A DNA stretch of 60,478 nt from Acidimicrobiales bacterium (GCA_035536915.1 DATLNE010000029.1:1-60478), one strand, 5' to 3'; shown: positions 1 through 60,478, numbered from the stretch's first letter. Notes: a model not told the origin generated them from the letters alone. Numbers and translations: made by a program.

Positions 1-2
1 GT

Positions 3-455
3 CGGCCCGGGCGGCCGACGCACGTCCGTCTTCTCAGCGACCTCGGCGATGGTGATGAGTATGAACTGCCCGGAGGTGTGGTGAGCCGCCTCACCGAGGA
101 CGGCATTTCCGGGCCGGCGCTGCAAAGGCACTACTACGTGAAACTTCCGGCAGAGTTTTGGGCGAACGGGTGGATGGCCATCATGACGGGACCTGCGCTC
201 GCCATGTTCCTCACTCTTCTTACCGAGATGGGGGACAAGCCTCACCACACGGAACTCTGGCTGTCGCCAGGCGAGGCGGACGAACGCGTCGGGCTCTCAG
301 AGGAGACTAGGAGCAAGGGCCTCCGGGAATTGCAGCGCCTTGATCTGGTGGAGATGCGGCGACGACCGATCGGCCGCGACGTGTTCGACTTCCGTCGGCT
401 TCGAAATGTGTACGTTCTCCAGTTGGAGCGGCTCAACAAGCGACCGGATGAGTAG
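3..455 (+). CDS. Winged-helix/HTH-like protein, 5' partial at window edge
   Basis: The frame is open to the left edge, so the gene probably begins outside the window; the first in-window start codons are GTG GTG at 78-83. The visible part carries a segment KLPAEFWANGWM followed by a hydrophobic helix and then GLSEETRSKGLRELQRLDLVEMRR, which looks like a winged helix (recognition helix followed by a basic wing). Such proteins occur near mobile and plasmid-type loci in actinobacteria. A DNA-binding role is inferred from the fold pattern only; I do not recognise a named family. It converges on the replication-relaxation gene with a 16-base gap. Confidence 0.6.
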   Translation, partial: RPGRPTHVRLLSDLGDGDEYELPGGVVSRLTEDGISGPALQRHYYVKLPAEFWANGWMAIMTGPALAMFLTLLTEMGDKPHHTELWLSPGEADERVGLSEETRSKGLRELQRLDLVEMRRRPIGRDVFDFRRLRNVYVLQLERLNKRPDE

Positions 456-471
456 GACGTCGGACGCACAG

Positions 472-1344
472 TCAGGTCAACAGCGTGTCGTGCTGACCAA
501 GAGCCGGGGCTCCATCGCGGTACATCCAGTCTGGCCACGATCGTCCCGGTCGACGGAATTCTCCGAGCGCCCGCCCGCCGACCGCTTCCCGATCGAGAAC
601 CCATTCGCGGCGCGTCCGGCCCATCGGAAGCCAAGCGTCACCGAAGGGGAACCCGTGCGCGCCCCTCGTCGCCGTGGCAGCGCAGATGCCGGCCCGGTCG
701 AGATGGCGTCGAAGGTCGGCCTCCCGGCGCAGCGACGAGGCTACGACGAGCACCCACACGTGCCGTTCAAGCGCGTCGGCGAGGTCGGCGTGGCCGCCCA
801 ATCTTTCGACCCATGCCTCCGGCGGCTCGCCGCGGTCCCACTCCACGAAGAAGTCCCGAGCCATGCCGTCGGCCTTCCAGATGCCGTAGCCGTCCGGCTT
901 CACGAGGTCGCCGGCCCACTCCGAACAACGGGCCGCCGACCACCACAGCGACAGTTCTCGGGCGTCCGAGTGGCGTGCCTCGTGCAACAGCGCCGTGAAG
1001 ATTCCGTTGATGCCGACGATCCGCCGCAAGGTCGCCGTGCGGGCGAGCACGAGCGAGCGGTCTTGTTTCCACAGCTTCTTCGCCTCGACGCCCCGCTCGG
1101 CGGCCACCACCTCGGCGCCCAGGCGGTCGAGCACGTAGTGGTACGGGGCTGAGCCCTTCGACACGAAGGGCGCGAAGCGCTGCACGACCCGAAGCTGGTG
1201 CAGCTTCGTCAGCCGGTGTCTGGCGGTCGTGGCCGAGTCGAAGAACGCCTCGGTGAGTTGGTCGCTCGTGAGCACGCGGTGGTCGGCGAGCATGTCGAGG
1301 ATCGTGCGGTCCCGTTCGGTGAGTCGACGGGTGACGTAGAGCAC
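472..1344 (-). CDS. Replication-relaxation family protein
   Basis: The 290-residue product opens with a winged-helix region, TRRLTERDRTILDMLADHR then LTSDQLTEAFF, typical of the Replic_Relax family found on actinobacterial plasmids and integrated elements. The rest is a soluble alpha/beta region rich in Arg and Trp (WSAARCSEWAGDLVKPDGYG, FFVEWDRGEPP), resembling the nuclease-like C-terminal part of that family. I take GTG at 1344 as the start because the open frame further upstream to 1533 is low-complexity and overlaps the repeat at 1530; no strong ribosome site decides it. The family links this end of the window to mobile DNA; its biochemical role is poorly known. Confidence 0.72.
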   Translation of the reverse strand: MLYVTRRLTERDRTILDMLADHRVLTSDQLTEAFFDSATTARHRLTKLHQLRVVQRFAPFVSKGSAPYHYVLDRLGAEVVAAERGVEAKKLWKQDRSLVLARTATLRRIVGINGIFTALLHEARHSDARELSLWWSAARCSEWAGDLVKPDGYGIWKADGMARDFFVEWDRGEPPEAWVERLGGHADLADALERHVWVLVVASSLRREADLRRHLDRAGICAATATRGAHGFPFGDAWLPMGRTRREWVLDREAVGGRALGEFRRPGRSWPDWMYRDGAPALGQHDTLLT

Positions 1345-1529
1345 GAGGTTGTCGTTGAAGGGGGGACGGGTGGACTTGGAGGAGGTCCACCCGGAGTTGG
1401 ACTTTCGATCTGCCGAGGGTCGAGGCCGGCTGACCTGCGCCTTCGCGGGTGTCACGCCTCGGCAACTCATGCACCGCCCCCCACCTGCCGACCGTTCTGC
1501 CGACCGTTCTGCCATCCCGTCAGCGGCCT
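1345..1529. other. Intergenic DNA between the Replic_Relax gene and repeat copy 1
   Basis: No convincing gene. An 11-base motif CTGCCGACCGTT occurs as neighbouring direct copies near 1486-1510. The minus-strand promoter of the replication-relaxation gene should lie here. Confidence 0.4.
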
Positions 1530-1637
1530 TCATCGGCGGTACCCCTCGCGCCGGACCTTGGCGTGGCGGTCGCTGAGCAGGAGCGGTGCACCGACGATGA
1601 GCGGGTCATTGTTCGCATTGCGGAAAGCCGGCTGCGC
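1530..1637. repeat. Structured palindromic repeat, copy 1 (upstream of the Phd/Doc module)
   Basis: Outer arms TCATCGGCGGT (1530-1540) and ACCGACGATGA (1590-1600) pair with one mismatch; an inner hairpin CGCT-GAGCAGG-AGCG lies at 1571-1585. A tail GGGTCATTGTTCGCATTGCGG runs to about 1637. The same design recurs at 2212, 3006 and 3171. Sequence between arms is diverged but the pairing is kept, which suggests folding as ssDNA or RNA matters. Confidence 0.8.
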
Positions 1638-1695
1638 AACCTTCCAGAATCCGAACGTGCGCCCGCCGCGGCTTGCATCGCGATATCGAAGTGTC

Positions 1696-1904
1696 GTGAC
1701 GAAGCAGACCACGGTACGCCTGCCCGATGACCTCGCCGACGAGGCGGAGGCGTCGCACGCGTAAAGGGCACGAGCGTCAACGCGCTGATCGTTGACTCGC
1801 TCGCCACCGAGATCGAGCGGGTGCGGGCGGACAAGGACTTCACCAAGCGAGCGCGCAAGCTCCTGGAGCGAGACAAGGAACTGCTCGACCGACTCGCCCA
1901 GTGA
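1696..1904 (+). pseudogene. Phd/RHH-type antitoxin with a one-base deletion
   Basis: GTG at 1696 gives VTKQTTVRLPDDLADEAEA and then runs into a stop at 1762. The adjacent frame continues with VKGTSVNALIVDSLATEIER and a charged C-terminal helix ending at 1904. Adding one G after position ~1752 (GCG-GTC-GCA-CGC-GTA) restores one continuous 69-residue ribbon-helix-helix-type antitoxin, so a single base has been lost or was miscalled. The stop overlaps the toxin GTG start in a GTGA, the usual coupling in toxin-antitoxin operons. Upstream, a GATATC box lies seven bases before the GTG, in line with leaderless transcription. Confidence 0.8.
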
Positions 1905-2209
1905 CCCGCTACCTGAGCCTGGGCGAGTACGTCTGGCTGGCAGAGCAGGTCACCGGCACAGAAGCGACGGTCCTCGCCAAGGCCGCCGTGTTGACGTGTC
2001 GCCTGGCGTGGAACCACCCGCTTCCGGACGGCAACAAGCGCGCCGCCTGGGCCAGCCTGGTGATGTTTCTCGACCTGAACGATTGCTCTTGGGATCCCGA
2101 CCCGCCCAATGTCGATGAGGCCGAGGCGGCCATGCTTGCCGTGGCTGCGCACGAGGTCGACGAAGGCTGGTTCGCCGCCTGGCTGCGCTATCGCGTTCGC
2201 ATCGACTGA
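1901..2209 (+). CDS. doc: Fic/Doc-family toxin (death on curing), shortened
   Basis: The 102-residue product has the Fic core motif HPLPDGNKR at residues 39-47, the catalytic loop used by Doc to phosphorylate EF-Tu (established for P1 Doc), followed by the usual hydrophobic helix. The start GTG overlaps the antitoxin stop. Doc proteins are normally about 125 residues with the motif near residue 66. Here MTRYLSLGEYVWLAEQVTG runs almost directly into the helix before the motif, so roughly 25-30 residues, where Doc relatives usually have the LESA...FGG...YP segment, are missing. Together with the frameshifted antitoxin this points to a decaying module; activity is doubtful. Confidence 0.82.
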   Translation: MTRYLSLGEYVWLAEQVTGTEATVLAKAAVLTCRLAWNHPLPDGNKRAAWASLVMFLDLNDCSWDPDPPNVDEAEAAMLAVAAHEVDEGWFAAWLRYRVRID

Positions 2210-2211
2210 AC

Positions 2212-2319
2212 TCATCGGCGGTACCCCTCTCGCCGGACCTTGGCGTGGCGGTCGGTCAGCAGCACCGAAGCACCGACGATCAGCGGGTCATTGTTCGCAT
2301 TGCGGAAAGCCGGCTGCGC
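2212..2319. repeat. Structured palindromic repeat, copy 2 (between Doc and VapBC)
   Basis: Begins three bases after the Doc stop. Outer arms TCATCGGCGGT (2212-2222) and ACCGACGATCA (2272-2282). The inner hairpin is TCGGT-CAGCAGC-ACCGA (2252-2268): the stem bases differ from copy 1 on both sides, so pairing is preserved. The downstream tail is nearly identical to copy 1 up to GGCTGCGC. Confidence 0.82.
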
Positions 2320-2353
2320 CGCTACGAGGGAAGCTTTCCGGCGCGAACCCGGA

Positions 2354-2389
2354 TATCCGTTCACGTCATTGGAGGATATACTGCACCTC
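2354..2389 (+). promoter_or_regulatory. Probable promoter of vapBC giving a leaderless transcript
   Basis: A good -10 box TATACT lies at 2377-2382, seven bases before the GTG start at 2390. A transcript starting at or near 2390 would have no leader. A GGAGG at 2371-2375 is too far (14 bases) to be a standard ribosome site. No clear -35 box is seen. Confidence 0.5.
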
Positions 2390-2596
2390 GTGAGCAAGCG
2401 GCTGGTCGACATCGACGACGAACTCCTGAAGGACGCCACCGACGTCCTCGGGACGGAGACGATGAAGCAAACCGTGAACCGCGCGCTCGAAGAGGTCGTC
2501 CACGCCGCTCGCCGTAGGCGGCACGCCGACCGACTCGCCCGTCGCCAAGGCCTCGATCTCCACGATCCAGAGGTAATGGCGAAGGCATGGCACTGA
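2390..2596 (+). CDS. vapB: VapB-type antitoxin
   Basis: The 68-residue product begins VSKRLVDIDDELLKDATDVLG and continues with TMKQTVNRALEEVV, the beta-strand plus two helices of a VapB ribbon-helix-helix antitoxin (type specified by VDIDDELL). The C-terminal half is Arg-rich and helical (HAARRRRHADRLARR), expected to cover the toxin active site. It overlaps the following PIN-domain toxin by ten bases, so the pair is translated as a unit. As in other VapBC systems, the complex probably binds its own promoter just upstream (family knowledge). The pair sits between two structured repeats. Confidence 0.88.
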   Translation: MSKRLVDIDDELLKDATDVLGTETMKQTVNRALEEVVHAARRRRHADRLARRQGLDLHDPEVMAKAWH

Positions 2597-3003
2597 CTGC
2601 TCGGTACCTCGCAGACAAAAGCGCGCTGGCTCGGTTCTCGCATCCGCTGGTCGAACGACGGCTTCGCCTCCTCATCGAGGAAGGCATGGTCGCCACGTCC
2701 GCGACCGTCGACCTCGAAGTCCTCTACAGCGCGAGGAACGCCGCCGATTATCAAGCGATCCCCGAGGAGCGCAGAGGCTTCGAGTCGGTTCCAATCACGC
2801 CCGAGGTCATGGGCCGGGCGGTGGAAGTGCAGGGCCTTCTGGCTCGGCGGGGACAGCATCGGGTACCTATCCCCGACCTGATCCTGGCTGCGGCAGCAGA
2901 GAGCGCCCGGCTTGCGGTGCTCCACTACGACGCCGACTTCGAGGGGATCGCCAGAGTGACGAAGCAGAAGCACGAATGGGTGGTGCCACGGGGAACGGTG
3001 TGA
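2587..3003 (+). CDS. vapC: VapC-type PIN-domain ribonuclease toxin
   Basis: The 138-residue length is normal for VapC. The four acidic positions of a PIN domain can be seen: D10 in YLADKSAL, E44 in VDLEVLYSAR, D97 in IPDLILAAAAE, and D115/D117 in LHYDADFEGIA. Such enzymes cut tRNA or rRNA using Mg2+ (family knowledge); the target here is unknown. The ATG start lies inside vapB. Unlike the Doc module next to it, no frame damage is visible, so this is the likely working toxin-antitoxin pair of the region. Repeat copy 3 starts within three bases of its stop codon. Confidence 0.9.
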   Translation: MALTARYLADKSALARFSHPLVERRLRLLIEEGMVATSATVDLEVLYSARNAADYQAIPEERRGFESVPITPEVMGRAVEVQGLLARRGQHRVPIPDLILAAAAESARLAVLHYDADFEGIARVTKQKHEWVVPRGTV

Positions 3004-3005
3004 CC

Positions 3006-3075
3006 TCATCGGTGGTCCCCTCGCGGTCGCTGAGCAGGAGCGGCGCACCCACGATGAGAGGGTCATTGTTCGCAT
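3006..3075. repeat. Structured palindromic repeat, copy 3 (directly after vapC)
   Basis: CTCATCGGTGG (3006-3016) pairs with CCCACGATGAG near 3048-3058, and the inner hairpin CGCT-GAGCAGG-AGCG is at 3028-3042. It is shorter than copies 1 and 2 between the outer left arm and the inner stem. The tail ends GTTCGCAT (3068-3075), which is repeated inverted as ATGCGAAC at about 3094-3101, forming a second possible hairpin. Confidence 0.75.
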
Positions 3076-3120
3076 GGGGCGCGACTTGCCGCAATGCGAA
3101 CTTGCTTCGGCGTCGGCGCG

Positions 3121-3155
3121 ACCAAGGTTGGTTCGCCGCCTGGCTGCGCGATCAC
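3121..3155 (+). pseudogene. Remnant of the 3' end of a second Doc gene
   Basis: About 35 bases match the end of the Doc gene at 2161-2195 almost base for base and encode QGWFAAWLRDH against EGWFAAWLRYR in Doc. No open frame or upstream part of the toxin remains. As with the intact copy, a structured repeat follows it (copy 4), so the remnant and repeat look like the end of a lost module. Confidence 0.65.
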
Positions 3156-3170
3156 CTGCAGGTCGGGCGT

Positions 3171-3246
3171 CATCGGCGGCCCTTCTGGCTCCCATCCTGA
3201 CGTGGTCACTGAGCAGTAGCGGTCGGCCCACGATCTGAGGGTCCGG
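3171..3246. repeat. Structured palindromic repeat, copy 4 (diverged)
   Basis: CATCGGCGGCC (3171-3181) faces GGCCCACGATC (3225-3235), so the inner end of the outer arm has changed on both sides compared with copies 1-2. The inner hairpin is reduced to ACT-GAGC-AGT (3208-3217). Most diverged of the four copies. Confidence 0.65.
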
Positions 3247-3352
3247 GGACCCTGCTGCCGGGCGCTGCCGCCTACAGGTGTGTCACCGACGGCACACCTG
3301 CAGTGTCAGCTCCGTGACGGACGCGGTAGCGGGAACGGCGCACGATGACGAC

Positions 3353-3484
3353 ATGACTGAGAACACGAAGACCAACCGCATCCGCAAGATCGCCGCCGTG
3401 GCGACCGCAGCCGTCCCTGCGAGCTTGCTCGCCGCAGCCGCCGCGGCGACGGCAGCCGCTTGCCCGAATGGCCCGCCCTGCTAA
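3353..3484 (+). CDS. Small hydrophobic peptide, possibly exported
   Basis: The 43-residue frame starts at ATG 3353 and reads MTENTKTNRIRKIAAVATAA followed by an Ala-rich hydrophobic stretch and a CPNGPPC tail. This is a positively charged N-terminus, one membrane-length segment and a short Cys-flanked end, like a signal peptide with almost no mature part. No close family is recognised. The last codons and the stop are inside the stem of a strong terminator, so the transcript ends with the gene. It could be a leader-type peptide or a short secreted product; the call rests on composition and the terminator. Confidence 0.45.
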   Translation: MTENTKTNRIRKIAAVATAAVPASLLAAAAAATAAACPNGPPC

Positions 3485-3499
3485 CTCGGGCGGGCCATT
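3467..3499. terminator. Strong 12-bp hairpin, probably a bidirectional terminator
   Basis: AATGGCCCGCCC (3467-3478) pairs perfectly with GGGCGGGCCATT (3488-3499) around a nine-base loop. It covers the stop codon of the small peptide gene and lies 29 bases from the stop of the convergent secreted-protein gene, so it can serve both strands. There is no T-run, as is common in high-GC actinobacteria. Confidence 0.75.
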
Positions 3500-3527
3500 G
3501 ATGAACGCCATGTAGCCCGGGCTGCTG

Positions 3528-4736
3528 TCAACACATGAGGCCGGCACGCACGCAAAGCTCTTCCTTCCCGCTGACCTGCATCCCTCCGTCGGCGGTGCCG
3601 GTGCCGCTGACAGCGACCGAGCGGCCGCACGCGTCACCGGTGGCGCTCACCGCGACCATGGAGGCGCATGATCCGGCCGCCGCAGGTCCGGTGCCGCTGA
3701 TGCTCGCCGTGTTGCCGCCGCCCTCCCAACACAGCGAGTTGCAGTCACCGTCTGCTCGGTTGGTGCCGGAAACCGAGACGTCGTTGCCGGTGGACGTACC
3801 CGTACCCGTCACTCCCAGGTAGTTGGCGCTCGAAGAACCCGTGCCGGTCACGGCGGCGATGTTGTCGACTGAAGCGCCGGTGCCCGTCACGCCCACGACG
3901 TTCCCGGTAGACGCACCCGTCGTGGTGGCGGCGGCGAAGCAATCGTCGGTCCAGCCACCGGCCGACGCGCACAGGAACCTGCCGCCCTCGTCCTGGCCGC
4001 CGGTTCCGATGCCGTACAGGTCCCCTTCGTCCTTGTACTCGCCGCCGGTGCGCGGCGCGTGCACGATCTCGACCGATGCTGTGCCCGCCAAAAGGAAGGG
4101 GAGCGGGCCGGGCTCGTGGCAGCGGTTCGCCACCATCACCGGGTCGGTCACGACGAATACTCCCGTCGCCGCGCCGGCCAGGCCCGTCGTTGCAGCCGTG
4201 ACCGAGCCTGCCAGCGTCGGGGCGTGGAAGTCGGCACGTATCGACGCACTCGTCACCGCGATGACCACGGCTGCACCGACGCGCTGGTACGTGAAAGCGA
4301 TGCTGACGGTGACGGCGTCGAGGTCGCCGACCTCGTTGGGCATGCCGCTCCGGTATACCGTTCCCACGGCATACGGGTCGGTCATCGTGATCGTCCCCGC
4401 CGCCTGTCCAAGCGTCGGGCAGTACGGGGTGCCGGACTCCTGGTACACCACCCGTCCGCTGTTGCCCGACATGTTCAACGCTTCGATCTTCACGTCCCAG
4501 AGCTGGTTGAACGCATCTGCTTGCATCCAGCCCGCGCCTTTGGCACCTCCCCCGAACGTGGCCGAGCAGTTCAGGCACGGGAAGACGGGCAGCGTGCCCT
4601 CCATGACGTACTGGAGCTCCAGCCCCCCGCTTGCCCCTGTCACGGCGACCGAAGCCGAGGCGGGGTCGGCCCCGACGAGAGGCACGACCCCGAGCACTGC
4701 GACGACCACCGCGAGGCGCAGGACGCGCTTACGCAC
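3528..4736 (-). CDS. Large secreted protein with C-terminal Gly/Thr beta-repeats
   Basis: GTG at 4736 overlaps the end of the upstream paralogue and gives VRKRVLRLAVVVAVLGVVPL as a Sec signal peptide with a likely cut after DPASASVA. The N-terminal ~230 residues resemble the neighbouring protein (YC..LGQAAGTI, AFTYQRVGAAVVIAV). The C-terminal ~120 residues hold about seven copies of a 13-18 residue unit around V(T/S)GTG, which would suit a stacked beta structure. Several Cys pairs are present. Probably exported and surface-bound or released; function unknown. It forms a two-gene operon with the paralogue upstream. Confidence 0.65.
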   Translation of the reverse strand: MRKRVLRLAVVVAVLGVVPLVGADPASASVAVTGASGGLELQYVMEGTLPVFPCLNCSATFGGGAKGAGWMQADAFNQLWDVKIEALNMSGNSGRVVYQESGTPYCPTLGQAAGTITMTDPYAVGTVYRSGMPNEVGDLDAVTVSIAFTYQRVGAAVVIAVTSASIRADFHAPTLAGSVTAATTGLAGAATGVFVVTDPVMVANRCHEPGPLPFLLAGTASVEIVHAPRTGGEYKDEGDLYGIGTGGQDEGGRFLCASAGGWTDDCFAAATTTGASTGNVVGVTGTGASVDNIAAVTGTGSSSANYLGVTGTGTSTGNDVSVSGTNRADGDCNSLCWEGGGNTASISGTGPAAAGSCASMVAVSATGDACGRSVAVSGTGTADGGMQVSGKEELCVRAGLMC

Positions 4737-5427
4737 CCACGCCCTCGATGTTGCCGGTGACGGTAAAGCCGACAGGCCGCCGGGGGCCGAGCGCGCACGC
4801 CTGGCTCGCACCCGCCGCATCGGTGTACTGCACCACCGCGGGACCGGCGCCGGTGAACCCTGTCGAGAAGCTGCCGGTAGCGCCGGTCACGCTCTGCCAG
4901 TACAGCGTCACCGTGGCCGGGTTGACGACAATGACGGCGCCTGCGGCGGCACGCTGGTAGGTGAAGCGGAACGTGATGACCGAACGCGTGATGCCACCCA
5001 ACACCGTGTCGCCGGAGACGTACACCTGCCCTGCGACCTGCCCTGCTGCTGCCGAGCTGTCGATCGTGATGATGCCCGTATACCCGTAGGCGAGGCTCCC
5101 GGCGGCCTGTGAGGCGGCCAAGCAATAGGGGAAGCCGTCGACCTGGTACTGGATGGGCTGATCAGCGAACGGCGCCGCCTTCAAGGTGAAGTTGGCCGTG
5201 TAGAGGCGCGAACCTGAGGAGCCTGTCACCTGCGCATTTCCGGTCAAGCTTCCCGACATCGACGCCTGCCTGATCGCACCGTTCGTCGGGTACTCGGGCA
5301 ACGTGCCCATGGCAACGAACTGGAACGCCCCGGCGCCATTGGCTTGAGCGGGTGCGAGGCTGTTGACGCCCCCAGGGACGACGAGCATCGCCAACGACGC
5401 GAGAGCTAAGAGCAAGCGGTTGTGCAT
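4729..5427 (-). CDS. Secreted protein, paralogue of the downstream gene
   Basis: ATG at 5427 has an AAGGA ribosome site seven bases upstream and encodes MHNRLLLALASLAMLVVPGG, a signal peptide ending near PAQA. The mature part shares MGTLPEYP, YCLAASQAAGSLAYGYTG and FRFTYQRAAAGAVIVV with the next protein but lacks its C-terminal repeats. Length is 232 residues. The gene's end overlaps the next start by eight bases, so the two are coupled. A tandem duplication followed by gain of the repeat region in one copy is the simplest history. Family not recognised. Confidence 0.65.
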   Translation of the reverse strand: MHNRLLLALASLAMLVVPGGVNSLAPAQANGAGAFQFVAMGTLPEYPTNGAIRQASMSGSLTGNAQVTGSSGSRLYTANFTLKAAPFADQPIQYQVDGFPYCLAASQAAGSLAYGYTGIITIDSSAAAGQVAGQVYVSGDTVLGGITRSVITFRFTYQRAAAGAVIVVNPATVTLYWQSVTGATGSFSTGFTGAGPAVVQYTDAAGASQACALGPRRPVGFTVTGNIEGVGA

Positions 5428-5550
5428 CGACAATTCCTTTCGGTTGTTGGTGTCGGGGCGCGCGGAAACAGAGCCGGAAAAGTGGCGCGCAAAGCTGACT
5501 GAATTACGACGACGTGAGGGGGCGGCCCGGGAGCGAGGGCGCCGAAAGAG

Positions 5551-6075
5551 CTAGCTGGCGCTCCACCGCGCCGCAGTGGCGTGGTAGGAGGCTTCAGCGA
5601 TCAGCCACTTCGCCCCGACCGGGATCCTCATGGTTTGCGTGGCGTGCTCGGTCGTCAAGGTGAGCACCGACCCCAGCGGGTACGTGGACTCACGCGGTGC
5701 TTGTGTGCACGAGTCGACGACATAGAAGTTCAACGAGGAGTTGAGGTTGGCGCCGGTCCTGTTCAACGCCTTGGTGGCGTCGCGCCACGTGAACGTGAGG
5801 GTTTGGCCGCCCAAGCCGCTCACGTCGACGATCGACGTGGTTGCGCCGTTCGCCTTGGCCATGGCCTTCGGACAGCCTGCCGCCCGGAAGCTCGTGCAAT
5901 ACGCGCCTTCGCAGCCGTAGCGGATGCCGGTGGTGGCACGAGTGCTGCCTTGAAGCACTGGACCTGCGTTGGCTCCAGGTACGACGCTGGCGAGTGCCGC
6001 TATGGCACCAACGGCGACAAGTGCCCGTTTCCTGCTACGCGGCATCGCGAACTCGTTGCTTCTCAAGGACTGCAC
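5551..6075 (-). CDS. Secreted protein of unknown function
   Basis: I take GTG 6075 as the start because GGGGGGA lies just upstream; ATG 6045 (MPRSRKRALVAVGAIAALAS) and ATG 6090 are alternatives. The signal peptide ends near ANAG. The mature domain of about 140 residues has four Cys (YGCEGAYCTSFRAAGCP and VVDSCTQ) and ends TMRIPVGAKWLIAEASYHA. It lies upstream of the two paralogous secreted proteins in the same direction, separated by about 120 bases, and may be part of the same export group. No named family. Confidence 0.6.
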   Translation of the reverse strand: MQSLRSNEFAMPRSRKRALVAVGAIAALASVVPGANAGPVLQGSTRATTGIRYGCEGAYCTSFRAAGCPKAMAKANGATTSIVDVSGLGGQTLTFTWRDATKALNRTGANLNSSLNFYVVDSCTQAPRESTYPLGSVLTLTTEHATQTMRIPVGAKWLIAEASYHATAARWSAS

Positions 6076-6188
6076 AGCGTTTCCCCCCATGGATGGCGTG
6101 TGTTACGAGTCCGCCGCCTGCAGATGAACCGTACCAGTATCAATACGAGGAATCAATAACGGGCTTCCCCTGAGTGCAATTGTCCCTG

Positions 6189-6218
6189 CCGTACTGAGAC
6201 CTATATTCACTAGTACGG
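6189..6218. terminator. Inverted repeat in the 6091-6278 intergenic region
   Basis: CCGTACT (6189-6195) pairs with AGTACGG (6212-6218) around an AT-rich 16-base loop. It sits after the end of the DinB-like gene on the minus strand and upstream of the secreted-protein gene, so it may be a weak terminator or part of the promoter. The whole gap is unusually AT-rich for this genome. Confidence 0.3.
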
Positions 6219-6278
6219 GCGAGATACTGCACCTATAGACGTGTAACACGTGTGTGGGAACGCGGCACGCCGCCACCG

Positions 6279-6815
6279 CTAAGGCGTGCGCCCGGTGAAG
6301 GCGATCAGCTTCGTCTGGTCGTCGGCGTCGCCGGGCACCGGCACCCGCGGCCCGAAGGCGGTACCGCCACGCATGCGCTCGTCCAGAGGTTCCATTGCCT
6401 TGTAGACCCGCACCACTTCCTCCGGGTCGAGCTTCTCGTCGAGCCCGGTGGCCCGCGCCAGGTCCCACGTGTGCACGAGGGTGTCGGCGATGCCGAAGCG
6501 CGCGATGAGCTGCTCGATCGTCATCGCACCCATGGGCGAGTCGACCTGCCGCTGCGCGACCTCGGGATTGTCGAGCGCCGACTGGATGGCGTCGCGCACC
6601 GCGGTCCATGCACCCACCGGGTCGTCGTCGACCGACGGCGCATCCACGCCCCCGCCCAGGAAGAACGACGCCGTGTCGACCAAGTGGCGCACCACGTCAC
6701 GGGCCACCCAGCCCTCGCACGGCGCCGGGTTGTCCCACGCATCGTCGGGCACCGCTGTCAGTCGATCGGTGAACTGCTGGGCGACGTTGCGGTAGCGGTC
6801 GGCGATCTCACTCAT
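6279..6815 (-). CDS. TIGR03086-like DinB/mycothiol-dependent metal-binding protein
   Basis: The 178-residue product starts at ATG 6815 (MSEIADRYRNVAQQFTDRLT). It has the pattern of the DinB-type four-helix family: PCEGWVARDVVRHLVD, with a His that would bind metal, and IADTLVHTWDLARATGLDEKL near the C-terminus. Members related to maleylpyruvate isomerase use mycothiol or similar thiols in actinobacteria (family knowledge); the substrate here is not known. It is divergently placed to the DUF2332 gene, with about 50 bases between the starts. A second family member lies at 10962. Confidence 0.8.
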   Translation of the reverse strand: MSEIADRYRNVAQQFTDRLTAVPDDAWDNPAPCEGWVARDVVRHLVDTASFFLGGGVDAPSVDDDPVGAWTAVRDAIQSALDNPEVAQRQVDSPMGAMTIEQLIARFGIADTLVHTWDLARATGLDEKLDPEEVVRVYKAMEPLDERMRGGTAFGPRVPVPGDADDQTKLIAFTGRTP

Positions 6816-6867
6816 GGGAGCGGAACATAGGCGACCACCCGTGCCTGTGAGCGGGGTCGGTGCGAAC

Positions 6868-7923
6868 ATGGCCGGCGTGGCCGTCGACCTGCGCAGGGTG
6901 GGGGAGGTGCAGGCGCGCATCTGCCGCGAGAACGGCTCCCCCCTCTACGAAGCCATCGTGGCCGCGCTGGTCGACCGCCTCGACGGCGACACCGCAGCCG
7001 CCGAGCTCCTGCGTACCGACCCCGGCGATCCCATCGGCACCGCGCTGTTCCTGCGCTTCCTCGGCGCCGTGCACCGAATTGTGCTCGCCGACCCGGCATC
7101 GCCGTTGTGCGCCTACTTCCCCTCGACCGGCGGCACCCCCGACGTCGAGGCTGTCGTGCCCGCCTTCTTCGCCGTCGTGGAGGAACACCGCGACCACCTG
7201 GCGCGCGCCATGCAGGCCGAGGTGCAGACCAACGAGGTCGGCCGCGCCGCCGTGCTGTCGGCGGCCGTGAACTGGGTTGTCGAGCGCATCGGCGGACCGG
7301 TGCGCCTGCTCGAAGTCGGCGCCAGCGCGGGCCTCAACCTGTGGCTCGACCGCTACCGGGTCACGACCGCCACGACCTCGTGGGGGCCGCCCCATTCTCC
7401 GGTGAACCTCGACGACCACTTCGCCTCGGGCAGCCCGCCCACGCCCCACGTCGAGGTCGTCGAGCGCCGTGGCTGCGACCGCAACCCCCTCGACCTTGCC
7501 CAGCCGAGCACCCGTGACCTCCTGCGCTCTTTCATCTGGCCCGAGCACACCGAGCGCCTCGCCCGCCTCGACGCCGCCTTCGCGGTGGCCGAGCCTGTCC
7601 CCATCGACCGCGCCCACGCCGACGACTGGGCGGCCGAACAACTGTCCGCCCTTCCCGACGACGTCACCACGGTCCTGTTCCACTCCGTCGTCATGCAGTA
7701 CCTCGAAGCCGCCGAGGTCGCCCGCTTCGAGCGGACGATCCGCGCCGCCGCTCACCCCCGCCTGGCGTGGCTGGCCATGGAACCCACCCCCGACTACCGG
7801 CATTTCGAGGTCACCGTCGAGTTCGGCCGCCCCGCCCAGCGCGTCCTTCTTGCCACCACCACCGCACACGGCCGCGACATTTGTTGGAGCCCGACTACAC
7901 CTTCGGCCCCGCCGGGGGTGTGA
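6868..7923 (+). CDS. DUF2332 family protein
   Basis: The 351-residue product shows the DUF2332 signature: Y..A...LVDRLDGDT, AVHRIVLADPASPLCAYFPSTGG in the N-terminal half, and RLLEVGASAGLNLWLDRY, which looks like an SAM-type nucleotide loop, near the middle. HSVVMQYLE and WLAMEPTPD follow. The glycine-rich EVGASAGLN suggests a methyltransferase-like fold, but no activity is established for the family. ATG 6868 is chosen because the frame upstream overlaps the divergent neighbour's promoter. A GTG-rich TGAGTG junction joins it to the next gene. Confidence 0.8.
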   Translation: MAGVAVDLRRVGEVQARICRENGSPLYEAIVAALVDRLDGDTAAAELLRTDPGDPIGTALFLRFLGAVHRIVLADPASPLCAYFPSTGGTPDVEAVVPAFFAVVEEHRDHLARAMQAEVQTNEVGRAAVLSAAVNWVVERIGGPVRLLEVGASAGLNLWLDRYRVTTATTSWGPPHSPVNLDDHFASGSPPTPHVEVVERRGCDRNPLDLAQPSTRDLLRSFIWPEHTERLARLDAAFAVAEPVPIDRAHADDWAAEQLSALPDDVTTVLFHSVVMQYLEAAEVARFERTIRAAAHPRLAWLAMEPTPDYRHFEVTVEFGRPAQRVLLATTTAHGRDICWSPTTPSAPPGV

Positions 7924-7929
7924 GTGGGC

Positions 7930-9147
7930 ATGAGCGATTTCGAGCGACTGGGCTGGCGACCCGACGACCATCCCCGCCTCACCCCTGACGAGTTGGAGGG
8001 CGAGCTCGGACGGGTCGTCACCGCGGGCCGCCACCAGCGGGCCCGCCGCCGGGCCGCCATCGGCGGCGCATTGGCCGTGGCGTCGATCCTCACCGTGGCC
8101 TCGGTGGCAGCACTGCGAAGCCCGGAAAACGCCGACCTCCACATGGTCGACGTCCCGACCGCCACGACGCCGACGACCGTCGGCGAGCCGAGCATCGACA
8201 CCTCGGTGCCCCCGGTCACCGGTGTCACCACGACCACGGCACCCGCCGTTGCCCGTCCGCCTTTCGTCGTCGTCGTGCGCCCGTCGGGCACGGCAGAGGC
8301 GCCCGAGGAGGACATCGTCGTGCTCGATTCCCAGTCGGGGAAAGACATCGGCACCATCTACCGCACGCAGGACCACGGCGACATCCATGCCGTGACGTTG
8401 TCGCCGGACCGCAAGCACGTCTACTTCATCGAGGAGAACTGCGGGAACGGGCCGGTGCTGCGCATCCCCGTCGACGGCTCGGTAGGCCAGAAGGGCGAGC
8501 CGGTGACGAGCCTCCCGTCGGCCGACCCGGCCATCAGCAGCGACGGCCGCTTCCTGGCGTACCTGACCCTCCAAGGCTGCGACCCGCCCGAGGTGGCGGC
8601 GATCGAGTGGCAGGTGCGAGTGCGCGACCTCACGACCGGTGCTGATCGCGTGGTGGCCGGCGACGCCAAGGGCTACCGCATGTTGGAGCCCGCGTGGTCG
8701 CCCGACGGCAAGACGCTGGCCCTCGCAGTTGAGCGCTGGGAGGGTGACAAGCCGGTCGAGGCCTTCCTGGCGCTGCTCGACCCGTCCAAAAGCCAGGACA
8801 CGCTCCGGGCGCCCCGCCTCTCATCGAAGCGGGAGGGCTTCGGGTTCCGCTCGCCCACCTACCTGCCCGACGGCAACCTGTTCCTGATCGAGACGCCGGT
8901 CGGCAGCAAGGTGGGCGCGGCGTCAGCGCAGATGCTGGTGGTCGGCGGCCGCTCAGGAGCGCCGATCCGCCAGGTCGCCACCGGCGATCCCAACAAGACC
9001 TATCACCGCACCGACGCCGATCCCACCGGAGCGCATCTGCTCTACATGTCGGCCACTGACCACAACGACCCCGGCGAACTGCGGGTGTCGAGCAACGGCG
9101 CCCGCACCACGGTGCTGGCCGGCGGCGTCACGGAGGGGACGTGGTGA
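7930..9147 (+). CDS. Membrane-anchored beta-propeller protein, likely anti-sigma partner
   Basis: The 405-residue product begins with a basic cytoplasmic segment (about residues 1-40), one membrane span (AIGGALAVASILTVASVAAL), a Thr/Pro-rich linker, and then an extracellular domain with TolB/WD40-like blades (TLSPDRKHVYFIEEN, PAISSDGRFLAYLT, PAWSPDGKTLALAVE). The gene overlaps the start of an ECF sigma factor gene by seven bases. Single-span proteins in that position usually hold the sigma factor at the membrane; a classical zinc anti-sigma motif is not seen in the short N-terminal part, so this role is inferred from context. Confidence 0.7.
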   Translation: MSDFERLGWRPDDHPRLTPDELEGELGRVVTAGRHQRARRRAAIGGALAVASILTVASVAALRSPENADLHMVDVPTATTPTTVGEPSIDTSVPPVTGVTTTTAPAVARPPFVVVVRPSGTAEAPEEDIVVLDSQSGKDIGTIYRTQDHGDIHAVTLSPDRKHVYFIEENCGNGPVLRIPVDGSVGQKGEPVTSLPSADPAISSDGRFLAYLTLQGCDPPEVAAIEWQVRVRDLTTGADRVVAGDAKGYRMLEPAWSPDGKTLALAVERWEGDKPVEAFLALLDPSKSQDTLRAPRLSSKREGFGFRSPTYLPDGNLFLIETPVGSKVGAASAQMLVVGGRSGAPIRQVATGDPNKTYHRTDADPTGAHLLYMSATDHNDPGELRVSSNGARTTVLAGGVTEGTW

Positions 9148-9617
9148 ACACGCCCTCCTTCGACGACCTGTTCCGTGACCAATACCCCTCGGTCCTCCGG
9201 GAGACGATGTTCGTCCTCGGCGACCGCGACCTGGCCAAGGAAGTCACCAACGAAGCCTTCGCCCGGCTCTACGCCCGCTGGGCCCGCATCTCCCGCTACG
9301 ACAAGCCCGGGGCATGGGTGCGCCGGGTCGCCATCCGCTTGGCGGTGCGCGGCTCCGGCCACCAAGCCCGCCAGACCACCGCGGTGGAACAAGGCCACGA
9401 GGGCGACCCGGGGCTCACGCTCGACGTGCGCGATGCCGTGCGCCGACTGGCCCCGCAACAGCGAGCCGCCGTCATGCTCCACTACTTCGACGACCTGCCG
9501 CTGGGCGAGGTGGGCCGCATCCTCGGCTGCCGGGAGGGCACGGTGAAGGCCCACCTCCACCAAGCCCGGTCGCGCCTCGGTGACCTCTTGGTGGCCTACG
9601 ACGCGAACTGCAGATAG
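9141..9617 (+). CDS. ECF (SigE-like) RNA polymerase sigma factor
   Basis: The 158-residue product has sigma-70 region 2 (FDDLFRDQYPSVLRETMFVL, DLAKEVTNEAFARLYARW, KPGAWVRRVAIRLA) and region 4 (RRLAPQQRAAVMLHYFDDLP, GEVGRILGCREGTVKAHLHQ). No extra C-terminal domain is present. GTG at 9141 overlaps the stop of the propeller protein, so the two are made together, with the partner first. Its regulon is unknown; no ECF promoter motif is obvious upstream of 6868 or 7930. Confidence 0.9.
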   Translation: MVNTPSFDDLFRDQYPSVLRETMFVLGDRDLAKEVTNEAFARLYARWARISRYDKPGAWVRRVAIRLAVRGSGHQARQTTAVEQGHEGDPGLTLDVRDAVRRLAPQQRAAVMLHYFDDLPLGEVGRILGCREGTVKAHLHQARSRLGDLLVAYDANCR

Positions 9618-9693
9618 GGGACGAACCCGGACACGCGCCTCAACTACCCCCTCCCCTCGGCCGAGAAGAAGGCAACGCTGAGAGGAGGGGAAG

Positions 9694-9876
9694 ATGGCGC
9701 TGAGCATGCAGGTTCGCAGGACATGGGCCGTTCTCGACGAGGGTGGGCGGGTCTTCGTCCTTCTCGAGGGTGCCGACGCTCCCGCCGCCGCCGAAGACTG
9801 GGCGTCCGACGGCTACCACGTCGAAGAGCTCCCTGAGCACGAGTTCACCTTCGAGGTCACTGCCGACGTTGCCTGA
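9694..9876 (+). CDS. Small conserved-looking acidic protein
   Basis: The 60-residue frame has an excellent ribosome site (GAGGAGGGGAAG before ATG 9694), which makes it real. The sequence, MALSMQVRRTWAVLDEGGRV then VLLEGADAPAAAEDWASDGY and HVEELPEHEFTFEV, reads as a small soluble alpha/beta protein, acidic towards the end. It is followed 25 bases later by the STAS-domain gene and may be co-transcribed. No family recognised. Confidence 0.65.
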   Translation: MALSMQVRRTWAVLDEGGRVFVLLEGADAPAAAEDWASDGYHVEELPEHEFTFEVTADVA

Positions 9877-9901
9877 CAGGTCGCACGCTACGGTTGCGCC
9901 C

Positions 9902-10246
9902 GTGGAACCGTTCTCGCTGCAGACAGAGGAACGGACAGGGTGCATGGTCCTCGCCGTCACCGGCGAAGTCGACCTCGGCACCGCTCCCGAGCTGAAGGAG
10001 CGGCTGACGGAGTTGGTGGCCGACGGCCACCGCCACATCGTCGTCGACCTCACAGCCACCGAGTTCCTCGATTCCACCGGCCTGGGCGCCTTGGTCGCCG
10101 GGTTGAAGCGCCTGCGAGCCCACGACGGCGACATGCGGGTGGTGTGCAACACAGCGCGCGTCCGCAAGGTGTTCGAGATCACCCACGTCGACCGGGTGCT
10201 GCCGATGTTCGAATCGGTCGACGAGGCCTGCCGCCAGGGGTCGTAG
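9902..10246 (+). CDS. STAS-domain anti-sigma factor antagonist
   Basis: GTG 9902 yields a 114-residue single STAS domain: VLAVTGEVDLGTAPELKERL at the start, then VVDLTATEFLDSTGLGALV, which holds the Ser phosphorylated by cognate anti-sigma kinases, and a C-terminal RVRKVFEITHVDRVLPMF. In the SpoIIAA/RsbV family the unphosphorylated form binds the anti-sigma factor and frees sigma (family knowledge). No RsbW-type kinase lies in the window, so the partner is elsewhere. Placed between a small protein and the SRAP gene, all on the plus strand. Confidence 0.88.
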   Translation: MEPFSLQTEERTGCMVLAVTGEVDLGTAPELKERLTELVADGHRHIVVDLTATEFLDSTGLGALVAGLKRLRAHDGDMRVVCNTARVRKVFEITHVDRVLPMFESVDEACRQGS

Positions 10247-10253
10247 CGCAGCC

Positions 10254-10955
10254 ATGTGCGGGCGCTTCGTTTCGTCGACCCCGGTGTCGAAGCTCGTCGA
10301 GCAGTTCCTCGTCGAAGAGGTCAAGGTCGAAGAGCACGACGCCAGCTACAACGTGGCGCCGACGACCGAGATCATGGCGGTGGCCGCCAGTGCCGAAGGC
10401 GTGCGCCGACTGGGCACCTTCAAGTGGGGCCTGGTGCCGACGTGGGCCAAGGACCCGTCGATCGGCAACCGCATGATCAACCTGCGGGCCGAGACGGTGT
10501 CGGAGAAGCCGTCGTTCCGACGCACGTTGGCCAAGCACCGCTGCATCATCCCGGCCGACGGTTTCTACGAGTGGAAGGACATGGGGAAGGGCCGCAAGAA
10601 GCAGCCGTTCCTCATCCGCGCTCGCGACGGCACAGTCCTCGCCTTCGCCGGCTTGTGGGAGGCGTGGAAGGACAAGGACGCCGCCGACGACGAATGGCTG
10701 CGCACGTGCACGATCATCACCACCGAGCCCAACAAGCTGCTGGAGCCGATCCACAACCGGATGCCGGTGGTGCTCCCGCCCGAGGCATGGGACACCTGGC
10801 TCGACCGCGAGAACACCGACGCCGACGACCTGACAACACTGCTCAAGCCTGCGCCCGACGACCTGCTCGAACTGTTCCCGGTGAGCACGGCGGTGAACAG
10901 CGTGGCCAACGACGGCGAGGAACTGGTGCTGCCGCTCGAGGGCCACGAGCCCTGA
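10254..10955 (+). CDS. SRAP-domain protein (YedK/HMCES type)
   Basis: The 233-residue product begins MCGRF: Cys2 becomes the N-terminal catalytic residue that links covalently to abasic sites in single-stranded DNA (established for YedK and HMCES). Other family marks are SYNVAPTTEI (Asn), GLVPTWAKDP, CIIPADGFYEWK (Glu) and EPIHNRMPVVL (His). It should protect abasic sites during replication. It starts seven bases after the STAS gene. Nothing is odd in length or motifs. Confidence 0.92.
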   Translation: MCGRFVSSTPVSKLVEQFLVEEVKVEEHDASYNVAPTTEIMAVAASAEGVRRLGTFKWGLVPTWAKDPSIGNRMINLRAETVSEKPSFRRTLAKHRCIIPADGFYEWKDMGKGRKKQPFLIRARDGTVLAFAGLWEAWKDKDAADDEWLRTCTIITTEPNKLLEPIHNRMPVVLPPEAWDTWLDRENTDADDLTTLLKPAPDDLLELFPVSTAVNSVANDGEELVLPLEGHEP

Positions 10956-10961
10956 GGGGCG

Positions 10962-11705
10962 TCAGCCGAAGCGGCTGAGCTCCAGCCAGTTGGCGAACAC
11001 CGCCTCGTCGCCGAAGCGCTCGATGGTGTCGGCGCCGTCGATGCGGCCGTAGAGGTAGAGCAACAGGTCGGAGGCCGGGCCGCGTACGGCGCAGTCGCCC
11101 TTGGCGTGCTCGGGCCGCACCGTGGCCTCGCCTTCGACGATCTTTACCAACCACTCGCCTTCGGCGTCGGTGCAGTGGACGTGCAGCGTGCCGCCCAACG
11201 ACGGCCGGGCCTCGTTGCCGGACAACCTCGACGGCAGGACGGTGTCCATCATCTCGGCGATGCCGTCGACGGCCAGTGCAGCCTCGACAGGGGTGACGAC
11301 GCCGTGGGCGCACTGGGCGTCCCAGCGGTGTACCACGGTCTCGTGCGCCATGCGCCGTTTCCAGAAGCCCAGCTTGTGGGGCTGGGAGACCGACCAGTTC
11401 CAGGTGGGCTCGTCGTCGGGCGTCGTGGCCAGCATGTCGACCAGGACGGCCGCGCCTTGCTCGAACCACGGCACGATCTCCGCAGGGTCGTCCGGCGGCG
11501 GGGGAAGCTCGCTTCGTTTCACCCGCTCGGTGGCACGGCGCCGGACGATCTCGGTGACCCACCGGTGCACGATCCCCGTGTGCTCGACCAACTGCTGCAC
11601 GGTCCAGTCGGGGCACGACGGGCACGTCGGCTCCAGCCCGAGGCGGGCGGCGTCGGCCATGGCTGCCGCTTCGCGGCGCACGATGTCGAGGTACGGCAGC
11701 GTCAC
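10962..11705 (-). CDS. Maleylpyruvate isomerase / mycothiol-dependent DinB family protein
   Basis: The 247-residue product has the N-terminal metal-binding four-helix domain (CPDWTVQQLVEHTGIVHRWV and MAHETVVHRWDAQCAHG, with spaced His residues) and a C-terminal SCP2-like alpha/beta region ending DLLLYLYGRIDGADTIERFG, as in the TIGR03083 group. These proteins are thought to use mycothiol or related thiols; the reaction here is unknown. GTG 11705 overlaps the dxs stop, so it is translated with dxs, which may be operon convenience only. Confidence 0.85.
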   Translation of the reverse strand: MTLPYLDIVRREAAAMADAARLGLEPTCPSCPDWTVQQLVEHTGIVHRWVTEIVRRRATERVKRSELPPPPDDPAEIVPWFEQGAAVLVDMLATTPDDEPTWNWSVSQPHKLGFWKRRMAHETVVHRWDAQCAHGVVTPVEAALAVDGIAEMMDTVLPSRLSGNEARPSLGGTLHVHCTDAEGEWLVKIVEGEATVRPEHAKGDCAVRGPASDLLLYLYGRIDGADTIERFGDEAVFANWLELSRFG

Positions 11706-13591
11706 GCGAGGTGCAGGCCGACGGCGTCGAGCGCCTTGGCTGCCGCCGCCGCTACGCCAGGGCCGTCGAGGCCGAGCCGGGCCAGGATGGCGCCGGGCTT
11801 GGCTTGGGCCAGGAACTCCTCGGGGGTACCGATCACGAGCACCGGCGGGGACTGCCGGCCCTCGTCGAGGGCGGCGACGGCGTCGGCCATGTAGGCGCCC
11901 GCACCACCGACCCGGATGCCGTCTTCGACGGTGACCACCAGGCGGTGGCGCGCCGCGTCGCGGAGCATGGCGGGGTCGAGGGGGCGCACCACCCGTACGT
12001 CCCAGACGGTGGCGGAGATGCCCCGCTCGGCCAGTTCGTCGGCCGCCTCCAAGGCGGCGCCGACCATCTTGCCCACGGCGAGCAGGCACACGTCGCCGTC
12101 GCCCACGCGCAGTTGCCGCGCCGTGAGGCCGCTGCCCACTTCGTCGTCGGCCACCTGCCGGGCGGCGCCCTTGGGGTAACGCACGACGGCGGGCGCCTCC
12201 AGTTCGACGGCGGTGCGCAGCATCACGCCGACTTCCTGCGCCGAGGAGGGGGCGAAGATCGTCATGCCCGGGATCTTCAGGCACAGCGCCATGTCGAGCA
12301 CGCCGTGGTGCGAGGGGCCGTCGTCGCCGGTGATGCCGGCTCGGTCGAGGGCGAACACCACGGGCATCTCGTGGAGGCCCACGTCGTAGTTGGCTTGGTC
12401 GAAGGCCCGGGTGAAGAAGGTGGAGTAGACGGCGACGACGGGGCGAAGCCCGCCCATGGCCATGCCCGCCGCCATGGTCACGGCGTGCTGCTCGGCGATG
12501 CCGACGTCGACGAAGCGCTCGGGGAACCGGGCCTGGAAGGGCAGCAGGCCGGTGGGCCCGGGCATGGCCGCGGTGACGGCCATGATTTGCGGGTGCTGCT
12601 CGGCCAACGTCAATAACGCCTCGGTGAAGGCCTCGGTGTAGTCGCCCGCCTTACTGCCGGGCTTGAAAAGCGGGCCGGTCTCGGGGTCGAAGACCTTGAC
12701 GTCGTGCAGGCGCTTTTCGTCGTCGTCCTCGGCGGGGCCGTAACCCCGGCCTTTCTCGGTGAGGACGTGCACCACGATGGGGCCGTCGTACTCGGAGGCA
12801 TTGCGCAAGGCGTCTTCCATGCCCGCGATGTCGTGGCCGTCGATGGGGCCGGTGTAGCGGACGCCGAGGCCTTCGAAGAAGGCGGTGGGCTCCAGCACTT
12901 CGCGGAAGGCGGCCTTGACGCCCTGCAGGCTGGAGTAGGCCAGCTCGCCCACGCCGGGCAGCTCGCGGAGGACGTGCTCCAGGCGGTCGCGCAGGGCCAC
13001 GTACGACGGGTTGAGCCGTAGGCGGCTCACGCTCTCGCTGAGGCGCGAGACCGTGGGGGCGTAGGAGCGGCCGTTGTCGTTGAGGATGATGACGACCCGG
13101 CTGCCCGCGTGGCCCAAGTTGTTGAGGGCCTCGTAGGCCATGCCCCCGGTCATCGACCCGTCACCGATGACGGCCACGACCCGGCGGTCGGCGCCCGTCT
13201 GCTCGATGGCCGTCGACACGCCGTGCGCGTAGCTCAGCACCGTGGAGGCGTGGCTGTTCTCGATCCAGTCGTGGGGCGATTCCCGCCGCGACGGGTAGCC
13301 CGACAGGCCGTCCTCCTGGCGCAACGAGACGAAGTTGTCGCGGCGGCCCGTGACGATCTTGTGGACGTAGGCCTGGTGGCCGGTGTCCCACAGGATGACG
13401 TCGCGAGGGGAGTCGAACACCCGGTGCACAGCCAGGGTGAGCTCGACGGCGCCCAGGTTGGACCCGAGGTGCCCGCCGGTGACGGAGACGGCACGCACGA
13501 TGAAGTCGCGGATCTCGTCGGCGAGGGTGGCGAGCTGCGTCGGCCCGAGTGCTCGCAGGTCCTCCGGGCTGTTGATGGTTTCCAGGAGCAT
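11702..13591 (-). CDS. dxs: 1-deoxy-D-xylulose-5-phosphate synthase
   Basis: The 629-residue protein has the normal DXS length and order: HLGSNLGAVELTLAVHRVFD with the ThDP-side His, the thiamine motif GDGSMTGGMAYEALNN, the central pyrimidine-binding domain (VGIAEQHAVTMAAGMA with catalytic Glu) and a transketolase C-terminal domain. It joins pyruvate and glyceraldehyde 3-phosphate in the first step of the MEP isoprenoid pathway in the cytoplasm. ATG 13591 is used because the ten extra upstream residues are not conserved in the family. No other MEP genes are in the window. Confidence 0.96.
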   Translation of the reverse strand: MLLETINSPEDLRALGPTQLATLADEIRDFIVRAVSVTGGHLGSNLGAVELTLAVHRVFDSPRDVILWDTGHQAYVHKIVTGRRDNFVSLRQEDGLSGYPSRRESPHDWIENSHASTVLSYAHGVSTAIEQTGADRRVVAVIGDGSMTGGMAYEALNNLGHAGSRVVIILNDNGRSYAPTVSRLSESVSRLRLNPSYVALRDRLEHVLRELPGVGELAYSSLQGVKAAFREVLEPTAFFEGLGVRYTGPIDGHDIAGMEDALRNASEYDGPIVVHVLTEKGRGYGPAEDDDEKRLHDVKVFDPETGPLFKPGSKAGDYTEAFTEALLTLAEQHPQIMAVTAAMPGPTGLLPFQARFPERFVDVGIAEQHAVTMAAGMAMGGLRPVVAVYSTFFTRAFDQANYDVGLHEMPVVFALDRAGITGDDGPSHHGVLDMALCLKIPGMTIFAPSSAQEVGVMLRTAVELEAPAVVRYPKGAARQVADDEVGSGLTARQLRVGDGDVCLLAVGKMVGAALEAADELAERGISATVWDVRVVRPLDPAMLRDAARHRLVVTVEDGIRVGGAGAYMADAVAALDEGRQSPPVLVIGTPEEFLAQAKPGAILARLGLDGPGVAAAAAKALDAVGLHLA

Positions 13592-13639
13592 CCGAGTCCC
13601 AACGGTAGCCGGGTGGTGCAATGAATTCGGAATCGGCCC

Positions 13640-14098
13640 CTATGCCGGATTACCCCATGCCTGCACCTGCACGGTGCGGCGCGGGCGGGGGCCGTCGAGC
13701 TCGACCAGGAACAGCCGCTGCCACCGTCCGAGGGCCAGGCGGCCCCCCTCCACGGGCGCCAGGACGAAAGGCAGGGTGGCCAGGAGCCCACGCATGTGGC
13801 TCCAGCCGTTGCGGCGTTCGTCGGGCTCGAGGTTCTGGGAGCGGCGGGCCATGTCGTCGTGGGCGTAGGGGGCGTCCACCGGGGCCAATCGTTCGAGCAT
13901 GGCCTCGACATCGGCGTGGAGGCCGTCTTCCAGTTCGGTGACGGCCAGGCCGCAACTGGTGTGGGGGCACCACACGTGCACGGTGCCGTCGCCCACGCCC
14001 GAGCGCTGCACCTGCGCGTCGACCAGGTCGGTGAGGTCGAGGAGGTGGAAGGGCCGCTCGGTGGCGACCTCGATGGTGGTGCGCAGCGAGGTGATCAC
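13640..14098 (-). CDS. YjbQ family protein (UPF0047)
   Basis: The 152-residue product matches the YjbQ/UPF0047 family: GVGDGTVHVWCPHTSCGLAV with the His and Cys ligands, EDGLHADVEAMLERL, then YAHDDMARRSQN, and GRLALGRWQRLFLVELDGPR near the end. Some members show weak thiamine-phosphate synthase activity; the true role is not settled. GTG 14098 overlaps the stop of a 40-residue ORF in a GTGA. It lies between that ORF and dxs on the minus strand; a thiamine link to the ThDP enzyme DXS is tempting but unproven. Confidence 0.88.
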   Translation of the reverse strand: MITSLRTTIEVATERPFHLLDLTDLVDAQVQRSGVGDGTVHVWCPHTSCGLAVTELEDGLHADVEAMLERLAPVDAPYAHDDMARRSQNLEPDERRNGWSHMRGLLATLPFVLAPVEGGRLALGRWQRLFLVELDGPRPRRTVQVQAWGNPA

Positions 14099-14217
14099 GC
14101 GGCACCGGGATCGTGGGGGGCGACGGCGCCTGCAGCGATTTCCTCGGCCCAGTGGCAGGCCACGGTATGGCCTGCGCGCAGCGGGCGCACCAGCCGTCGC
14201 CACGGACGGACCGTCAT
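14095..14217 (-). CDS. 40-residue ORF translationally coupled to yjbQ
   Basis: ATG 14217 has a strong ribosome site, AGAGGAGGG, three to four bases upstream. The frame reads MTVRPWRRLVRPLRAGHTVA, then CHWAEEIAAGAVAPHD, and its TGA shares bases with the yjbQ GTG start. The basic N-terminal half and the single Cys-His pair do not match a family I know. It may be a real microprotein or a leader whose translation opens the yjbQ start, which has no good ribosome site of its own. Confidence 0.6.
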   Translation of the reverse strand: MTVRPWRRLVRPLRAGHTVACHWAEEIAAGAVAPHDPGAA

Positions 14218-14251
14218 TGGCCCTCCTCTTGCATAGGCAGCCCGAGGAACG

Positions 14252-15922
14252 CTACTGCGCGGGTGTGACATGGAGACGGCGGCCCGCCCGCCGGGCTGCC
14301 GCCCCCACCCCGATGAGGAGCAGGGCGAAGGCCGTGAGCGGGCCGGCGCTGTTGCTGCCGGTGACGGCAATGGCGGTGCTGCTCTGGGCCTCGTCGGCGA
14401 CGCCGACGGTGCGGGCGGCCTCGCCGCGGGACGCCCTTGCCCCGGTGCTGCCGCCGCGGGCGGCGGCGGGGGCCACGACGGTTGCCGTGGCGGAGTCGGT
14501 GTTGTCGGCGGTGTCGATGTCACGGCCGGGCCCGGTGACGGTTGCCGTGTTGACGGTGGTGCCCGCCAGGCTGTCGGCCAGCCGCACGGTGACCACGACG
14601 GTCGACGACGAGCCCGCAGCGAGGGTGGTCGACCTCGCGCACGTGACGGTGGTGCCACCGGAGCACGACCATCCCGTTCCGACGGCCGACACGTAGGTCA
14701 TCCCCGCGGGCAACGGGTCGGTGATGGTGAGGGCGCCCGATGCCGACGGTCCTTGGTTGAGCACCGTGAGTTGGTAGCGGGCCGTCTCTCCCGCCACGAA
14801 CGAGCCGAGCGCCGTCTTCGTCAGCGCCAGGTCGGCCGAGGGCAACGACGTCACGAAGATCAGGTTGGGGTCGATGCCGAAGTCGCTGTTGTAGTGGTAG
14901 CTGCTCCCCGACACGTCGATGATCGCCGTAGACATCGTCGTGTCGCCGAGCCCGACGACGGTGCCCGTGTAGGTGCCGACGATGGTGCCGCCCACCGAGC
15001 CACTGCCGATGCGGGCGGGGCCGACGCACTCCCGGTAGTCGGGGCTGCTGGGGTCGGGTTCCCAACCGCAGGCGTCGGCGTACGGGGAGTTGATCGTGGT
15101 GCCCGCGGGGGTCTCGTACGAGACCTGCACGTCGCTCAACGAGAACAAGGGATCGAGCATCGTGAGGAACACGTCGAGCTGCGAGTAGCCGTTGGGCGCC
15201 GTCGAGGCCTCCACCGTGTACGTGACGGTGTCGCCCTCGTAGACGGTGGTAGGGCCGCTGATGCCGAGGACTGTGTTGCGGTTCTGCGACAGGAGCCGCT
15301 CCACGTAGAGCTGCCGCGGTGTGGGCGTGGTGGCGATCGTGCCGTTGGTCGCGGTGGCCGTCACGGAGTAGGCGCGGGTGGTGTCGTACGCCGCTTCGTC
15401 GCGGGTGACGGCGACGAAGAAGTACCGGTCGACGCACGTGCCCGCGGCGAGCGACGGAATCGTCTGCGTGGCCGGGCCCACCAGGTTGAGGTACGGGTTG
15501 GCGCTCAGCCATGTGAACGAGACGGTGATGCCCTCGACCGTGCCGCCCGTCGCGCACACCCGCACGCCGACCGGGTAGACGTTGGGGCCGTCGTCGACGT
15601 CGGTGCTGTCGAGCCCGACGATGTCCCACGTGATGGTCGTGATCGACAGGCCGTGCGCACTCGCCGTTGAAACGGTGCCGCCCTCGGCCTTGGCCGTTGG
15701 CGTTGGCGTTGCCGCTGCAGCCGGAGGGGTCGGCGTCGCGGCCTTCTCCGTGGTGGCGGCGGCCGGGGTGGCTGCGGGGCGGGCGACGGGCGCCTCGTTG
15801 CGGCCGTTGCCCTTGCCCGGTCGTTCGTCGCGGTCCGCGGCCCCGCCCGGGGCTGCGGCTGCAGGCGCCGTCCCTGCCAAGGTGAAGAGGACTGCTGCCA
15901 GGCCTGCCACAAGTGATCGCAC
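14252..15922 (-). CDS. Surface protein with DUF11 repeat and sortase-like tail
   Basis: GTG 15922 opens a 556-residue protein: signal peptide (VRSLVAGLAAVLFTLAGTAP), a Pro/Ala/Thr-rich low-complexity stretch, a ~330-residue beta-rich region with Cys pairs, and a DUF11 domain near residues 390-490 (SADLALTKTALGSFVAGETA, ITDPLPAGMTYVSAVGTGWS). The end has IAVTGSNSAGP, a hydrophobic stretch and RRAGRRL, arranged like an LPXTG wall-sorting signal with a changed motif. It is probably attached to the cell surface. No sortase gene is in the window. Confidence 0.75.
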   Translation of the reverse strand: MRSLVAGLAAVLFTLAGTAPAAAAPGGAADRDERPGKGNGRNEAPVARPAATPAAATTEKAATPTPPAAAATPTPTAKAEGGTVSTASAHGLSITTITWDIVGLDSTDVDDGPNVYPVGVRVCATGGTVEGITVSFTWLSANPYLNLVGPATQTIPSLAAGTCVDRYFFVAVTRDEAAYDTTRAYSVTATATNGTIATTPTPRQLYVERLLSQNRNTVLGISGPTTVYEGDTVTYTVEASTAPNGYSQLDVFLTMLDPLFSLSDVQVSYETPAGTTINSPYADACGWEPDPSSPDYRECVGPARIGSGSVGGTIVGTYTGTVVGLGDTTMSTAIIDVSGSSYHYNSDFGIDPNLIFVTSLPSADLALTKTALGSFVAGETARYQLTVLNQGPSASGALTITDPLPAGMTYVSAVGTGWSCSGGTTVTCARSTTLAAGSSSTVVVTVRLADSLAGTTVNTATVTGPGRDIDTADNTDSATATVVAPAAARGGSTGARASRGEAARTVGVADEAQSSTAIAVTGSNSAGPLTAFALLLIGVGAAARRAGRRLHVTPAQ

Positions 15923-15934
15923 GAGTGGCAGTTT

Positions 15935-15947
15935 GCCCAATTTGGGC
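15935..15947. promoter_or_regulatory. Short palindrome between divergent genes
   Basis: GCCCAA-T-TTGGGC lies between the starts of the surface protein (15922, minus) and the small membrane protein (15968, plus). It could be an operator for one or both divergent promoters. Only the symmetry and the position support this. Confidence 0.35.
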
Positions 15948-15967
15948 GAATCGATAGCGTCGTCGTC

Positions 15968-16177
15968 ATGGCAGACCAGAACGGCCGGACGCTGGCTGGC
16001 GTTTTCACCGGCGGTCTCGCACTCGTCCTCACTGCGTCCGCCTTCGGCGCCGTCGTCCCGAAGCCGCCTCGCGAACCGCAGCGGGAGCCCGAGCCCGAGC
16101 CTCAGCCTCAGCCGGAGCGCAGTCCGTTCGCCCCTCCCGACGTCGACGAAGCGACACTGCCCTCCTACGTAAGCTGA
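15968..16177 (+). CDS. Small membrane protein with Pro/Glu-rich tail
   Basis: The 69-residue product has one membrane segment (TLAGVFTGGLALVLTASAFG) after a short N-terminus, followed by a striking PREPQREPEPEPQPQPER stretch and an acidic end. Topology and tail suggest a small membrane anchor with a stiff extended arm. It is divergent from the surface protein and lies seven bases before the SDR gene. No family recognised. Confidence 0.55.
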   Translation: MADQNGRTLAGVFTGGLALVLTASAFGAVVPKPPREPQREPEPEPQPQPERSPFAPPDVDEATLPSYVS

Positions 16178-16183
16178 CCCGCC

Positions 16184-16954
16184 ATGCCCTTCGCACCCTT
16201 CGATCTCACCGGCCACGTCGCGCTTGTCACCGGAGGCAACGGCGGCATCGGCCTCGGCATGGCGGAAGGACTGGCCCAAGCGGGCGCCGACGTTGCCATC
16301 TGGGGGACCAACGAGCAGAAGAACAATGCCGCCGCCGCCCAGCTCGAAGCCCACGGCACCCGCGTGCTCGCCCTGCGCTGCGACGTCGGCGACGAGGAGG
16401 AGGTCGACGCCGCCTTCGCCGCCACCGTGGAAGCGCTGGGCAAGGTCGACTCGTGCTTCGCCAACGCCGGCGTCGGCGCCATCCCCAGCAAGTTCACCGA
16501 GGCGCCCACCGACGAGTGGCGACGGGTGCTGCGGGTCAACCTCGACGGCGCCTTCTTCACCCTGCGGGCCGCTGCCCGTCACATGGTCGAGCGTGGCGAA
16601 GGCGGCAGCCTGGTCGCCACCAGCAGCCTGTCGGCCATCGAAGGCGCCGCCCGCAACGAGGGCTACGCCGCTACCAAAGGCGCGCTCGTGGCCATGATCC
16701 GGGCACTGTCGGTGGAGTTCGCACCCGACGGCATCCGGGCCAACACCATCGTTCCCGGGTGGATCGAAACGGGCATGACCGACCCGCTGTTCAACTGGGA
16801 CCGCTTCCGCGACAACGTGCTACCGCGGATCCCCACCGGTCGTTGGGGTGCCCCGCGAGACTTCGCGGGCATCGCCGTCTACCTGGCCAGTCCCGCCTCC
16901 GCCTTCCACACCGGCGACACCCTCGTCATCGACGGCGCCTACTCGCTGTACTAG
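16184..16954 (+). CDS. SDR family NAD(P)-dependent oxidoreductase
   Basis: The 256-residue classical SDR has the cofactor motif VTGGNGGIGLGMAEGL (residues ~16-31), NAGVG at about residue 94, the catalytic Ser in SLVATSSLSA, YAATKGALVA with the YxxxK pair, and the C-terminal VYLASPASAFHTGDTLVIDG. Such enzymes reduce or oxidise a carbonyl or alcohol; the substrate is not evident. Its last 135 bases are antisense to the end of the convergent PAP2 gene. Nothing is missing from the active site. Confidence 0.93.
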   Translation: MPFAPFDLTGHVALVTGGNGGIGLGMAEGLAQAGADVAIWGTNEQKNNAAAAQLEAHGTRVLALRCDVGDEEEVDAAFAATVEALGKVDSCFANAGVGAIPSKFTEAPTDEWRRVLRVNLDGAFFTLRAAARHMVERGEGGSLVATSSLSAIEGAARNEGYAATKGALVAMIRALSVEFAPDGIRANTIVPGWIETGMTDPLFNWDRFRDNVLPRIPTGRWGAPRDFAGIAVYLASPASAFHTGDTLVIDGAYSLY

Positions 16955-17656
16955 CCGGCGGGTCAGCGCCCGCCCGAGCAGGAAGCCCGCGCCCAGCACC
17001 AGCGCGCCGCCCACGGCGTCGAGCCAGAAGTGGTTCGCCGTCACGACGATGGCGAACAGGGTGAGCACCGGGTACGACGCCACCAGCGCCCGGGACCACG
17101 TCCGCTTCATGGCCGGGAAGAGGACGATGGCCGACCACGTCGACCAGGCGAAGTGCAGGCTGGGCATGGCCGCGTACTGGTTCGAGACCTTCTGCATGGC
17201 GCCCGAGTCGAACGACCACAGGCCACCGATGACCTTCAAGGTGTCGACGAAGCCGTAGTCGGGAGGCAGCAGCCGCGGCGGCATGAGCGGGAAGGTGGCG
17301 AAGCCGATGAGCGCCAGCGCGGTGGTGAACGCCAAGGTGTTGCGCCACAGCGGGTAGCGGTCCTTCATGGTGCGGAACATGAGGACGAGGGCGCCGATCG
17401 TCACGATGAAGTGGGCGGTGCCGTAGAAGACGTTCCAGAACGAGATGAACCACTCGGCGCCGAGGAAGGCGTCTTGGATGCTCTCCTCGTGGTACAGCCC
17501 CACCGCCCGCTCCCACCGGATGATGTGGCGGGCGTTGGCGAACGCCTTGGCCGCCGAGACACTGGCCGAGCCCTGGGTGTTCCGGATCAGCGTGTAGACG
17601 CTGTAGAAGGCGGCGATGTAGAGGAGTTCGCGCCACCAGCGCAGGCGAGTAGGCAT
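16820..17656 (-). CDS. PAP2/inositol-phosphorylceramide-synthase-like membrane protein
   Basis: The 278-residue product has five or six membrane spans and the phosphatase motifs of the PAP2 family: MPSLHFAWSTWSAIV and TANHFWLDAVGGALVLGAG (the His-x3-Asp pair). The N-terminal half with NARHIIRWERAVGLYHEESI and TFPLMPPRLLP is typical of the actinobacterial IPC-synthase-like group acting on lipid phosphates. The C-terminal ~45 residues, after RALTRRLVQR, are low-complexity and antisense to the SDR gene; they are probably dispensable. ATG 17656 abuts the stop of the UPF0104 gene. Confidence 0.85.
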   Translation of the reverse strand: MPTRLRWWRELLYIAAFYSVYTLIRNTQGSASVSAAKAFANARHIIRWERAVGLYHEESIQDAFLGAEWFISFWNVFYGTAHFIVTIGALVLMFRTMKDRYPLWRNTLAFTTALALIGFATFPLMPPRLLPPDYGFVDTLKVIGGLWSFDSGAMQKVSNQYAAMPSLHFAWSTWSAIVLFPAMKRTWSRALVASYPVLTLFAIVVTANHFWLDAVGGALVLGAGFLLGRALTRRLVQRVGAVDDEGVAGVEGGGGTGQVDGDAREVSRGTPTTGGDPR

Positions 17657-18598
17657 CTACGTGGCGACGCTGGTGGGGCGGCCTCCCACGGCGAACGCGG
17701 GGGCGCCCGCCAAGCTGACGGCGAGGTTGACGGCGTAGATCAACAGGCCCAAGGCGACCGCTTGGTTGGTCGACACGCCGAGCCCGCTGTTGCTCAGGAA
17801 CAGCACGAAAGCACCTTCGCGCACCCCGAGCCCACCGATGGTGATGGGGAGCACCTGGAGGATGGCCACTGCAGGCATGAACGCCATCATCGCCGTCCAT
17901 CCCACGTCGAGGCCGAGCGCCTCCGACGCCAGGTAGGCGGCGGCCACCACGGCCAGTTGGTAGACGAAGCCCGCCACCAGCACCTCGAAAGCCAGGCCCG
18001 GGTGCTCACGGAAGCGGTGGATGCCCAAGTGCACGGCTCGCAGGAACCCGAGCACGCCGTCGTGGCCTTGCAGGCGGCGGCCGATGCCCGGGCGAGCGGC
18101 CACGAACAGCACCACGACCAGCAGGACAAGCGTGCTCACCGAGATGCCGACGGCGACCTGGCTGGCCAAGCCGAGGCGCAGCAGCCCGGGGTTCAGGGCC
18201 AAGGCGGCGAGGGTGATCATGGGCAGGACGATCCAGCCGGTCATGCGTTCGAGCACGACCGAGGCAAAGGAGTCGGGGCCGCGGCCGCTGGCGGCGGAAA
18301 GGCGGGCCACCCGGAGCACGTCGCCGCCGATGGTGGAGGGCAAGAAGTTGCCCACGAACAGGCCGGCGAACTGGTACGAGGCCAGCGACGAGATGCGCGC
18401 CCGCACGTCGAGCACGGCCAGCACCCGCTGCCAGCGGACGGCCGACAGGATGATCCCGATGAAGGTGACGGCGAGGGCGCCGAGCAGCCACTCGATGGTC
18501 GACGTGTTCCACGACGGGAGCAACGAGCGCAGGTGCACACGCGGCACCAGGATCGCGAGCATGGCGACGCTTGCCCCCACCCGAAGTGCGGTGAACAT
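17657..18598 (-). CDS. UPF0104 / lysylphosphatidylglycerol-synthase-type membrane protein
   Basis: The 313-residue product has about eight membrane spans and the family marks AVRWQRVLAVLDV, FVGNFLPSTIGGDVLRVARL and PITIGGLGVREGAFVLFL. The family covers flippase-like domains related to the membrane half of MprF; transport or flipping of a lipid intermediate is plausible. ATG 18598 is preferred because AGGTAGGAAG stands four bases before it; GTG 18616 is the alternative. The gene is stop-to-start with the PAP2 protein, suggesting that both act on the same lipid pathway. Confidence 0.85.
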   Translation of the reverse strand: MFTALRVGASVAMLAILVPRVHLRSLLPSWNTSTIEWLLGALAVTFIGIILSAVRWQRVLAVLDVRARISSLASYQFAGLFVGNFLPSTIGGDVLRVARLSAASGRGPDSFASVVLERMTGWIVLPMITLAALALNPGLLRLGLASQVAVGISVSTLVLLVVVLFVAARPGIGRRLQGHDGVLGFLRAVHLGIHRFREHPGLAFEVLVAGFVYQLAVVAAAYLASEALGLDVGWTAMMAFMPAVAILQVLPITIGGLGVREGAFVLFLSNSGLGVSTNQAVALGLLIYAVNLAVSLAGAPAFAVGGRPTSVAT

Positions 18599-18687
18599 CG
18601 TCTTCCTACCTCGCACGTGCCTCCCCCTGGTCCAGCCCTCTAGGTTAGGTCTTCGGCTCGCTCGGACGAACTCGTCGCGGAGGGGAT

Positions 18688-19473
18688 GTGGGAGGGGAAC
18701 TGCTTCAGGCAGGCATCGGCGGACGACCCCTGCTCCTCGTCCACGGCTTCACCGGCGCCAAGGAGGACTTCGGCGAGGCCGTCCCTCGGCTCGGTGAGCT
18801 CGGTTGGCACGCGGTGGCGGGCGACCTGCCCGGCCACGGGCCCGGCCCCCATCCCCACGGGCCGTACTCCCTGAGCGGCTTCGCCGACCACATCGGCGCG
18901 GTGGTCGACGGCCTGGGCTGGGAGCGCTTCGTCCTGCTCGGCCACTCCATGGGCGGCATGGCCGCTCAGCTGTTCGCGCTTGCGCACCCGGAGCGGGTGC
19001 AGGCCCTCGTCCTCATGAACACCGGCCACGGCCCGGTCGACACCATCGACCCTGCACTGGTGGCGGTGGGGCAGCAGTTGGTGCGCGACGGCGGCCTCGA
19101 CGCGCTGGCCGAGTACGGCAAGGACAGCATGTTCGGCTCGCTTGCCCACCAGCGCGTGTTGGCCGAGCGGCCGGGGTACGCCGAGTTCGGCGACGCCAAG
19201 CTGCTGGCGTGCTCGCCCCAGATGTGGCTGGCCATGTCGGTGGAACTGCGCGACCACCCGGACCGGCTCGAGCACCTGCGCTCCCTCGACGTGCCCACGT
19301 TGGTGGTGGTGGGCGACCAGGACGAGGCGTTCCTCGAGCAGTCCGAACGCATGGCGAAGGTGCTGCCCGACGCCCGCTTGGTGGTCGTGGCCGACGCCGG
19401 GCACGCCCCGCAGTTCGAGCAACCGGAGTCGTGGTGGCGAGCGATCGCCGCCTTCTTGGAGGAGGTCGGTTGA
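18688..19473 (+). CDS. Alpha/beta hydrolase
   Basis: The 261-residue product has the alpha/beta hydrolase layout: LLLVHGFTGAKEDF (oxyanion region), nucleophile elbow LLGHSMGGMAAQL with Ser near residue 92, VVVGDQDEAFLE with an acidic residue, and the catalytic His in VADAGHAPQFEQPESW. Substrate unknown; lid region residues 115-180 are not diagnostic. The gene overlaps the following ThDP enzyme by one base (TGATG). The start is GTG 18688. Confidence 0.88.
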   Translation: MGGELLQAGIGGRPLLLVHGFTGAKEDFGEAVPRLGELGWHAVAGDLPGHGPGPHPHGPYSLSGFADHIGAVVDGLGWERFVLLGHSMGGMAAQLFALAHPERVQALVLMNTGHGPVDTIDPALVAVGQQLVRDGGLDALAEYGKDSMFGSLAHQRVLAERPGYAEFGDAKLLACSPQMWLAMSVELRDHPDRLEHLRSLDVPTLVVVGDQDEAFLEQSERMAKVLPDARLVVVADAGHAPQFEQPESWWRAIAAFLEEVG

Positions 19474-21077
19474 TGCAAGGACACGGTGGCGAGCTCGCCA
19501 TGCACGTGCTGGCCGCCTACGGGGTGAACGAGGTGTTCACCTTGAACGGGGCGCATGTGTGGCCGCTGTACGACGCCTGCGTGAAGGCGGGCTACCGCAT
19601 CATCGACACCCGTCACGAGCAGACGGCGACCTTCGCCGCCGAAGGGCTGGCCAAGCTGACCCGGCGGCCCGGGGTGGCGGTGCTGACGGCGGGCCCGGGG
19701 GTTACCAACGGGATGAGCGCCATCGCCTCTGCGCAGTCGAACGGGTCGCCGTTGGTGGTACTCGGCGGGCGGGCGCCTGCCGGGCGCTGGGGGGCGGGGT
19801 CGCTGCAGGAGTTCGACCACGTGCCGATGGTGGCGCCGATCACCAAGTGGGCGCGCACGGCGGAGACGACTGCGGACATCGCCAAGCTGGTCGACGAGGC
19901 GGTGGTGACGGCGTTGTCGCCGCACCGCGGGCCGGTGTTCCTCGACATCCCGCTCGACGTCATCTTCGGCTCCGCCGAGGCCGACGATACGGTGGCCGCG
20001 ATGCCCCGGGGTACGGAGCCGGACCCCGACTTGGTGGCGCAGGCGGCAGCGTTGGTGGCGGGCGCCGAACGGCCGTGCGTGGTGGCGGGAAGCGATGTGT
20101 GGTGGGACGGCGCCTGGGACGCGCTGCGGCGGTGCGTCGAGTCGTTGCGAGTGCCGACGTTCGTCAACGGACAAGGGCGTGGCTGCTTGCCCGCCGATCA
20201 TGAATTGGCGTTCGCCCGCACCCGCGGTGCGTTGAAGCAAGCGGACGTGGTCGTCGTAGTGGGCACGCCGCTCGACTTCCGGCTGTCGTTCGGGTCGTTC
20301 GGCGACGCCCAGGTCGTGCACATCGTGGACAGCGAGGGTCAGCGGGCGGGCCATGTGGCCGCTGCGGTGTCGCCTGCCGGCGACCTGTCGTCGATCCTCG
20401 ACGGCATGGCCGAGTGGAGCGGGGAACGGGCCGACCACGAGCCGTGGATCGCCAAATTGCGTGACGAGGAGTCGGCCAAGCGAGCCGCCGAGTCGGCCGA
20501 GCTGTCGGCCGATGCCGACCCCATCCACCCGGCGCGCATCTACGGCGAACTGCGGCCTCGGTTGGCGCGCGATGCCGTGGTGATCGGCGACGGCGGCGAC
20601 TTCGTGTCGTATGCCGGGAAGCTGGTCGACTCCTACGAGCCCGGGTGCTGGCTCGACCCCGGGCCACTGGGCTGCCTGGGCACCGGGCTCGGCTACGCCA
20701 TGGCCGCCCGGGTGGCGCACCCCGACCGGCAAGTGGTGCTGATGCTGGGCGACGGCGCCGCCGGGTTCAGCCTCATGGACGTCGACACCTTGGTGCGCCA
20801 CCAGTTGCCGGTGGTGATGGTGGTGGGCAACAACGGCATCTGGGGATTGGAGAAGCACCCCATGCAGATGATCTACGGCTACGACGTGGCGTGCGACCTG
20901 CAACCGACCCGGTACGACGAAGTGGTGAAGGCGCTGGGCGGGGCGGGCGAGACGGTCGAACGGCCGGGCGACATCGGCCCCGCATTGGACCGTGCCTTTG
21001 CCTCAGGCGTGCCGTATTTGGTCAATGTGATGACCGACCCCGCAGTGATGTACCCCCGATCGTCCAATTTGGCCTGA
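19473..21077 (+). CDS. ThDP-dependent enzyme, acetolactate-synthase-like
   Basis: The 534-residue protein has the three-domain layout of the acetohydroxyacid synthase superfamily: N-terminal pyrimidine domain (HEQTATFAAEGLAKLTRRPG with the catalytic Glu; TAGPGVTNGMSAIASAQSN), a central domain, and C-terminal PP domain with GDGAAGFSLMDVDTLVRHQLPVV, the GDG-x25-30-N motif. Specificity cannot be told from sequence alone: oxalyl-CoA decarboxylase-like, benzoylformate decarboxylase-like and acetolactate synthase relatives share these features. It is coupled to the hydrolase upstream, and no IlvN regulatory subunit is near, which argues against a housekeeping acetolactate synthase. Confidence 0.85.
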   Translation: MQGHGGELAMHVLAAYGVNEVFTLNGAHVWPLYDACVKAGYRIIDTRHEQTATFAAEGLAKLTRRPGVAVLTAGPGVTNGMSAIASAQSNGSPLVVLGGRAPAGRWGAGSLQEFDHVPMVAPITKWARTAETTADIAKLVDEAVVTALSPHRGPVFLDIPLDVIFGSAEADDTVAAMPRGTEPDPDLVAQAAALVAGAERPCVVAGSDVWWDGAWDALRRCVESLRVPTFVNGQGRGCLPADHELAFARTRGALKQADVVVVVGTPLDFRLSFGSFGDAQVVHIVDSEGQRAGHVAAAVSPAGDLSSILDGMAEWSGERADHEPWIAKLRDEESAKRAAESAELSADADPIHPARIYGELRPRLARDAVVIGDGGDFVSYAGKLVDSYEPGCWLDPGPLGCLGTGLGYAMAARVAHPDRQVVLMLGDGAAGFSLMDVDTLVRHQLPVVMVVGNNGIWGLEKHPMQMIYGYDVACDLQPTRYDEVVKALGGAGETVERPGDIGPALDRAFASGVPYLVNVMTDPAVMYPRSSNLA

Positions 21078-21080
21078 GCC

Positions 21081-21974
21081 ATGGCCGAGATCACGAGGCA
21101 ACGCCAAGGGGAGATGGTGCGGGCGGTCCTGGAGGTGCTGAGCGAGCACCCCGAGGGCGTGCATGCCCAGGAGGTCATCAGCCGCGTCGAGCAGATGGTG
21201 GGGTCGTCCGAGTTCGAACGCGGCTACTACGCGAGTGGGGTCCGCCGGTTCGAGAAGATCTTGCGCTTCAACACCATCAATGCCGTCAAGGCCGGGTGGA
21301 TGGTGAAGAACAAGGGCATCTGGACGGTGACCGACGAAGGTCGAGCCGCGCTCAGTCGTTTCACGGACCCGGCAGAGCTGATGCGGGAGTCCTCACGTCT
21401 CTACCGCGAGTGGGAGCAAGCGCGGCCTGCGCCGATCGCCGAGGAAGAGGTCGCGCTCGACGAGGCGGCCGAGGAGAGCGCGGCGGCCACGCTCGAAGAG
21501 GCCGAGGAGAACGCGTGGCGCGAGATCGCCGACTACTTGCGCCACATGAACCCCTACGAGTTCCAGGATCTCGTCGCTGCGCTGCTCCGCGGCATGGGCT
21601 ATCACGTGGCGTGGGTCTCGCCGCCCGGTCCTGACCGCGGGCTCGACATCGTCGCCTACACCGATCCGCTCGGCGCCAGTGGACCGAGGATCAAGGTCCA
21701 GGTGAAGCGGCGAGCGGAGACGAAGTCGACCGTCGACGACATCCGCTCGTTCATGGCGCTGCTCGGCACCCAGGACATCGGCATCTTCGTGTCGTCCGGT
21801 GGCTTCACCTCTGACGCCGAGCGGGAGGCGCGAGGGCAGGAGAACCGCCGTCTCACGTTGGTGAACCTCGAGCAGCTGTTCGACCTGTGGGTGCAGTACT
21901 ACGAGGCGATCGACGAGACCGAGCGGCGGTTGCTTCCGCTTAAGCCGGTGTACTTCCTCGCCTCCGACGCCTAG
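21081..21974 (+). CDS. mrr: Mrr-type restriction endonuclease
   Basis: The 297-residue product combines an N-terminal winged helix (VLSEHPEGVHAQEVISRVEQ, then KAGWMVKNKGIWTVTDEG), an acidic coiled linker (about residues 115-150) and the Mrr catalytic domain: FQDLVAALLRGMGYHVAWVS, GPDRGLDIVAY (metal-binding Asp) and IKVQVKRRA (the QxK of the PD-(D/E)xK fold). Such enzymes cut modified DNA without a partner methylase. No methyltransferase is nearby, which fits a type IV role. It ends four bases inside the convergent thioesterase gene. Confidence 0.9.
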   Translation: MAEITRQRQGEMVRAVLEVLSEHPEGVHAQEVISRVEQMVGSSEFERGYYASGVRRFEKILRFNTINAVKAGWMVKNKGIWTVTDEGRAALSRFTDPAELMRESSRLYREWEQARPAPIAEEEVALDEAAEESAAATLEEAEENAWREIADYLRHMNPYEFQDLVAALLRGMGYHVAWVSPPGPDRGLDIVAYTDPLGASGPRIKVQVKRRAETKSTVDDIRSFMALLGTQDIGIFVSSGGFTSDAEREARGQENRRLTLVNLEQLFDLWVQYYEAIDETERRLLPLKPVYFLASDA

Positions 21975-22348
21975 TGGGTCTTCTTTAAGAAGCGCTCGGT
22001 CTCCACGACGACCCGGGTGATCTTCCCGGCGGCCACCAGGCCGTGGTCGTCGGAGACCGAGACGGTGAACACCAGCCGGCGGCCCGCGATCTTTTCGAGG
22101 GCCGCTTCGGCGGTGACGTCGCCGCCCACCGCCGTGGGGGCCAGGTGGTCGAGTTGCACGCGCATGCCCACCGTGGTCTGCCCGGCCTCGAGCTCGCCGT
22201 CGACCGCCACGCACGAGGCCTCTTCGGCCAGCGCCACCACCCGGGGGGTCGCCAGCACCGGCACCTGCCCGGAGCGCAGGGCCACCGCGGTGTCGCCGTC
22301 GGCCACCGTCATCGTGGCTCGTCCGGCCAGTCCTGCACGCAAGGGCAC
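21971..22348 (-). CDS. FlK-like thioesterase family protein
   Basis: The 125-residue hotdog protein starts MPLRAGLAGRATMTVADGDT and then has SGQVPVLATPRVVALAEEAS, which aligns with the FlK fluoroacetyl-CoA thioesterase group. VGMRVQLDHLAPTAVGGDV carries the conserved His. The presence of the Glu in ALAEEA and the downstream His fits the Thr/Glu/His set of the family. Its natural substrate is unknown and need not be fluorinated. It is divergent from tldD and converges with mrr. Confidence 0.82.
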   Translation of the reverse strand: MPLRAGLAGRATMTVADGDTAVALRSGQVPVLATPRVVALAEEASCVAVDGELEAGQTTVGMRVQLDHLAPTAVGGDVTAEAALEKIAGRRLVFTVSVSDDHGLVAAGKITRVVVETERFLKKTH

Positions 22349-22401
22349 AGGGGTACGATACGGCTCACCCGCGGCGGCGGGCCAAACCCCTCGGAGGACC
22401 C

Positions 22402-23796
22402 TTGCTCGATCAGTCGGTGATCCAACGCGTGCTCGGCGAAGCCTTGCGGCGAGGCGGTGACTTCGCGGAGGTGTTCGCCGAGGACCGGCGCGCCTCGTCG
22501 GCCCGGCTCGACGACGGCCGAGTCGAGGAACTGACCTCAGGGCGCGACCGCGGCGTGGGCATCCGGGTGGTCGTGGGCGAGACCACCGGGTTCGCCCACA
22601 CCGCCGACCTGTCGGAAGCAGGCCTGCGGGCCGCCGCCGAAGCGGCGGGCGCCGCGGCCCGGGAAGGCGGCGGCGGGGTGCGCGAGATCGCCCTCACCCG
22701 GCAGTCGGCGCCTCGTCCCTACGAGCCCACCGTGCTGCCCGAGTCGGTCGACAAGGCCCGCAAAGTCGAGCTGCTGCAACGGGCCGACGCCGCGGCGCGC
22801 TCGGCAGGTGGCGCCATCACCCAGGTCAGCGCGGGCTACGGCGACATCCGCCGCCGCATCCTCGTCGCCAACTCCGACGGGTTGCTGGCCGAGGACGACG
22901 TCGTGCGGGTGAAGTTCGTCGTCACCGCCGTGGCCAACGGCGACACCGGCCGTCAGACCGGCTACGAGAGCGTCGGGCGCACCATGGGCTTCGAGGTGTT
23001 CGACGAGGTCGACGTCGAGACGGTCGCCCTTGCCGCAGCCAACCGTGCCCTGACCAAGCTGCGCTCCCGGCCCGCGCCCAGCGGGCTCGTCCCCGTCGTC
23101 ATCGGCGCGGGGCGCGGCGCCGTGCTGTTCCACGAGGCGTGCGGCCACGGGTTCGAGGCCGACGCCATCGAGAAGAAGGCGTCCGTCTACCACGGCAAGG
23201 TCGGCGAGCAGGTGGCGGCGCCCAACGTCACGCTGGTCGACGACGGCACGCTGGGCCGCCAGTGGGGCACCTTCGCCATCGACGACGAGGGCCGACCCGC
23301 CCAGCGCAACGTGCTCATCGAGAACGGCGTGCTCACCGACTACATGTGGGACTTCCTGCGGGCTCGCAAAGCCGGCCGCCCGTCGTCGGGGAACGGACGC
23401 CGAGAGACCTACCAGTCGCTGCCCATGGTGCGAATGACGAACACCTACCTGTTGGCGGGCGAGGAGGACCCCGCCGAACTCGTGCGCCAGACGCCGCACG
23501 GCGTCTTCGTGGCCCAGATGGGCGGCGGCCAGGTGAACACCGCCACCGGCGACTTCGTGTTCGGCATGACCGAGGCGTACCTCATCGAGAACGGCGAGAT
23601 CACCGATCCCCTGCGCGACGCCAACCTCATCGGCAACGGCCCGGAGGTGCTGCGCAACATCGACGCGGTGGCGTCCGACTTCGAGATGGCTGAAGGCGGC
23701 GGCATGTGCGGCAAGAACGGCCAGCAGGTGCCGGTCGGCATGGGCCAGCCGACCTTGCGCATCTCCGGCGTGACCGTCGGGGGGACCGCGGCATGA
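22402..23796 (+). CDS. tldD: Metalloprotease TldD
   Basis: The 464-residue product has the TldD zinc motif HEACGHGFEAD (HExxxH with downstream Glu) and the family C-terminal RISGVTVGGT. TldD forms a heterodimer with TldE/PmbA and degrades unfolded or tagged peptides, including maturation of microcin B17 and control of CcdA in E. coli (established). The TTG start at 22402 has CGGAGGA six bases upstream. The next gene, tldE, starts inside its stop codon, so both subunits are coupled. Confidence 0.93.
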   Translation: MLDQSVIQRVLGEALRRGGDFAEVFAEDRRASSARLDDGRVEELTSGRDRGVGIRVVVGETTGFAHTADLSEAGLRAAAEAAGAAAREGGGGVREIALTRQSAPRPYEPTVLPESVDKARKVELLQRADAAARSAGGAITQVSAGYGDIRRRILVANSDGLLAEDDVVRVKFVVTAVANGDTGRQTGYESVGRTMGFEVFDEVDVETVALAAANRALTKLRSRPAPSGLVPVVIGAGRGAVLFHEACGHGFEADAIEKKASVYHGKVGEQVAAPNVTLVDDGTLGRQWGTFAIDDEGRPAQRNVLIENGVLTDYMWDFLRARKAGRPSSGNGRRETYQSLPMVRMTNTYLLAGEEDPAELVRQTPHGVFVAQMGGGQVNTATGDFVFGMTEAYLIENGEITDPLRDANLIGNGPEVLRNIDAVASDFEMAEGGGMCGKNGQQVPVGMGQPTLRISGVTVGGTAA

Positions 23797-25136
23797 GCGA
23801 GTTGCTGGAACTGGCGACCCGCATTGCGGGCTGGGCGCGCGACGGTGAACAGGTCGAGGTGTACGCGGCCTCTGGCCGCGAGACCGAGGTCGTCGTCTAC
23901 GACGGCGATGTCGAGTCCCTGTCGTCGGCCGCATCGGCGGGCGTGGGCATCAGGGTGATCCGTGACCAGCGACAGGGCTTCGCCTACGCCGGGTCGCTCG
24001 ACGAGGACGTGGTGGGCGAGACGCTGGCCGAGGCCCGCGACAACGCTGCCTTCGGCACGCCCGACGAGCACCTCGCACTGGCTACCCCTGACGGCGTGAG
24101 TGCTGCCGAGCTCGACCTGTGGCGCGACGACCTGGCCGCCTTCCCCACCGACCGCAAGGTCGAACTGGCCATGGAGTTGGAGCGGCGGGTCAAGGCGGGC
24201 GACGGCCGCATCAAGTCGATCCACTCGTCGGAGTACGGCGACGGCATGGTCGACGTCGCCATCGCCAGCAGCGGCGGCATCAGCGCCGCCTACCGGCGGT
24301 CGTCCTGCTACCTGTCGGTGTACGCGCTGGCGGGCGACGACACCGAGACCCAGACGGGCGGCGGCTACTCGGTCGGCCGTGGTCCCACCGACCTCGTTGT
24401 CGACGAGGCGGCCGTCGACGCCATCGAGCGGGCCACACGAATGCTCGGGGCGCGCAAGCCCGCCTCGGCCCGCGTGCCCGTGGTGTTCGACACCCGGGTC
24501 ACGGCCTCGTTGCTGTCGATCCTGGCGGGCACCTTGAGCGGCGAGGCCGTGCTCAAGGGGCGTTCGCTGTTTGCCAACCGCATGGGCGAATCAGTGGCCG
24601 CGCCGATGCTGGTGCTCACCGACGACCCCACCGACCCTCGGGCCTACGGCGCCGCCATGTACGACGCCGAGGGCTTGGCATGCCGCCGCAACCGCCTCAT
24701 CAGCGGCGGCGTGCTGGAGCGCTTCCTCTACGACACCTACTCGGGGCGTCGGGCGGGGGTGTCGTCCACGGCGTCGGCGGTGCGAGCCGGGTTCAAGAGT
24801 GGCCCCATGGTGGGGGCGCGGGCGCTGGCCCTGGAGCCGGGCGAGCGTTCGCAGGACGAGATCGTGGCGTCCATCGACGACGGCCTGTTGGTCCAGTCGA
24901 TCAGCGGCGTGCACTCGGGGGTGAACCCGGTGAGCGGCGACTTCTCGGTGGGCGCCGAGGGGCTGCTGATCCGTGGCGGTGCGCTGGGCGAGCCGGTCCG
25001 GGAGATCACCATCGCCTCCACCCTCCAGCGCATGCTGCTCGACGTGTTCGCCGTGGGGAACGACATCGACTGGCTGCCGGGGTCGGCGGCCGGCGTGACG
25101 CTGGCGGTGGGCGACATGAGCATGAGCGGCGCCTGA
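23793..25136 (+). CDS. pmbA: TldE/PmbA family protein
   Basis: The 447-residue partner subunit lacks the HExxxH motif of TldD but has the same fold marks: YDGDVESLSSAASAGVGIRV, GAMYDAEGLACRRNRLISGG, SGVHSGVNPVSGDFSVGAEG and MLLDVFAVGNDIDWLPG. As in other bacteria it should form the non-catalytic side of the TldD/E protease. ATG 23793 overlaps the tldD stop as ATGA. No peptide precursor gene of the RiPP type was seen next to the pair. Confidence 0.92.
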   Translation: MSELLELATRIAGWARDGEQVEVYAASGRETEVVVYDGDVESLSSAASAGVGIRVIRDQRQGFAYAGSLDEDVVGETLAEARDNAAFGTPDEHLALATPDGVSAAELDLWRDDLAAFPTDRKVELAMELERRVKAGDGRIKSIHSSEYGDGMVDVAIASSGGISAAYRRSSCYLSVYALAGDDTETQTGGGYSVGRGPTDLVVDEAAVDAIERATRMLGARKPASARVPVVFDTRVTASLLSILAGTLSGEAVLKGRSLFANRMGESVAAPMLVLTDDPTDPRAYGAAMYDAEGLACRRNRLISGGVLERFLYDTYSGRRAGVSSTASAVRAGFKSGPMVGARALALEPGERSQDEIVASIDDGLLVQSISGVHSGVNPVSGDFSVGAEGLLIRGGALGEPVREITIASTLQRMLLDVFAVGNDIDWLPGSAAGVTLAVGDMSMSGA

Positions 25137-25143
25137 ACCGTCG

Positions 25144-25932
25144 GTGCCGATCCTCCATGCCATCGTCCTGGGGATCACCCAGGGCCTGTCGGAATTCCTG
25201 CCCATCTCGTCGAGCGGCCACCTGGTGCTGGTGCCGTGGCTGTTCGAGTGGGAGGAGCTGACCCGCAACCCCGAGCTCAACCGCACCTTCGACGTGGCGC
25301 TGCACATCGGGACGTTCGTGGGAGCGTTCGCCTACTTCTGGGGCGACGTGTGGCGGCTGGCGACGGGCAACCGTCGGATGGCCGCGCTGCTGGTGCTGTC
25401 GTCGGTGCCCGCTGCGTGCGTAGGCGTGCTGCTCGACTCGTTCCACTACGACGCCATCTGGTTGATCGGCGTCATGTTGATCGTGTTCGGCCTGGTGCTG
25501 CGGTGGGCCGACTCGCTGCCCGGCACCCGGTTCGAGGGGGAGTTCGGGGCGCGGGAGGCGTTGCTCATGGGCGCCGCCCAGGCGGCAGCCCTGCAGCCCG
25601 GTGTGTCGCGATCGGGGGCGACCATCTCGATGGGGCGCTACCTGGGCTTCGGCCGTGACGCCGCCGCTCGGCTGTCGTTCCTCATGAGCCTGCCGATCAT
25701 CGGCGGGGCGGGGTTGTACGAGGGCGTGAAGGTGTTCGCGGCGGGCGAGGGCATCCCGCCCGGGTTCGGCCCGGCCTTCGTCTGGGGCATGCTCGCCGCC
25801 GGGTTGACCGGCTTCGTGGCCGTGTGGGGCCTGCTGAAGCTGATCCGCACCCGCTCCTTCACCCCGTTCGTGAACTACCGCATCGCCCTCGGCATCGCCG
25901 TCCTCGCCATCGCCGCCTCCCCCCTTCGCTGA
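25144..25932 (+). CDS. uppP: Undecaprenyl-diphosphatase UppP (BacA type)
   Basis: The 262-residue membrane protein has the BacA motifs GLSEFLPISSSGHLVLVPW near the N-terminus (Glu and Ser of the active site) and AALQPGVSRSGATISMGRYL in the middle. It removes one phosphate from undecaprenyl diphosphate at the membrane so the carrier can be used again in cell-wall synthesis; it also gives bacitracin resistance when overproduced (established). GTG 25144 follows pmbA by seven bases. Length is normal. Confidence 0.95.
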   Translation: MPILHAIVLGITQGLSEFLPISSSGHLVLVPWLFEWEELTRNPELNRTFDVALHIGTFVGAFAYFWGDVWRLATGNRRMAALLVLSSVPAACVGVLLDSFHYDAIWLIGVMLIVFGLVLRWADSLPGTRFEGEFGAREALLMGAAQAAALQPGVSRSGATISMGRYLGFGRDAAARLSFLMSLPIIGGAGLYEGVKVFAAGEGIPPGFGPAFVWGMLAAGLTGFVAVWGLLKLIRTRSFTPFVNYRIALGIAVLAIAASPLR

Positions 25933-25961
25933 GTTGCCACTTGTGCGCGTTCCCACGCGCA

Positions 25962-26822
25962 CTAATGGCAAACGAGCGGGCGGAGCGTGGCGAACAGTTG
26001 CGACGGCGGCGTGCGCGACGTCACGCGCAGGATCGTCCACCCGGCCCGCACCGCGGCCAAGTCGCGGAGGCGGTCGTTGTCGAAGGCATGTCGAGTGGCG
26101 TGGGGCCGCCACCCGTCGACCTCGATCCCGACCTTCTCTGCGGGCCATGCGAAATCGAGGAGGAGCACCCGACCCTCGATCACAAGTTGGAAGCCGGTTT
26201 TGGCCGGCGCCAGCCCGGCTCGCTGGAGTCGCCGCAGCCACACTTGCTCCAAGTGGGAGTCCGATCGCAGTCGCGCGTCGAGCAACGGGACGAGACGCCG
26301 ACGCCCTCGACGTGCTTCCGAGCGATCGAGGCACCGGGCGACGTCGTCAGCCGTGCACAGCCGCCTCACGATGCCATCGTCGAGCATCCGCTGCAGCGCG
26401 ACGGGTTCGACGCTCGCCGCCAAGTCGACAACGGTGCGGGCCACGGACGTGGAAGCAAGGTCGTGCACCGTCGTGACGTCATCGGCGTAGAGGACCGAAG
26501 CGCGGTGCGCCGTTACGCCCAGAAGGCGCGGCGTCCGCATGTTGAACACCGTGACCTCCACCGCACCAGGAGCAATCCCCGCCAGCCGATGGAGCGCCGC
26601 GGCCGATCGGTGGGAGGCGACACCGTCGACGCTGAGCAGTGCTGCCGCGAGGTCGCGCCATGGCGAAGGAGGCGCGCCGGCAACGGCGTAGATGCCTCTC
26701 CGAACGACAACGAGGCGCCCGGAGGAGATTGCCCACTGGACGGCATTGCGGGAACCGACTTGCGCCGTCGTCACGAGACCGTGCTGGCGTTCGGCCAGGG
26801 CGGTGACCTCGGGCCAGTTCAT
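25962..26822 (-). CDS. AbiEi-antitoxin-like/DUF559 domain protein
   Basis: The 286-residue product begins MNWPEVTALAERQHGLVTTA then SSGRLVVVRRGIYAVAG, the winged-helix N-terminus seen in AbiEi-type antitoxins and related actinobacterial proteins. The C-terminal ~90 residues (VLLLDFAWPAEKVGIEVDGW, NDRLRDLAAVRAGWTILRVT) form a Vsr/DUF559-like nuclease fold with an Asp and Glu at expected sites. This combination is common and usually solitary in actinobacteria; no AbiEii-type nucleotidyltransferase toxin lies next to it, so an antitoxin role is not supported here. The ATG overlaps the upstream SAF gene stop. Confidence 0.8.
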   Translation of the reverse strand: MNWPEVTALAERQHGLVTTAQVGSRNAVQWAISSGRLVVVRRGIYAVAGAPPSPWRDLAAALLSVDGVASHRSAAALHRLAGIAPGAVEVTVFNMRTPRLLGVTAHRASVLYADDVTTVHDLASTSVARTVVDLAASVEPVALQRMLDDGIVRRLCTADDVARCLDRSEARRGRRRLVPLLDARLRSDSHLEQVWLRRLQRAGLAPAKTGFQLVIEGRVLLLDFAWPAEKVGIEVDGWRPHATRHAFDNDRLRDLAAVRAGWTILRVTSRTPPSQLFATLRPLVCH

Positions 26823-27409
26823 TCGTAGGGGGAGGCGAGCGACAGCGTGACGACGCCGGTCGACAGGGCGTGCGCCACACGGGGCGCTTCGTCGGCCACC
26901 ACGGCGATCGTCACCACCTCGTCGTTCACGTCGAGCACGACGGCGTCGGCGGCGATGACCTCCGAGTCGGCCAGCAGGTCGACCCGGTCGCCTCGCTGCA
27001 CCGAAGGGTTGGCCGCAACCACCGGCACCGCCAACGCCCGCGCCCCTGCGGGCAAGAGCGCCGCGACCCCCGACAGCCCGGCGGGAGCAAACTTGGCCGC
27101 CAGCAGCACCTCGCCGTCGAGCACCGGCACGACCACGGTGCGCCCGACCGGCGACGGCTCCACCGGCGCACCGGGCAGCACGCCTGCGGGCACCTCCCGC
27201 CACGAGACGTCCTCCTCGCCCACCACGGCCCCCAACGCCAACGGTCGAGCCGCCACCGGCACCGCCACCAACCGCCCCAGCGAACGAGCCGACGCCGTGG
27301 CATGGCGCACCATGGCGGTCACCGCCATCGTCACCAGCAGGCACACCACGGCGACGACCGCCCAGTACAGCCACGGCCGACGGGCGAACAACAGACGAAT
27401 CCGGTACAC
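26819..27409 (-). CDS. SAF-domain membrane protein (CpaB-like)
   Basis: The 196-residue product has an N-terminal membrane span (LYWAVVAVVCLLVTMAVTAMV) and a SAF domain (AARPLALGAVVGEEDVSWRE, GRTVVVPVLDGEVLLAAKFA, VVAANPSVQRGDRVDLLAD). SAF domains occur in the Flp pilus protein CpaB and in flagellar FlgA. It is far from the Tad operon, which has its own SAF protein at 39179, so a pilus role is not certain. It is coupled to the AbiEi-like gene downstream. Confidence 0.82.
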   Translation of the reverse strand: MYRIRLLFARRPWLYWAVVAVVCLLVTMAVTAMVRHATASARSLGRLVAVPVAARPLALGAVVGEEDVSWREVPAGVLPGAPVEPSPVGRTVVVPVLDGEVLLAAKFAPAGLSGVAALLPAGARALAVPVVAANPSVQRGDRVDLLADSEVIAADAVVLDVNDEVVTIAVVADEAPRVAHALSTGVVTLSLASPYE

Positions 27410-27466
27410 GGGCGCGCGCCCTCCTCCGAGAAGAACCGACGGGAGGGGGAAGCGCCGAGGGAGAAG

Positions 27467-28264
27467 TTACGTCGCCAGCGGACCGCTGGAAAGGGCCGAC
27501 TCGCACCGGCACGACCGCCCCCGTTCAGCGGGGATCGCCGGGATGGCTGCGGCCAGCAGCGCCCGGGTGCGGTCGACGTTGCGCCGCAGCACCTCGAACA
27601 CCACCTCGATGGTCACCGGTTCGATTCCGTCGACCCCTTCGAGGCCGGTGTCGTAGTCGGTGACGAGCGCCAGCCCGCCGTAACAAATGCCGAGCTCCCG
27701 GGCGAGGTACGCCTCCGGGTACTGCGTCATGTTCACCACGTCCCACCCCGCAGACCGGAACCACTGCGACTCGGCCCGGGTCGAGAACCGCGGCCCCTGG
27801 ACGACCACGACCGTCCCCCGCGGGTGCATCGTCACGCCCACCGACGACCCCGCCGACAGCAGCACCGACCGCAGCTCGTCGCAGTACGGGTCGGCGAACG
27901 ACACGTGCCCCACGACGCCGCCGTCGAAGTAGGTGTCGGCCCGCCCGTTGGTGCGGTCGACCAACTGGTCGAGGACGACGAAGTCCTCGGGCTTCACCGA
28001 CGGCTGCAACGACCCCGCTGCGCACGGGCCGATGATGCGCTGGACGCCCAGCTCGCGCATGGCCCACAGGTTGGCCCGGTAGTTCACCCGGTGGGGCGGG
28101 ATCTCGTGGTGCACGCCGTGGCGAGGCAGGAACGCCACCGACCGGTCGCCCACTGTGCCCACCGCCAACGGCGCCGAGGGTGGCCCGTACGGCGTGTGCA
28201 CCGGTACATGGCTGACATCGTCGAGGAACGAGTAGAACCCCGAACCCCCGAAGACGCCGATCAC
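27467..28264 (-). CDS. mtnP: S-methyl-5'-thioadenosine phosphorylase family protein
   Basis: The 265-residue product is a PNP-fold phosphorylase: IGVFGGSGFYSFLDDV at the N-terminus, FLPRHGVHHEIPPHRVNYRA (phosphate and base sites), VVVQGPRFSTRAESQWF and VNMTQYPEAYLARELGICYG, the MTAP-type active-site region, with VTDYD, the Asp that selects 6-amino purines. It should split methylthioadenosine to adenine and methylthioribose 1-phosphate in methionine salvage. GTG 28264 overlaps the FmdB-type gene. The sequence after LLAAAIPAIPAERG is low complexity. Confidence 0.88.
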   Translation of the reverse strand: MIGVFGGSGFYSFLDDVSHVPVHTPYGPPSAPLAVGTVGDRSVAFLPRHGVHHEIPPHRVNYRANLWAMRELGVQRIIGPCAAGSLQPSVKPEDFVVLDQLVDRTNGRADTYFDGGVVGHVSFADPYCDELRSVLLSAGSSVGVTMHPRGTVVVVQGPRFSTRAESQWFRSAGWDVVNMTQYPEAYLARELGICYGGLALVTDYDTGLEGVDGIEPVTIEVVFEVLRRNVDRTRALLAAAIPAIPAERGRSCRCESALSSGPLAT

Positions 28265-28563
28265 GCGGTAGCGGCGCTGCTCTTCGGCTCGGAGGGAGTG
28301 CTCTTCGTCTCGGACTTCGACTCGGTCTTCGTCTCGGACTTCGACGTCGAGCTCGACGACGACTCGCTCTTCTCGCTCTTGGCAGGCCTGCGGCTGTCGG
28401 TCTTGTAGAAGCCGCTGCCCTTGAAGGCGATGCCGATCGACCCGAACACCTTGCGCAGCTCGCCGCTGCAGGTCGGGCATGTCGTCAGCGGGTCGTCCTT
28501 GAACGACTGGACGATCTCCAGGTGCTCACCGCAGCTCTTGCATGCGTATTCGTAGGTGGGCAT
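28261..28563 (-). CDS. FmdB-family zinc-ribbon protein
   Basis: The 100-residue product starts MPTYEYACKSCGEHLEIVQS and has a second CPTC knuckle, the four-Cys zinc ribbon of the FmdB/CxxC_CxxC_SSSS family. VFGSIGIAFKGSGFYKTDSR follows, as in other members. The C-terminal third is low-complexity Ser/Lys/Glu/Thr. The ribbon is linked historically to formamidase regulation but a general role is unknown. It overlaps the MTAP gene and is divergent from plsY with about 80 bases between starts. Confidence 0.88.
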   Translation of the reverse strand: MPTYEYACKSCGEHLEIVQSFKDDPLTTCPTCSGELRKVFGSIGIAFKGSGFYKTDSRRPAKSEKSESSSSSTSKSETKTESKSETKSTPSEPKSSAATA

Positions 28564-28645
28564 CGGTTGTCGCGTCCTCCGGCTGGCACTCGTGCCTATC
28601 GACTGCCAAGTGTACCGCCGCGTCACCCGTCCCTACCATGGCGAC

Positions 28646-29218
28646 ATGGCGTTGGCGGCAGTGGCAGCAGTGGTCGCCGCCTATGCGCTGGGCACGTTCC
28701 CCACCGCCACCGTCGTCGCTGGCAAGCAGGTGACGCAAGAGGGTTCGGGCAACCCGGGCGCCTCCAACGTCTACCGCCTGGCGGGCCGCCGAGCCGGTTT
28801 GCTCGTGTTCGGAGGCGACTTCTTCAAGGGCGCCGTCGCCACCGGCGCAGGCCTCGCCCTCGGCGGCCGCGCCCTTGCCCTCGCCTGTGGTGCCGCCGCC
28901 GTCGTCGGCCACTGCTTCCCCGTCACCCGCCGCTTCAAAGGCGGCAAGGGCGTGGCAACCGCGGGCGGCTTCGTCCTCGTCATCGAGCCCGTCGTCGCGC
29001 TCGTGGCCGCGGTCGTCTGGCTGGCCGTCGTCAAGCTCACCAAACGGGCCTCGGTTGCGTCGCTCGTCATCGCACTGGGTATCCCGACCGCCGTGCTCGT
29101 ACTCCGAGGCCCAGGGACAGAGTCCGCCGTCGTCGTGGCGGTGGCGGCGCTCATCGTCGCCCGCCACGCCGATAACGTCGCCCGTTTGATGAGACGCGAG
29201 GAACGGACCGTGCGATGA
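28646..29218 (+). CDS. plsY: Acyl-phosphate glycerol-3-phosphate acyltransferase PlsY
   Basis: The 190-residue membrane protein has the PlsY motifs SGNPGASNVYRLAG and HCFPVTRRFKGGKGVAT (both at the active site) and about five membrane spans. It moves an acyl group from acyl phosphate to glycerol 3-phosphate, the first step of phospholipid synthesis (established). ATG 28646 is chosen because the frame upstream is a run-through from the divergent promoter. It overlaps galU by four bases. Confidence 0.92.
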   Translation: MALAAVAAVVAAYALGTFPTATVVAGKQVTQEGSGNPGASNVYRLAGRRAGLLVFGGDFFKGAVATGAGLALGGRALALACGAAAVVGHCFPVTRRFKGGKGVATAGGFVLVIEPVVALVAAVVWLAVVKLTKRASVASLVIALGIPTAVLVLRGPGTESAVVVAVAALIVARHADNVARLMRREERTVR

Positions 29219-30074
29219 CGGTGAACAAAGCGGTCATCCCCGCCGCAGGCCTGGGCACCCGCTTCCTGCCGGCCACCAAGGCGCAGCCCAAGGAGATGCT
29301 GCCGGTGGTCGACAAGCCGGCCATCCAGTACGTCGTGGAAGAAGCCGCCCGCTGCGGCATCCGCGACATCCTCGTCGTCACCGGCCGCAACAAGAAGAGC
29401 CTCGAGGACCACTTCGACCACGTCCCCGAACTGGAATCGCAGTTGGAAGCCAGCGGCAAGCACGACCTGCTGGCGCTGGTGCACGCCGCCACGGAACTGG
29501 CCGACCTCCACTACGTGCGCCAAGGCAAGCCCAAGGGACTGGGGCACGCCGTCGCCGTCGCCCGCCAGCACGTGGGCAACGAGCCCTTCGTCGTGCTGCT
29601 GCCCGACGACATCATGGAGACGTCCGACGTCCTCAGCCGCATGCTCGACGCCCATGCCACCTACGGCGCGTCGGTCGTGGCCCTCAAGGAAGTGGCCGAG
29701 CACGAGATCTCGTCGTACGGCTGTGCCGAGGTCGAGCCCGTCGGCGACGGGCTCGTGCGCATCACCGGCGTGGTCGAAAAGCCCTCGCCCGAAGAAGCCC
29801 CGTCGAACCTCGCGGTGATGGGCCGTTACGTCTTCACCCCCGACATCTTCGACCTCATCGACAAGGTGGAGCCGGGCAAGGGCGGCGAGATCCAACTCAC
29901 CGACGCCATGGCCATGCTGCCCGAGCTGTACGGCGTCGTCTTCCAGCACGGCCGCTACGACACCGGCAACAAGCTCGACTACCTGCGGGCCACCGTCGAG
30001 CTCGCCCTCAAGCGCGACGACCTCGGGCCCGACTTCCGCGCCTACCTCTCGGACCTGGCCCGCCGCGAGAACCT

Positions 30075-30078
<4 letters not shown>
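29215..30078 (+). CDS. galU: UTP--glucose-1-phosphate uridylyltransferase
   Basis: The 287-residue product is a standard GalU: AGLGTRFLPATKAQPKEMLP (nucleotide-binding with the signature Lys), VDKPAIQYVVEEA, LPDDIMET and GEIQLTDAMA near the C-terminus. It makes UDP-glucose for wall and capsule sugars. Starting inside the plsY stop and ending inside the moeA start, it is part of the plsY-galU-moeA-moaA-moaC run. GalU next to moeA and a SepX-like gene is a known actinobacterial order. Confidence 0.95.
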
Positions 30079-31286
<1,208 letters not shown>

Positions 31287-31295
31287 CCTGAGGCC

Positions 31296-32270
31296 ATGCT
31301 CGTCGACCCGCACGGTCGGGTCGTCCGCGACCTCAGGGTCTCTGTCACCGACCGCTGCAACTTCCGTTGCGCCTATTGCATGCCCGCCGAAGGGATGAGC
31401 TGGCTGCCGCGGGAGCAGGTCCTCACCTTCGAGGAGATCGAGCGGGTGGCGCGGGTGTGCGTCGAGCGCTTCGGCTTCGACGGCATCCGCATCACCGGCG
31501 GCGAGCCGACGGTGCGGGCGCACCTGCCGGTGCTGGTGGAGAAGCTGGCCCGGCTGGGCATCGACGTGGCCATGACCACCAACGGGATCAAGCTGCGTGA
31601 GCTGGCCCACGACCTGCGCGCCGCAGGGCTCAACCGGCTGAACATCTCGCTCGACTCGTTGCGGGCCGACCGCTTCCTCAAGCTGACCCGCCGGGACGCC
31701 CTCGACACCGTGGTCGACGGCATCGACGCGGCGATCGACGCCGGTTTCGATCCCGTGAAGCTGAACGTCGTCCTCATGCGCGGCATCAACGACGACGAGG
31801 TCGTCGACCTGGCGACGTTCGCACGGGAGCGGGGCGTCGAGGCGCGCTTCATCGAGTTCATGCCGCTCGACGCCGACGACGACTGGAGCGCCGACAAGGT
31901 CGTGCCGTCCACCGAGGTCGTGGCTGCCATCTCGGCCGTGTACCCGGTGGAGGCCGTGGTGCAGGGGAGCGAGCCCGCGGCGCGCTATCGGTACCTCGAC
32001 GGCAAGGGCGCCTTCGGCGTCATCGCCACGGTGACCAAGCCGTTCTGCGACTCGTGCGACCGGGTGCGGATCACCGCCGAGGGCAAGTTCCGCAACTGCC
32101 TGTTCGCCGTGGAAGAGACCGACCTGCGGTCGCTGTTGCGGGGCGGCGCCGGCGACGACGACCTGGCGGCGGCCATGCGGGCCGACGTGGGGCGCAAGTG
32201 GGCGGGGCACGCCATCGGGCAGGTGCAGTTCGTACGGCCGCCTCGCACCATGAGTCAGATCGGCGGGTAG
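31296..32270 (+). CDS. moaA: GTP 3',8-cyclase MoaA
   Basis: The 324-residue radical-SAM enzyme has the CNFRCAYC cluster motif (Cys-x3-Cys-x2-Cys), ITGGEPTVR for SAM binding, and the C-terminal second cluster FCDSCDRVRITAEGKFRNCL. The protein ends SQIGG, the double-Gly tail needed for activity in MoaA. It turns GTP to 3',8-cyclo-GTP, the first molybdopterin step. The ATG is placed nine bases after moeA; no Moco riboswitch is possible in that gap. Confidence 0.96.
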   Translation: MLVDPHGRVVRDLRVSVTDRCNFRCAYCMPAEGMSWLPREQVLTFEEIERVARVCVERFGFDGIRITGGEPTVRAHLPVLVEKLARLGIDVAMTTNGIKLRELAHDLRAAGLNRLNISLDSLRADRFLKLTRRDALDTVVDGIDAAIDAGFDPVKLNVVLMRGINDDEVVDLATFARERGVEARFIEFMPLDADDDWSADKVVPSTEVVAAISAVYPVEAVVQGSEPAARYRYLDGKGAFGVIATVTKPFCDSCDRVRITAEGKFRNCLFAVEETDLRSLLRGGAGDDDLAAAMRADVGRKWAGHAIGQVQFVRPPRTMSQIGG

Positions 32271-32289
32271 GGCCGTAGACTCTCTCGGC

Positions 32290-32787
<498 letters not shown>

Positions 32788-32944
32788 CTGGAAGTTCCTG
32801 GAGCAGGGGTGGAAACGCGCGGCCTGTTCGTAGTAAAGAACTAGTTACCGATCTTCAATTCCGGCCTGGCTTGCACCCCCCATCCACCGCAGCCACAGAG
32901 GGCCGAGGTACCGTCGCCGAGTCGCAAAGGTAGGTCGAGGAGCT

Positions 32945-33454
32945 TTGACCATCGTGGTGCTGCTTTTCCTCGCCGTGATCTGGGCAGCCGTTCTGGTCCC
33001 CCCGATGCTGCGGGCCCGGGCCGAAGGCAGACCCGCCGATTCCATCGGGACGTTCCGTCGCCAGTTGCACGTGTTGCAGCGGACCGGACCCTTCGTCACG
33101 CCGCCTGCGCATTCCATGCGCCTGGCCCGCCCCACCGGCTACGGCCTGCCCGCCGTGCCCATGCGCATGTCGCCCGAGGCCGCTCGCCGGGCTCGCACCC
33201 TGAAGCGGCGCCGCGACGTGCTGTACGGGCTGCTGGCCGCCATGGGCGGGTCGTTGGTGCTGGGGATGCTGCCGTCGCTGCGGGTGCTGTGGGGGCTGCA
33301 CGTGGTGCTCGACCTGCTGTTCGTGGGTTACGTCGCCGTGCTGGTGCGCATGCGCAACATGGCGGCCGAGCGGGAGCTGAAGCTGCGGTTCATCCCGCAC
33401 GCGGGTGCCACGCCGGAGCCTGCGCTGCTCGCCCTGCGTCGCTCCGCCAACTGA
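32945..33454 (+). CDS. Membrane protein resembling GlpR/SepX divisome proteins
   Basis: TTG 32945 has GAGGAG a few bases upstream and starts a 169-residue protein with a first membrane span (TIVVLLFLAVIWAAVLVPPM), a motif RAEGRPADSIGTFRRQLHVL right after it, a basic linker, and a pair of C-terminal spans (GLLAAMGGSLVLGMLP and LHVVLDLLFVGYVAVLV). The N-terminal span plus the S-x-x-TFRRQL-x-VL motif matches actinobacterial SepX/GlpR, encoded next to galU-moeA in Streptomyces and mycobacteria and located at division sites. Assignment is from motif and gene order. Confidence 0.6.
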   Translation: MTIVVLLFLAVIWAAVLVPPMLRARAEGRPADSIGTFRRQLHVLQRTGPFVTPPAHSMRLARPTGYGLPAVPMRMSPEAARRARTLKRRRDVLYGLLAAMGGSLVLGMLPSLRVLWGLHVVLDLLFVGYVAVLVRMRNMAAERELKLRFIPHAGATPEPALLALRRSAN

Positions 33455-33479
33455 GCTGACGGAGCGGTCGGGGTCGGGG

Positions 33480-34127
33480 TTGGCGCTCGGTCGTAGCGAC
33501 GAGCTGGCCGACCTGATCGAGCCGGTCCGCGAGACGCTCGACGCTGCCCACCGGGCTCGGGAAGTTGGGCTGGCCGCGTGCCGGCGCACGATCCGGGCGT
33601 GCGGGCAGGCGATCCGGGCCGTGCACCGGGGTGAGGCGGAGCGGGTTGCCTCGTTCACGACGGAGGCGGCCGAGGCGTTGCGAGAGGCGCAGACGGTGCT
33701 GCGCCCACACCCGGCGGTGGCGTTCGCCGGGTTCCTGCACGATGCCGAGAAGGAGTACGCCGAGGCCGTGCTGACGGCGGCGTTGGTGGGGGGATCGTCG
33801 TTGCCGCCGCCTGCGTCGGTCGGGGTGGAACCGGCGGCGTGGCTGTGCGGGCTGTGCGAGGCGGCGTCGGAGCTACGGCGGCACTTGCTCGACCGGTTGC
33901 GGGCGGGGGAGACCGAGCGGGCCGAAGCCTTGCTGCGGGGCATGGAGGACGTCTACGACCTGCTGGTCACCGTCGACTACCCGGACGCCCTGACGGTCGG
34001 GTTGCGGCGCTCGACCGATGCGTTGCGGGCGGTGCTCGAGCGCAGCCGGGCCGACCTGACCACGACGCTGATCCAGGCTCGGCTGCAGGCCGCGCTCGAG
34101 GAACGAGTGCCCCGAGCCGTCGACTAA
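33480..34127 (+). CDS. Translin-family protein
   Basis: The 215-residue all-helical product shows the translin family pattern: AREVGLAACRRTIRACGQAI in the first helices, VAFAGFLHDAEKEYAEAVLT in the middle, and MEDVYDLLVTVDYPDALTVG followed by LRRSTDALRAVLERSRADL. Translin and Trax proteins bind nucleic acid and act as nucleases in eukaryotes and some archaea; bacterial members are little studied. The start is uncertain (TTG 33480 chosen; GTG 33405 would overlap the preceding gene). It ends 15 bases before the tRNA. Confidence 0.75.
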   Translation: MALGRSDELADLIEPVRETLDAAHRAREVGLAACRRTIRACGQAIRAVHRGEAERVASFTTEAAEALREAQTVLRPHPAVAFAGFLHDAEKEYAEAVLTAALVGGSSLPPPASVGVEPAAWLCGLCEAASELRRHLLDRLRAGETERAEALLRGMEDVYDLLVTVDYPDALTVGLRRSTDALRAVLERSRADLTTTLIQARLQAALEERVPRAVD

Positions 34128-34142
34128 CGTGGTGCCCTCCAC

Positions 34143-34215
34143 GGGGGTGTAGCTCAGTTGGCAGAGCGCAGCGTTCGCAATGCTGAGGCCGTGGGTTCGA
34201 ATCCCATCACCTCCA
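34143..34215 (+). tRNA. tRNA-Ala (anticodon CGC)
   Basis: A complete cloverleaf of 73 bases: acceptor GGGGGTG/CACCTCC with the G3-U70 pair that marks alanine tRNAs, D-arm GCTC-AGTTGGCA-GAGC, anticodon stem CAGCG/TGCTG with loop TTCGCAA (anticodon CGC), and T-arm GTGGG-TTCGAAT-CCCAT. The CCA end is not encoded. A recombinase gene follows, so its 3' end is the likely attachment site of an integrated element. Confidence 0.95.
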
Positions 34216-34555
34216 CCCGTCTACCCCTCTCATGGGGCCGATGGCCCCGAATCACGGGGCCGTCCGGTCCATTTCGTGTCGTTCCGAACCGGCGCTGCGC
34301 CCTGATTATCGGGAGAGGGCAGGCGTTTATCGGGACCTGACCACCCCCTGCCCAGGGCACCCGAGCAATGCCCAGCCCGAGGCAGCCCAGGTACGGGCGG
34401 CGAAGGCGGCGGCGACCCGGGGCCGCAGGTGGGTGCCCGGGGGCAGGCGTGACGCCCCGGAGCCCGTCGCCGCACCGGAGCGGTCCCTGTACTTCCGAGG
34501 GCACGGCGTAAGGGCCAGCACCGCACGCCCATGCGAGCTGCGCGTGGGGGGTGAG
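34216..34555. other. Non-coding leader between tRNA and the HTH gene
   Basis: About 340 bases with no supported gene. They contain two TTATCGGGA direct repeats (listed separately), TGCCCAG in two copies near 34350-34378, and GC-rich stretches. This is where attL and the recombinase or excisionase binding sites of an integrative element are expected. Confidence 0.45.
34306..34335 (+). repeat. Direct repeat TTATCGGGA, two copies 21 bases apart
   Basis: TTATCGGGA at 34306-34314 and 34327-34335, spaced by two turns of the helix, between the tRNA and the recombinase genes. The spacing and place suit recombinase arm sites or an excisionase/repressor operator. No function is shown. Confidence 0.45.
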
Positions 34556-34960
34556 GTGGCTGGCAGCGTGTACCGGGACGAGCGCTATGTGACCCAGACC
34601 GAGGCGGCGTCGCTCTGCGGCTGCGATTACACCACCATCCGCAGGCACCGGAACCGTGGGCATTTCCCCGGAGCGCGGCGCCGGGACGACGTCAACGGGA
34701 GCTGGGAGATTCCCGTCGAGGACCTGATCTCCGCTGGGCTCTGGCATCCGTCGGACGGGGACGAACGCGACCTCGACGGCGCGCTCGGGCGGACCAGGAC
34801 CGAGCGCCGCCTGGAGGAACTGCGCCTGGAGTTGGAGCGGGCGAATGTGCGCATCGAGGGGCTGACGTCCGCGTTGGCCGACCGACGCGACGAGATTGCC
34901 TACCTGCGCCGTGCGCTGGACGCCGCCCTCGGGGCAAGCCCGGCCCGGGTGGTGGCCTGA
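34556..34960 (+). CDS. Small HTH protein, excisionase-like
   Basis: With GTG 34556 as start the product is 134 residues. YVTQTEAASLCGCDYTTIRR followed by HRNRGHFPGARRRDD and WEIPVEDLISAGL is a MerR/excisionase-type helix-turn-helix with wing. The C-terminal half (TERRLEELRLELERANVRIE) is a charged coiled coil. It overlaps the recombinase start by one base (TGATG). Position and fold suggest a directionality factor or regulator of the recombinase. The open frame extends further up to 34232, but that part is low-complexity; GTG 34544 and 34568 are other possible starts. Confidence 0.65.
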   Translation: MAGSVYRDERYVTQTEAASLCGCDYTTIRRHRNRGHFPGARRRDDVNGSWEIPVEDLISAGLWHPSDGDERDLDGALGRTRTERRLEELRLELERANVRIEGLTSALADRRDEIAYLRRALDAALGASPARVVA

Positions 34961-37458
34961 TGCCCCGCAAGCTGACCGGGAGCCGCTGGGAGCGGGGGAG
35001 TCGTTGGTGCGCGAGCGTCCCCGAGGCCCGGGGCTCGCGCCGACGCATCGAGGCGAGTTTCGACGAGGAGGCGGAACGCGAGGCATGGCTGTTGTCGGCC
35101 ATCGCCGCGGTCGAGAACGGGAGGCAGCCCCCCGATCCGGCGATCTTCCGGGGACGAGCGGCCGGTGACGCGCCCGAAGCGAACCCGCGTCCGTTGTTCG
35201 AGGAACTGGCCTACGGCTGGCTCAACGAGCACTACGGCCAGCTGCGCAAGGCGGACGTCGAGCGCGAGCACGCGGTGCGCGCCCTTGTCGATAACCACCT
35301 CATTCCCGCCTTCGCCGGCCCTGTGCCGTCCGACGCGGCTACAGCCCGCCGGCGCTTGATCGAGTTCGTGCGCCGCTTGGCCAAGGAGCCCGAGCACCGC
35401 AACGTCGATGCCGCACTGCTGCCCACCAACGAACTGCTCTCGATCAGCGAGGCCGCAGCGGTCTTCGAGCGGTCACCGTCCACGATTCGGCGTGCCTTGA
35501 GGGCGGGCAAGTTGTTGGGGGCACGCCGCGGCCTCGACGGGCAATGGCTGCTCCCGGTGAGCGCCTTGGCCCATGCCCTCGACGTGGACCGCGCCGACGC
35601 CCTCAGCCGCGCCTATGTGCGCGGCATCCTCTGGGTCCACCACGAGATCCTCGAATGGGGCCGGTGCAACGGCTGGCAAATCGCATGTTTCGAGCGTGGC
35701 GTGAACGCGCTCACCCCAGATGCCAGGGTCAGTCGCAGGAAGGCAGGGAAGAGGCTGCGCCAGCCGCTCGCCTTCGTTGAGCTCGCCCGGGTGGCCGCCC
35801 ACCTGCATGTGATCCACCAAACCACGCTGTGGCTGATGCGCGTCCTCGGCTTGCGCATCTCCGAGGCGTACGGGCCGCGGGTGGGCGACCTGATGGACCT
35901 CGGCGATGTCGGTCTGCTCGTGGTCCAACGACAAGGCGGCCGTCCGTTCCTGACACGCACGCCCGACGGCGCCGAAACCGTCTACTCCAAAGACACCCTC
36001 AAACGGGCCGCTTCCTACCGAGTCGTCCTCGTGCCCGAGGTGCTCATGGCCCTGCTGCGGGTGGTCGTGGCGGCGTTCCACACCGACCCCGTCACCGGCG
36101 AAGTTGATCTGAACGCCCGCCTGGTTCCCTGGATCGGTCGAGAGGGGGCCGGCCAGGCGGCCTTCCGCAGCGCGCTGGAGAACGCCCTGCGACAGGAGGG
36201 GTCGGATCTGGAGAGCGCGGGCTTCGCCGTTGTGCCCCACGACCTCCGCAAGTCGTTGGCCACCGACCTGGCGTGGGACGCCGACCTCGACGAGCTGGCC
36301 AAGCGGCGGTTCATGGGCCACAAGGCCGGCGACGACGTCTTCGCGCGCGTCTACACCCTCGACCATCCGACGTTGGGGCCGCTGACGGAGATCGCCCGGG
36401 CGCTCGAGGTCCACATCACCAGGCAGATGAGCAGCCTGATGGTGCCGACCGAGGGTCGCATCAGGTGGCGTCGCGCCAATCCGCTGTCCGGCCGGGCCGC
36501 CCATGTCGATGCGGTCCTGGCGGAAGCGGGCTGGCAGGTGGAGCCCGGTGACGGCGACAACCCGTGGTGCGACGCGGTCCGAGTAGCGGCCGAGGTCGGC
36601 ATCGCCGAGCGAACCGCCCGACGATGGATGCGCGATCAGGTCGTTCCGTCGGTCACCGACACCGACCGGTTCGGCAACACCCGCCGTCGAGCGCGGCTGG
36701 CCGACGTGGAGGCGGTGCGCGACCGGTTGGCGGGACGTGTCCTGCTGCGGGACCTGGCCGATGAACTGGGCTGCGGGTACTACCGCGCCTACCGGAGCCT
36801 CCGGCGTCTTGGGCTGGCCCGAACTGCGGAGGGCCCGCCGCCCGCCGAGCTGGTCCTGACCCCCGAGGAAGCTGCCGCGGTGCGCGCCGAGTTCGCTCGG
36901 CTTTCGGCCCTGTTCGGACGGTCAATGCGCGTGAGCGCGGCGGCGAACCGGCTCGGGGTCGCCTTCGGCACCGCGCAGCGGCTGGTGAGGACGGGACAGC
37001 TGGTTGCCGACGAGGAGCGTGATGCCTTCGGGGCGCTCCACGTCACCAAGGCTTCCGTCGAGGCCGTCTTGGCGGCACGGCGGCCCATGGCCGTCGACCC
37101 CGGGCCACTCATCGACGCGCGTGTCATCGCCAGTATCACCGGCCTCAACCTCCGTCAGCTATCGGACCTGGCCGTCCAGGGAACCCTGGTGCGACACGAC
37201 CATGGCCGACGCTTTCAACTCACCCTGGAAAGCGTGGAGGCGTGGGCGGCGGGGCTGGGTTGGGAGGTACGGGGCACTCTCGCCACCGCCGCCCCCGCGG
37301 TGCGGCCAAGCGGAAAGGTCGTGGACTTTGCTCGTTTGGAAAATCGCGAGCGCGGCCCGGGTCCGACGCGGCTACCGGTTCCACGGGCGAGACCGATCGA
37401 ACGAGCTGGTGACGGCGGCTCCCACCCCGATGACGATGAGGAGGCTCAAACGGCATGA
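34960..37458 (+). CDS. Tyrosine recombinase/integrase with multiple helix-turn-helix segments
   Basis: The 832-residue protein carries the full tyrosine recombinase set: R299 (LGLRISEAYG), H427-x2-R430 (PHDLRKS), H454 (FMGHKAG) and nucleophile Y465 (RVYTLD). A helix-turn-helix (LSISEAAAVFERSPSTIRRA, about residues 160-192) is inserted between the N-terminal DNA-binding part and the catalytic domain. About 360 residues follow the catalytic Tyr and contain at least four more HTH-like segments near 543, 597, 654 and 722. Typical integrases are about 400 residues. It is next to tRNA-Ala, the presumed target. Confidence 0.88.
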   Translation: MPRKLTGSRWERGSRWCASVPEARGSRRRIEASFDEEAEREAWLLSAIAAVENGRQPPDPAIFRGRAAGDAPEANPRPLFEELAYGWLNEHYGQLRKADVEREHAVRALVDNHLIPAFAGPVPSDAATARRRLIEFVRRLAKEPEHRNVDAALLPTNELLSISEAAAVFERSPSTIRRALRAGKLLGARRGLDGQWLLPVSALAHALDVDRADALSRAYVRGILWVHHEILEWGRCNGWQIACFERGVNALTPDARVSRRKAGKRLRQPLAFVELARVAAHLHVIHQTTLWLMRVLGLRISEAYGPRVGDLMDLGDVGLLVVQRQGGRPFLTRTPDGAETVYSKDTLKRAASYRVVLVPEVLMALLRVVVAAFHTDPVTGEVDLNARLVPWIGREGAGQAAFRSALENALRQEGSDLESAGFAVVPHDLRKSLATDLAWDADLDELAKRRFMGHKAGDDVFARVYTLDHPTLGPLTEIARALEVHITRQMSSLMVPTEGRIRWRRANPLSGRAAHVDAVLAEAGWQVEPGDGDNPWCDAVRVAAEVGIAERTARRWMRDQVVPSVTDTDRFGNTRRRARLADVEAVRDRLAGRVLLRDLADELGCGYYRAYRSLRRLGLARTAEGPPPAELVLTPEEAAAVRAEFARLSALFGRSMRVSAAANRLGVAFGTAQRLVRTGQLVADEERDAFGALHVTKASVEAVLAARRPMAVDPGPLIDARVIASITGLNLRQLSDLAVQGTLVRHDHGRRFQLTLESVEAWAAGLGWEVRGTLATAAPAVRPSGKVVDFARLENRERGPGPTRLPVPRARPIERAGDGGSHPDDDEEAQTA

Positions 37459-37754
37459 CCCATCCCGACTTCCACTCACCGAGGTTCCCCGCCAGCGGGA
37501 AGGTGGAGCGCGCACGGACGGCGATGGCCTGTGCCCGACCGGCACCGGCGGTTCCGATCACGGAGCGTCGAAGCCCGTACTGGGACATGGAGCAAACGGC
37601 GACAGCGCAACAGCGCCCGCAAATGGGACATTTCCACAGGAAACGGTTGGAATTTCTCACGGAGCGTGGTACACGTGTAAACGCAATGAGCAGAAGGCAG
37701 CTGGGGGTAGCTGCGGCGGCGACGGTTATCCCCCTCGCGGGCTTGGAGGGGTTA
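37459..37754 (+). promoter_or_regulatory. Spacer with possible promoter before the Tad operon
   Basis: An open frame from ATG 37455 crosses this stretch in phase with the next gene but lacks coding character. A relatively AT-rich part (TTGGAATTTCTCACGGAGCG around 37648, then TACACGTGTAAAC) has a -35-like TTGGAA and a palindromic ACACGTGT, and could drive the downstream operon. This is weak evidence. Confidence 0.35.
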
Positions 37755-38360
37755 GTGGTCCGATTCAGACGGCTCCCCCTTGTGGGTCGCCAAGGAACGT
37801 TCCGATGCCTCGCAACCGCGAGCGTGCTCCTCGTGGTCTTGGGGTCTGCCGGCTGCCGAGCCGACCGATCGCCGTCCTCGGCATCTCCCCCGACCACCAC
37901 GTCGACGGCGGGCCCAACGTCCACGGTCGTATCGGTCCCGGATGACGAGCGGGTTGTGGCGTTCAACACGTACCGGGATTTCTATCGGGCGTACATCGAT
38001 TTCGGCACGGAAGTCAGCAGGGTGTTCGACCGGGCTGACTTCGATACGAAGGTGGGCCTCCACGCCACAGGCCAGCAGTACAACGAGCTACTGCACTACT
38101 TCAGCAATCAGCGGCCACGCGGAGTCTTCTTCCGAGGCCCGCCGGTAGAGCACGATCCCGACCCCGAGATCACGGTCGATGGCGACAAGGCGACGATCCG
38201 GGACTGCATGTTCGACGCAGGCGAGACCTATGACGCGGACGACAACACCGTGATCGACTCCGCTGACGACAAGCGCGAGCTGAAGGTTGTTCGTCTCGAA
38301 CGCGTGGCAGGCGTTTGGAAGGTGGCCGATGTCGAACTGGAGGGCGAATGCGCCATCTAG
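37755..38360 (+). CDS. Lipoprotein at the head of the Tad operon
   Basis: GTG 37755 has GGAGGGG just upstream and gives a 201-residue protein with a lipoprotein signal: TASVLLVVLGSAGC, lipobox LGSAGC, then a Ser/Pro/Thr linker. The mature region (VAFNTYRDFYRAYIDFGTEV, GVFFRGPPVEHDPDPEITVD, LERVAGVWKVADVELEGEC) looks like an NTF2-type domain ending in the usual Trp strand. ATG 37455 is an alternative start, overlapping the recombinase stop. Its end overlaps the next secreted protein gene, which fits one operon. Likely anchored outside the membrane near the pilus. Confidence 0.65.
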   Translation: MVRFRRLPLVGRQGTFRCLATASVLLVVLGSAGCRADRSPSSASPPTTTSTAGPTSTVVSVPDDERVVAFNTYRDFYRAYIDFGTEVSRVFDRADFDTKVGLHATGQQYNELLHYFSNQRPRGVFFRGPPVEHDPDPEITVDGDKATIRDCMFDAGETYDADDNTVIDSADDKRELKVVRLERVAGVWKVADVELEGECAI

Positions 38361-39175
38361 CGATCTCCGTGCCCTTGTGGTTGGCGGTTGTACTCCTGGC
38401 GACTGCGTCGCCCGCCGCTGCTGAGCGCGGCGGCGGCGTGGAATGCGGAAGAACCGTATGTGACGTGATCGCACGCTCCGACGGGTCGCAGCAGTCGGGA
38501 GGAGGCGGATCACCGTCCACGGTGCAATGCACGTACAAGCCTGCAAACCTGCCTCCGGGAACCGTCGTCTATTCGCCCGACGGCACACCGATCGTCGTAG
38601 ACGGCACGGGCCAGTGGTTCGACTACGACTGCGTTGACGGTGATGGCGGGCACACGGGCGGGATGGTCTACAGCAAGCCGAAGTCGGCCGAGGATCTCCG
38701 CAACGAAGCCCGAGCTCGACTCGTCATGCCGAGCCTGAGGCCCACGTTGAACCCACCGGGACAGCAAACCGTGAACTTCCGATCGCTGCTTTGGGTGGAC
38801 CAGTCGGCGTGGCGACCGGCGTCGGCCACGGCGTCCGTACCGGGGCTCTCGGTGACGGTGGCCGCTACGCCCACGGGTGTCACTTGGACAATGGGCGACG
38901 GAGGCACGGTCGAGTGCGTTGGTCCGGGCGTGCCCTACGACCCGGCAAAGTCCGAAGCGGATCAGGACACCAGCTGTTCCTACGTCTACCGGCATAGTTC
39001 GGCAGGTCAACCCGGCGACGTTTTTGCCCTGAAGGTCACGGTGCACTGGGCCATCAGTTGGTCAGTCACTGGTGCGCCCGGTGGGGGTCCGCTCGCTGGG
39101 GTGTCGCGGACGGGCGAGTCCGTTGACGTTCGCGTCGGCGAAATCCAAGCCGTCAACACGAGGAACGGAGCGTAG
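38348..39175 (+). CDS. Secreted protein with PKD-like domain
   Basis: ATG 38348 lies within the end of the lipoprotein gene and has GGAGGG upstream. The 275-residue product has a signal peptide (LAISVPLWLAVVLLATASPA) and a C-terminal domain GVTWTMGDGGTVECVGPGVP with CSYVYRHSS and VTVHWAISWSVTGAPGGG, a PKD-like pattern seen in secreted proteins encoded next to actinobacterial Tad and T4SS genes. Six Cys residues. It probably works at the cell surface with the pilus; direct function unknown. Confidence 0.7.
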   Translation: MRHLAISVPLWLAVVLLATASPAAAERGGGVECGRTVCDVIARSDGSQQSGGGGSPSTVQCTYKPANLPPGTVVYSPDGTPIVVDGTGQWFDYDCVDGDGGHTGGMVYSKPKSAEDLRNEARARLVMPSLRPTLNPPGQQTVNFRSLLWVDQSAWRPASATASVPGLSVTVAATPTGVTWTMGDGGTVECVGPGVPYDPAKSEADQDTSCSYVYRHSSAGQPGDVFALKVTVHWAISWSVTGAPGGGPLAGVSRTGESVDVRVGEIQAVNTRNGA

Positions 39176-39178
39176 AGG

Positions 39179-39841
39179 TTGGCCAGGGTCGAAGAACTCG
39201 CGCGTCGTCGGGCGAGCAATGACGCCGCGGTGGAGGGGACCAGCCGTTCGGTCAACTACTACGGCATCGGCTTGAGGGGGGTGATCGTGCTCGCACTCGT
39301 GATAGCGGGGGTCATCGTGTTCACCCGCATCGGTGAGCGCCACCCGGTCCTGGCCGTGGCCCGGCCCGTCGCCGCGGGGCAGGTCATCCAGGCAAGTGAT
39401 GTTCGCGAGGTCAAGCTGCCGGAGGATCAGGGCATCGACCCGGTCGCGGCCCGCGACCGCACGAAAGTCGTCGGCAAGGTCGCCAAGGTAACGCTCGTCC
39501 CGGGCACCACCCTTGCGTGGGACGCTCTCGACGAAGCGCCAGCCGCGTTGGGTGCAAACGAGGCGGTCGTGGGCATTGCATTGAAGCCAGGGATGTACCC
39601 GATCGAACTGCGTGCCGGCGACCGGGTGCGAGTCGTGGAGGCGCGCACGGCAAGCGCGTCCAGGCCCGAAGAGCCGTCCACCCTGGTTCCTGACGCGCGG
39701 GTGCGGTCGGTGGCTCGGGAAACCGAACGTGGCCAAGGCGGCATCGTGGTGTCACTTGTCGTCCCAGTGGACAAGTCGGCCGCCGTGGCCGCCGGAGCAG
39801 CGGCCGGTCGAATCTCGCTGGCAGTCGTCGGGTCCGTGTGA
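39179..39841 (+). CDS. SAF-domain protein, CpaB-like pilus assembly protein
   Basis: TTG 39179 starts three bases after the previous gene. The 220-residue product has one membrane span (GVIVLALVIAGVIVFTRIG) and a SAF domain: ARPVAAGQVIQASDVREVKL, GKVAKVTLVPGTTLAWDAL and LKPGMYPIELRAGDRVRVVE. CpaB/RcpC proteins gate or align Tad pilus components across the envelope. Position before the CpaE- and CpaF-like genes supports this. No secretin gene (CpaC) is seen, as expected in a single-membrane organism. Confidence 0.82.
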   Translation: MARVEELARRRASNDAAVEGTSRSVNYYGIGLRGVIVLALVIAGVIVFTRIGERHPVLAVARPVAAGQVIQASDVREVKLPEDQGIDPVAARDRTKVVGKVAKVTLVPGTTLAWDALDEAPAALGANEAVVGIALKPGMYPIELRAGDRVRVVEARTASASRPEEPSTLVPDARVRSVARETERGQGGIVVSLVVPVDKSAAVAAGAAAGRISLAVVGSV

Positions 39842-39844
39842 AAA

Positions 39845-40702
39845 ATGGCCATCTGCGCTTCATTCGCCTCCGCGAAACATTCCCCCGGCGCCACGACGGC
39901 GTGCTTGGCTATCGCCGTCGGGATGGCGCGCCCGGACTCCACGGGGAGGCCGACTCGCCGCTTCATTCGCACTCGGCAGGGGGTGCCCGCGAGTGCGGAC
40001 AACGCCCCTGTGCTGGTAGTAGAGGCGGACCCGGCGGGCGGCGACTTGGCGGCGCGCTTGGAACGCAAGGCGACTGGCCTCGAAACGCTCGCCCCGGCCG
40101 CCAGGCACGTCGTCGATGCCACTGTCCTCATGGCCCACACGCAGTCGCTGCGTGAGCATCTCCAACTCCTTGCGGCGCCAGCGTCGGAAGCTCAGGCAAC
40201 TGCCGCGCTCCGAGCGTTGGCCGACCGACTCGCAGCCCACCTAGCTTCCGCGCCGACCTCGGTGCTTGTCGACTTGGGGCGTCTGTCGCCGAGGTCGCCA
40301 GCGCTGCCGCTCGCAGCAGCCAGCCGGGTGGTCGTGTGGGTCGCCCGACCGGGGCCTGAAGGAGTCGCTCACCTGAAGGACCGCCTTCGCGCCATAGAGG
40401 CGGCCGTTCCGGAGGTCGTCGAGCGATCGAGATTGGTCGTGGTTGATGCCGGCCCCTACGGCGCCGACGACTTTGCCCGGATGGTGGGACTTCCGCTGCT
40501 TGGGACGCTGGCCTTCGACGTGCAGGGGGTCGATGTGCTCTACGGACGAGACCAAGGCCGCGGTACCGAGCTGATGAAGGACGCTCGAAGCCTCGCGCGT
40601 GCTCTGCGTGGAGACGACGAGCACGACGTGCGTCGATCCGCGGACGACCTCAGCGCCGCCGACGGCCTAACAGGCGACGGCGGCCGAAGGATCGTGGGAT
40701 GA
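39845..40702 (+). CDS. CpaE-like MinD/ParA-family protein with altered P-loop
   Basis: The 285-residue product begins MAICASFASAKHSPGATTAC, where a deviant Walker A would be, but the GK-T/S core is replaced by KHSPGATT. VLVVEADPAGGDLAARL is the switch region of MinD-type ATPases, and SVLVDLGRLSP the Walker B-like strand. CpaE/TadZ proteins set the position of the Tad machinery and often have weak or no ATPase motifs (family knowledge). An extra loop of about 20 residues follows the P-loop. The last bases overlap cpaF. Confidence 0.75.
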   Translation: MAICASFASAKHSPGATTACLAIAVGMARPDSTGRPTRRFIRTRQGVPASADNAPVLVVEADPAGGDLAARLERKATGLETLAPAARHVVDATVLMAHTQSLREHLQLLAAPASEAQATAALRALADRLAAHLASAPTSVLVDLGRLSPRSPALPLAAASRVVVWVARPGPEGVAHLKDRLRAIEAAVPEVVERSRLVVVDAGPYGADDFARMVGLPLLGTLAFDVQGVDVLYGRDQGRGTELMKDARSLARALRGDDEHDVRRSADDLSAADGLTGDGGRRIVG

Positions 40703-42036
40703 GAACCGACGGGCCGCGGAAGCACAACGTACCGACGGCTCAACTAGCCGAGCTGCGAATGACCGCAGGAATGCGCCTCGGTGATCGGCGCGGGGCGCGG
40801 GAGCGTGAGAGCGGCGCCAAACTCGGGCGGGTCGAAGTGGAGCGGATCGCCCGCGAGGTCATCAAGGGCGTTCTCAATGAGTTCGCAGACGCTCGGCACC
40901 AGCGCGGCGAACCGCAACTTCGGGAGGAGGAGGAGGCCGGTGTCACGGAGGCCATCTTTGATTGGCTGTTCGGGCTCGGCCCGTTCGAGGCCATCCTCAG
41001 CCGGCACGACGTAGTCAACGTCCACGTCGCCGGCGCAGGCCCGGTATTCCTCGACCTGGTCGACGGTACGAAGGAGGAGCTCCCTCCGATCGTGGCCAGT
41101 CCGCACGAGTTGACGACATGGGTACGTCGTCAAGCCGTCATCGCCGGCAGGCGGTTCGACAGCACGCACCCGTACACGACGTTCCGGCTCCCGGAGGGAA
41201 GCCGCTGCACCGCGATTGGGTGGCGCACCAAGAAACCCGAGGTCTGGATTCGCTGCCACCACTTCCTGTGCCCCAGCCTCGACGAACTCGTGACGGCCGA
41301 CCAGCCAATGCTCACCGTCGAGGTGGCCGAGTTCCTCCGCGCCGCCGTCCGTGCGGAGATGAACATCCTCATCAGTGGAGGACAGAACACCGGCAAGACG
41401 ACGCTTCTTCGGGCGTGCTGCAACGCGATTTCGCCGCTCCATCGAATCGTCACCGTCGAAAACTCCTTCGAACTCGATCTTGACCTCTTCCCGGACTTCC
41501 ATCCCGACATGACGGCGATGGAAGCCAGCGACATGAACGTTGAGGGTGTCGGCGACGAGTCGTGCTCGGTGCTTCTCAACCGAGCGATGCGGATGGCCGC
41601 GAAGTGGCTGATCCTCGGCGAGGCGCTCGACGACGGGGTGGTGCCGCTACTCAAGGCGTACACGTGCGGCGCGTCCTGCATGTCCACCATCCACGCAAAC
41701 TCATCAGCCGAGGTCTTCACGCGGATTGCGGCACTTGCCCTGGACTCTCACCGGCACTCGCTGGACCCGTCGAGGGCGGTCTACATGGCGGCCGCCGGGA
41801 TTGACCTCAGCGTGCATCTCGTTCGCCTGCCCTCGGGGCGCCGTGTCGTTTCATCCATTCGCGAGGTCGTGCGGGCCGAAGGCCAACACGTCGTCACCGG
41901 GGAGATTTTCGCCCCTGACTCGAATGGAGAAGCAGCTCGTACGACCACGATGCTCCAGGAATCCACGAAGTCGAGGCTTGAGGCTGTCGGGTACGTCGAG
42001 GACGCACGGTCGCCGAAGGTCGGGGCAGCGCGGTGA
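40699..42036 (+). CDS. tadA: TadA/CpaF secretion ATPase
   Basis: The 445-residue ATPase has an N-terminal domain (EAIFDWLFGLGPFEAILSRH, VVNVHVAGAGPVFLDLVDG), the P-loop ISGGQNTGKTTLLRACCNAI at about residues 225-244, VTVENSFELDLDLFPDFH as Asp box, MAAKWLILGEALDDGVVPLL as Walker B, and STIHANSSAEVFTRI as His box. It powers pilin assembly for Tad pili at the inner face of the membrane. The fuller GGTGSGKT loop of relatives is GGQNTGKT here. ATG 40699 overlaps the upstream gene. Confidence 0.92.
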   Translation: MRTDGPRKHNVPTAQLAELRMTAGMRLGDRRGARERESGAKLGRVEVERIAREVIKGVLNEFADARHQRGEPQLREEEEAGVTEAIFDWLFGLGPFEAILSRHDVVNVHVAGAGPVFLDLVDGTKEELPPIVASPHELTTWVRRQAVIAGRRFDSTHPYTTFRLPEGSRCTAIGWRTKKPEVWIRCHHFLCPSLDELVTADQPMLTVEVAEFLRAAVRAEMNILISGGQNTGKTTLLRACCNAISPLHRIVTVENSFELDLDLFPDFHPDMTAMEASDMNVEGVGDESCSVLLNRAMRMAAKWLILGEALDDGVVPLLKAYTCGASCMSTIHANSSAEVFTRIAALALDSHRHSLDPSRAVYMAAAGIDLSVHLVRLPSGRRVVSSIREVVRAEGQHVVTGEIFAPDSNGEAARTTTMLQESTKSRLEAVGYVEDARSPKVGAAR

Positions 42037-43871
42037 CGGCGCAAGCGCTTGTCGGAGCGTCGTTCGGACTCGTGATCGGGTTGGCGTTGACCACGTCGCA
42101 GGGTCTCCTGCCGTCCCGCATCCGGGCAATCACTGGACGGATTCGGCTGCCTCGCCTGGGACCCGACGCTCTCCGCTCGGCGAGCCTTGCCACCGCCGCT
42201 GGCGTGGTCACGAGATGGCCTGTTGCGGCGGCTGCCGCTTGGGTGGCGATGCGGCGAATGGAGACGGCGGCGCGCCGACGCCGTGAATCTCTAGAACAGC
42301 GAGAGATGAAGCTCGCCATAGCGTCGTGGGCGGAGACGCTCCGCGACTTGACGCGGGCGGGGCACTCGATCGAGGAGGCACTGCCGCGTGCCGCCATGGC
42401 GGCGCCGCCTCGGATACGGCCGCTCCTGCTCGAGGCGGAAGCGCGGCGGGAACACGCGGGGCCTGCCGTCGCTCTCGAAAGGCTCGGCGTCGCCCTCGGG
42501 GACCGGGATGGAGACGTGGTCATCCTCAACCTCATCAGGGCAGCGGAAGGACAGGGGGAGAACCTCGCTGAGGTCCTCGGCATCCTGGCGGCAGCAATGC
42601 GACGGACCGCCGCGATGGAGGCCGAGTTCGACGCCGTGCAGGCCAAGCCCCGCAGGTCCATCGCCTGGGCGTCTGGGATCTTCGCTGCGCTGGCGGTCTA
42701 CCTCGCGGTCGCGAGCCCTGACTTGGCGCGGTTCTACAGCACCCTCATCGGCCAAGTCGTGCTTGCCGGCTTGGTGGCGTGGTTCGTCGCCGGGGTCGGA
42801 GTCGTCGGGTCGATCGCTCGGCCAGTCGAACCGGAGCGGGTGCTGGGAACGGTGGAACCCCCATTACGAGGCCCACAGATGTCCATCGCTTTGGCGCCGA
42901 TCGGACTTGTGACCGGTGCACTCGCGCTGGTTGCGGTGCTTGTCAGGGGATCGCTCCATTTCATTGACTGGGCGGCGGCGTCGGGCACGATCGGGGCGGC
43001 GACCGTCCTTGCGCTGCTAGGTGTCGGATTCTTCTATCTGAAGGATGCGGTGACACCGCCCCTGCCGCCACTGGCTCGCGCGCTGGCCATCATCGAAGGG
43101 TCCGCGAGCAACGAGACAGGGCCTTCCCTCCGTGGAGCAGAACGAGCCGTCCGCCGCGTGGGTGACGCGCTCGGCCTGCCGATCCGCGTCCAGCGCCGTT
43201 TCTCCGTCGACCTTCGCTTGGTGGAGGAAACGATCGAGCAGCACCTGTCGCGACGGTTCCTTGGATTCGCTGTAGGCGTGCTGGCACTCCCGACTTTGGC
43301 GGCACTGGCGTTCGCCTTGGGTACGCCGCTCTCGCTGCTGCTGCCGGTCTGGACCAGTCCTGCCCTGGGCCTCCTGGGCTTCGCCTATCCGAGTCGGACC
43401 CTCAAAACGCGGGCTGCTCAGCGGCGCGAGTCGCTTCGATACGCGCTCATCTCATTCCTCTACGCCGCGGCCTCGTCCATGAAGTCCGGCAGGTCGCGTG
43501 AGCAAGCCGTCGAGGACGCGGCGAGCTCCGGGAGCGGTTGGGCATTCGCCGAGCTCCGCGCGGCGCACTGGGAGGCGTGGGCCCTCCAAGAGGACATCGC
43601 GGATCACCTCGACCGCCTCGGTCAAGAGCTGGGAAGCGACGATCTGCGGTCCATTGCCGCAACGCTCGCCGCTGGTGGCGAGAGCGGAGCAGGAATTGCC
43701 GACGCGCTGATCTCCAAGGCGCAGTCGATGCAGGACGGCGTAGTCGCGACGGCGAAGGAGCGCAGCAGCAAGGCTCTGGAGGATATGGACGTGGCGCTAG
43801 TCGCCATGGTCCTCTTCCCGGTGGTCGCGTTCCTGGCCATTCCAGCCGTGACGCAGGCGCAGGCGATCTGA
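42033..43871 (+). CDS. Fused TadB-TadC pilus assembly membrane protein
   Basis: The 612-residue protein contains two type II/IV secretion F domains. The first runs around residues 85-190 (LAIASWAETLRDLTRAGHSI, IRAAEGQGENLAEVLGILAA) and the second about 465-605 (LRYALISFLYAAASSMKSGR, LAAGGESGAGIADALISKAQ), each with its own membrane spans. TadB and TadC are normally separate proteins of about 300 residues that form the platform for the ATPase. No frameshift-like change is seen at the joint near residue 280, so the fusion looks genuine. GTG 42033 overlaps tadA. Confidence 0.82.
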   Translation: MTAQALVGASFGLVIGLALTTSQGLLPSRIRAITGRIRLPRLGPDALRSASLATAAGVVTRWPVAAAAAWVAMRRMETAARRRRESLEQREMKLAIASWAETLRDLTRAGHSIEEALPRAAMAAPPRIRPLLLEAEARREHAGPAVALERLGVALGDRDGDVVILNLIRAAEGQGENLAEVLGILAAAMRRTAAMEAEFDAVQAKPRRSIAWASGIFAALAVYLAVASPDLARFYSTLIGQVVLAGLVAWFVAGVGVVGSIARPVEPERVLGTVEPPLRGPQMSIALAPIGLVTGALALVAVLVRGSLHFIDWAAASGTIGAATVLALLGVGFFYLKDAVTPPLPPLARALAIIEGSASNETGPSLRGAERAVRRVGDALGLPIRVQRRFSVDLRLVEETIEQHLSRRFLGFAVGVLALPTLAALAFALGTPLSLLLPVWTSPALGLLGFAYPSRTLKTRAAQRRESLRYALISFLYAAASSMKSGRSREQAVEDAASSGSGWAFAELRAAHWEAWALQEDIADHLDRLGQELGSDDLRSIAATLAAGGESGAGIADALISKAQSMQDGVVATAKERSSKALEDMDVALVAMVLFPVVAFLAIPAVTQAQAI

Positions 43872-43927
43872 ACTGAGCGTGGAGGTTACGAAATGGGAAG
43901 TTGGCAGCGGTCAGGAGGAGGAAAGCG

Positions 43928-44119
43928 ATGATGCCCCTGGGGCTAGCGATGTTGTTTGTACGGATGATCGCGGACCGCATCGCTGGCATGGAGCGGGACG
44001 AACGTGGCGCTATCGACAACGTGCTCTGGTACGCCTTGATCGCAGCCGGTGTGATCGTGGTCGCCGGGATCTTCGTGTTGAAGATGAAGACGAAGGCAGA
44101 GAGCACCCCGACCGAGTGA
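43928..44119 (+). CDS. Flp-type small pilin
   Basis: ATG 43928 follows a strong AGGAGGAGGAAAG ribosome site. The 63-residue product has a basic/hydrophobic leader, ERDERGAIDNVLWYALIAAG, one hydrophobic segment and a short KMKTKAESTPTE tail, the size and layout of Flp pilins and their class III leader. The strong ribosome site fits a major structural subunit made in excess. The expected prepilin peptidase (TadV/CpaA) is not in the window. Confidence 0.82.
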   Translation: MMPLGLAMLFVRMIADRIAGMERDERGAIDNVLWYALIAAGVIVVAGIFVLKMKTKAESTPTE

Positions 44120-44517
44120 GGCAGCGCATCGTGCGCCGGAACGAGGAAGGCTCGGCGCTGATCGAGGGCACCCTCGTCATGCCGTTCATTCTGATCGTGG
44201 TGGTGCCCACGCTGTTGCAGTTCGGCCTCTGGTACCACGCCAACACCGCGGCGAAGGTCGCGGCGCGACAGGGAGCGGTAGCGGCCAGCTACCCCGAGGT
44301 GCCGCCGGCGGAAGGCGAAGTCGTCGCGCTGGCGTTCGTCGAGCAGCAGGCATCGCGAATGCTTCGCAACCCCACTGCGTCTGTTGCTGTCGCCGGTGAG
44401 TACGTGCGAGTCGACGTCCGGGGACAGGCCGTTCGCCTGGTGCCCTTTGTCTCACTCGATGTGGGGGGTAGCGCAGAGGCCGTCGTTGAACGGTTCCGCT
44501 CGGAGACTGAGCGGTGA
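44116..44517 (+). CDS. TadE-like pseudopilin 1
   Basis: GTG 44116 overlaps the pilin stop. The 133-residue product begins VRQRIVRRNEEGSALIEGTL, the charged leader plus Glu of TadE-type proteins, then a membrane helix (VMPFILIVVVPTLLQFGLWY) and an outside domain with AARQGAVAASYPEVPPAEGE. Minor pseudopilins like this are thought to prime the Tad pilus. First of three in a row. Confidence 0.82.
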   Translation: MRQRIVRRNEEGSALIEGTLVMPFILIVVVPTLLQFGLWYHANTAAKVAARQGAVAASYPEVPPAEGEVVALAFVEQQASRMLRNPTASVAVAGEYVRVDVRGQAVRLVPFVSLDVGGSAEAVVERFRSETER

Positions 44518-44915
44518 GAACCGAGGAAGGATCAGCGGGAATCGAGCTGGTCTTGGCCTTTCCCGTCATCGTGTTGGGGCTCATCTACGTCGTCTTCGTC
44601 GGTCGTGTCGGAACCGGGAGGCTCGAGGTCGACGATGCGGCGCGGATAGCAGCCCGATCGGCATCGGTCGTGAGCCCGGAGCGGGCGCACGAGGCTGCCG
44701 CCGAGGCCGCGCGCCGAACGGTCACCGATCGTGGATTGGTGTGCACGGACCTTGACGTGGTGGTGCATACCGAGAACTTCGTACCCGGCGGCTCTGTCGG
44801 CGTCTCTGTGACCTGCGACGTTCGGGTGAGCGACCTGGGTCTCTTAGGCGTTCCAGGGACCAAACGCCTCGCCGCTTCGTTTACCGAGCAGATCAGTCAG
44901 TACCAGGCGGTGTAA
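44514..44915 (+). CDS. TadE/TadF-like pseudopilin 2
   Basis: The 133-residue product starts VRTEEGSAGIELVLAFPVIV, another EEG leader with membrane helix, followed by DDAARIAARSASVVSPERAH and a Cys pair (CTDLDVV... VTCDVRVS). The layout resembles TadE/TadF. GTG overlaps the previous stop and its own stop overlaps the next ATG, so the three pseudopilins are made together. Confidence 0.82.
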   Translation: MRTEEGSAGIELVLAFPVIVLGLIYVVFVGRVGTGRLEVDDAARIAARSASVVSPERAHEAAAEAARRTVTDRGLVCTDLDVVVHTENFVPGGSVGVSVTCDVRVSDLGLLGVPGTKRLAASFTEQISQYQAV

Positions 44916-45334
44916 TGGCACGTTCGAGGGACAGCGAAGAGGGGTCGATCGTCATTGTCGTGCTGCTGGTCCTTCCGTTGGTGTTCCTCATTGCCGGCTT
45001 TGTGCTTGACCCGACTCTCCTCCTCGCTGACAGGGGCCGCGCGTTTGCAGTTGCCCACGCAGCGGCTCGTGGCGGGGCGGATGAGATTTCGCCAGCCGCG
45101 CACCGGGCGGGACGGTTGGAGCTAGATCCGGAGGCCGCGAAGGCCGCCGCCGAGCGGTACCTGACTCACGCAGGATGGAGCGGAACTGTCACCGCCACGG
45201 CGGAGCGCGTCACAGTCGAAGTTCGGGGGTTCGGGCGGCCCCGCCTGCTCGCTGTCTTCGGGTTTCAGGGCAAGAACATTCGTGCCACCGGTGTCGCCGA
45301 GCCCATCCGTGGGGTCACCGAGGCGGCGCCGTGA
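44915..45334 (+). CDS. TadG-like pilus protein
   Basis: The 139-residue product reads MARSRDSEEGSIVIVVLLVL with a membrane helix and LADRGRAFAVAHAAARGGAD, typical of the N-terminal part of TadG-type proteins and their actinobacterial short forms. The rest is a small alpha/beta domain (VTATAERVTVEVRGFGRPRL). It lacks the von Willebrand A domain of full TadG. ATG 44915 shares a base with the preceding TAA. Confidence 0.75.
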   Translation: MARSRDSEEGSIVIVVLLVLPLVFLIAGFVLDPTLLLADRGRAFAVAHAAARGGADEISPAAHRAGRLELDPEAAKAAAERYLTHAGWSGTVTATAERVTVEVRGFGRPRLLAVFGFQGKNIRATGVAEPIRGVTEAAP

Positions 45335-48300
45335 GCATCCGGCCGTCGACCCGTAGAGCGATCGGAACGCTGGCGACGGCCATCTTGGTCCTCGGTGCAG
45401 TCCCCGCCTGGGTCGTGGCGAACGCTGGTGGCCCGCACTCGCCTCCGAGCCTGGACCACGCACAGGACATACTCGCCGGGCGGGCCGTAGTTACGGACGA
45501 GGGGGTGCTGCACGGGCTCACCACGATGTTCTGGGTCGCGATCGCATGGGTGGTCCTCGCGGTGGCATACGAGGCCCTCTCGTGGGTGGCTGGATGGAGG
45601 CGCACGCCTTCCGTTCTCCGGCCGATTCGACCCGTGGCTCGGCCCATCGTCGCCGCGGCCGCAGTGGTATTTGCCTCCCTTCGACAGATGCCCCTGAGTG
45701 CCGCGGTTCCCGATCAGGCCCCGGTAGTCGCAATCGAGGGACGCTCAAGCGCGGCGCTCGCATCGGAGCCACAGCCTCCCCCCAACGCCGATGTTCCTGC
45801 GGGGTGGGAACTTCACACGGTACGGCCGGGCGAGTACCCGTGGAAGATCGCCGAGGATCTGCTGCCGGGCGCGAGCCGACTGCGGATCGCTGAAGTCACG
45901 GACGCCATCGTCGATCGGAACCTGGGGCGACCCCAGCCGTCATACGGCGGGAAGTATGTCGATCCCGACAGGGTGCACCCAGGGTGGACTCTGCTAAAGC
46001 CCATCAAGGTTTCCCCGGAGGTGGGAGCACCCATCCCAACCCCTTCAGAGCAGCCTCCGCGCCCAACCATGGCGGAGCAGGAGTCGTATGGCACTGACGC
46101 CGCGCTCTGCGACGTAGCGCCGAGTCCACCGGATAGCAACAGCGTTACGGCGGCCAACGAAGCATTCGCCGCTACGACTACGACTACTGCTCCGGAGCCG
46201 CCAGAGTCCCCTGTGCCGCCCACGTCTGCCACGCCTTCCACCTTCTCGGGCGCGGCCGCCGAAGATCACGATTCGCGTGACGCGTCGGGTGACGGCGTGG
46301 TCGGCAAGTCGGGAGCAACGCCTGCTCCTCCGTCGCCACCTCCTCGCGAAGAGGCCGCAGCTGGATCGCAAGGTCAGCCGGCGGGGGAGTCGCGGCCAAA
46401 ACCGAGTGAGGACGAGGCTGACGGGTTCGTACCGGGGAGAGCGCTCCGACCGGGACTGCTCGGGGCCACTGCGCTTGCAACGTGGGCGTTGATCTGGAGG
46501 CGCCTCCGCCGCGCTCGGCAGCTTCGCCGCACGCGGGCCGGGCAAGGGTTCGCACCGCCCGACCCGACCGTTGAGCCGATGGCGCGTGCAGTGCGAGGCA
46601 ACGCTGATGTCTCCGGCCTCGCTCGGCTTGACGCCGCGCTGCGCCACCTGGCGACCAAAGCCGAACTCGATCGAGGGAACCGTTCTCGGCGAAGCGGCCA
46701 TAGGGTACCGAGAGAGAGCGCGCGTCAGACGTCGGAACCGGTGCCCCAGGTGATCCTGCGTCACCCCGAGGACAGCCGTATCGAGGTGTTCCTGGCGGAA
46801 CCCGTCGAGACGGCCTATGTGCCGTGGGAGGCGCGCGCGGGCGGAACGATCTGGACCCTGACCGCCGACGCTCCTCTTACGGATGACGGGACCGCACTGG
46901 TTCCCTGCCCGGCACTCGTGCAGATGGGCACCACCGACGACGAGGCCGAGCTGTTCGTCGACCTGGAGGCGCTCGGAATCCTGGGCCTGGACGGTAACCC
47001 GGAGGCGGTGCGTCAGATCGCCCGGGCCCTGACCGCCACCCTGGTCGTGTCGCCCGCGGCCGCGTACTGCCGGGTACTGACCTACGGCTTCGACCCGCTC
47101 GGCCTCGACACGCAGGACAGGCTCCGGCTGGTGGTGGGCCGCTCGGTCGATGCCGTGTTGAGCGAGGCCGAGTCGACCGCCGGGCCTGTTGCCGAAGCGG
47201 TCGACGCCGAGGCGGCGGGGTCGTCGTTCCGCCTCCGCGGCCTCGTGCCCGAGGAGGGCTGGGAGCCGGCGGTGGTGATCGTGGCCGCCGGCGATCTTTC
47301 CCCGGAGGAGGACGAACGCCTGACGTCGCTCGGCGTTGAGGGCGGCAGGGGTGCTGCCGTAGTCAAGGCCGGGACGGCGCCCCGTTGGACGCTGGCCGCG
47401 GACGAGCCGCCGGGTTGGTGGCGTCTGAACCCGCTCGGTGTGCGGGTCCGACCGGTCGGGATCGCCGCCGAAGAACTGAAGGAACTGGCCGGGTACCTGG
47501 CTGAGGCCGACGCCGCGCCGGTCGACGTCGCGGTGGTAGAGCCGGTGGCGACCTCGCCGAACGGGCACGTCGGTCACGTACAGCCGGACCCGCCACCGGC
47601 CGCCGCCCGAGAGCCGGAATGGCAGGCCATGGTGCGCGTGCTGGGCCCAGTCGACATCGTGGACAGCAGCAGGGTCCCGCAGCCGGTGGACCGCAACCAG
47701 CCGTTGGAACTGGTGGCGTGGCTTGCTACCAATCGGGGCCGCGCCACCCGCACGCGAGCGATCGACGCCCTGTGGTCGGGGCGGGCCATCGACCCGCGCA
47801 GCATCCGCAACGTCATCACCTCGGCGCGCATCCTCCTGCGCAACGTGGCCGGTGATCCACCGAACGAGCAGTGGATTCCGCACCGACAGCAGGAACTCGA
47901 ACTGGACCCGCTGGTGGTAACCGACGTCGACCTGTTGCGTGCCCGAATCGCCTACGCCAGGCAACTGGGACCGGACGAGCGCGCCGCCGTGCTGGCCGAG
48001 GGCCTCGAACTGGTGCGCGGCATCCCCTTCGAGGGCAGCCCGTGGCTCTGGGCCGACGACCTCGTCTCCGACATGTCGGTGGACGTCGTCGACATGATCC
48101 TCGACTTGGCACAACTGCGGCTCCAGGCCGGCGACATGCGTGGGGCCGTCGAGGCCGCCGGCGTGGGCCTGCGAGTCATTCCCCTGCACGAGCAGTTGAC
48201 GGAGTTGTCGATGCAGGCGTGGACCGCGAGCGGAGAACGTCGCCGGGCCCTTGACGTGTACGAAGCCTACGAACGGGCGGTGGCGGCGAGAGGCGAGGAG

Positions 48301-48360
48301 GTCGCGCCCGAGATTGCCCGGTTGCGCAACGAGCTTCTCCGAGCCGTCCCCCATGACTGA
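45331..48360 (+). CDS. Membrane LysM protein with C-terminal BTAD (SARP-type) domain
   Basis: GTG 45331 overlaps the TadG-like gene; the product is 1009 residues. It has two N-terminal membrane spans (residues ~7-28 and 62-88), a LysM-like domain about 160-222 (HTVRPGEYPWKIAEDLLPGA, DPDRVHPGWTLLKP), a Pro/Ser/Thr-rich stretch, a third span near 371-388, and at about 764-1005 a winged-helix-like start (MVRVLGPVDIVDSSRVPQPV) plus the helical BTAD of SARP regulators (LELVRGIPFEGSPWLWADDL). This places a wall-binding part and a regulator-type part in one chain, at the end of the Tad operon. Base composition becomes clearly more GC-rich after about 46750. Confidence 0.8.
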   Translation: MSIRPSTRRAIGTLATAILVLGAVPAWVVANAGGPHSPPSLDHAQDILAGRAVVTDEGVLHGLTTMFWVAIAWVVLAVAYEALSWVAGWRRTPSVLRPIRPVARPIVAAAAVVFASLRQMPLSAAVPDQAPVVAIEGRSSAALASEPQPPPNADVPAGWELHTVRPGEYPWKIAEDLLPGASRLRIAEVTDAIVDRNLGRPQPSYGGKYVDPDRVHPGWTLLKPIKVSPEVGAPIPTPSEQPPRPTMAEQESYGTDAALCDVAPSPPDSNSVTAANEAFAATTTTTAPEPPESPVPPTSATPSTFSGAAAEDHDSRDASGDGVVGKSGATPAPPSPPPREEAAAGSQGQPAGESRPKPSEDEADGFVPGRALRPGLLGATALATWALIWRRLRRARQLRRTRAGQGFAPPDPTVEPMARAVRGNADVSGLARLDAALRHLATKAELDRGNRSRRSGHRVPRESARQTSEPVPQVILRHPEDSRIEVFLAEPVETAYVPWEARAGGTIWTLTADAPLTDDGTALVPCPALVQMGTTDDEAELFVDLEALGILGLDGNPEAVRQIARALTATLVVSPAAAYCRVLTYGFDPLGLDTQDRLRLVVGRSVDAVLSEAESTAGPVAEAVDAEAAGSSFRLRGLVPEEGWEPAVVIVAAGDLSPEEDERLTSLGVEGGRGAAVVKAGTAPRWTLAADEPPGWWRLNPLGVRVRPVGIAAEELKELAGYLAEADAAPVDVAVVEPVATSPNGHVGHVQPDPPPAAAREPEWQAMVRVLGPVDIVDSSRVPQPVDRNQPLELVAWLATNRGRATRTRAIDALWSGRAIDPRSIRNVITSARILLRNVAGDPPNEQWIPHRQQELELDPLVVTDVDLLRARIAYARQLGPDERAAVLAEGLELVRGIPFEGSPWLWADDLVSDMSVDVVDMILDLAQLRLQAGDMRGAVEAAGVGLRVIPLHEQLTELSMQAWTASGERRRALDVYEAYERAVAARGEEVAPEIARLRNELLRAVPHD

Positions 48361-48364
48361 TGAA

Positions 48365-48389
48365 ACGGGGGTCGCATCAGCGACCCCGT
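48365..48389 (+). terminator. Terminator of the Tad operon
   Basis: ACGGGGGTCGC (48365-48375) pairs with GCGACCCCGT (48380-48389), one G bulged, tetraloop ATCA, followed by TTGC. It begins five bases after the stop of the LysM-BTAD gene. Confidence 0.75.
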
Positions 48390-48464
48390 TGCATCGGACC
48401 TTGTTCGGAGCGGAGCAGTGATGCGCGAGGTGAACCCGTCGGGCTGTGGTCGCGATCCCTTGCC

Positions 48465-48501
48465 TAAACGCACGTGCCGCGCGAGGCGGCAGGTGCGTTT
48501 A
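48465..48501. repeat. Long hairpin, 16-bp stem
   Basis: TAAACGCACGTGCCGC (48465-48480) and GCGGCAGGTGCGTTTA (48486-48501) pair with one mismatch around the loop GCGAG. There is no T-run on either side, and a separate terminator lies just upstream. It could be a second terminator, a protein-binding cruciform, or part of an RNA or transfer site. Confidence 0.7.
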
Positions 48502-49048
48502 AAGGACGACACACGCAGGGCGCCACGAGCCCCTCGTATGCGGCCCTGCTCTCGCCGCCGTGCCAGGTCTCAGGTGACGAGCAGGGTCGCGTCTGCCGAA
48601 GGTGACTCGACCGGGCGCGGCCCTTCCGTGGCCGAGCGGTACACACCGTCCTCGCGGTGCGCAGCGGGGGGCTTATGGACGCCCGCCGAGCGATGTCCGG
48701 TGGAGTGCGTCACCATCTGCGCGTGCGTCGCGAGGTGCGGCCGTCCCGCGTCGGCCCCCTCGCGGCGCACCCGATTCGGTGTCGCTCGGTTCGACGCAAC
48801 GTGCCGGCTGCCTTAGTGGACTAGGTGCGGCCACGATCCTGTTCGCCGACACCGTACGGGGAGCGTGAGCGTTGCGCTTCTTGCCTCACCGGGCGGCAGC
48901 GGTCGGCGGACCTGTTGCGGTTACACATGAGCCCCAGCGGACAGGCCCCCAGTACGGTCGTCACTACGCCATATAAGAACGCCGGTAGCCGATACGGCAG
49001 TCCCCCGCCTGCATCGGCACGGCACCTCTCGGAGGACAACTGCCGCCG
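48502..49048. other. Gene-poor stretch with further potential stems
   Basis: No open frame here has convincing coding character on either strand; the long minus-strand frame across 48821-49846 is a shadow of hydrophobic plus-strand genes. CCCTGCTC at 48544-48551 and GAGCAGGG at about 48579-48586 can pair, AGGTGCGGCC occurs twice near 48734 and 48823, and a TATAAG box lies near 48972. It could hold an RNA gene, oriT-like site or just spacer; I cannot tell which. Confidence 0.4.
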
Positions 49049-49270
49049 TTGCCTGAACGTAAACAACCTGCACTCCCCGGGCACTACTTCGCGGTCAACC
49101 TCGTTGTCGTGCTCGTGGTGTCGTTGTTGTTGCCCGACGACTGGTCCCTGGTTACCCAGTTGATTGTGGGAGTCCCGATTGCGGTGGGCGTTGGCATCGC
49201 TCTGCTGGTGCTCATCCGCCGCCGTGCCCAGACGGGGGAGACCGGAGCTGCGCTGCGCCGACAACGCTGA
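49049..49270 (+). CDS. Small two-span membrane protein
   Basis: TTG 49049 gives a 73-residue product: PERKQPALPGHYFAVNL, a hydrophobic helix (VVVLVVSLLLPD), a second one (LIVGVPIAVGVGIALLVLIR) and a basic tail. Two short helices with a DDWSL turn. It precedes two other small membrane proteins in the same direction. No family recognised; the start codon is the weakest part of the call. Confidence 0.5.
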   Translation: MPERKQPALPGHYFAVNLVVVLVVSLLLPDDWSLVTQLIVGVPIAVGVGIALLVLIRRRAQTGETGAALRRQR

Positions 49271-49276
49271 GACGAC

Positions 49277-49567
49277 GTGAAGCCCGACCCTCAAACGGGG
49301 CGACAGCGCCTCGCCCGGTGGCTCGCGGTAATCGGCCTTCTGTACGCAGGGGTGTCCTTCGGCGGGGACAGGCTCGAGACGCCCTCGGCGACCGGGACCA
49401 CTGGCTCGCGGAGGGAGGTTCGCGGCGTGAGAGTCCTGGCGTTCTTCGCACTGTTCGCCGAGTTCGAAGGCCCAGCGGGCGAGCCCACCTATCGAACGGC
49501 TGGCACATGGGCCTTGATCGCCGTCTGCACGTTCCCGATCATGGTTCTCGTCAGCTACCTGATCTGA
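49277..49567 (+). CDS. Small membrane protein, paralogue A
   Basis: GTG 49277 opens a 96-residue protein with two hydrophobic parts: RWLAVIGLLYAGVSFGGDRL and, after RGVRVLAFFALFAEFEG, TWALIAVCTFPIMVLVSYLI at the very end. GGDRL, the RGVR...F block and the ending P-x-x-V-x-YLI match the next protein (49673), so the two are tandem duplicates. Function unknown. Confidence 0.6.
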   Translation: MKPDPQTGRQRLARWLAVIGLLYAGVSFGGDRLETPSATGTTGSRREVRGVRVLAFFALFAEFEGPAGEPTYRTAGTWALIAVCTFPIMVLVSYLI

Positions 49568-49672
49568 GCCGCGCCGCGCCCGTACCTCGACAAGTGGGCG
49601 CGGCCCGAGGCAGTGCCGCGGTTTCGGCCTGGCGTCGTCGCCCTGTGACATGGCTTCCGCTAGGGTCGGGCC

Positions 49673-50014
49673 GTGGACGGGGGGACACATTTCGCCGACT
49701 GGTCGCTGCCTCGCGAAGGACGCCCACACGTCAGCCGACTCGCCCCGAGACGCGTCCTCCTCCGCGTCGTGGCCGTGGTCGTGTTCTCCGTCGTCACGAC
49801 GTTCTGCGGTGACCGGCTCGGCGACGCGCTCGGCAGCCGCGAACACGAGCTTGCCGAAGGCGTGCGCAATGTCGGGTTCCTGGGGTGGTTCTTCCTGACG
49901 TTTCCTGGCTACGACCTCGCCACAGGCAGCCGCTTCGCATCGACCCGAGGGACACGAATCCTTGTAGCGGTCGCGGCGCTCCCGATCTCGGTCTCAGTCG
50001 CCTACCTGATCTGA
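49673..50014 (+). CDS. Small membrane protein, paralogue B
   Basis: GTG 49673 gives 113 residues: basic N-terminus (LPREGRPHVSRLAPRRVLLR), a span with FSVVTTFCGDRLGDALGSRE, then EGVRNVGFLGWFFLTFPGYD and the end ILVAVAALPISVSVAYLI. It shares GDRL, the VR-x-x-x-FL block and the YLI end with the protein at 49277. As a pair they flank the boundary between the Tad operon and the conjugation-type cluster. Function unknown. Confidence 0.6.
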   Translation: MDGGTHFADWSLPREGRPHVSRLAPRRVLLRVVAVVVFSVVTTFCGDRLGDALGSREHELAEGVRNVGFLGWFFLTFPGYDLATGSRFASTRGTRILVAVAALPISVSVAYLI

Positions 50015-50244
50015 CGCGACAGCGTGGCGTCGTTGGGTGCCCACCCGGACTCGTGACCTTGCCATTGCCGACGTACCGGCGGGACCGCGTGACGGCAGAA
50101 GCTGGGGCGAAGCGGTCGTGCAGTGATTGACGGCGCGGCGGCCGGCGGGGTGGCAAGGTGCCGCAGTTTGCGAGCCGGTCAACAAGGAATTCGGCAGAAG
50201 GGTCCGGGCTCTCCGGACCCGCGGCAAGACGAGCGGTGGACGCC

Positions 50245-50997
50245 TCAGTCGATGCCGGGGTGGGTCCGCGTCACGAGCACACGCCAGTCGTCGGATTCGG
50301 GGGCGACGACGGTGTCCGCCCCCGAGACGAGGCCGGGTCCCAACGCTCGGACATCGAGCGCTCCATCGCCGCCGCCCGCGAGGGTGATTGAGGCGAGGAC
50401 GGCCGCGTGCAGGTCGACGGCGCATCGCTTGAGGTCGGAGGCCGACCCGTCGGGGAGCAGCAGGCCGTAGTTGTCGACGACGACGAACTCGACGAGCTTG
50501 GCGTCGGCCATGGCCAGGAGGTCGAAGGTGGTGAGGGTTTCGCCCGCCACCACGAACAGCGGCCGTCGCCGCAGCTCCGTGGCTGCGGCGCGCAGGGCCT
50601 CTTCGTCAAGGGCCCGCTCGGAGACTCGTCGGTGCTCGTCGACCTCGGTGACGGCAGCGGCCAGGGCACGGGCGAAGGAGAGCCGGGGCAGGTCGAGCGC
50701 GCAGAAGAGCGTGGGCCGCTCCCGGCCGGCGGCGTGCAGCGCCGCTCGCAGAAGTAGTCGGGTGGGCCCGCGACTGCCCGGCCGGTCGACGGCGATCGTG
50801 GCGGTACCCAAGGCCAGCCCGCCGCCGGATCCGTCGAGGACGGGAATGCCCGTGGGCACCTCGCCCCCGTCCTCGTCGCCGCTCGTGTGGTGGTGGTCGG
50901 CTAGCGCGTCGAGGATGTCGGCTCCGGCCACCACGCCCACGTCGTTCTCGGGAGCCGGCAAGGCGTCGGGAACGGGCAGAAGCTGCGGTGCGGTCAT
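50245..50997 (-). CDS. Degenerate RecA/DnaB-fold ATPase-like protein
   Basis: The 250-residue product has the order of a RecA-like core: GIPVLDGSGGGLALGTATIA where DnaB or KaiC has its approach strand, DRPGSRGPTRLLLRAALHAA in place of Walker A but without the GKT/S, LFCALDLPRLSFARALAAAV, RPLFVVAGETLTTFDLLAMA and VEFVVVDNYGLLLPDG as the Walker B-like strand. The P-loop Lys is missing, so ATP hydrolysis is doubtful. It is last in a four-gene minus-strand run divergent from the T4SS genes. A structural or DNA-loading role is possible. Confidence 0.6.
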   Translation of the reverse strand: MTAPQLLPVPDALPAPENDVGVVAGADILDALADHHHTSGDEDGGEVPTGIPVLDGSGGGLALGTATIAVDRPGSRGPTRLLLRAALHAAGRERPTLFCALDLPRLSFARALAAAVTEVDEHRRVSERALDEEALRAAATELRRRPLFVVAGETLTTFDLLAMADAKLVEFVVVDNYGLLLPDGSASDLKRCAVDLHAAVLASITLAGGGDGALDVRALGPGLVSGADTVVAPESDDWRVLVTRTHPGID

Positions 50998-51371
50998 CGG
51001 GTCCTCCGTAATCGGGTCGGTACGGGGTCGGGCGGTCCGTCGGGGGCGAGGCTGAGCACGAAGGCGAGTTCGTCGACCAGCTCGCCCCAGCACACGTCGG
51101 TCAGGGGCTTCGCCCGGTAGCGGCGCACGACGTGGCCCAGGCGGCCCCGCGGCCGGTGGGCGGCGAGGACGTCGAGGGAGTGCCGGACGGCGTCGAGGGC
51201 TTCATCCGAGGGGACAACCCGCCCCTCGGCGACACCGAGGAGGAGTCGGACCGCGCCGTGGAGGGCGACCAGCGGCCCGGCGTCGACGCGAGGCTGAGCA
51301 CGGGGGGACGCGGCCTCGGGGAACGGAAGCGCCAGCTGGCCACCCCGGTCGCCGCGGCGTGGTTTTGCCAC
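50994..51371 (-). CDS. Small protein of unknown function in the T4SS cluster
   Basis: GTG 51371 gives 125 residues, overlapping the next gene by four bases. MAKPRRGDRGGQLALPFPEA is a basic extended start; VALHGAVRLLLGVAEGRVVP, ALDAVRHSLDVLAAHRPRGR and CWGELVDELAFVLSLAPDGP form a helical rest. It lies between the wall hydrolase and the RecA-like gene. It does not match a family I know. Confidence 0.6.
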   Translation of the reverse strand: MAKPRRGDRGGQLALPFPEAASPRAQPRVDAGPLVALHGAVRLLLGVAEGRVVPSDEALDAVRHSLDVLAAHRPRGRLGHVVRRYRAKPLTDVCWGELVDELAFVLSLAPDGPPDPVPTRLRRTR

Positions 51372-51383
51372 AGCGGGAACCCC

Positions 51384-52451
51384 CTACGACTCGACGATTC
51401 GGCGCACCGTGTCGACGGTGCTTGGAATGGTGGCGATGCGCACGACGTCTCCGGTGCGGGGGGCCACGACCCAGTGCCGGGCGTCGAGGGCGAGCCCGAC
51501 GTGCCCGCTGGGTCGGTCCCCACGCGGAGTGAACACAAGATCGCCGGGACGGAGCGGCTCATCCGGCCAGGCCACTTCCCTGCCGGCGTGCACCTGCTGC
51601 ACTGTGGTTCGCCCGATGTCGATGCCCACCGCGGCGTAGGCGGCCTGGGTCAGTCCCGAGCAGTCCCAGCGGTGGGGACCCTCGGCGCCCCATTCGTAGG
51701 GCTCGCCCAACTGCGACAGCGCGAACTCGAGGACCGCGGCGAGATCGACGCCCGCCCACACGACACCGGCCACGGACGGTGCCCCGGTGCCGAGGGGGGC
51801 ACCTCCCCACGGCGTCATCCCATAGGCGATTGCCTTGGTTTCGACCTCGGCCACGTAGGCGGCCGAGTTGTTGTAGCGGCGCAGGGCGCGATCGAGGGGC
51901 CCGAGCTCGGCCCTCCCGCCGCAGAGATAACGGCCGGCGGTGGCGATGGCGTCGTAGGCGTTGTGGGGATCGGCCTTGCCGTCGCCGTTGGCGTCGGTGG
52001 CCCACGCGGCGAAGGTCGAGGTGAGGAACTGCATGGGCCCCACCGCGTGGTCCCAGCGAGCGTCGCCGGTCTGCGCGGTGCTCTCCGGGGTGGCCGGGAT
52101 GGCTCGAGTGCCCGCCGAGCCGTCGAGGGCAGGACCGACGATTCGCGAGGCGGTGGCGCCGGTGTCGGCGTCGATCCCGGTCCACTCGCCGGTGGCGGGA
52201 TCACGTCGGGCGCGGCCGTGGCGGGACTCCACCCAGCCCACCGCCGCCACCACTTGCCACGCGAGGCCGGTGCACGCTGGCGCGGCCTGGTAGTGCGGCA
52301 CAAGCACAGGCGGAATCTCGGCGTCCGCCATGGCGCTGGCCGGACTCGCCGGGGCGGCACCGGCACCGGAACCGACGGCGCCGACGACCAGGAACGGAAT
52401 GGCCAGGACGGCCGCCGCGATTGCCACCAGGACACCGCCGAGGGTCTTCAC
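51384..52451 (-). CDS. Lytic transglycosylase plus NlpC/P60 wall hydrolase
   Basis: The 355-residue product has an N-terminal hydrophobic segment (GVLVAIAAAVLAIPFLVVGA), a transglycosylase-type domain (VVAAVGWVESRHGRARRDPA with catalytic Glu, then VGPMQFLTSTFAAWATDANG) and a C-terminal NlpC/P60 domain with Cys (PHRWDCSGLTQAAYAAVGID) and His (SGHVGLALDARHWVVAP). Such two-domain enzymes open the wall for conjugation machines in Gram-positive elements (VirB1/TcpG-like). GTG 52451 overlaps the preceding gene. It is a strong link of this cluster to DNA or protein transfer. Confidence 0.92.
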   Translation of the reverse strand: MKTLGGVLVAIAAAVLAIPFLVVGAVGSGAGAAPASPASAMADAEIPPVLVPHYQAAPACTGLAWQVVAAVGWVESRHGRARRDPATGEWTGIDADTGATASRIVGPALDGSAGTRAIPATPESTAQTGDARWDHAVGPMQFLTSTFAAWATDANGDGKADPHNAYDAIATAGRYLCGGRAELGPLDRALRRYNNSAAYVAEVETKAIAYGMTPWGGAPLGTGAPSVAGVVWAGVDLAAVLEFALSQLGEPYEWGAEGPHRWDCSGLTQAAYAAVGIDIGRTTVQQVHAGREVAWPDEPLRPGDLVFTPRGDRPSGHVGLALDARHWVVAPRTGDVVRIATIPSTVDTVRRIVES

Positions 52452-52969
52452 CGGACGGCCACCACCACGAGCCGGCCGTCCGGTGACGGCGCCACGGTGA
52501 CGGTGGCGACGCAGGCTTCGTCGTGGCGGCCTCCGGCCGTGACCCGGTGGACCACGCAGGTGACGGTGAGCGTGGCCGGGTCAGGGGCGTCGGGGTAGAC
52601 GCCGCCGACCTCGACGGTGGCGGTGGCGGTGGCGTCGCCGATCCAGGGTCGAGCCGAGCGCAGTTCGGCTTCGAGGTCGGGATCGGTGATCTCCGCCACC
52701 CGGTCGAGCCAGTCGAAGGGCCCGTCGCCCGGCTGTCGGGTCCACATCGCCGTGACCCATCGCCGAGCCACGGTGGCCGTTGCGCCGTCGGTGTTCCGCA
52801 GCAGCTTCGTCGACGCGGCCGGGGAGGAGCCGCCGCGCACGGTCTCCGTCGTCGCGGACTCGGCTGGCGCGGGCGTCGTCTGCTCGGTGGCGTGGCGGCC
52901 GCCGGAGAGGTGCGAAGCGGGGGCCAGCACGACAACGGCTCCCAGGACCACCGTCGCGATGCGCCTCAT
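52448..52969 (-). CDS. Exported protein upstream of the wall hydrolase
   Basis: ATG 52969 begins a 173-residue protein with a signal/anchor (RRIATVVLGAVVVLAPASHL), a Thr/Ala/Glu-rich linker, then an NTF2-like domain: ATVARRWVTAMWTRQPGDGP, DPATLTVTCVVHRVTAGGRH and the end VTVAPSPDGRLVVVAV. Similar folds serve as VirB8/TcpC-like parts in Gram-positive transfer systems. First gene of the minus-strand run, divergent from the VirB2-like gene. Confidence 0.65.
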   Translation of the reverse strand: MRRIATVVLGAVVVLAPASHLSGGRHATEQTTPAPAESATTETVRGGSSPAASTKLLRNTDGATATVARRWVTAMWTRQPGDGPFDWLDRVAEITDPDLEAELRSARPWIGDATATATVEVGGVYPDAPDPATLTVTCVVHRVTAGGRHDEACVATVTVAPSPDGRLVVVAVR

Positions 52970-53111
52970 GTCCGCCGTACGGCCCCCGGTCGGGTGCCGA
53001 GCGGAACGTCGAACCCGCCTTTCCGGTCGGGACCGCAGCGAGCCAGTACCGGCACAGTTGGGTTTGCAAGGCGAGCCCAACCGCCATCCATCGACAGAAG
53101 GGATGCTGGTC
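52970..53111. promoter_or_regulatory. Divergent promoter region of the T4SS cluster with a hairpin
   Basis: Between the two divergent operons, GTTGGGTTTGC (53057-53067) pairs with GCGAGCCCAAC (53071-53081), with two G-U pairs and loop AAG. It lies about 30 bases before the VirB2-like start. It may be an operator, a transcript leader hairpin or attenuator. The half-site GTTGGG...CCCAAC recurs in the palindrome at 59822. Confidence 0.45.
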
Positions 53112-53501
53112 ATGGAGCTCGACTGGACACGCCTGCTCGCCGGCCGCGCGCGCCGTCTGAGGCGCTACGTCGCCCGCGGCCTACGCGCGACGACCCTGGG
53201 GCTCGTGGTCGTCCTGATGACGGCCGCGCCGACGTGGGCCGATGACGTGAAGGTGGAGCCGACCGCCACGGGCCTGGCCTTCGGCGACAAGATCCAACGC
53301 TGGCTCAACTGGGGCGGCCAGTTCGCCCTGTGGGCGTGCCTGGCGTCCATCATTGCCGGCGGCGGCGCCTGGGGACTGAGCAAGCACTTCGGCAGCTACG
53401 GCGGTGCCAACAAGGGGATGCAGCTGGTGCTGGGCGGTGCCATCGGAGCGTTGGTGGTGGCCAGCGCCGGTCCCATCGTCAACTCCATGTTCAACGGCTG
53501 A
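53112..53501 (+). CDS. VirB2/TrbC-like small membrane subunit (DUF6112-like)
   Basis: ATG 53112 is preferred because AGAAGGG sits nine bases upstream; ATG 53103 is also possible. The 129-residue product has a basic start, a signal segment (TTLGLVVVLMTAAPTWADDV) and two later spans (GQFALWACLASIIAGGGAWG; MQLVLGGAIGALVVASAGPI), the layout of VirB2/TrbC pilin-type subunits and of the DUF6112 group in actinobacterial transfer loci. It is the first of six plus-strand genes. Confidence 0.75.
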   Translation: MELDWTRLLAGRARRLRRYVARGLRATTLGLVVVLMTAAPTWADDVKVEPTATGLAFGDKIQRWLNWGGQFALWACLASIIAGGGAWGLSKHFGSYGGANKGMQLVLGGAIGALVVASAGPIVNSMFNG

Positions 53502-53505
53502 CGGC

Positions 53506-54147
53506 ATGAGCCGGACTCGCTCTCGCCGCGTCGCGATCGCCCTTGGAGTCGGCCTCGCCGTGCTCGTCGTCGGCCGGATGCTGGGGGCCTCGTCCTCGCC
53601 CGATGCCGGGGCGCCCCAGGTGCCCCAGGTGCCCCCCGCTGCCGTCAGTGCCGATCAGCCGGCGTCGCCGGACGGCGCCCTCGAGGCAGGCGTCCGCTAC
53701 GCCACCTTGATGGCCGAGCTGTTCCCGCTCGAACCGGTCGAGGCCAAGGCCGTGGTGGACGATGTCGCCTCCCGCGCCTACGTGCCGGCGCTCGGCGCGG
53801 CCATCGAGACCGAACTGGTGCCGCTCCAGCGCCAAGTGGCAGGGCTGGCGGGCCGTCCCGTCTACCGCCAGAGCGTGCTCGCCGCCAAGCTCGTGTCGCA
53901 CGCGCCACCGCGGGCCGAGGTGAGCGCTTGGGTCATGCTCGTGGCCGGCCAGGCCGGTGTCGACAGCAACGCCATGGCCACCTTCTCGACCATCACGGTC
54001 GGCCTCGTGCTGGAGGACGACCGTTGGCGGCTGGACCGCACCGCCGAGACACCGGGCCCATCGCCGCTGTTGCGGGATGCCCCCTCCACCGTGGACACGC
54101 TCGTAGCCCGCCTCGACGGGTTTGCCGACTGGCGGCCCGCCACATGA
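53506..54147 (+). CDS. VirB8/TcpC-like membrane protein
   Basis: The 213-residue product has one N-terminal span (RRVAIALGVGLAVLVVGRML), a Pro/Ala linker with PQVPQVPPA, then a soluble domain (GVRYATLMAELFPLEPVEAK, AEVSAWVMLVAGQAGVDSNA, LVLEDDRWRLDRTAETPGPS) with the Trp strand of NTF2-type folds, as in VirB8 and TcpC. It overlaps the VirB6-like gene by four bases. The call rests on topology and context; sequence identity is low. Confidence 0.65.
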   Translation: MSRTRSRRVAIALGVGLAVLVVGRMLGASSSPDAGAPQVPQVPPAAVSADQPASPDGALEAGVRYATLMAELFPLEPVEAKAVVDDVASRAYVPALGAAIETELVPLQRQVAGLAGRPVYRQSVLAAKLVSHAPPRAEVSAWVMLVAGQAGVDSNAMATFSTITVGLVLEDDRWRLDRTAETPGPSPLLRDAPSTVDTLVARLDGFADWRPAT

Positions 54148-55583
54148 GCCGGGTCGTGTCCGTGCCGCGCCCGGTTGCCGTGCTGGTGGTGTCGGTAGCC
54201 GCCGTCCTCACCTTCACTATGACCGCGGTCAGCCCCGTCGAGGCGGCCTGCACGCCGTTGGGGTGCGTGCCCGACGTGGGCGGCGTGGTCCAGGCCATCC
54301 CCGGGGTAGGGGCCGCGGTCAAGGTCGTGGGGTCGGTGGCGGGCGCGGTGGGTGGGGCAGCGGCAGGGGTGGCGGGCGCCGTCCTCGACGCGATCGGCTC
54401 CGGCATCGCCGACGCCGTCGGCCGACTTTTGACCGAGGTGTCGGAGTTCCTCACCACCTCGTCCAGTCCTCAGGTCACCGTCGGGTCGTTCGTCGGCGAG
54501 GGCGGGACCTACCACCGGGTGGCCCAGCTCGCCGCGCTGCTCATGGTCCTGTTCATCTTCCTGGGCGTCATCCAGGGCGTGGTGGCCGGGGACGTGCTGG
54601 CCATGATCGGCCGGACGCTGCGCAACGTGCCGCTAGCCGTGCTGGCCATCTTCGGATTCCCCTGGCTGGTGGGCCAGATGGTCGAACTTGTCGACGCGGT
54701 GTGCGCGTCGCTCCTTCCCTCCGGGTCGACCCTGGCCACGATCGCCAAGATCTACGTGGTTGACCAGGGGCGCGTCGGCATCCCCGCGATCCTGCTCCTG
54801 CTGTTCGCCTTTGTTGCCGCCGTGGTCATCTACGCCGAATTGGTGGTGCGCGCCGCGTTGGTCACGCTGGTGGTCGCGCTCTCGCCGTTGTCGTTTGCGG
54901 CCATGGTGTGGCCGGCAGCGAGGGGCGCGGCGCGCAAGGCGGTGGAGCTCGTCGTCGCCTTGGTGGTCTCGAAGCTGGCCATCTGGGTGGCGCTGGCGTT
55001 GGGCATCGACATGTTCAAGGCCCACTCCGAGCGGGTGGTCCCGGGCGGGCAGTCGATGGGCCAGATGATCGCGGGAGGGGCGATCCTGGCCGTGGCTGTG
55101 TTCGCCCCCTTCGTGGTGTGGCGACTGATCCCGGTGGTGGAGGCGGCCACCGTTGCCCACGGCTTGTCCCGGATGCCGAGCCGGGCGGCCATGACCGCCG
55201 CCCACACGGCCACGACGCTGCGGTCCCTTCGCGGCGGCTCGGGTGGCGGCTCCGGTCCCGGACAGGCCAAAGGCGATGAGCACCCCGCCCTGGCGGACTT
55301 GCCGTCGGCCTCGCTGGGAACTCCCGGCGGCCTCAGTGGTGGCGGCGCGGAGGCCGCTGGTATCGGCAGTAAGGCCGGGTCGGGCGGTGCGACGGCTGCC
55401 GGTGGTTCGGTGGGTGCGGCCGGCGGGGCAGCGGCAGCGGCCCCCGTTGTCGTTGCCGCCGCCGGAGCCAAACCCGTGAAGGACCGCGTGACGAAGCGCG
55501 CGGTGGCGCAGTCCCAATCTGCCGAGAGCCCCGACTCCGCCCACGGGGGCGGGGGGTGGTCGTTCCGCCCCGAGGAGGAATGA
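54144..55583 (+). CDS. VirB6/TrbL-like polytopic membrane protein
   Basis: The 479-residue product has a signal-type start, a Gly/Ala-rich stretch (AVGGAAAGVAGAVLDAIGSG), then about six spans between residues 130 and 340 (AALLMVLFIFLGVIQGVVAG, ILLLLFAFVAAVVIYAELVV, ALVTLVVALSPLSFAAMVWP, the last being the VirB6/TrbL signature area) and a disordered Gly/Ala-rich tail. This is the channel platform of T4SS. The length of the tail is typical of the actinobacterial forms. Confidence 0.82.
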   Translation: MSRVVSVPRPVAVLVVSVAAVLTFTMTAVSPVEAACTPLGCVPDVGGVVQAIPGVGAAVKVVGSVAGAVGGAAAGVAGAVLDAIGSGIADAVGRLLTEVSEFLTTSSSPQVTVGSFVGEGGTYHRVAQLAALLMVLFIFLGVIQGVVAGDVLAMIGRTLRNVPLAVLAIFGFPWLVGQMVELVDAVCASLLPSGSTLATIAKIYVVDQGRVGIPAILLLLFAFVAAVVIYAELVVRAALVTLVVALSPLSFAAMVWPAARGAARKAVELVVALVVSKLAIWVALALGIDMFKAHSERVVPGGQSMGQMIAGGAILAVAVFAPFVVWRLIPVVEAATVAHGLSRMPSRAAMTAAHTATTLRSLRGGSGGGSGPGQAKGDEHPALADLPSASLGTPGGLSGGGAEAAGIGSKAGSGGATAAGGSVGAAGGAAAAAPVVVAAAGAKPVKDRVTKRAVAQSQSAESPDSAHGGGGWSFRPEEE

Positions 55584-55586
55584 GGG

Positions 55587-57116
55587 ATGGGCGACCAGCC
55601 GCGCTACCGGCTCTCTGCCCGCAGCAGAGGCACGGCCGTCTTCGGCCTGACCGTCGTGCAACTCGGCTTGGCCAGCGCTGCCGTGCTGGTGGCGGTCAAG
55701 GTGCTGACCGCCGGTCCCCCTACCGCCGCCCGCGTTTTCCTTGCCGTGGCCGTGCCCGCGGCGGCCGCGGTCATGGCCTTCGGCCAGTGGCGAGGGCGCC
55801 CCGTCTACGAGGCGGTTCCCACCGCCGCCCACTTCGGGTGGCGTGCAGCCACCGGCCAGAACCGCTGGTACTGCCGTCTCCCGTTGCTGAGTGCCGACGG
55901 CACCACGACCGGCACCGTTGCGCTCCCATCCTGTCTGGAGGGCCTGGAGATCCTGGCCCTGGACCGTCCCGACTGGGCGGGCCGACGGCGCACCGTGGCC
56001 CCTCTGGGTCTCGTTCGAGACCGGCGGACGGGGACCCTCACCGGCGTGTTGAACGTGAAGGGAGCGGAGTTCCAGTTGGTCGACGAGGCCGACCAGCACG
56101 GCTGCATCTTCGCCTGGGGGAGCCGGGTCCTGGCCCCCTTCGCCCGGGAGTTCTCGCCGGTGGTGCGCCTGGCCTGGCACGAGTGGTCCTGCCCGGCTCC
56201 GCTGTCGGAGCACCTGACGTGGCTCGCGTCCAACGTCGACTCCGACGCCCCCGCGGCGTCGCACTACCGGGCCTTGCTCGACAGCCAGGGGGTGGCGGTG
56301 GCCCGCCACGACCTGCGCGTCACCATCACCGTCGACCCCCGACGGATGGGGCGAGGGTACCGACGCGGCGGCGGCCGGCGGGACGCCACCGAGGTGGCCC
56401 TGTCCGTGCTGCGCTCCCTGGCCGACCGCTGCCGCGACGCCGGCCTGGTCGTCGCCGACCCGCTCGGCGGTGCCGAGTTGGCCGACGCCGTGCGCTTGGG
56501 CGGCGACCCCGAGGTGGTGCGGCGGCGCGGGATGTCGCTGCCGCTGGACGTGCGGGCCGGACTGGTGCCTGTGGTCCACGCGGTTCCGTTGGCCTTGGAG
56601 ACAGCCTGGGACCACGTCCGGGTGGACGGCGCTCTGCACCGCAGCTTCTGGGTGTCGCGCTGGCCCACCCTCGAGGTCGGTCCCCGCTGGCTCGAACCGC
56701 TGCTGCTGGACACCGCCGGTACCCGCACCGTCACGATGGTGATGGAGCCGGTGTCGCCGCGGGCGAGCCGCCGCCAGATCACCCGTGACGCGGTCCGGGT
56801 GCAGGGCGACATCCACAACCGGGCCCGCCACGACTTCCGGGTGCCGCTGGAGTTGCAGCGGGCCCAAGCCGACCTCGACCGCCGGGAGGCGGAACTGAAC
56901 TCGGGCTTCGCCGAGTACCGCTACCTGGCTCTGATCGACGTGTCCGCCCGAACGCTGGAGGAACTGGACGAGCTCTCCAACGCCTACATCGACGTGGCCG
57001 CTGCGTGCGGGCTGGATATCCGTGCGCTCGACGGACGCCACGACGCCGCTTGGGCGTGTTCGCTTCCGATCGGCCGGGCTCCCGATCGGGACCTTGTGGG
57101 CGGCCTCGTTGGGTGA
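55587..57116 (+). CDS. SCO6880-family conjugation protein
   Basis: The 509-residue product starts with two spans in an RYRLSARSRGTAVFGLTVVQ context (PrgI/SCO6880 type) followed by a large soluble part: VYEAVPTAAHFGWRAATGQN, VLNVKGAEFQLVDEADQHGC, FGRE-like FAREFSPVVRLAWHEWSCPA and YRYLALIDVSARTLEELDEL. These match the actinobacterial SCO6880 group, placed before the VirB4-like ATPase and corresponding to the N-terminal part of VirB4. Starts three bases after the VirB6-like gene. Confidence 0.8.
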   Translation: MGDQPRYRLSARSRGTAVFGLTVVQLGLASAAVLVAVKVLTAGPPTAARVFLAVAVPAAAAVMAFGQWRGRPVYEAVPTAAHFGWRAATGQNRWYCRLPLLSADGTTTGTVALPSCLEGLEILALDRPDWAGRRRTVAPLGLVRDRRTGTLTGVLNVKGAEFQLVDEADQHGCIFAWGSRVLAPFAREFSPVVRLAWHEWSCPAPLSEHLTWLASNVDSDAPAASHYRALLDSQGVAVARHDLRVTITVDPRRMGRGYRRGGGRRDATEVALSVLRSLADRCRDAGLVVADPLGGAELADAVRLGGDPEVVRRRGMSLPLDVRAGLVPVVHAVPLALETAWDHVRVDGALHRSFWVSRWPTLEVGPRWLEPLLLDTAGTRTVTMVMEPVSPRASRRQITRDAVRVQGDIHNRARHDFRVPLELQRAQADLDRREAELNSGFAEYRYLALIDVSARTLEELDELSNAYIDVAAACGLDIRALDGRHDAAWACSLPIGRAPDRDLVGGLVG

Positions 57117-57122
57117 GCACCG

Positions 57123-57389
57123 ATGACGGTGGACCTCGTCGCCCAGGTTGTGATCCCCACCCTGGCTGCCGTCACCGTGGCGCGGCTGGCCCGGCAACGT
57201 CCCACCGGCGACGTCGTCGGCCTGGCGTCCCCACCCTTTTGGCTCGCCACCGCCGTCGTGCACCGTCAGCGGGGTGTCGTGGTGTCGAGCACCATCTGCG
57301 CCTTCGCCTTCGCCTTCGCCTTCGCCGACGGCCGTTGGCGGACCTGTCGAAACGGGCGAGGGGAGGCCGCTGATGCCGGCGGCGACTGA
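57123..57389 (+). CDS. Small protein between SCO6880 and VirB4-like genes
   Basis: ATG 57123 follows the SCO6880 gene by six bases and gives 88 residues: one hydrophobic start (VDLVAQVVIPTLAAVTVARL), a PTGDVVGLASPPFWL part, and an AFAFAFAF stretch encoded by four tandem CTTCGC units (57302-57325). Its end overlaps the next gene by 17 bases. Coding status is fair but not certain. It could be a small membrane subunit of the transfer apparatus. Confidence 0.5.
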   Translation: MTVDLVAQVVIPTLAAVTVARLARQRPTGDVVGLASPPFWLATAVVHRQRGVVVSSTICAFAFAFAFADGRWRTCRNGRGEAADAGGD

Positions 57390-58764
57390 CACCACGTCGC
57401 CCCAGGTCCAGGCACGTGAGCGGATTTGGAACGGCCAACGTAAGGAACGGCTGCCCTCGACGGGCACGAACCTCCTTGCCCGACAACGGCTCACCCTGCC
57501 TCGCAACGTCACCACCACCTACCACCTGGCCGCCGCCTACCCGTTCGCGGTCGAGGCCGGGCTGGGGGTCCGGGGCGCCTTCATGGGCCTCAACCGGCTG
57601 AGCGGCGGCGGCGGCTTCTTCTTCGACCTCTTCGAGGCCCACAGCCAGGGACTCATTACTGCCCCCAACATGTTCGTCACCGGCGCGGGCGGGTTCGGCA
57701 AGTCCGCCCTCGTCAAGACCTACATGTTCCGCTCCTCGATCCTGCGGGGCCCTTACGACCGCGGTCGGTTCGTGTTCATCCTCGACGCCAAGGGCGAGTG
57801 GACTGCACTGGCCCGTCTTCTCGGTCTGACCGTGGTCGACCTGCATCCGGGCGGCCCCGCCCGGATCAATCCCCTCGACCCGGGCCCCGGTTGCTACTCG
57901 CTCAGCGCCGAGGACCTGGCCCGCAAGCAGGCGCCGGTCGTGGCTGCCCTCCTCTCCGTCATGCTCGCCCGCTCGCTGGACGTGAGCGAGAACCGCGTCC
58001 TGGGCTATGTGCTCGAGCGCCTCAGTCGAGGACGGCTTACACCTCCCACTCTCTTCGACCTGCGCGCGGCGCTGGCCAATCCCAGCCACGACATGGCCGC
58101 CGACCTCGACACTTCGCCTGAGGAGCTGCGGGTGCGTTGCCGCCCGATGCTCGACGCCTGCGCCATGCTCCTCGACCACCACTACAAGGGGATGTTCGAC
58201 GGTCCCACCAACGTGGCCATCGACTGGGACAGCTCGGCCGGCGTCGTGCTGAACCTCTCGGCCGTGCTCGACCAGCCCATCCCGCTGGAGCTGGCCATGA
58301 TCTGCGGAGCCGGGTGGGGCCAGGCCCTCATGCACGGGCGCACCGACCGCCTGAAGCTCAACGTCATCGACGAGAGCTACAAGGCTCTTCAGAACGAGGC
58401 CATGGTCGCCTATCTCCTCGACTGCTGGAAGGTGGGACGCCAATTCGGGAGTGGCAACGTCCTCATTCTCCACGCCCTGTCCGAGCTCCGAGCGTTCTTC
58501 GACGACTCGAGCGCCGCGGTCAAGAAGACCGAAGCCCTCCTCAATACCACGCCCGTTCGGGTGTACCTCCATCAGAACCACGACCAAGCGGCCGACCTCA
58601 GCCGCTTCGGGCTCACCACAGCCGAAGCCACGGGCCTCCCCGGCTACCCGCCACACCGCGGGCTGTGGAAGATCGGTGACTACACCGCATTGGTCGACCA
58701 CTTCACCATGGGCGTCGAAGTCGGCTTCTGCGATACGAACAAGGTGATGCGGGGAGGGAGATAG
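57373..58764 (+). CDS. VirB4-like T4SS ATPase (C-terminal half type)
   Basis: The 463-residue product has the P-loop TGAGGFGKSALVK near residues 103-115, RFVFILDAKGEWTALARLLG after it, a Walker B-like LNVIDESYKALQNEAM, and GNVLILHALSELRAFFDDSS with VRVYLHQNHDQAADLSRFGL near the end. This is the AAA part of VirB4/TraC proteins; the usual N-terminal half is absent and is probably supplied by the SCO6880-family protein just upstream. It drives substrate transfer and pilus subunit movement at the inner membrane. Confidence 0.88.
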   Translation: MPAATDTTSPQVQARERIWNGQRKERLPSTGTNLLARQRLTLPRNVTTTYHLAAAYPFAVEAGLGVRGAFMGLNRLSGGGGFFFDLFEAHSQGLITAPNMFVTGAGGFGKSALVKTYMFRSSILRGPYDRGRFVFILDAKGEWTALARLLGLTVVDLHPGGPARINPLDPGPGCYSLSAEDLARKQAPVVAALLSVMLARSLDVSENRVLGYVLERLSRGRLTPPTLFDLRAALANPSHDMAADLDTSPEELRVRCRPMLDACAMLLDHHYKGMFDGPTNVAIDWDSSAGVVLNLSAVLDQPIPLELAMICGAGWGQALMHGRTDRLKLNVIDESYKALQNEAMVAYLLDCWKVGRQFGSGNVLILHALSELRAFFDDSSAAVKKTEALLNTTPVRVYLHQNHDQAADLSRFGLTTAEATGLPGYPPHRGLWKIGDYTALVDHFTMGVEVGFCDTNKVMRGGR

Positions 58765-59061
58765 AGGGCGCCGACCACCAAAGCGAAGTCCCAAGGCCGT
58801 GGTGGTGCGTCGCTGCTCAGAGGGACACCTCCTTCCTGACGCGATGAGACACCTCGCCTGGCTACGGCGTACGAACCAAGCGGTCGATGCGGCTATGACG
58901 GGCCGGTAGGGAGCACTCCCTTTCCGCCTGCAGCGGAGCCATGCGCGCACTGGACGGGGGCGGCCGAGAGCCGGGACGAATTGACGCGTGCGGGCGCAAA
59001 ACCGGCCCATGAAGACCGCGCATTGGACGGGAGCGTGGCGGACTCACGCCTCCCGAGACGG
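58765..59061. other. Non-coding stretch after the T4SS operon
   Basis: No supported gene. CCACCA (about 58775) and TGGTGG (about 58800) could form a weak terminator. A motif close to GCGCA-TGGACGGG-GCG occurs twice, near 58946 and 59020, some 72 bases apart. The stretch is lower in GC towards the right. Confidence 0.4.
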
Positions 59062-59637
59062 TCAGCCGTCTATTTCGGAGAGAAACAAAACCGTTGAGAC
59101 GCACACGCAGTACGCGTCCGACATCAGGACGATGTCAGCGACAGCGACATCAAATCGAGCTCGTTCTACATTGCGTACGTGGGAAAATGTGCGACCGATC
59201 TCCCGTCCTACCGTCTCCAATGATGCGCCTGTAAAGCGGCGAAGTGTTTCTAGAACTGTGCCAAGGCGCTCGCGCGCAGACGCGCCGGGCGGTCCACCGT
59301 TAGGCCACGTGGGTGTCGCGGGGGGCTTGCGGTCCAGCCGCTCGTAGTCGGCGGCGGCGAAGGGGCGCCACATCTCTACCGGGTGCACCGCCGCCCGATT
59401 CGCGAACCGAAGCACATCGGCCAGTCTCAGCGCTCTGCCAGCCAGTGGGCGATGACTCAATAAGAGCTGCACGCGGAGGAACTCGTTCACTTCCTCGATA
59501 CGCCGAGTCACGCGGCGGTCCCGCTCATGATTCCATGCGTCGTAATCCCAGCCGGAACCCGTGGTCGCCAGGATTTGGTCCCGGCGCTCATCCCAGGTAA
59601 GGGGTCGACGACCCTTGTCCGAGTGGTATCTGGTCAC
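59062..59637 (-). CDS. HTH-like regulator with C-terminal Cro/XRE-type segment
   Basis: GTG 59637 gives 191 residues (ATG 59742 would add 35 residues that overlap a strong hairpin and so is less likely). The N-terminal part is charged and helical (DERRDQILATTGSGWDYDAW, HERDRRVTRRIEEVNEFLRV). At the end, FTGASLETVGREIGRTFSHV followed by RNVERARFDVAVADIVLMSD looks like an XRE-type helix-turn-helix. It stands alone, opposite in direction to the T4SS genes, with palindromes upstream that might be its own operators. More AT-rich codons than neighbours. Confidence 0.6.
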   Translation of the reverse strand: MTRYHSDKGRRPLTWDERRDQILATTGSGWDYDAWNHERDRRVTRRIEEVNEFLRVQLLLSHRPLAGRALRLADVLRFANRAAVHPVEMWRPFAAADYERLDRKPPATPTWPNGGPPGASARERLGTVLETLRRFTGASLETVGREIGRTFSHVRNVERARFDVAVADIVLMSDAYCVCVSTVLFLSEIDG

Positions 59638-59671
59638 TTGGGCGGGCTCGCTGCTCCAGCGGTCAACGGCA

Positions 59672-59714
59672 GATGCCACCCCCGCGACGTGGATTACGAA
59701 ACGGGGGTGGCATC
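59672..59714. repeat. Perfect 13-bp inverted repeat
   Basis: GATGCCACCCCCG (59672-59684) and CGGGGGTGGCATC (59702-59714) pair perfectly around a 17-base loop; CATTTT follows on the plus strand. It is upstream of the HTH gene start. It could be a terminator for plus-strand transcripts or a binding site for a regulator. Confidence 0.65.
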
Positions 59715-59821
59715 CATTTTCCGACTGCGGCCGATGTTGCAATCACGCTGACTGGGTGGTCCGGTCCCCCGGGGGGCGGGGGCCAAACCACGCCTTCTGC
59801 GCTGCAACCGCTAGTGCCTCT

Positions 59822-59843
59822 GTTGGGTGACGCGTCACCCAAC
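59822..59843. promoter_or_regulatory. Perfect 22-bp palindrome, candidate operator
   Basis: The half-site GTTGGGTGACG is followed at once by its exact complement, with no spacer (59822-59843). Symmetry of this length is typical of a dimeric regulator site. It lies between the HTH regulator gene and the small secreted-protein gene. A related GTTTGGGTGACACA occurs near 59995 and a GTTGGG/CCCAAC hairpin at 53057. Confidence 0.6.
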
Positions 59844-59939
59844 ACCATGCTCAACCTAGACTACGACGAAACAATCTGTTTGTGTCAGAAAATTTCTCCG
59901 GAGTGCGTCGCAGCGTGTGCTCGGGCCTCCCGAAGGTGC

Positions 59940-60125
59940 CTAGACCCAGGGTGTGCACACTGTGACTTGGAGGGGCGGATTACCGACGTAGACCGTTTGG
60001 GTGACACACGAGCCCGCGAGTGACGTAGGTTCGTCACTACTCATCGGGATCGCCCTCGTCCCAGCGCCGAGGGCACAGGTACAGGCCAACACGAACGATG
60101 ACCGCCGAAACAGCTTCGACCTCAT
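59940..60125 (-). CDS. Small secreted Cys-containing protein
   Basis: ATG 60125 has AGAGGA about six bases upstream. The 61-residue product starts MRSKLFRRSSFVLACTCALG as a signal peptide; the mature part is short (SLAGSCVTQTVYVGNPPLQV, ending TVCTPWV) with two Cys that may pair. It is divergent from an ECF sigma factor gene with only 17 bases between the starts. No family recognised, but the ribosome site and signal peptide support it. Confidence 0.6.
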   Translation of the reverse strand: MRSKLFRRSSFVLACTCALGAGTRAIPMSSDEPTSLAGSCVTQTVYVGNPPLQVTVCTPWV

Positions 60126-60142
60126 GGGAGTCCTCTCTGTCT

Positions 60143-60478
60143 ATGGCACCCCTCGTGGGCGCCGAGGGCATGATTCCATCGGGCCTCGCGGGAGCGTGGC
60201 CGAGCGTGGCGCGCCGGCTGTTGTGGGCGCTGCGTTCCCGCGGGGTGGACCGCTGGACGAGCGAGGACATCACACAGGACGTCGCCCGGCGAGCGGTCGA
60301 GCACAACGTGCCGTTCGCCTCGCCGACGGACCTGTACCCGTGGGCGGACCGGGTGGCCAGCAACCTCGTCGTCGACCTCGGGCGGCGCCGGGCCCTGATC
60401 GCAATGCAGCCGTGGACGGCGTACGAGGACCCGGCAGCACCGGTCGACGTGGCCCGGGAAGTCGAGGGGCGCCTGGAC
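60143..60478 (+). CDS. ECF sigma factor, 3' partial at window edge
   Basis: ATG 60143 starts a frame of 112 codons still open at the right edge. AGAWPSVARRLLWALRSRGV then DRWTSEDITQDVARRAVEHN and LYPWADRVASNLVVDLGRRR match sigma-70 region 2 (helices with the -10 and core-binding parts). Region 4 must be outside the window. It is divergent from the small secreted protein, so the two may share a control region. ATG 60170 is a second start candidate. Confidence 0.75.
   Translation, partial: MAPLVGAEGMIPSGLAGAWPSVARRLLWALRSRGVDRWTSEDITQDVARRAVEHNVPFASPTDLYPWADRVASNLVVDLGRRRALIAMQPWTAYEDPAAPVDVAREVEGRLD

Follow-up and report, generated by a model that had tools for sequence, protein, structure and literature searches.

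A Tad pilus operon beside conjugation-type T4SS genes in a probable tRNA-inserted element of Acidimicrobiales

Tad pilus genes located next to conjugation genes are already known from plasmids of C. acnes, where the pilin was detected in a surface fraction and, according to the authors, how Tad relates functionally to conjugation is unclear (PMC5696575); transferability has been reported for one C. acnes plasmid of the Tad type (PMC9119108). Among other mobile elements, IncI plasmids are helped by a type IV pilus when they transfer in liquid, PAPI-1 depends on one, and a mycobacterial plasmid reportedly needs an ESX (type VII) system as well as its T4SS (PMC12857230). We found no experiment that ties an actinobacterial Tad pilus to mating.

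Here we analyze a stretch of 60,478 bases from an Acidimicrobiales bacterium (GCA_035536915.1; hereafter the window), which is the complete contig C29 of a 3.23 Mb genome in 54 contigs. To the right of a tRNA-Ala(CGC) gene the window carries a recombinase, a Tad pilus operon and a set of T4SS genes (Table 1) and, because the window is a whole contig, this Tad-T4SS block runs into the contig end. On balance we think it probable that the DNA running from the tRNA-Ala up to the contig end makes up the left portion of an integrated conjugative element, or of the remnant of one, with the Tad pilus as a component of the transfer module; we assign the block to the actinobacterial T4SS kind as an ICE-like element or a remnant, and not as a proven ICE. 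A preliminary description of the window had listed the order tRNA-Ala, HTH protein, recombinase, Tad operon, membrane proteins and T4SS. We recover this order, and add the minus-strand genes that it had missed, mainly that of the NlpC/P60 and SLT hydrolase.

Table 1. Features of the window between the tRNA-Ala gene and the right contig end, with the evidence for each assignment.
Feature	Coordinates	Strand	Evidence
tRNA-Ala(CGC), presumed attachment site at its 3' end	34143..34217	+	ARAGORN; moaC-tRNA-Ala left flank conserved
HTH_17 protein, excisionase-like	34232..34960	+	HTH_17 1e-5; recombinase partner in relatives too
Tyrosine recombinase, 832 aa, internal HTH_17	34960..37458	+	weak Pfam phage-integrase match; catalytic residues
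Lipoprotein-like protein, operon head	37455..38360	+	homologues at equivalent place in G178:C280, G040:C6
Secreted protein conserved in T4SS-linked Tad loci	38315..39175	+	homology to relatives' loci
CpaB/RcpC-like, SAF domain	39179..39841	+	7.4e-8
TadZ-like	39845..40702	+	position and homology to relatives' gene
TadA ATPase, Walker A GGQNTGKT	40699..42036	+	T2SSE 6.7e-20
TadB-TadC fusion	42033..43871	+	T2SSF x2
Flp-like major pilin, 63 aa	43928..44119	+	by eye from six-frame translation
TadE	44119..44517	+	1.1e-6
TadE/TadF	44514..44915	+	profile match
TadG-like	44915..45334	+	profile match
Large LysM-like/BTAD protein, operon end	45331..48360	+	BTAD 3.4e-9
Small membrane protein 1	49277..49567	+	sequence; no family match
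Small membrane protein 2	49673..50014	+	sequence
NlpC/P60 + SLT cell-wall hydrolase	51384..52451	-	3.9e-18; conserved in T4SS block
VirB2-like small membrane protein	53112..53501	+	position and topology only; homologues in G040, G006, G027
VirB8/TcpC-like	53506..54147	+	NTF2-like structure model, weak
VirB6/TrbL-like	54144..55583	+	weak profile match; 40% to G040
SCO6880 family, VirB4 N-terminal part	55587..57116	+	8.8e-62
VirB4 ATPase, C-terminal part, Walker A GAGGFGKS	57373..58764	+	profile match

The moaC to tRNA-Ala(CGC) junction is also found in 19 other genomes of the order (the nearest relative, G001, falls outside this comparison, as its contig stops at that point). To the right of the tRNA the flank differs in each of the 19, with no gene block common to them. 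Conserved synteny on the left together with a right flank that is unique to each relative marks tRNA-Ala(CGC) as an insertion site or hotspot; since no right flank is shared, there is no chromosomal anchor for the right end of the element. The Tad operon is absent to the right of this tRNA in all 19 genomes, and so the arrangement named in advance as evidence against a single unit, a Tad operon at this place without the recombinase, was not seen in them. Base composition differs as well: the Tad-BTAD stretch is lower in GC than the left core (67.4% vs 70.3%), as the preliminary description had it, and GC3 is 0.78-0.89 in the measured island genes vs 0.95-0.97 in moaA and moaC. Synteny, GC3 and the occurrence of related recombinases behind tRNAs fit an element integrated at the 3' end of tRNA-Ala(CGC).

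A search to the right for a repeat of the tRNA 3' end had been proposed as a check. The tRNA 3' end is single in the assembly by exact and 2-mismatch search, giving no attR, and the contig ends inside the block. Matches in the assembly to the 11-mer TCACCTCCACC of the tRNA end look like chance only; one match of this type near a contig start was considered as attR and rejected, as it reads like an atpD gene. A terminal-overlap search of the contigs gave no continuation of the C29 right end. Two other genomes share the same sequence directly after tRNA-Ala(CGC), CGTTACCTGGCC...CCGCTGACGTGC (G163:C111, ~71.16 kb, L095; G015:C8, L149); it resembles the tRNA-Met arm described below and is probably another element at this tRNA.

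The Tad operon spans 37455-48360 and holds TadA, TadB/C, TadE, TadG, CpaB/RcpC and a Flp pilin in one operon, with the Flp recognized by eye only. This Flp-like ORF had been hidden beneath a spurious longer ORF and was not called before; it gives no match to the Pfam pilin profile, and its position matches that of small ORFs in plasmid Tad operons. The true start of the ORF at the operon head is probably internal. TadB and TadC, fused in the window, are two separate genes in the closely read relatives, and relatives of the BTAD protein are found on 29 plasmids. The Walker-B region of the window TadA reads LILGEALDD; in TadA proteins this region usually reads GEVRG.

Between the operon and the T4SS genes, the two small membrane proteins look from their sequences like paralogues of each other. 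Further right, SCO6880 and the ATPase that follows it correspond to two parts of what is a single VirB4 in a second subtype of the block (see below), and together they provide the VirB4-type ATPase expected of an ICE. The structure model of the VirB8-like protein has a mean pLDDT of 58, with PDB matches that are NTF2-like at best and an IcmL-like T4SS protein at rank 31; given this low confidence, we rejected the model as proof of identity. The block carries T4SS genes where an AICE would have a single FtsK/SpoIIIE translocase and Rep, and no FtsK or Rep match was found among the block proteins scanned.

A relaxase and an FtsK/TcpA gene, which the preliminary description suggested looking for to the right, are not in the block. 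For the coupling protein (VirD4/TcpA), none lies in the block, and the genome's only PF02534 matches are at C23 and, weakly, at C10; for the relaxase, PF03432 has no match in the genome and TrwC reaches only 10 bits. With no relaxase or coupling protein in its assembled part, the copy either continues past the contig end, borrows these functions in trans, or has decayed, and without these genes or an attR the earlier view of the island as self-contained is not supported. Decay would make the block a remnant that no longer transfers, whose Tad operon may have been retained just for attachment. We regard this reading, which overlaps our preferred one, as possible while appreciably short of an even chance: the absence of both genes from an assembly with a completeness of 99.5% speaks for it, and so does the divergent TadA, whose long branch in the TadA tree (1.6) would fit either decay or fast change, but the reading frames in the Tad, recombinase and T4SS parts are uninterrupted, the Walker A motifs and recombinase catalytic residues are intact, and the contig, for which no continuation was found, breaks exactly where the missing genes are expected.

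Other mobile DNA is present in the same genome. C23 (~14-34 kb; L101-L103, L171, L172) carries the genome's only convincing coupling protein, along with Replic_Relax and, at the tRNA-Ala(GGC) next to leuS, a serine recombinase. No VirB4 was found in this element, which contains a very long ORF (1942 aa). We considered C23 as the missing half of the window element and rejected it, since C23 has this serine recombinase of its own and is a distinct element. At the far left end of the window, outside the block and to the left of a conserved chromosomal stretch, a Replic_Relax protein (475-1533, minus strand, 5.7e-38) is probably another mobile remnant.

The recombinase of the window carries the R...HxxR...GH...Y set typical of tyrosine recombinases, with R299, H427, R430, H454 and Y465 invariant across seven aligned homologues, and thereby provides the site-specific integrase expected of a T4SS-type ICE. 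Homologues occur in 17 of the 397 genomes of the order (relatives in named genomes were found with an alignment query; a single-sequence query gave none). The pairing with an HTH protein is repeated in relatives, and on named contigs of the order a methylase-HTH-recombinase unit adjoins VirB4, VirB6 and coupling protein genes. Some metagenome-assembled Acidimicrobiales (e.g. YF2.bin99, YF3.bin43; L246-L285) hold at least four copies or fragments of this recombinase family.

How far does the block as a whole recur in the order? In G040:C6, G006:C42 and G027:C31, which belong to three other families, we find the ordered series secreted protein-CpaB-TadZ-TadA-TadB-TadC-TadE-TadE-TadG-BTAD followed by VirB2/B8/B6-SCO6880-VirB4, with the same split of SCO6880 and VirB4 and at ~25-45% identity to the window. 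Within the order the block turns up at unrelated places. In G040 a coupling protein lies directly 3' of VirB4 (PF02534 1.9e-38), G006 has a TrwC relaxase next to its Tad operon (1.1e-63), and in G027 a tRNA-Leu and a different integrase stand beside the block, making this an independent case. A second subtype, with Replic_Relax, a coupling protein and a single VirB4, is found in G233 (Acidiferrimicrobium sp. IK), G178 and G163. One contig each in two of these genomes (G233:C44 and G178:C280) carries Tad, NlpC, Replic_Relax, coupling protein, VirB4 and VirB6 genes and, on the same contig, two DNA methylases before an HTH-recombinase pair whose recombinase is 41-44% identical to that of the window. 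The G233 element is bounded by two copies of the 12-base tRNA-Met 3' end CCCCCGCCACCA, each followed by a shared ~300-bp arm, and a third copy lies at the tRNA itself; this is good evidence that in G233 a single element unites the Tad operon, the T4SS and a recombinase of this family. Because the linkage recurs in relatives in this way, the earlier proposal of one tRNA-inserted unit with recombinase, Tad operon and conjugation-type T4SS is supported.

On G233:C44 (L078-L091) the tRNA-Met core copies stand at 202550, 230440 and 289540 and, with the ~300-bp arm that they share, point to a tandem array. Its first unit (~28 kb) lacks a recombinase of the window's family and could be mobilized by the neighboring unit.

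The same comparison bears on whether the window could be a composite island, in which a tRNA-integrated recombinase with little else stands beside a separately acquired Tad-T4SS module and the integrase is not the vehicle. Recombinases of this family lie close behind tRNA-Ala(CGC) or tRNA-Met in G197 (two loci), L268, L281 and L285 with no Tad or T4SS detected in the fetched flanks, as such an island would predict, and the missing attR is in keeping with it. Moreover, the VirB4 and Tad genes of the window are nearest the G040/G006 subtype and its recombinase is nearest the G233 subtype; with recombinase and T4SS matching different subtypes, the modules may have been swapped and have separate histories. 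We nevertheless judge a composite origin improbable, since G233 and G178 have relatives of the recombinase within one element together with Tad and T4SS, and no further recombinase or tRNA was seen between the window's recombinase and VirB4.

Across the order, Tad loci with a gene of the 38315 type are linked to T4SS or mobilization genes in 21 of 29 cases and those without it in none of 7 (p = 8e-4), a contrast that is descriptive because the loci were fetched by similarity to the window. In the TadA tree the T4SS-linked loci cluster (4 changes vs 6.4 in shuffles) and do not form one clade.

Plasmids of Actinobacteria show the same company of genes. Tad genes lie near VirB4-type genes in C. 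acnes HL096PA1, in Xylanimonas pXCEL01 and on a Brachybacterium plasmid. The C. acnes-type VirB4 is found on 265 plasmids and the BTAD/LysM gene on 164, with at least 39 of the best 60 VirB4 plasmids also carrying the BTAD/LysM gene. Counted by genus, the numbers of plasmids with TadA and with VirB4 are nearly equal in Streptomyces (134 against 127) and Rhodococcus (29 against 31), and equal in Curtobacterium (8/8), Micrococcus (6/6) and Microbacterium (5/5). VirB4 is also present on plasmids of Mycobacterium (40) and Mycolicibacterium (17), neither of which appears in the top ten genera by BTAD or TadA.

Since Tad accompanies the T4SS on many different elements and plasmids, it looks like a part of the transfer module and not like the cargo that the preliminary description took it for. 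Ordinary adhesion cargo riding on a conjugative element would be in keeping with the facts that Tad pili are often adhesive and are the type-IV-filament system most often found on plasmids (PMC6668835), and that some Tad loci of the order have no T4SS within 20-30 kb. Cargo, however, should vary, and in several families and a wide range of plasmid genera the Tad and T4SS genes stay paired, often with their order conserved, which makes this account unlikely in our view. Far less credible still is a pilus for DNA uptake with a T4SS adjacent by chance: natural transformation in Micrococcus luteus is reported to depend on a Flp pilus (PMC4322843), and the consistent linkage to VirB4, coupling proteins and relaxases argues against such a role here. 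Returning to Tad as part of the transfer module, we infer that Tad and ESX occupy the same slot, with ESX replacing Tad in mycobacterial plasmids. More broadly, and with confidence that falls a little below even, we suggest that in non-mycobacterial monoderm Actinomycetota one conjugation machine, a T4SS-Tad hybrid, includes Tad as a standard component inherited along with it, on plasmids and on acidimicrobial tRNA-targeting elements, and that mycobacterial plasmids with the same VirB4 family use ESX/T7SS instead.

In a working element of this kind, the Tad operon, the BTAD protein, the NlpC/P60 hydrolase and the T4SS genes would work together as a single conserved module for transfer. Integration at, and excision from, the 3' end of tRNA-Ala(CGC) would fall to the recombinase and the HTH protein paired with it. 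The hydrolase would breach the wall for the channel, and the VirB2/B6/B8/SCO6880/VirB4 proteins would form that channel in the membrane. The Tad pilus may make or hold contact with the partner, or reel the partner in, perhaps by retraction, so that DNA can pass. Excision, present activity, the role of the pilus in mating and all mating in the window's host are presumed in this scheme. That a single ordered Tad-BTAD-NlpC-T4SS block occurs in several families of Acidimicrobiales as well as in plasmid genera ranging from Micrococcus to Streptomyces speaks for a link between pilus and conjugation. If true, such a link would help explain why Tad loci are so frequently carried by plasmids, and would supply a candidate mating pilus for monoderm conjugation.

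We finally compare the locus with known systems. The C. acnes Flp/Tad plasmids (p15.1.R1, pIMPLE-HL096PA1, pTP-CU411) share with the window a Tad operon that ends in a LysM/BTAD protein, and VirB4, TcpC/VirB8-like and C40 (NlpC) genes near Tad (PMC5696575); they differ in being extrachromosomal (described as linear), in having an FtsK-type translocase, in that no tRNA-targeting recombinase was seen, and in proteins that are only ~25-40% identical. The actinobacterial ICEs of the T4SS type (Ghinet et al. 2011, PMC3218068; Propionibacterium freudenreichii, PMC5644110) have, like the window, an integrase and a VirB4-type T4SS; other members carry a coupling protein and a TrwC relaxase, which the window copy is without, and the available text of these two accounts names no Tad pilus as part of the element. 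IncI plasmids and PAPI-1 likewise combine type IV filament and T4SS ATPases on one mobile element (PMC12857230), but in diderm hosts, with type IV pili other than Tad/Flp and with other T4SS subtypes. For the G233 subtype, the closest named element with a full gene set is the linear plasmid of Embleya sp. NBC_00896 (NZ_CP108778), with VirB6, PrgI, VirB4, coupling protein, Replic_Relax, NlpC and CpaB-TadZ-A-B-C-E-E-G-BTAD; unlike the window it is a plasmid, and the stretch covered holds no tRNA-linked recombinase of the window's family. The suggestion that the window represents an undescribed type needs narrowing: Tad beside conjugation genes is already known from the C. acnes plasmids, and the integrated, tRNA-targeting acidimicrobial version is new. 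Because the Tad partnership sits in an integrated, tRNA-targeting element of this order, we class the locus as a variant, ICE-like or a remnant, of the actinobacterial T4SS type.
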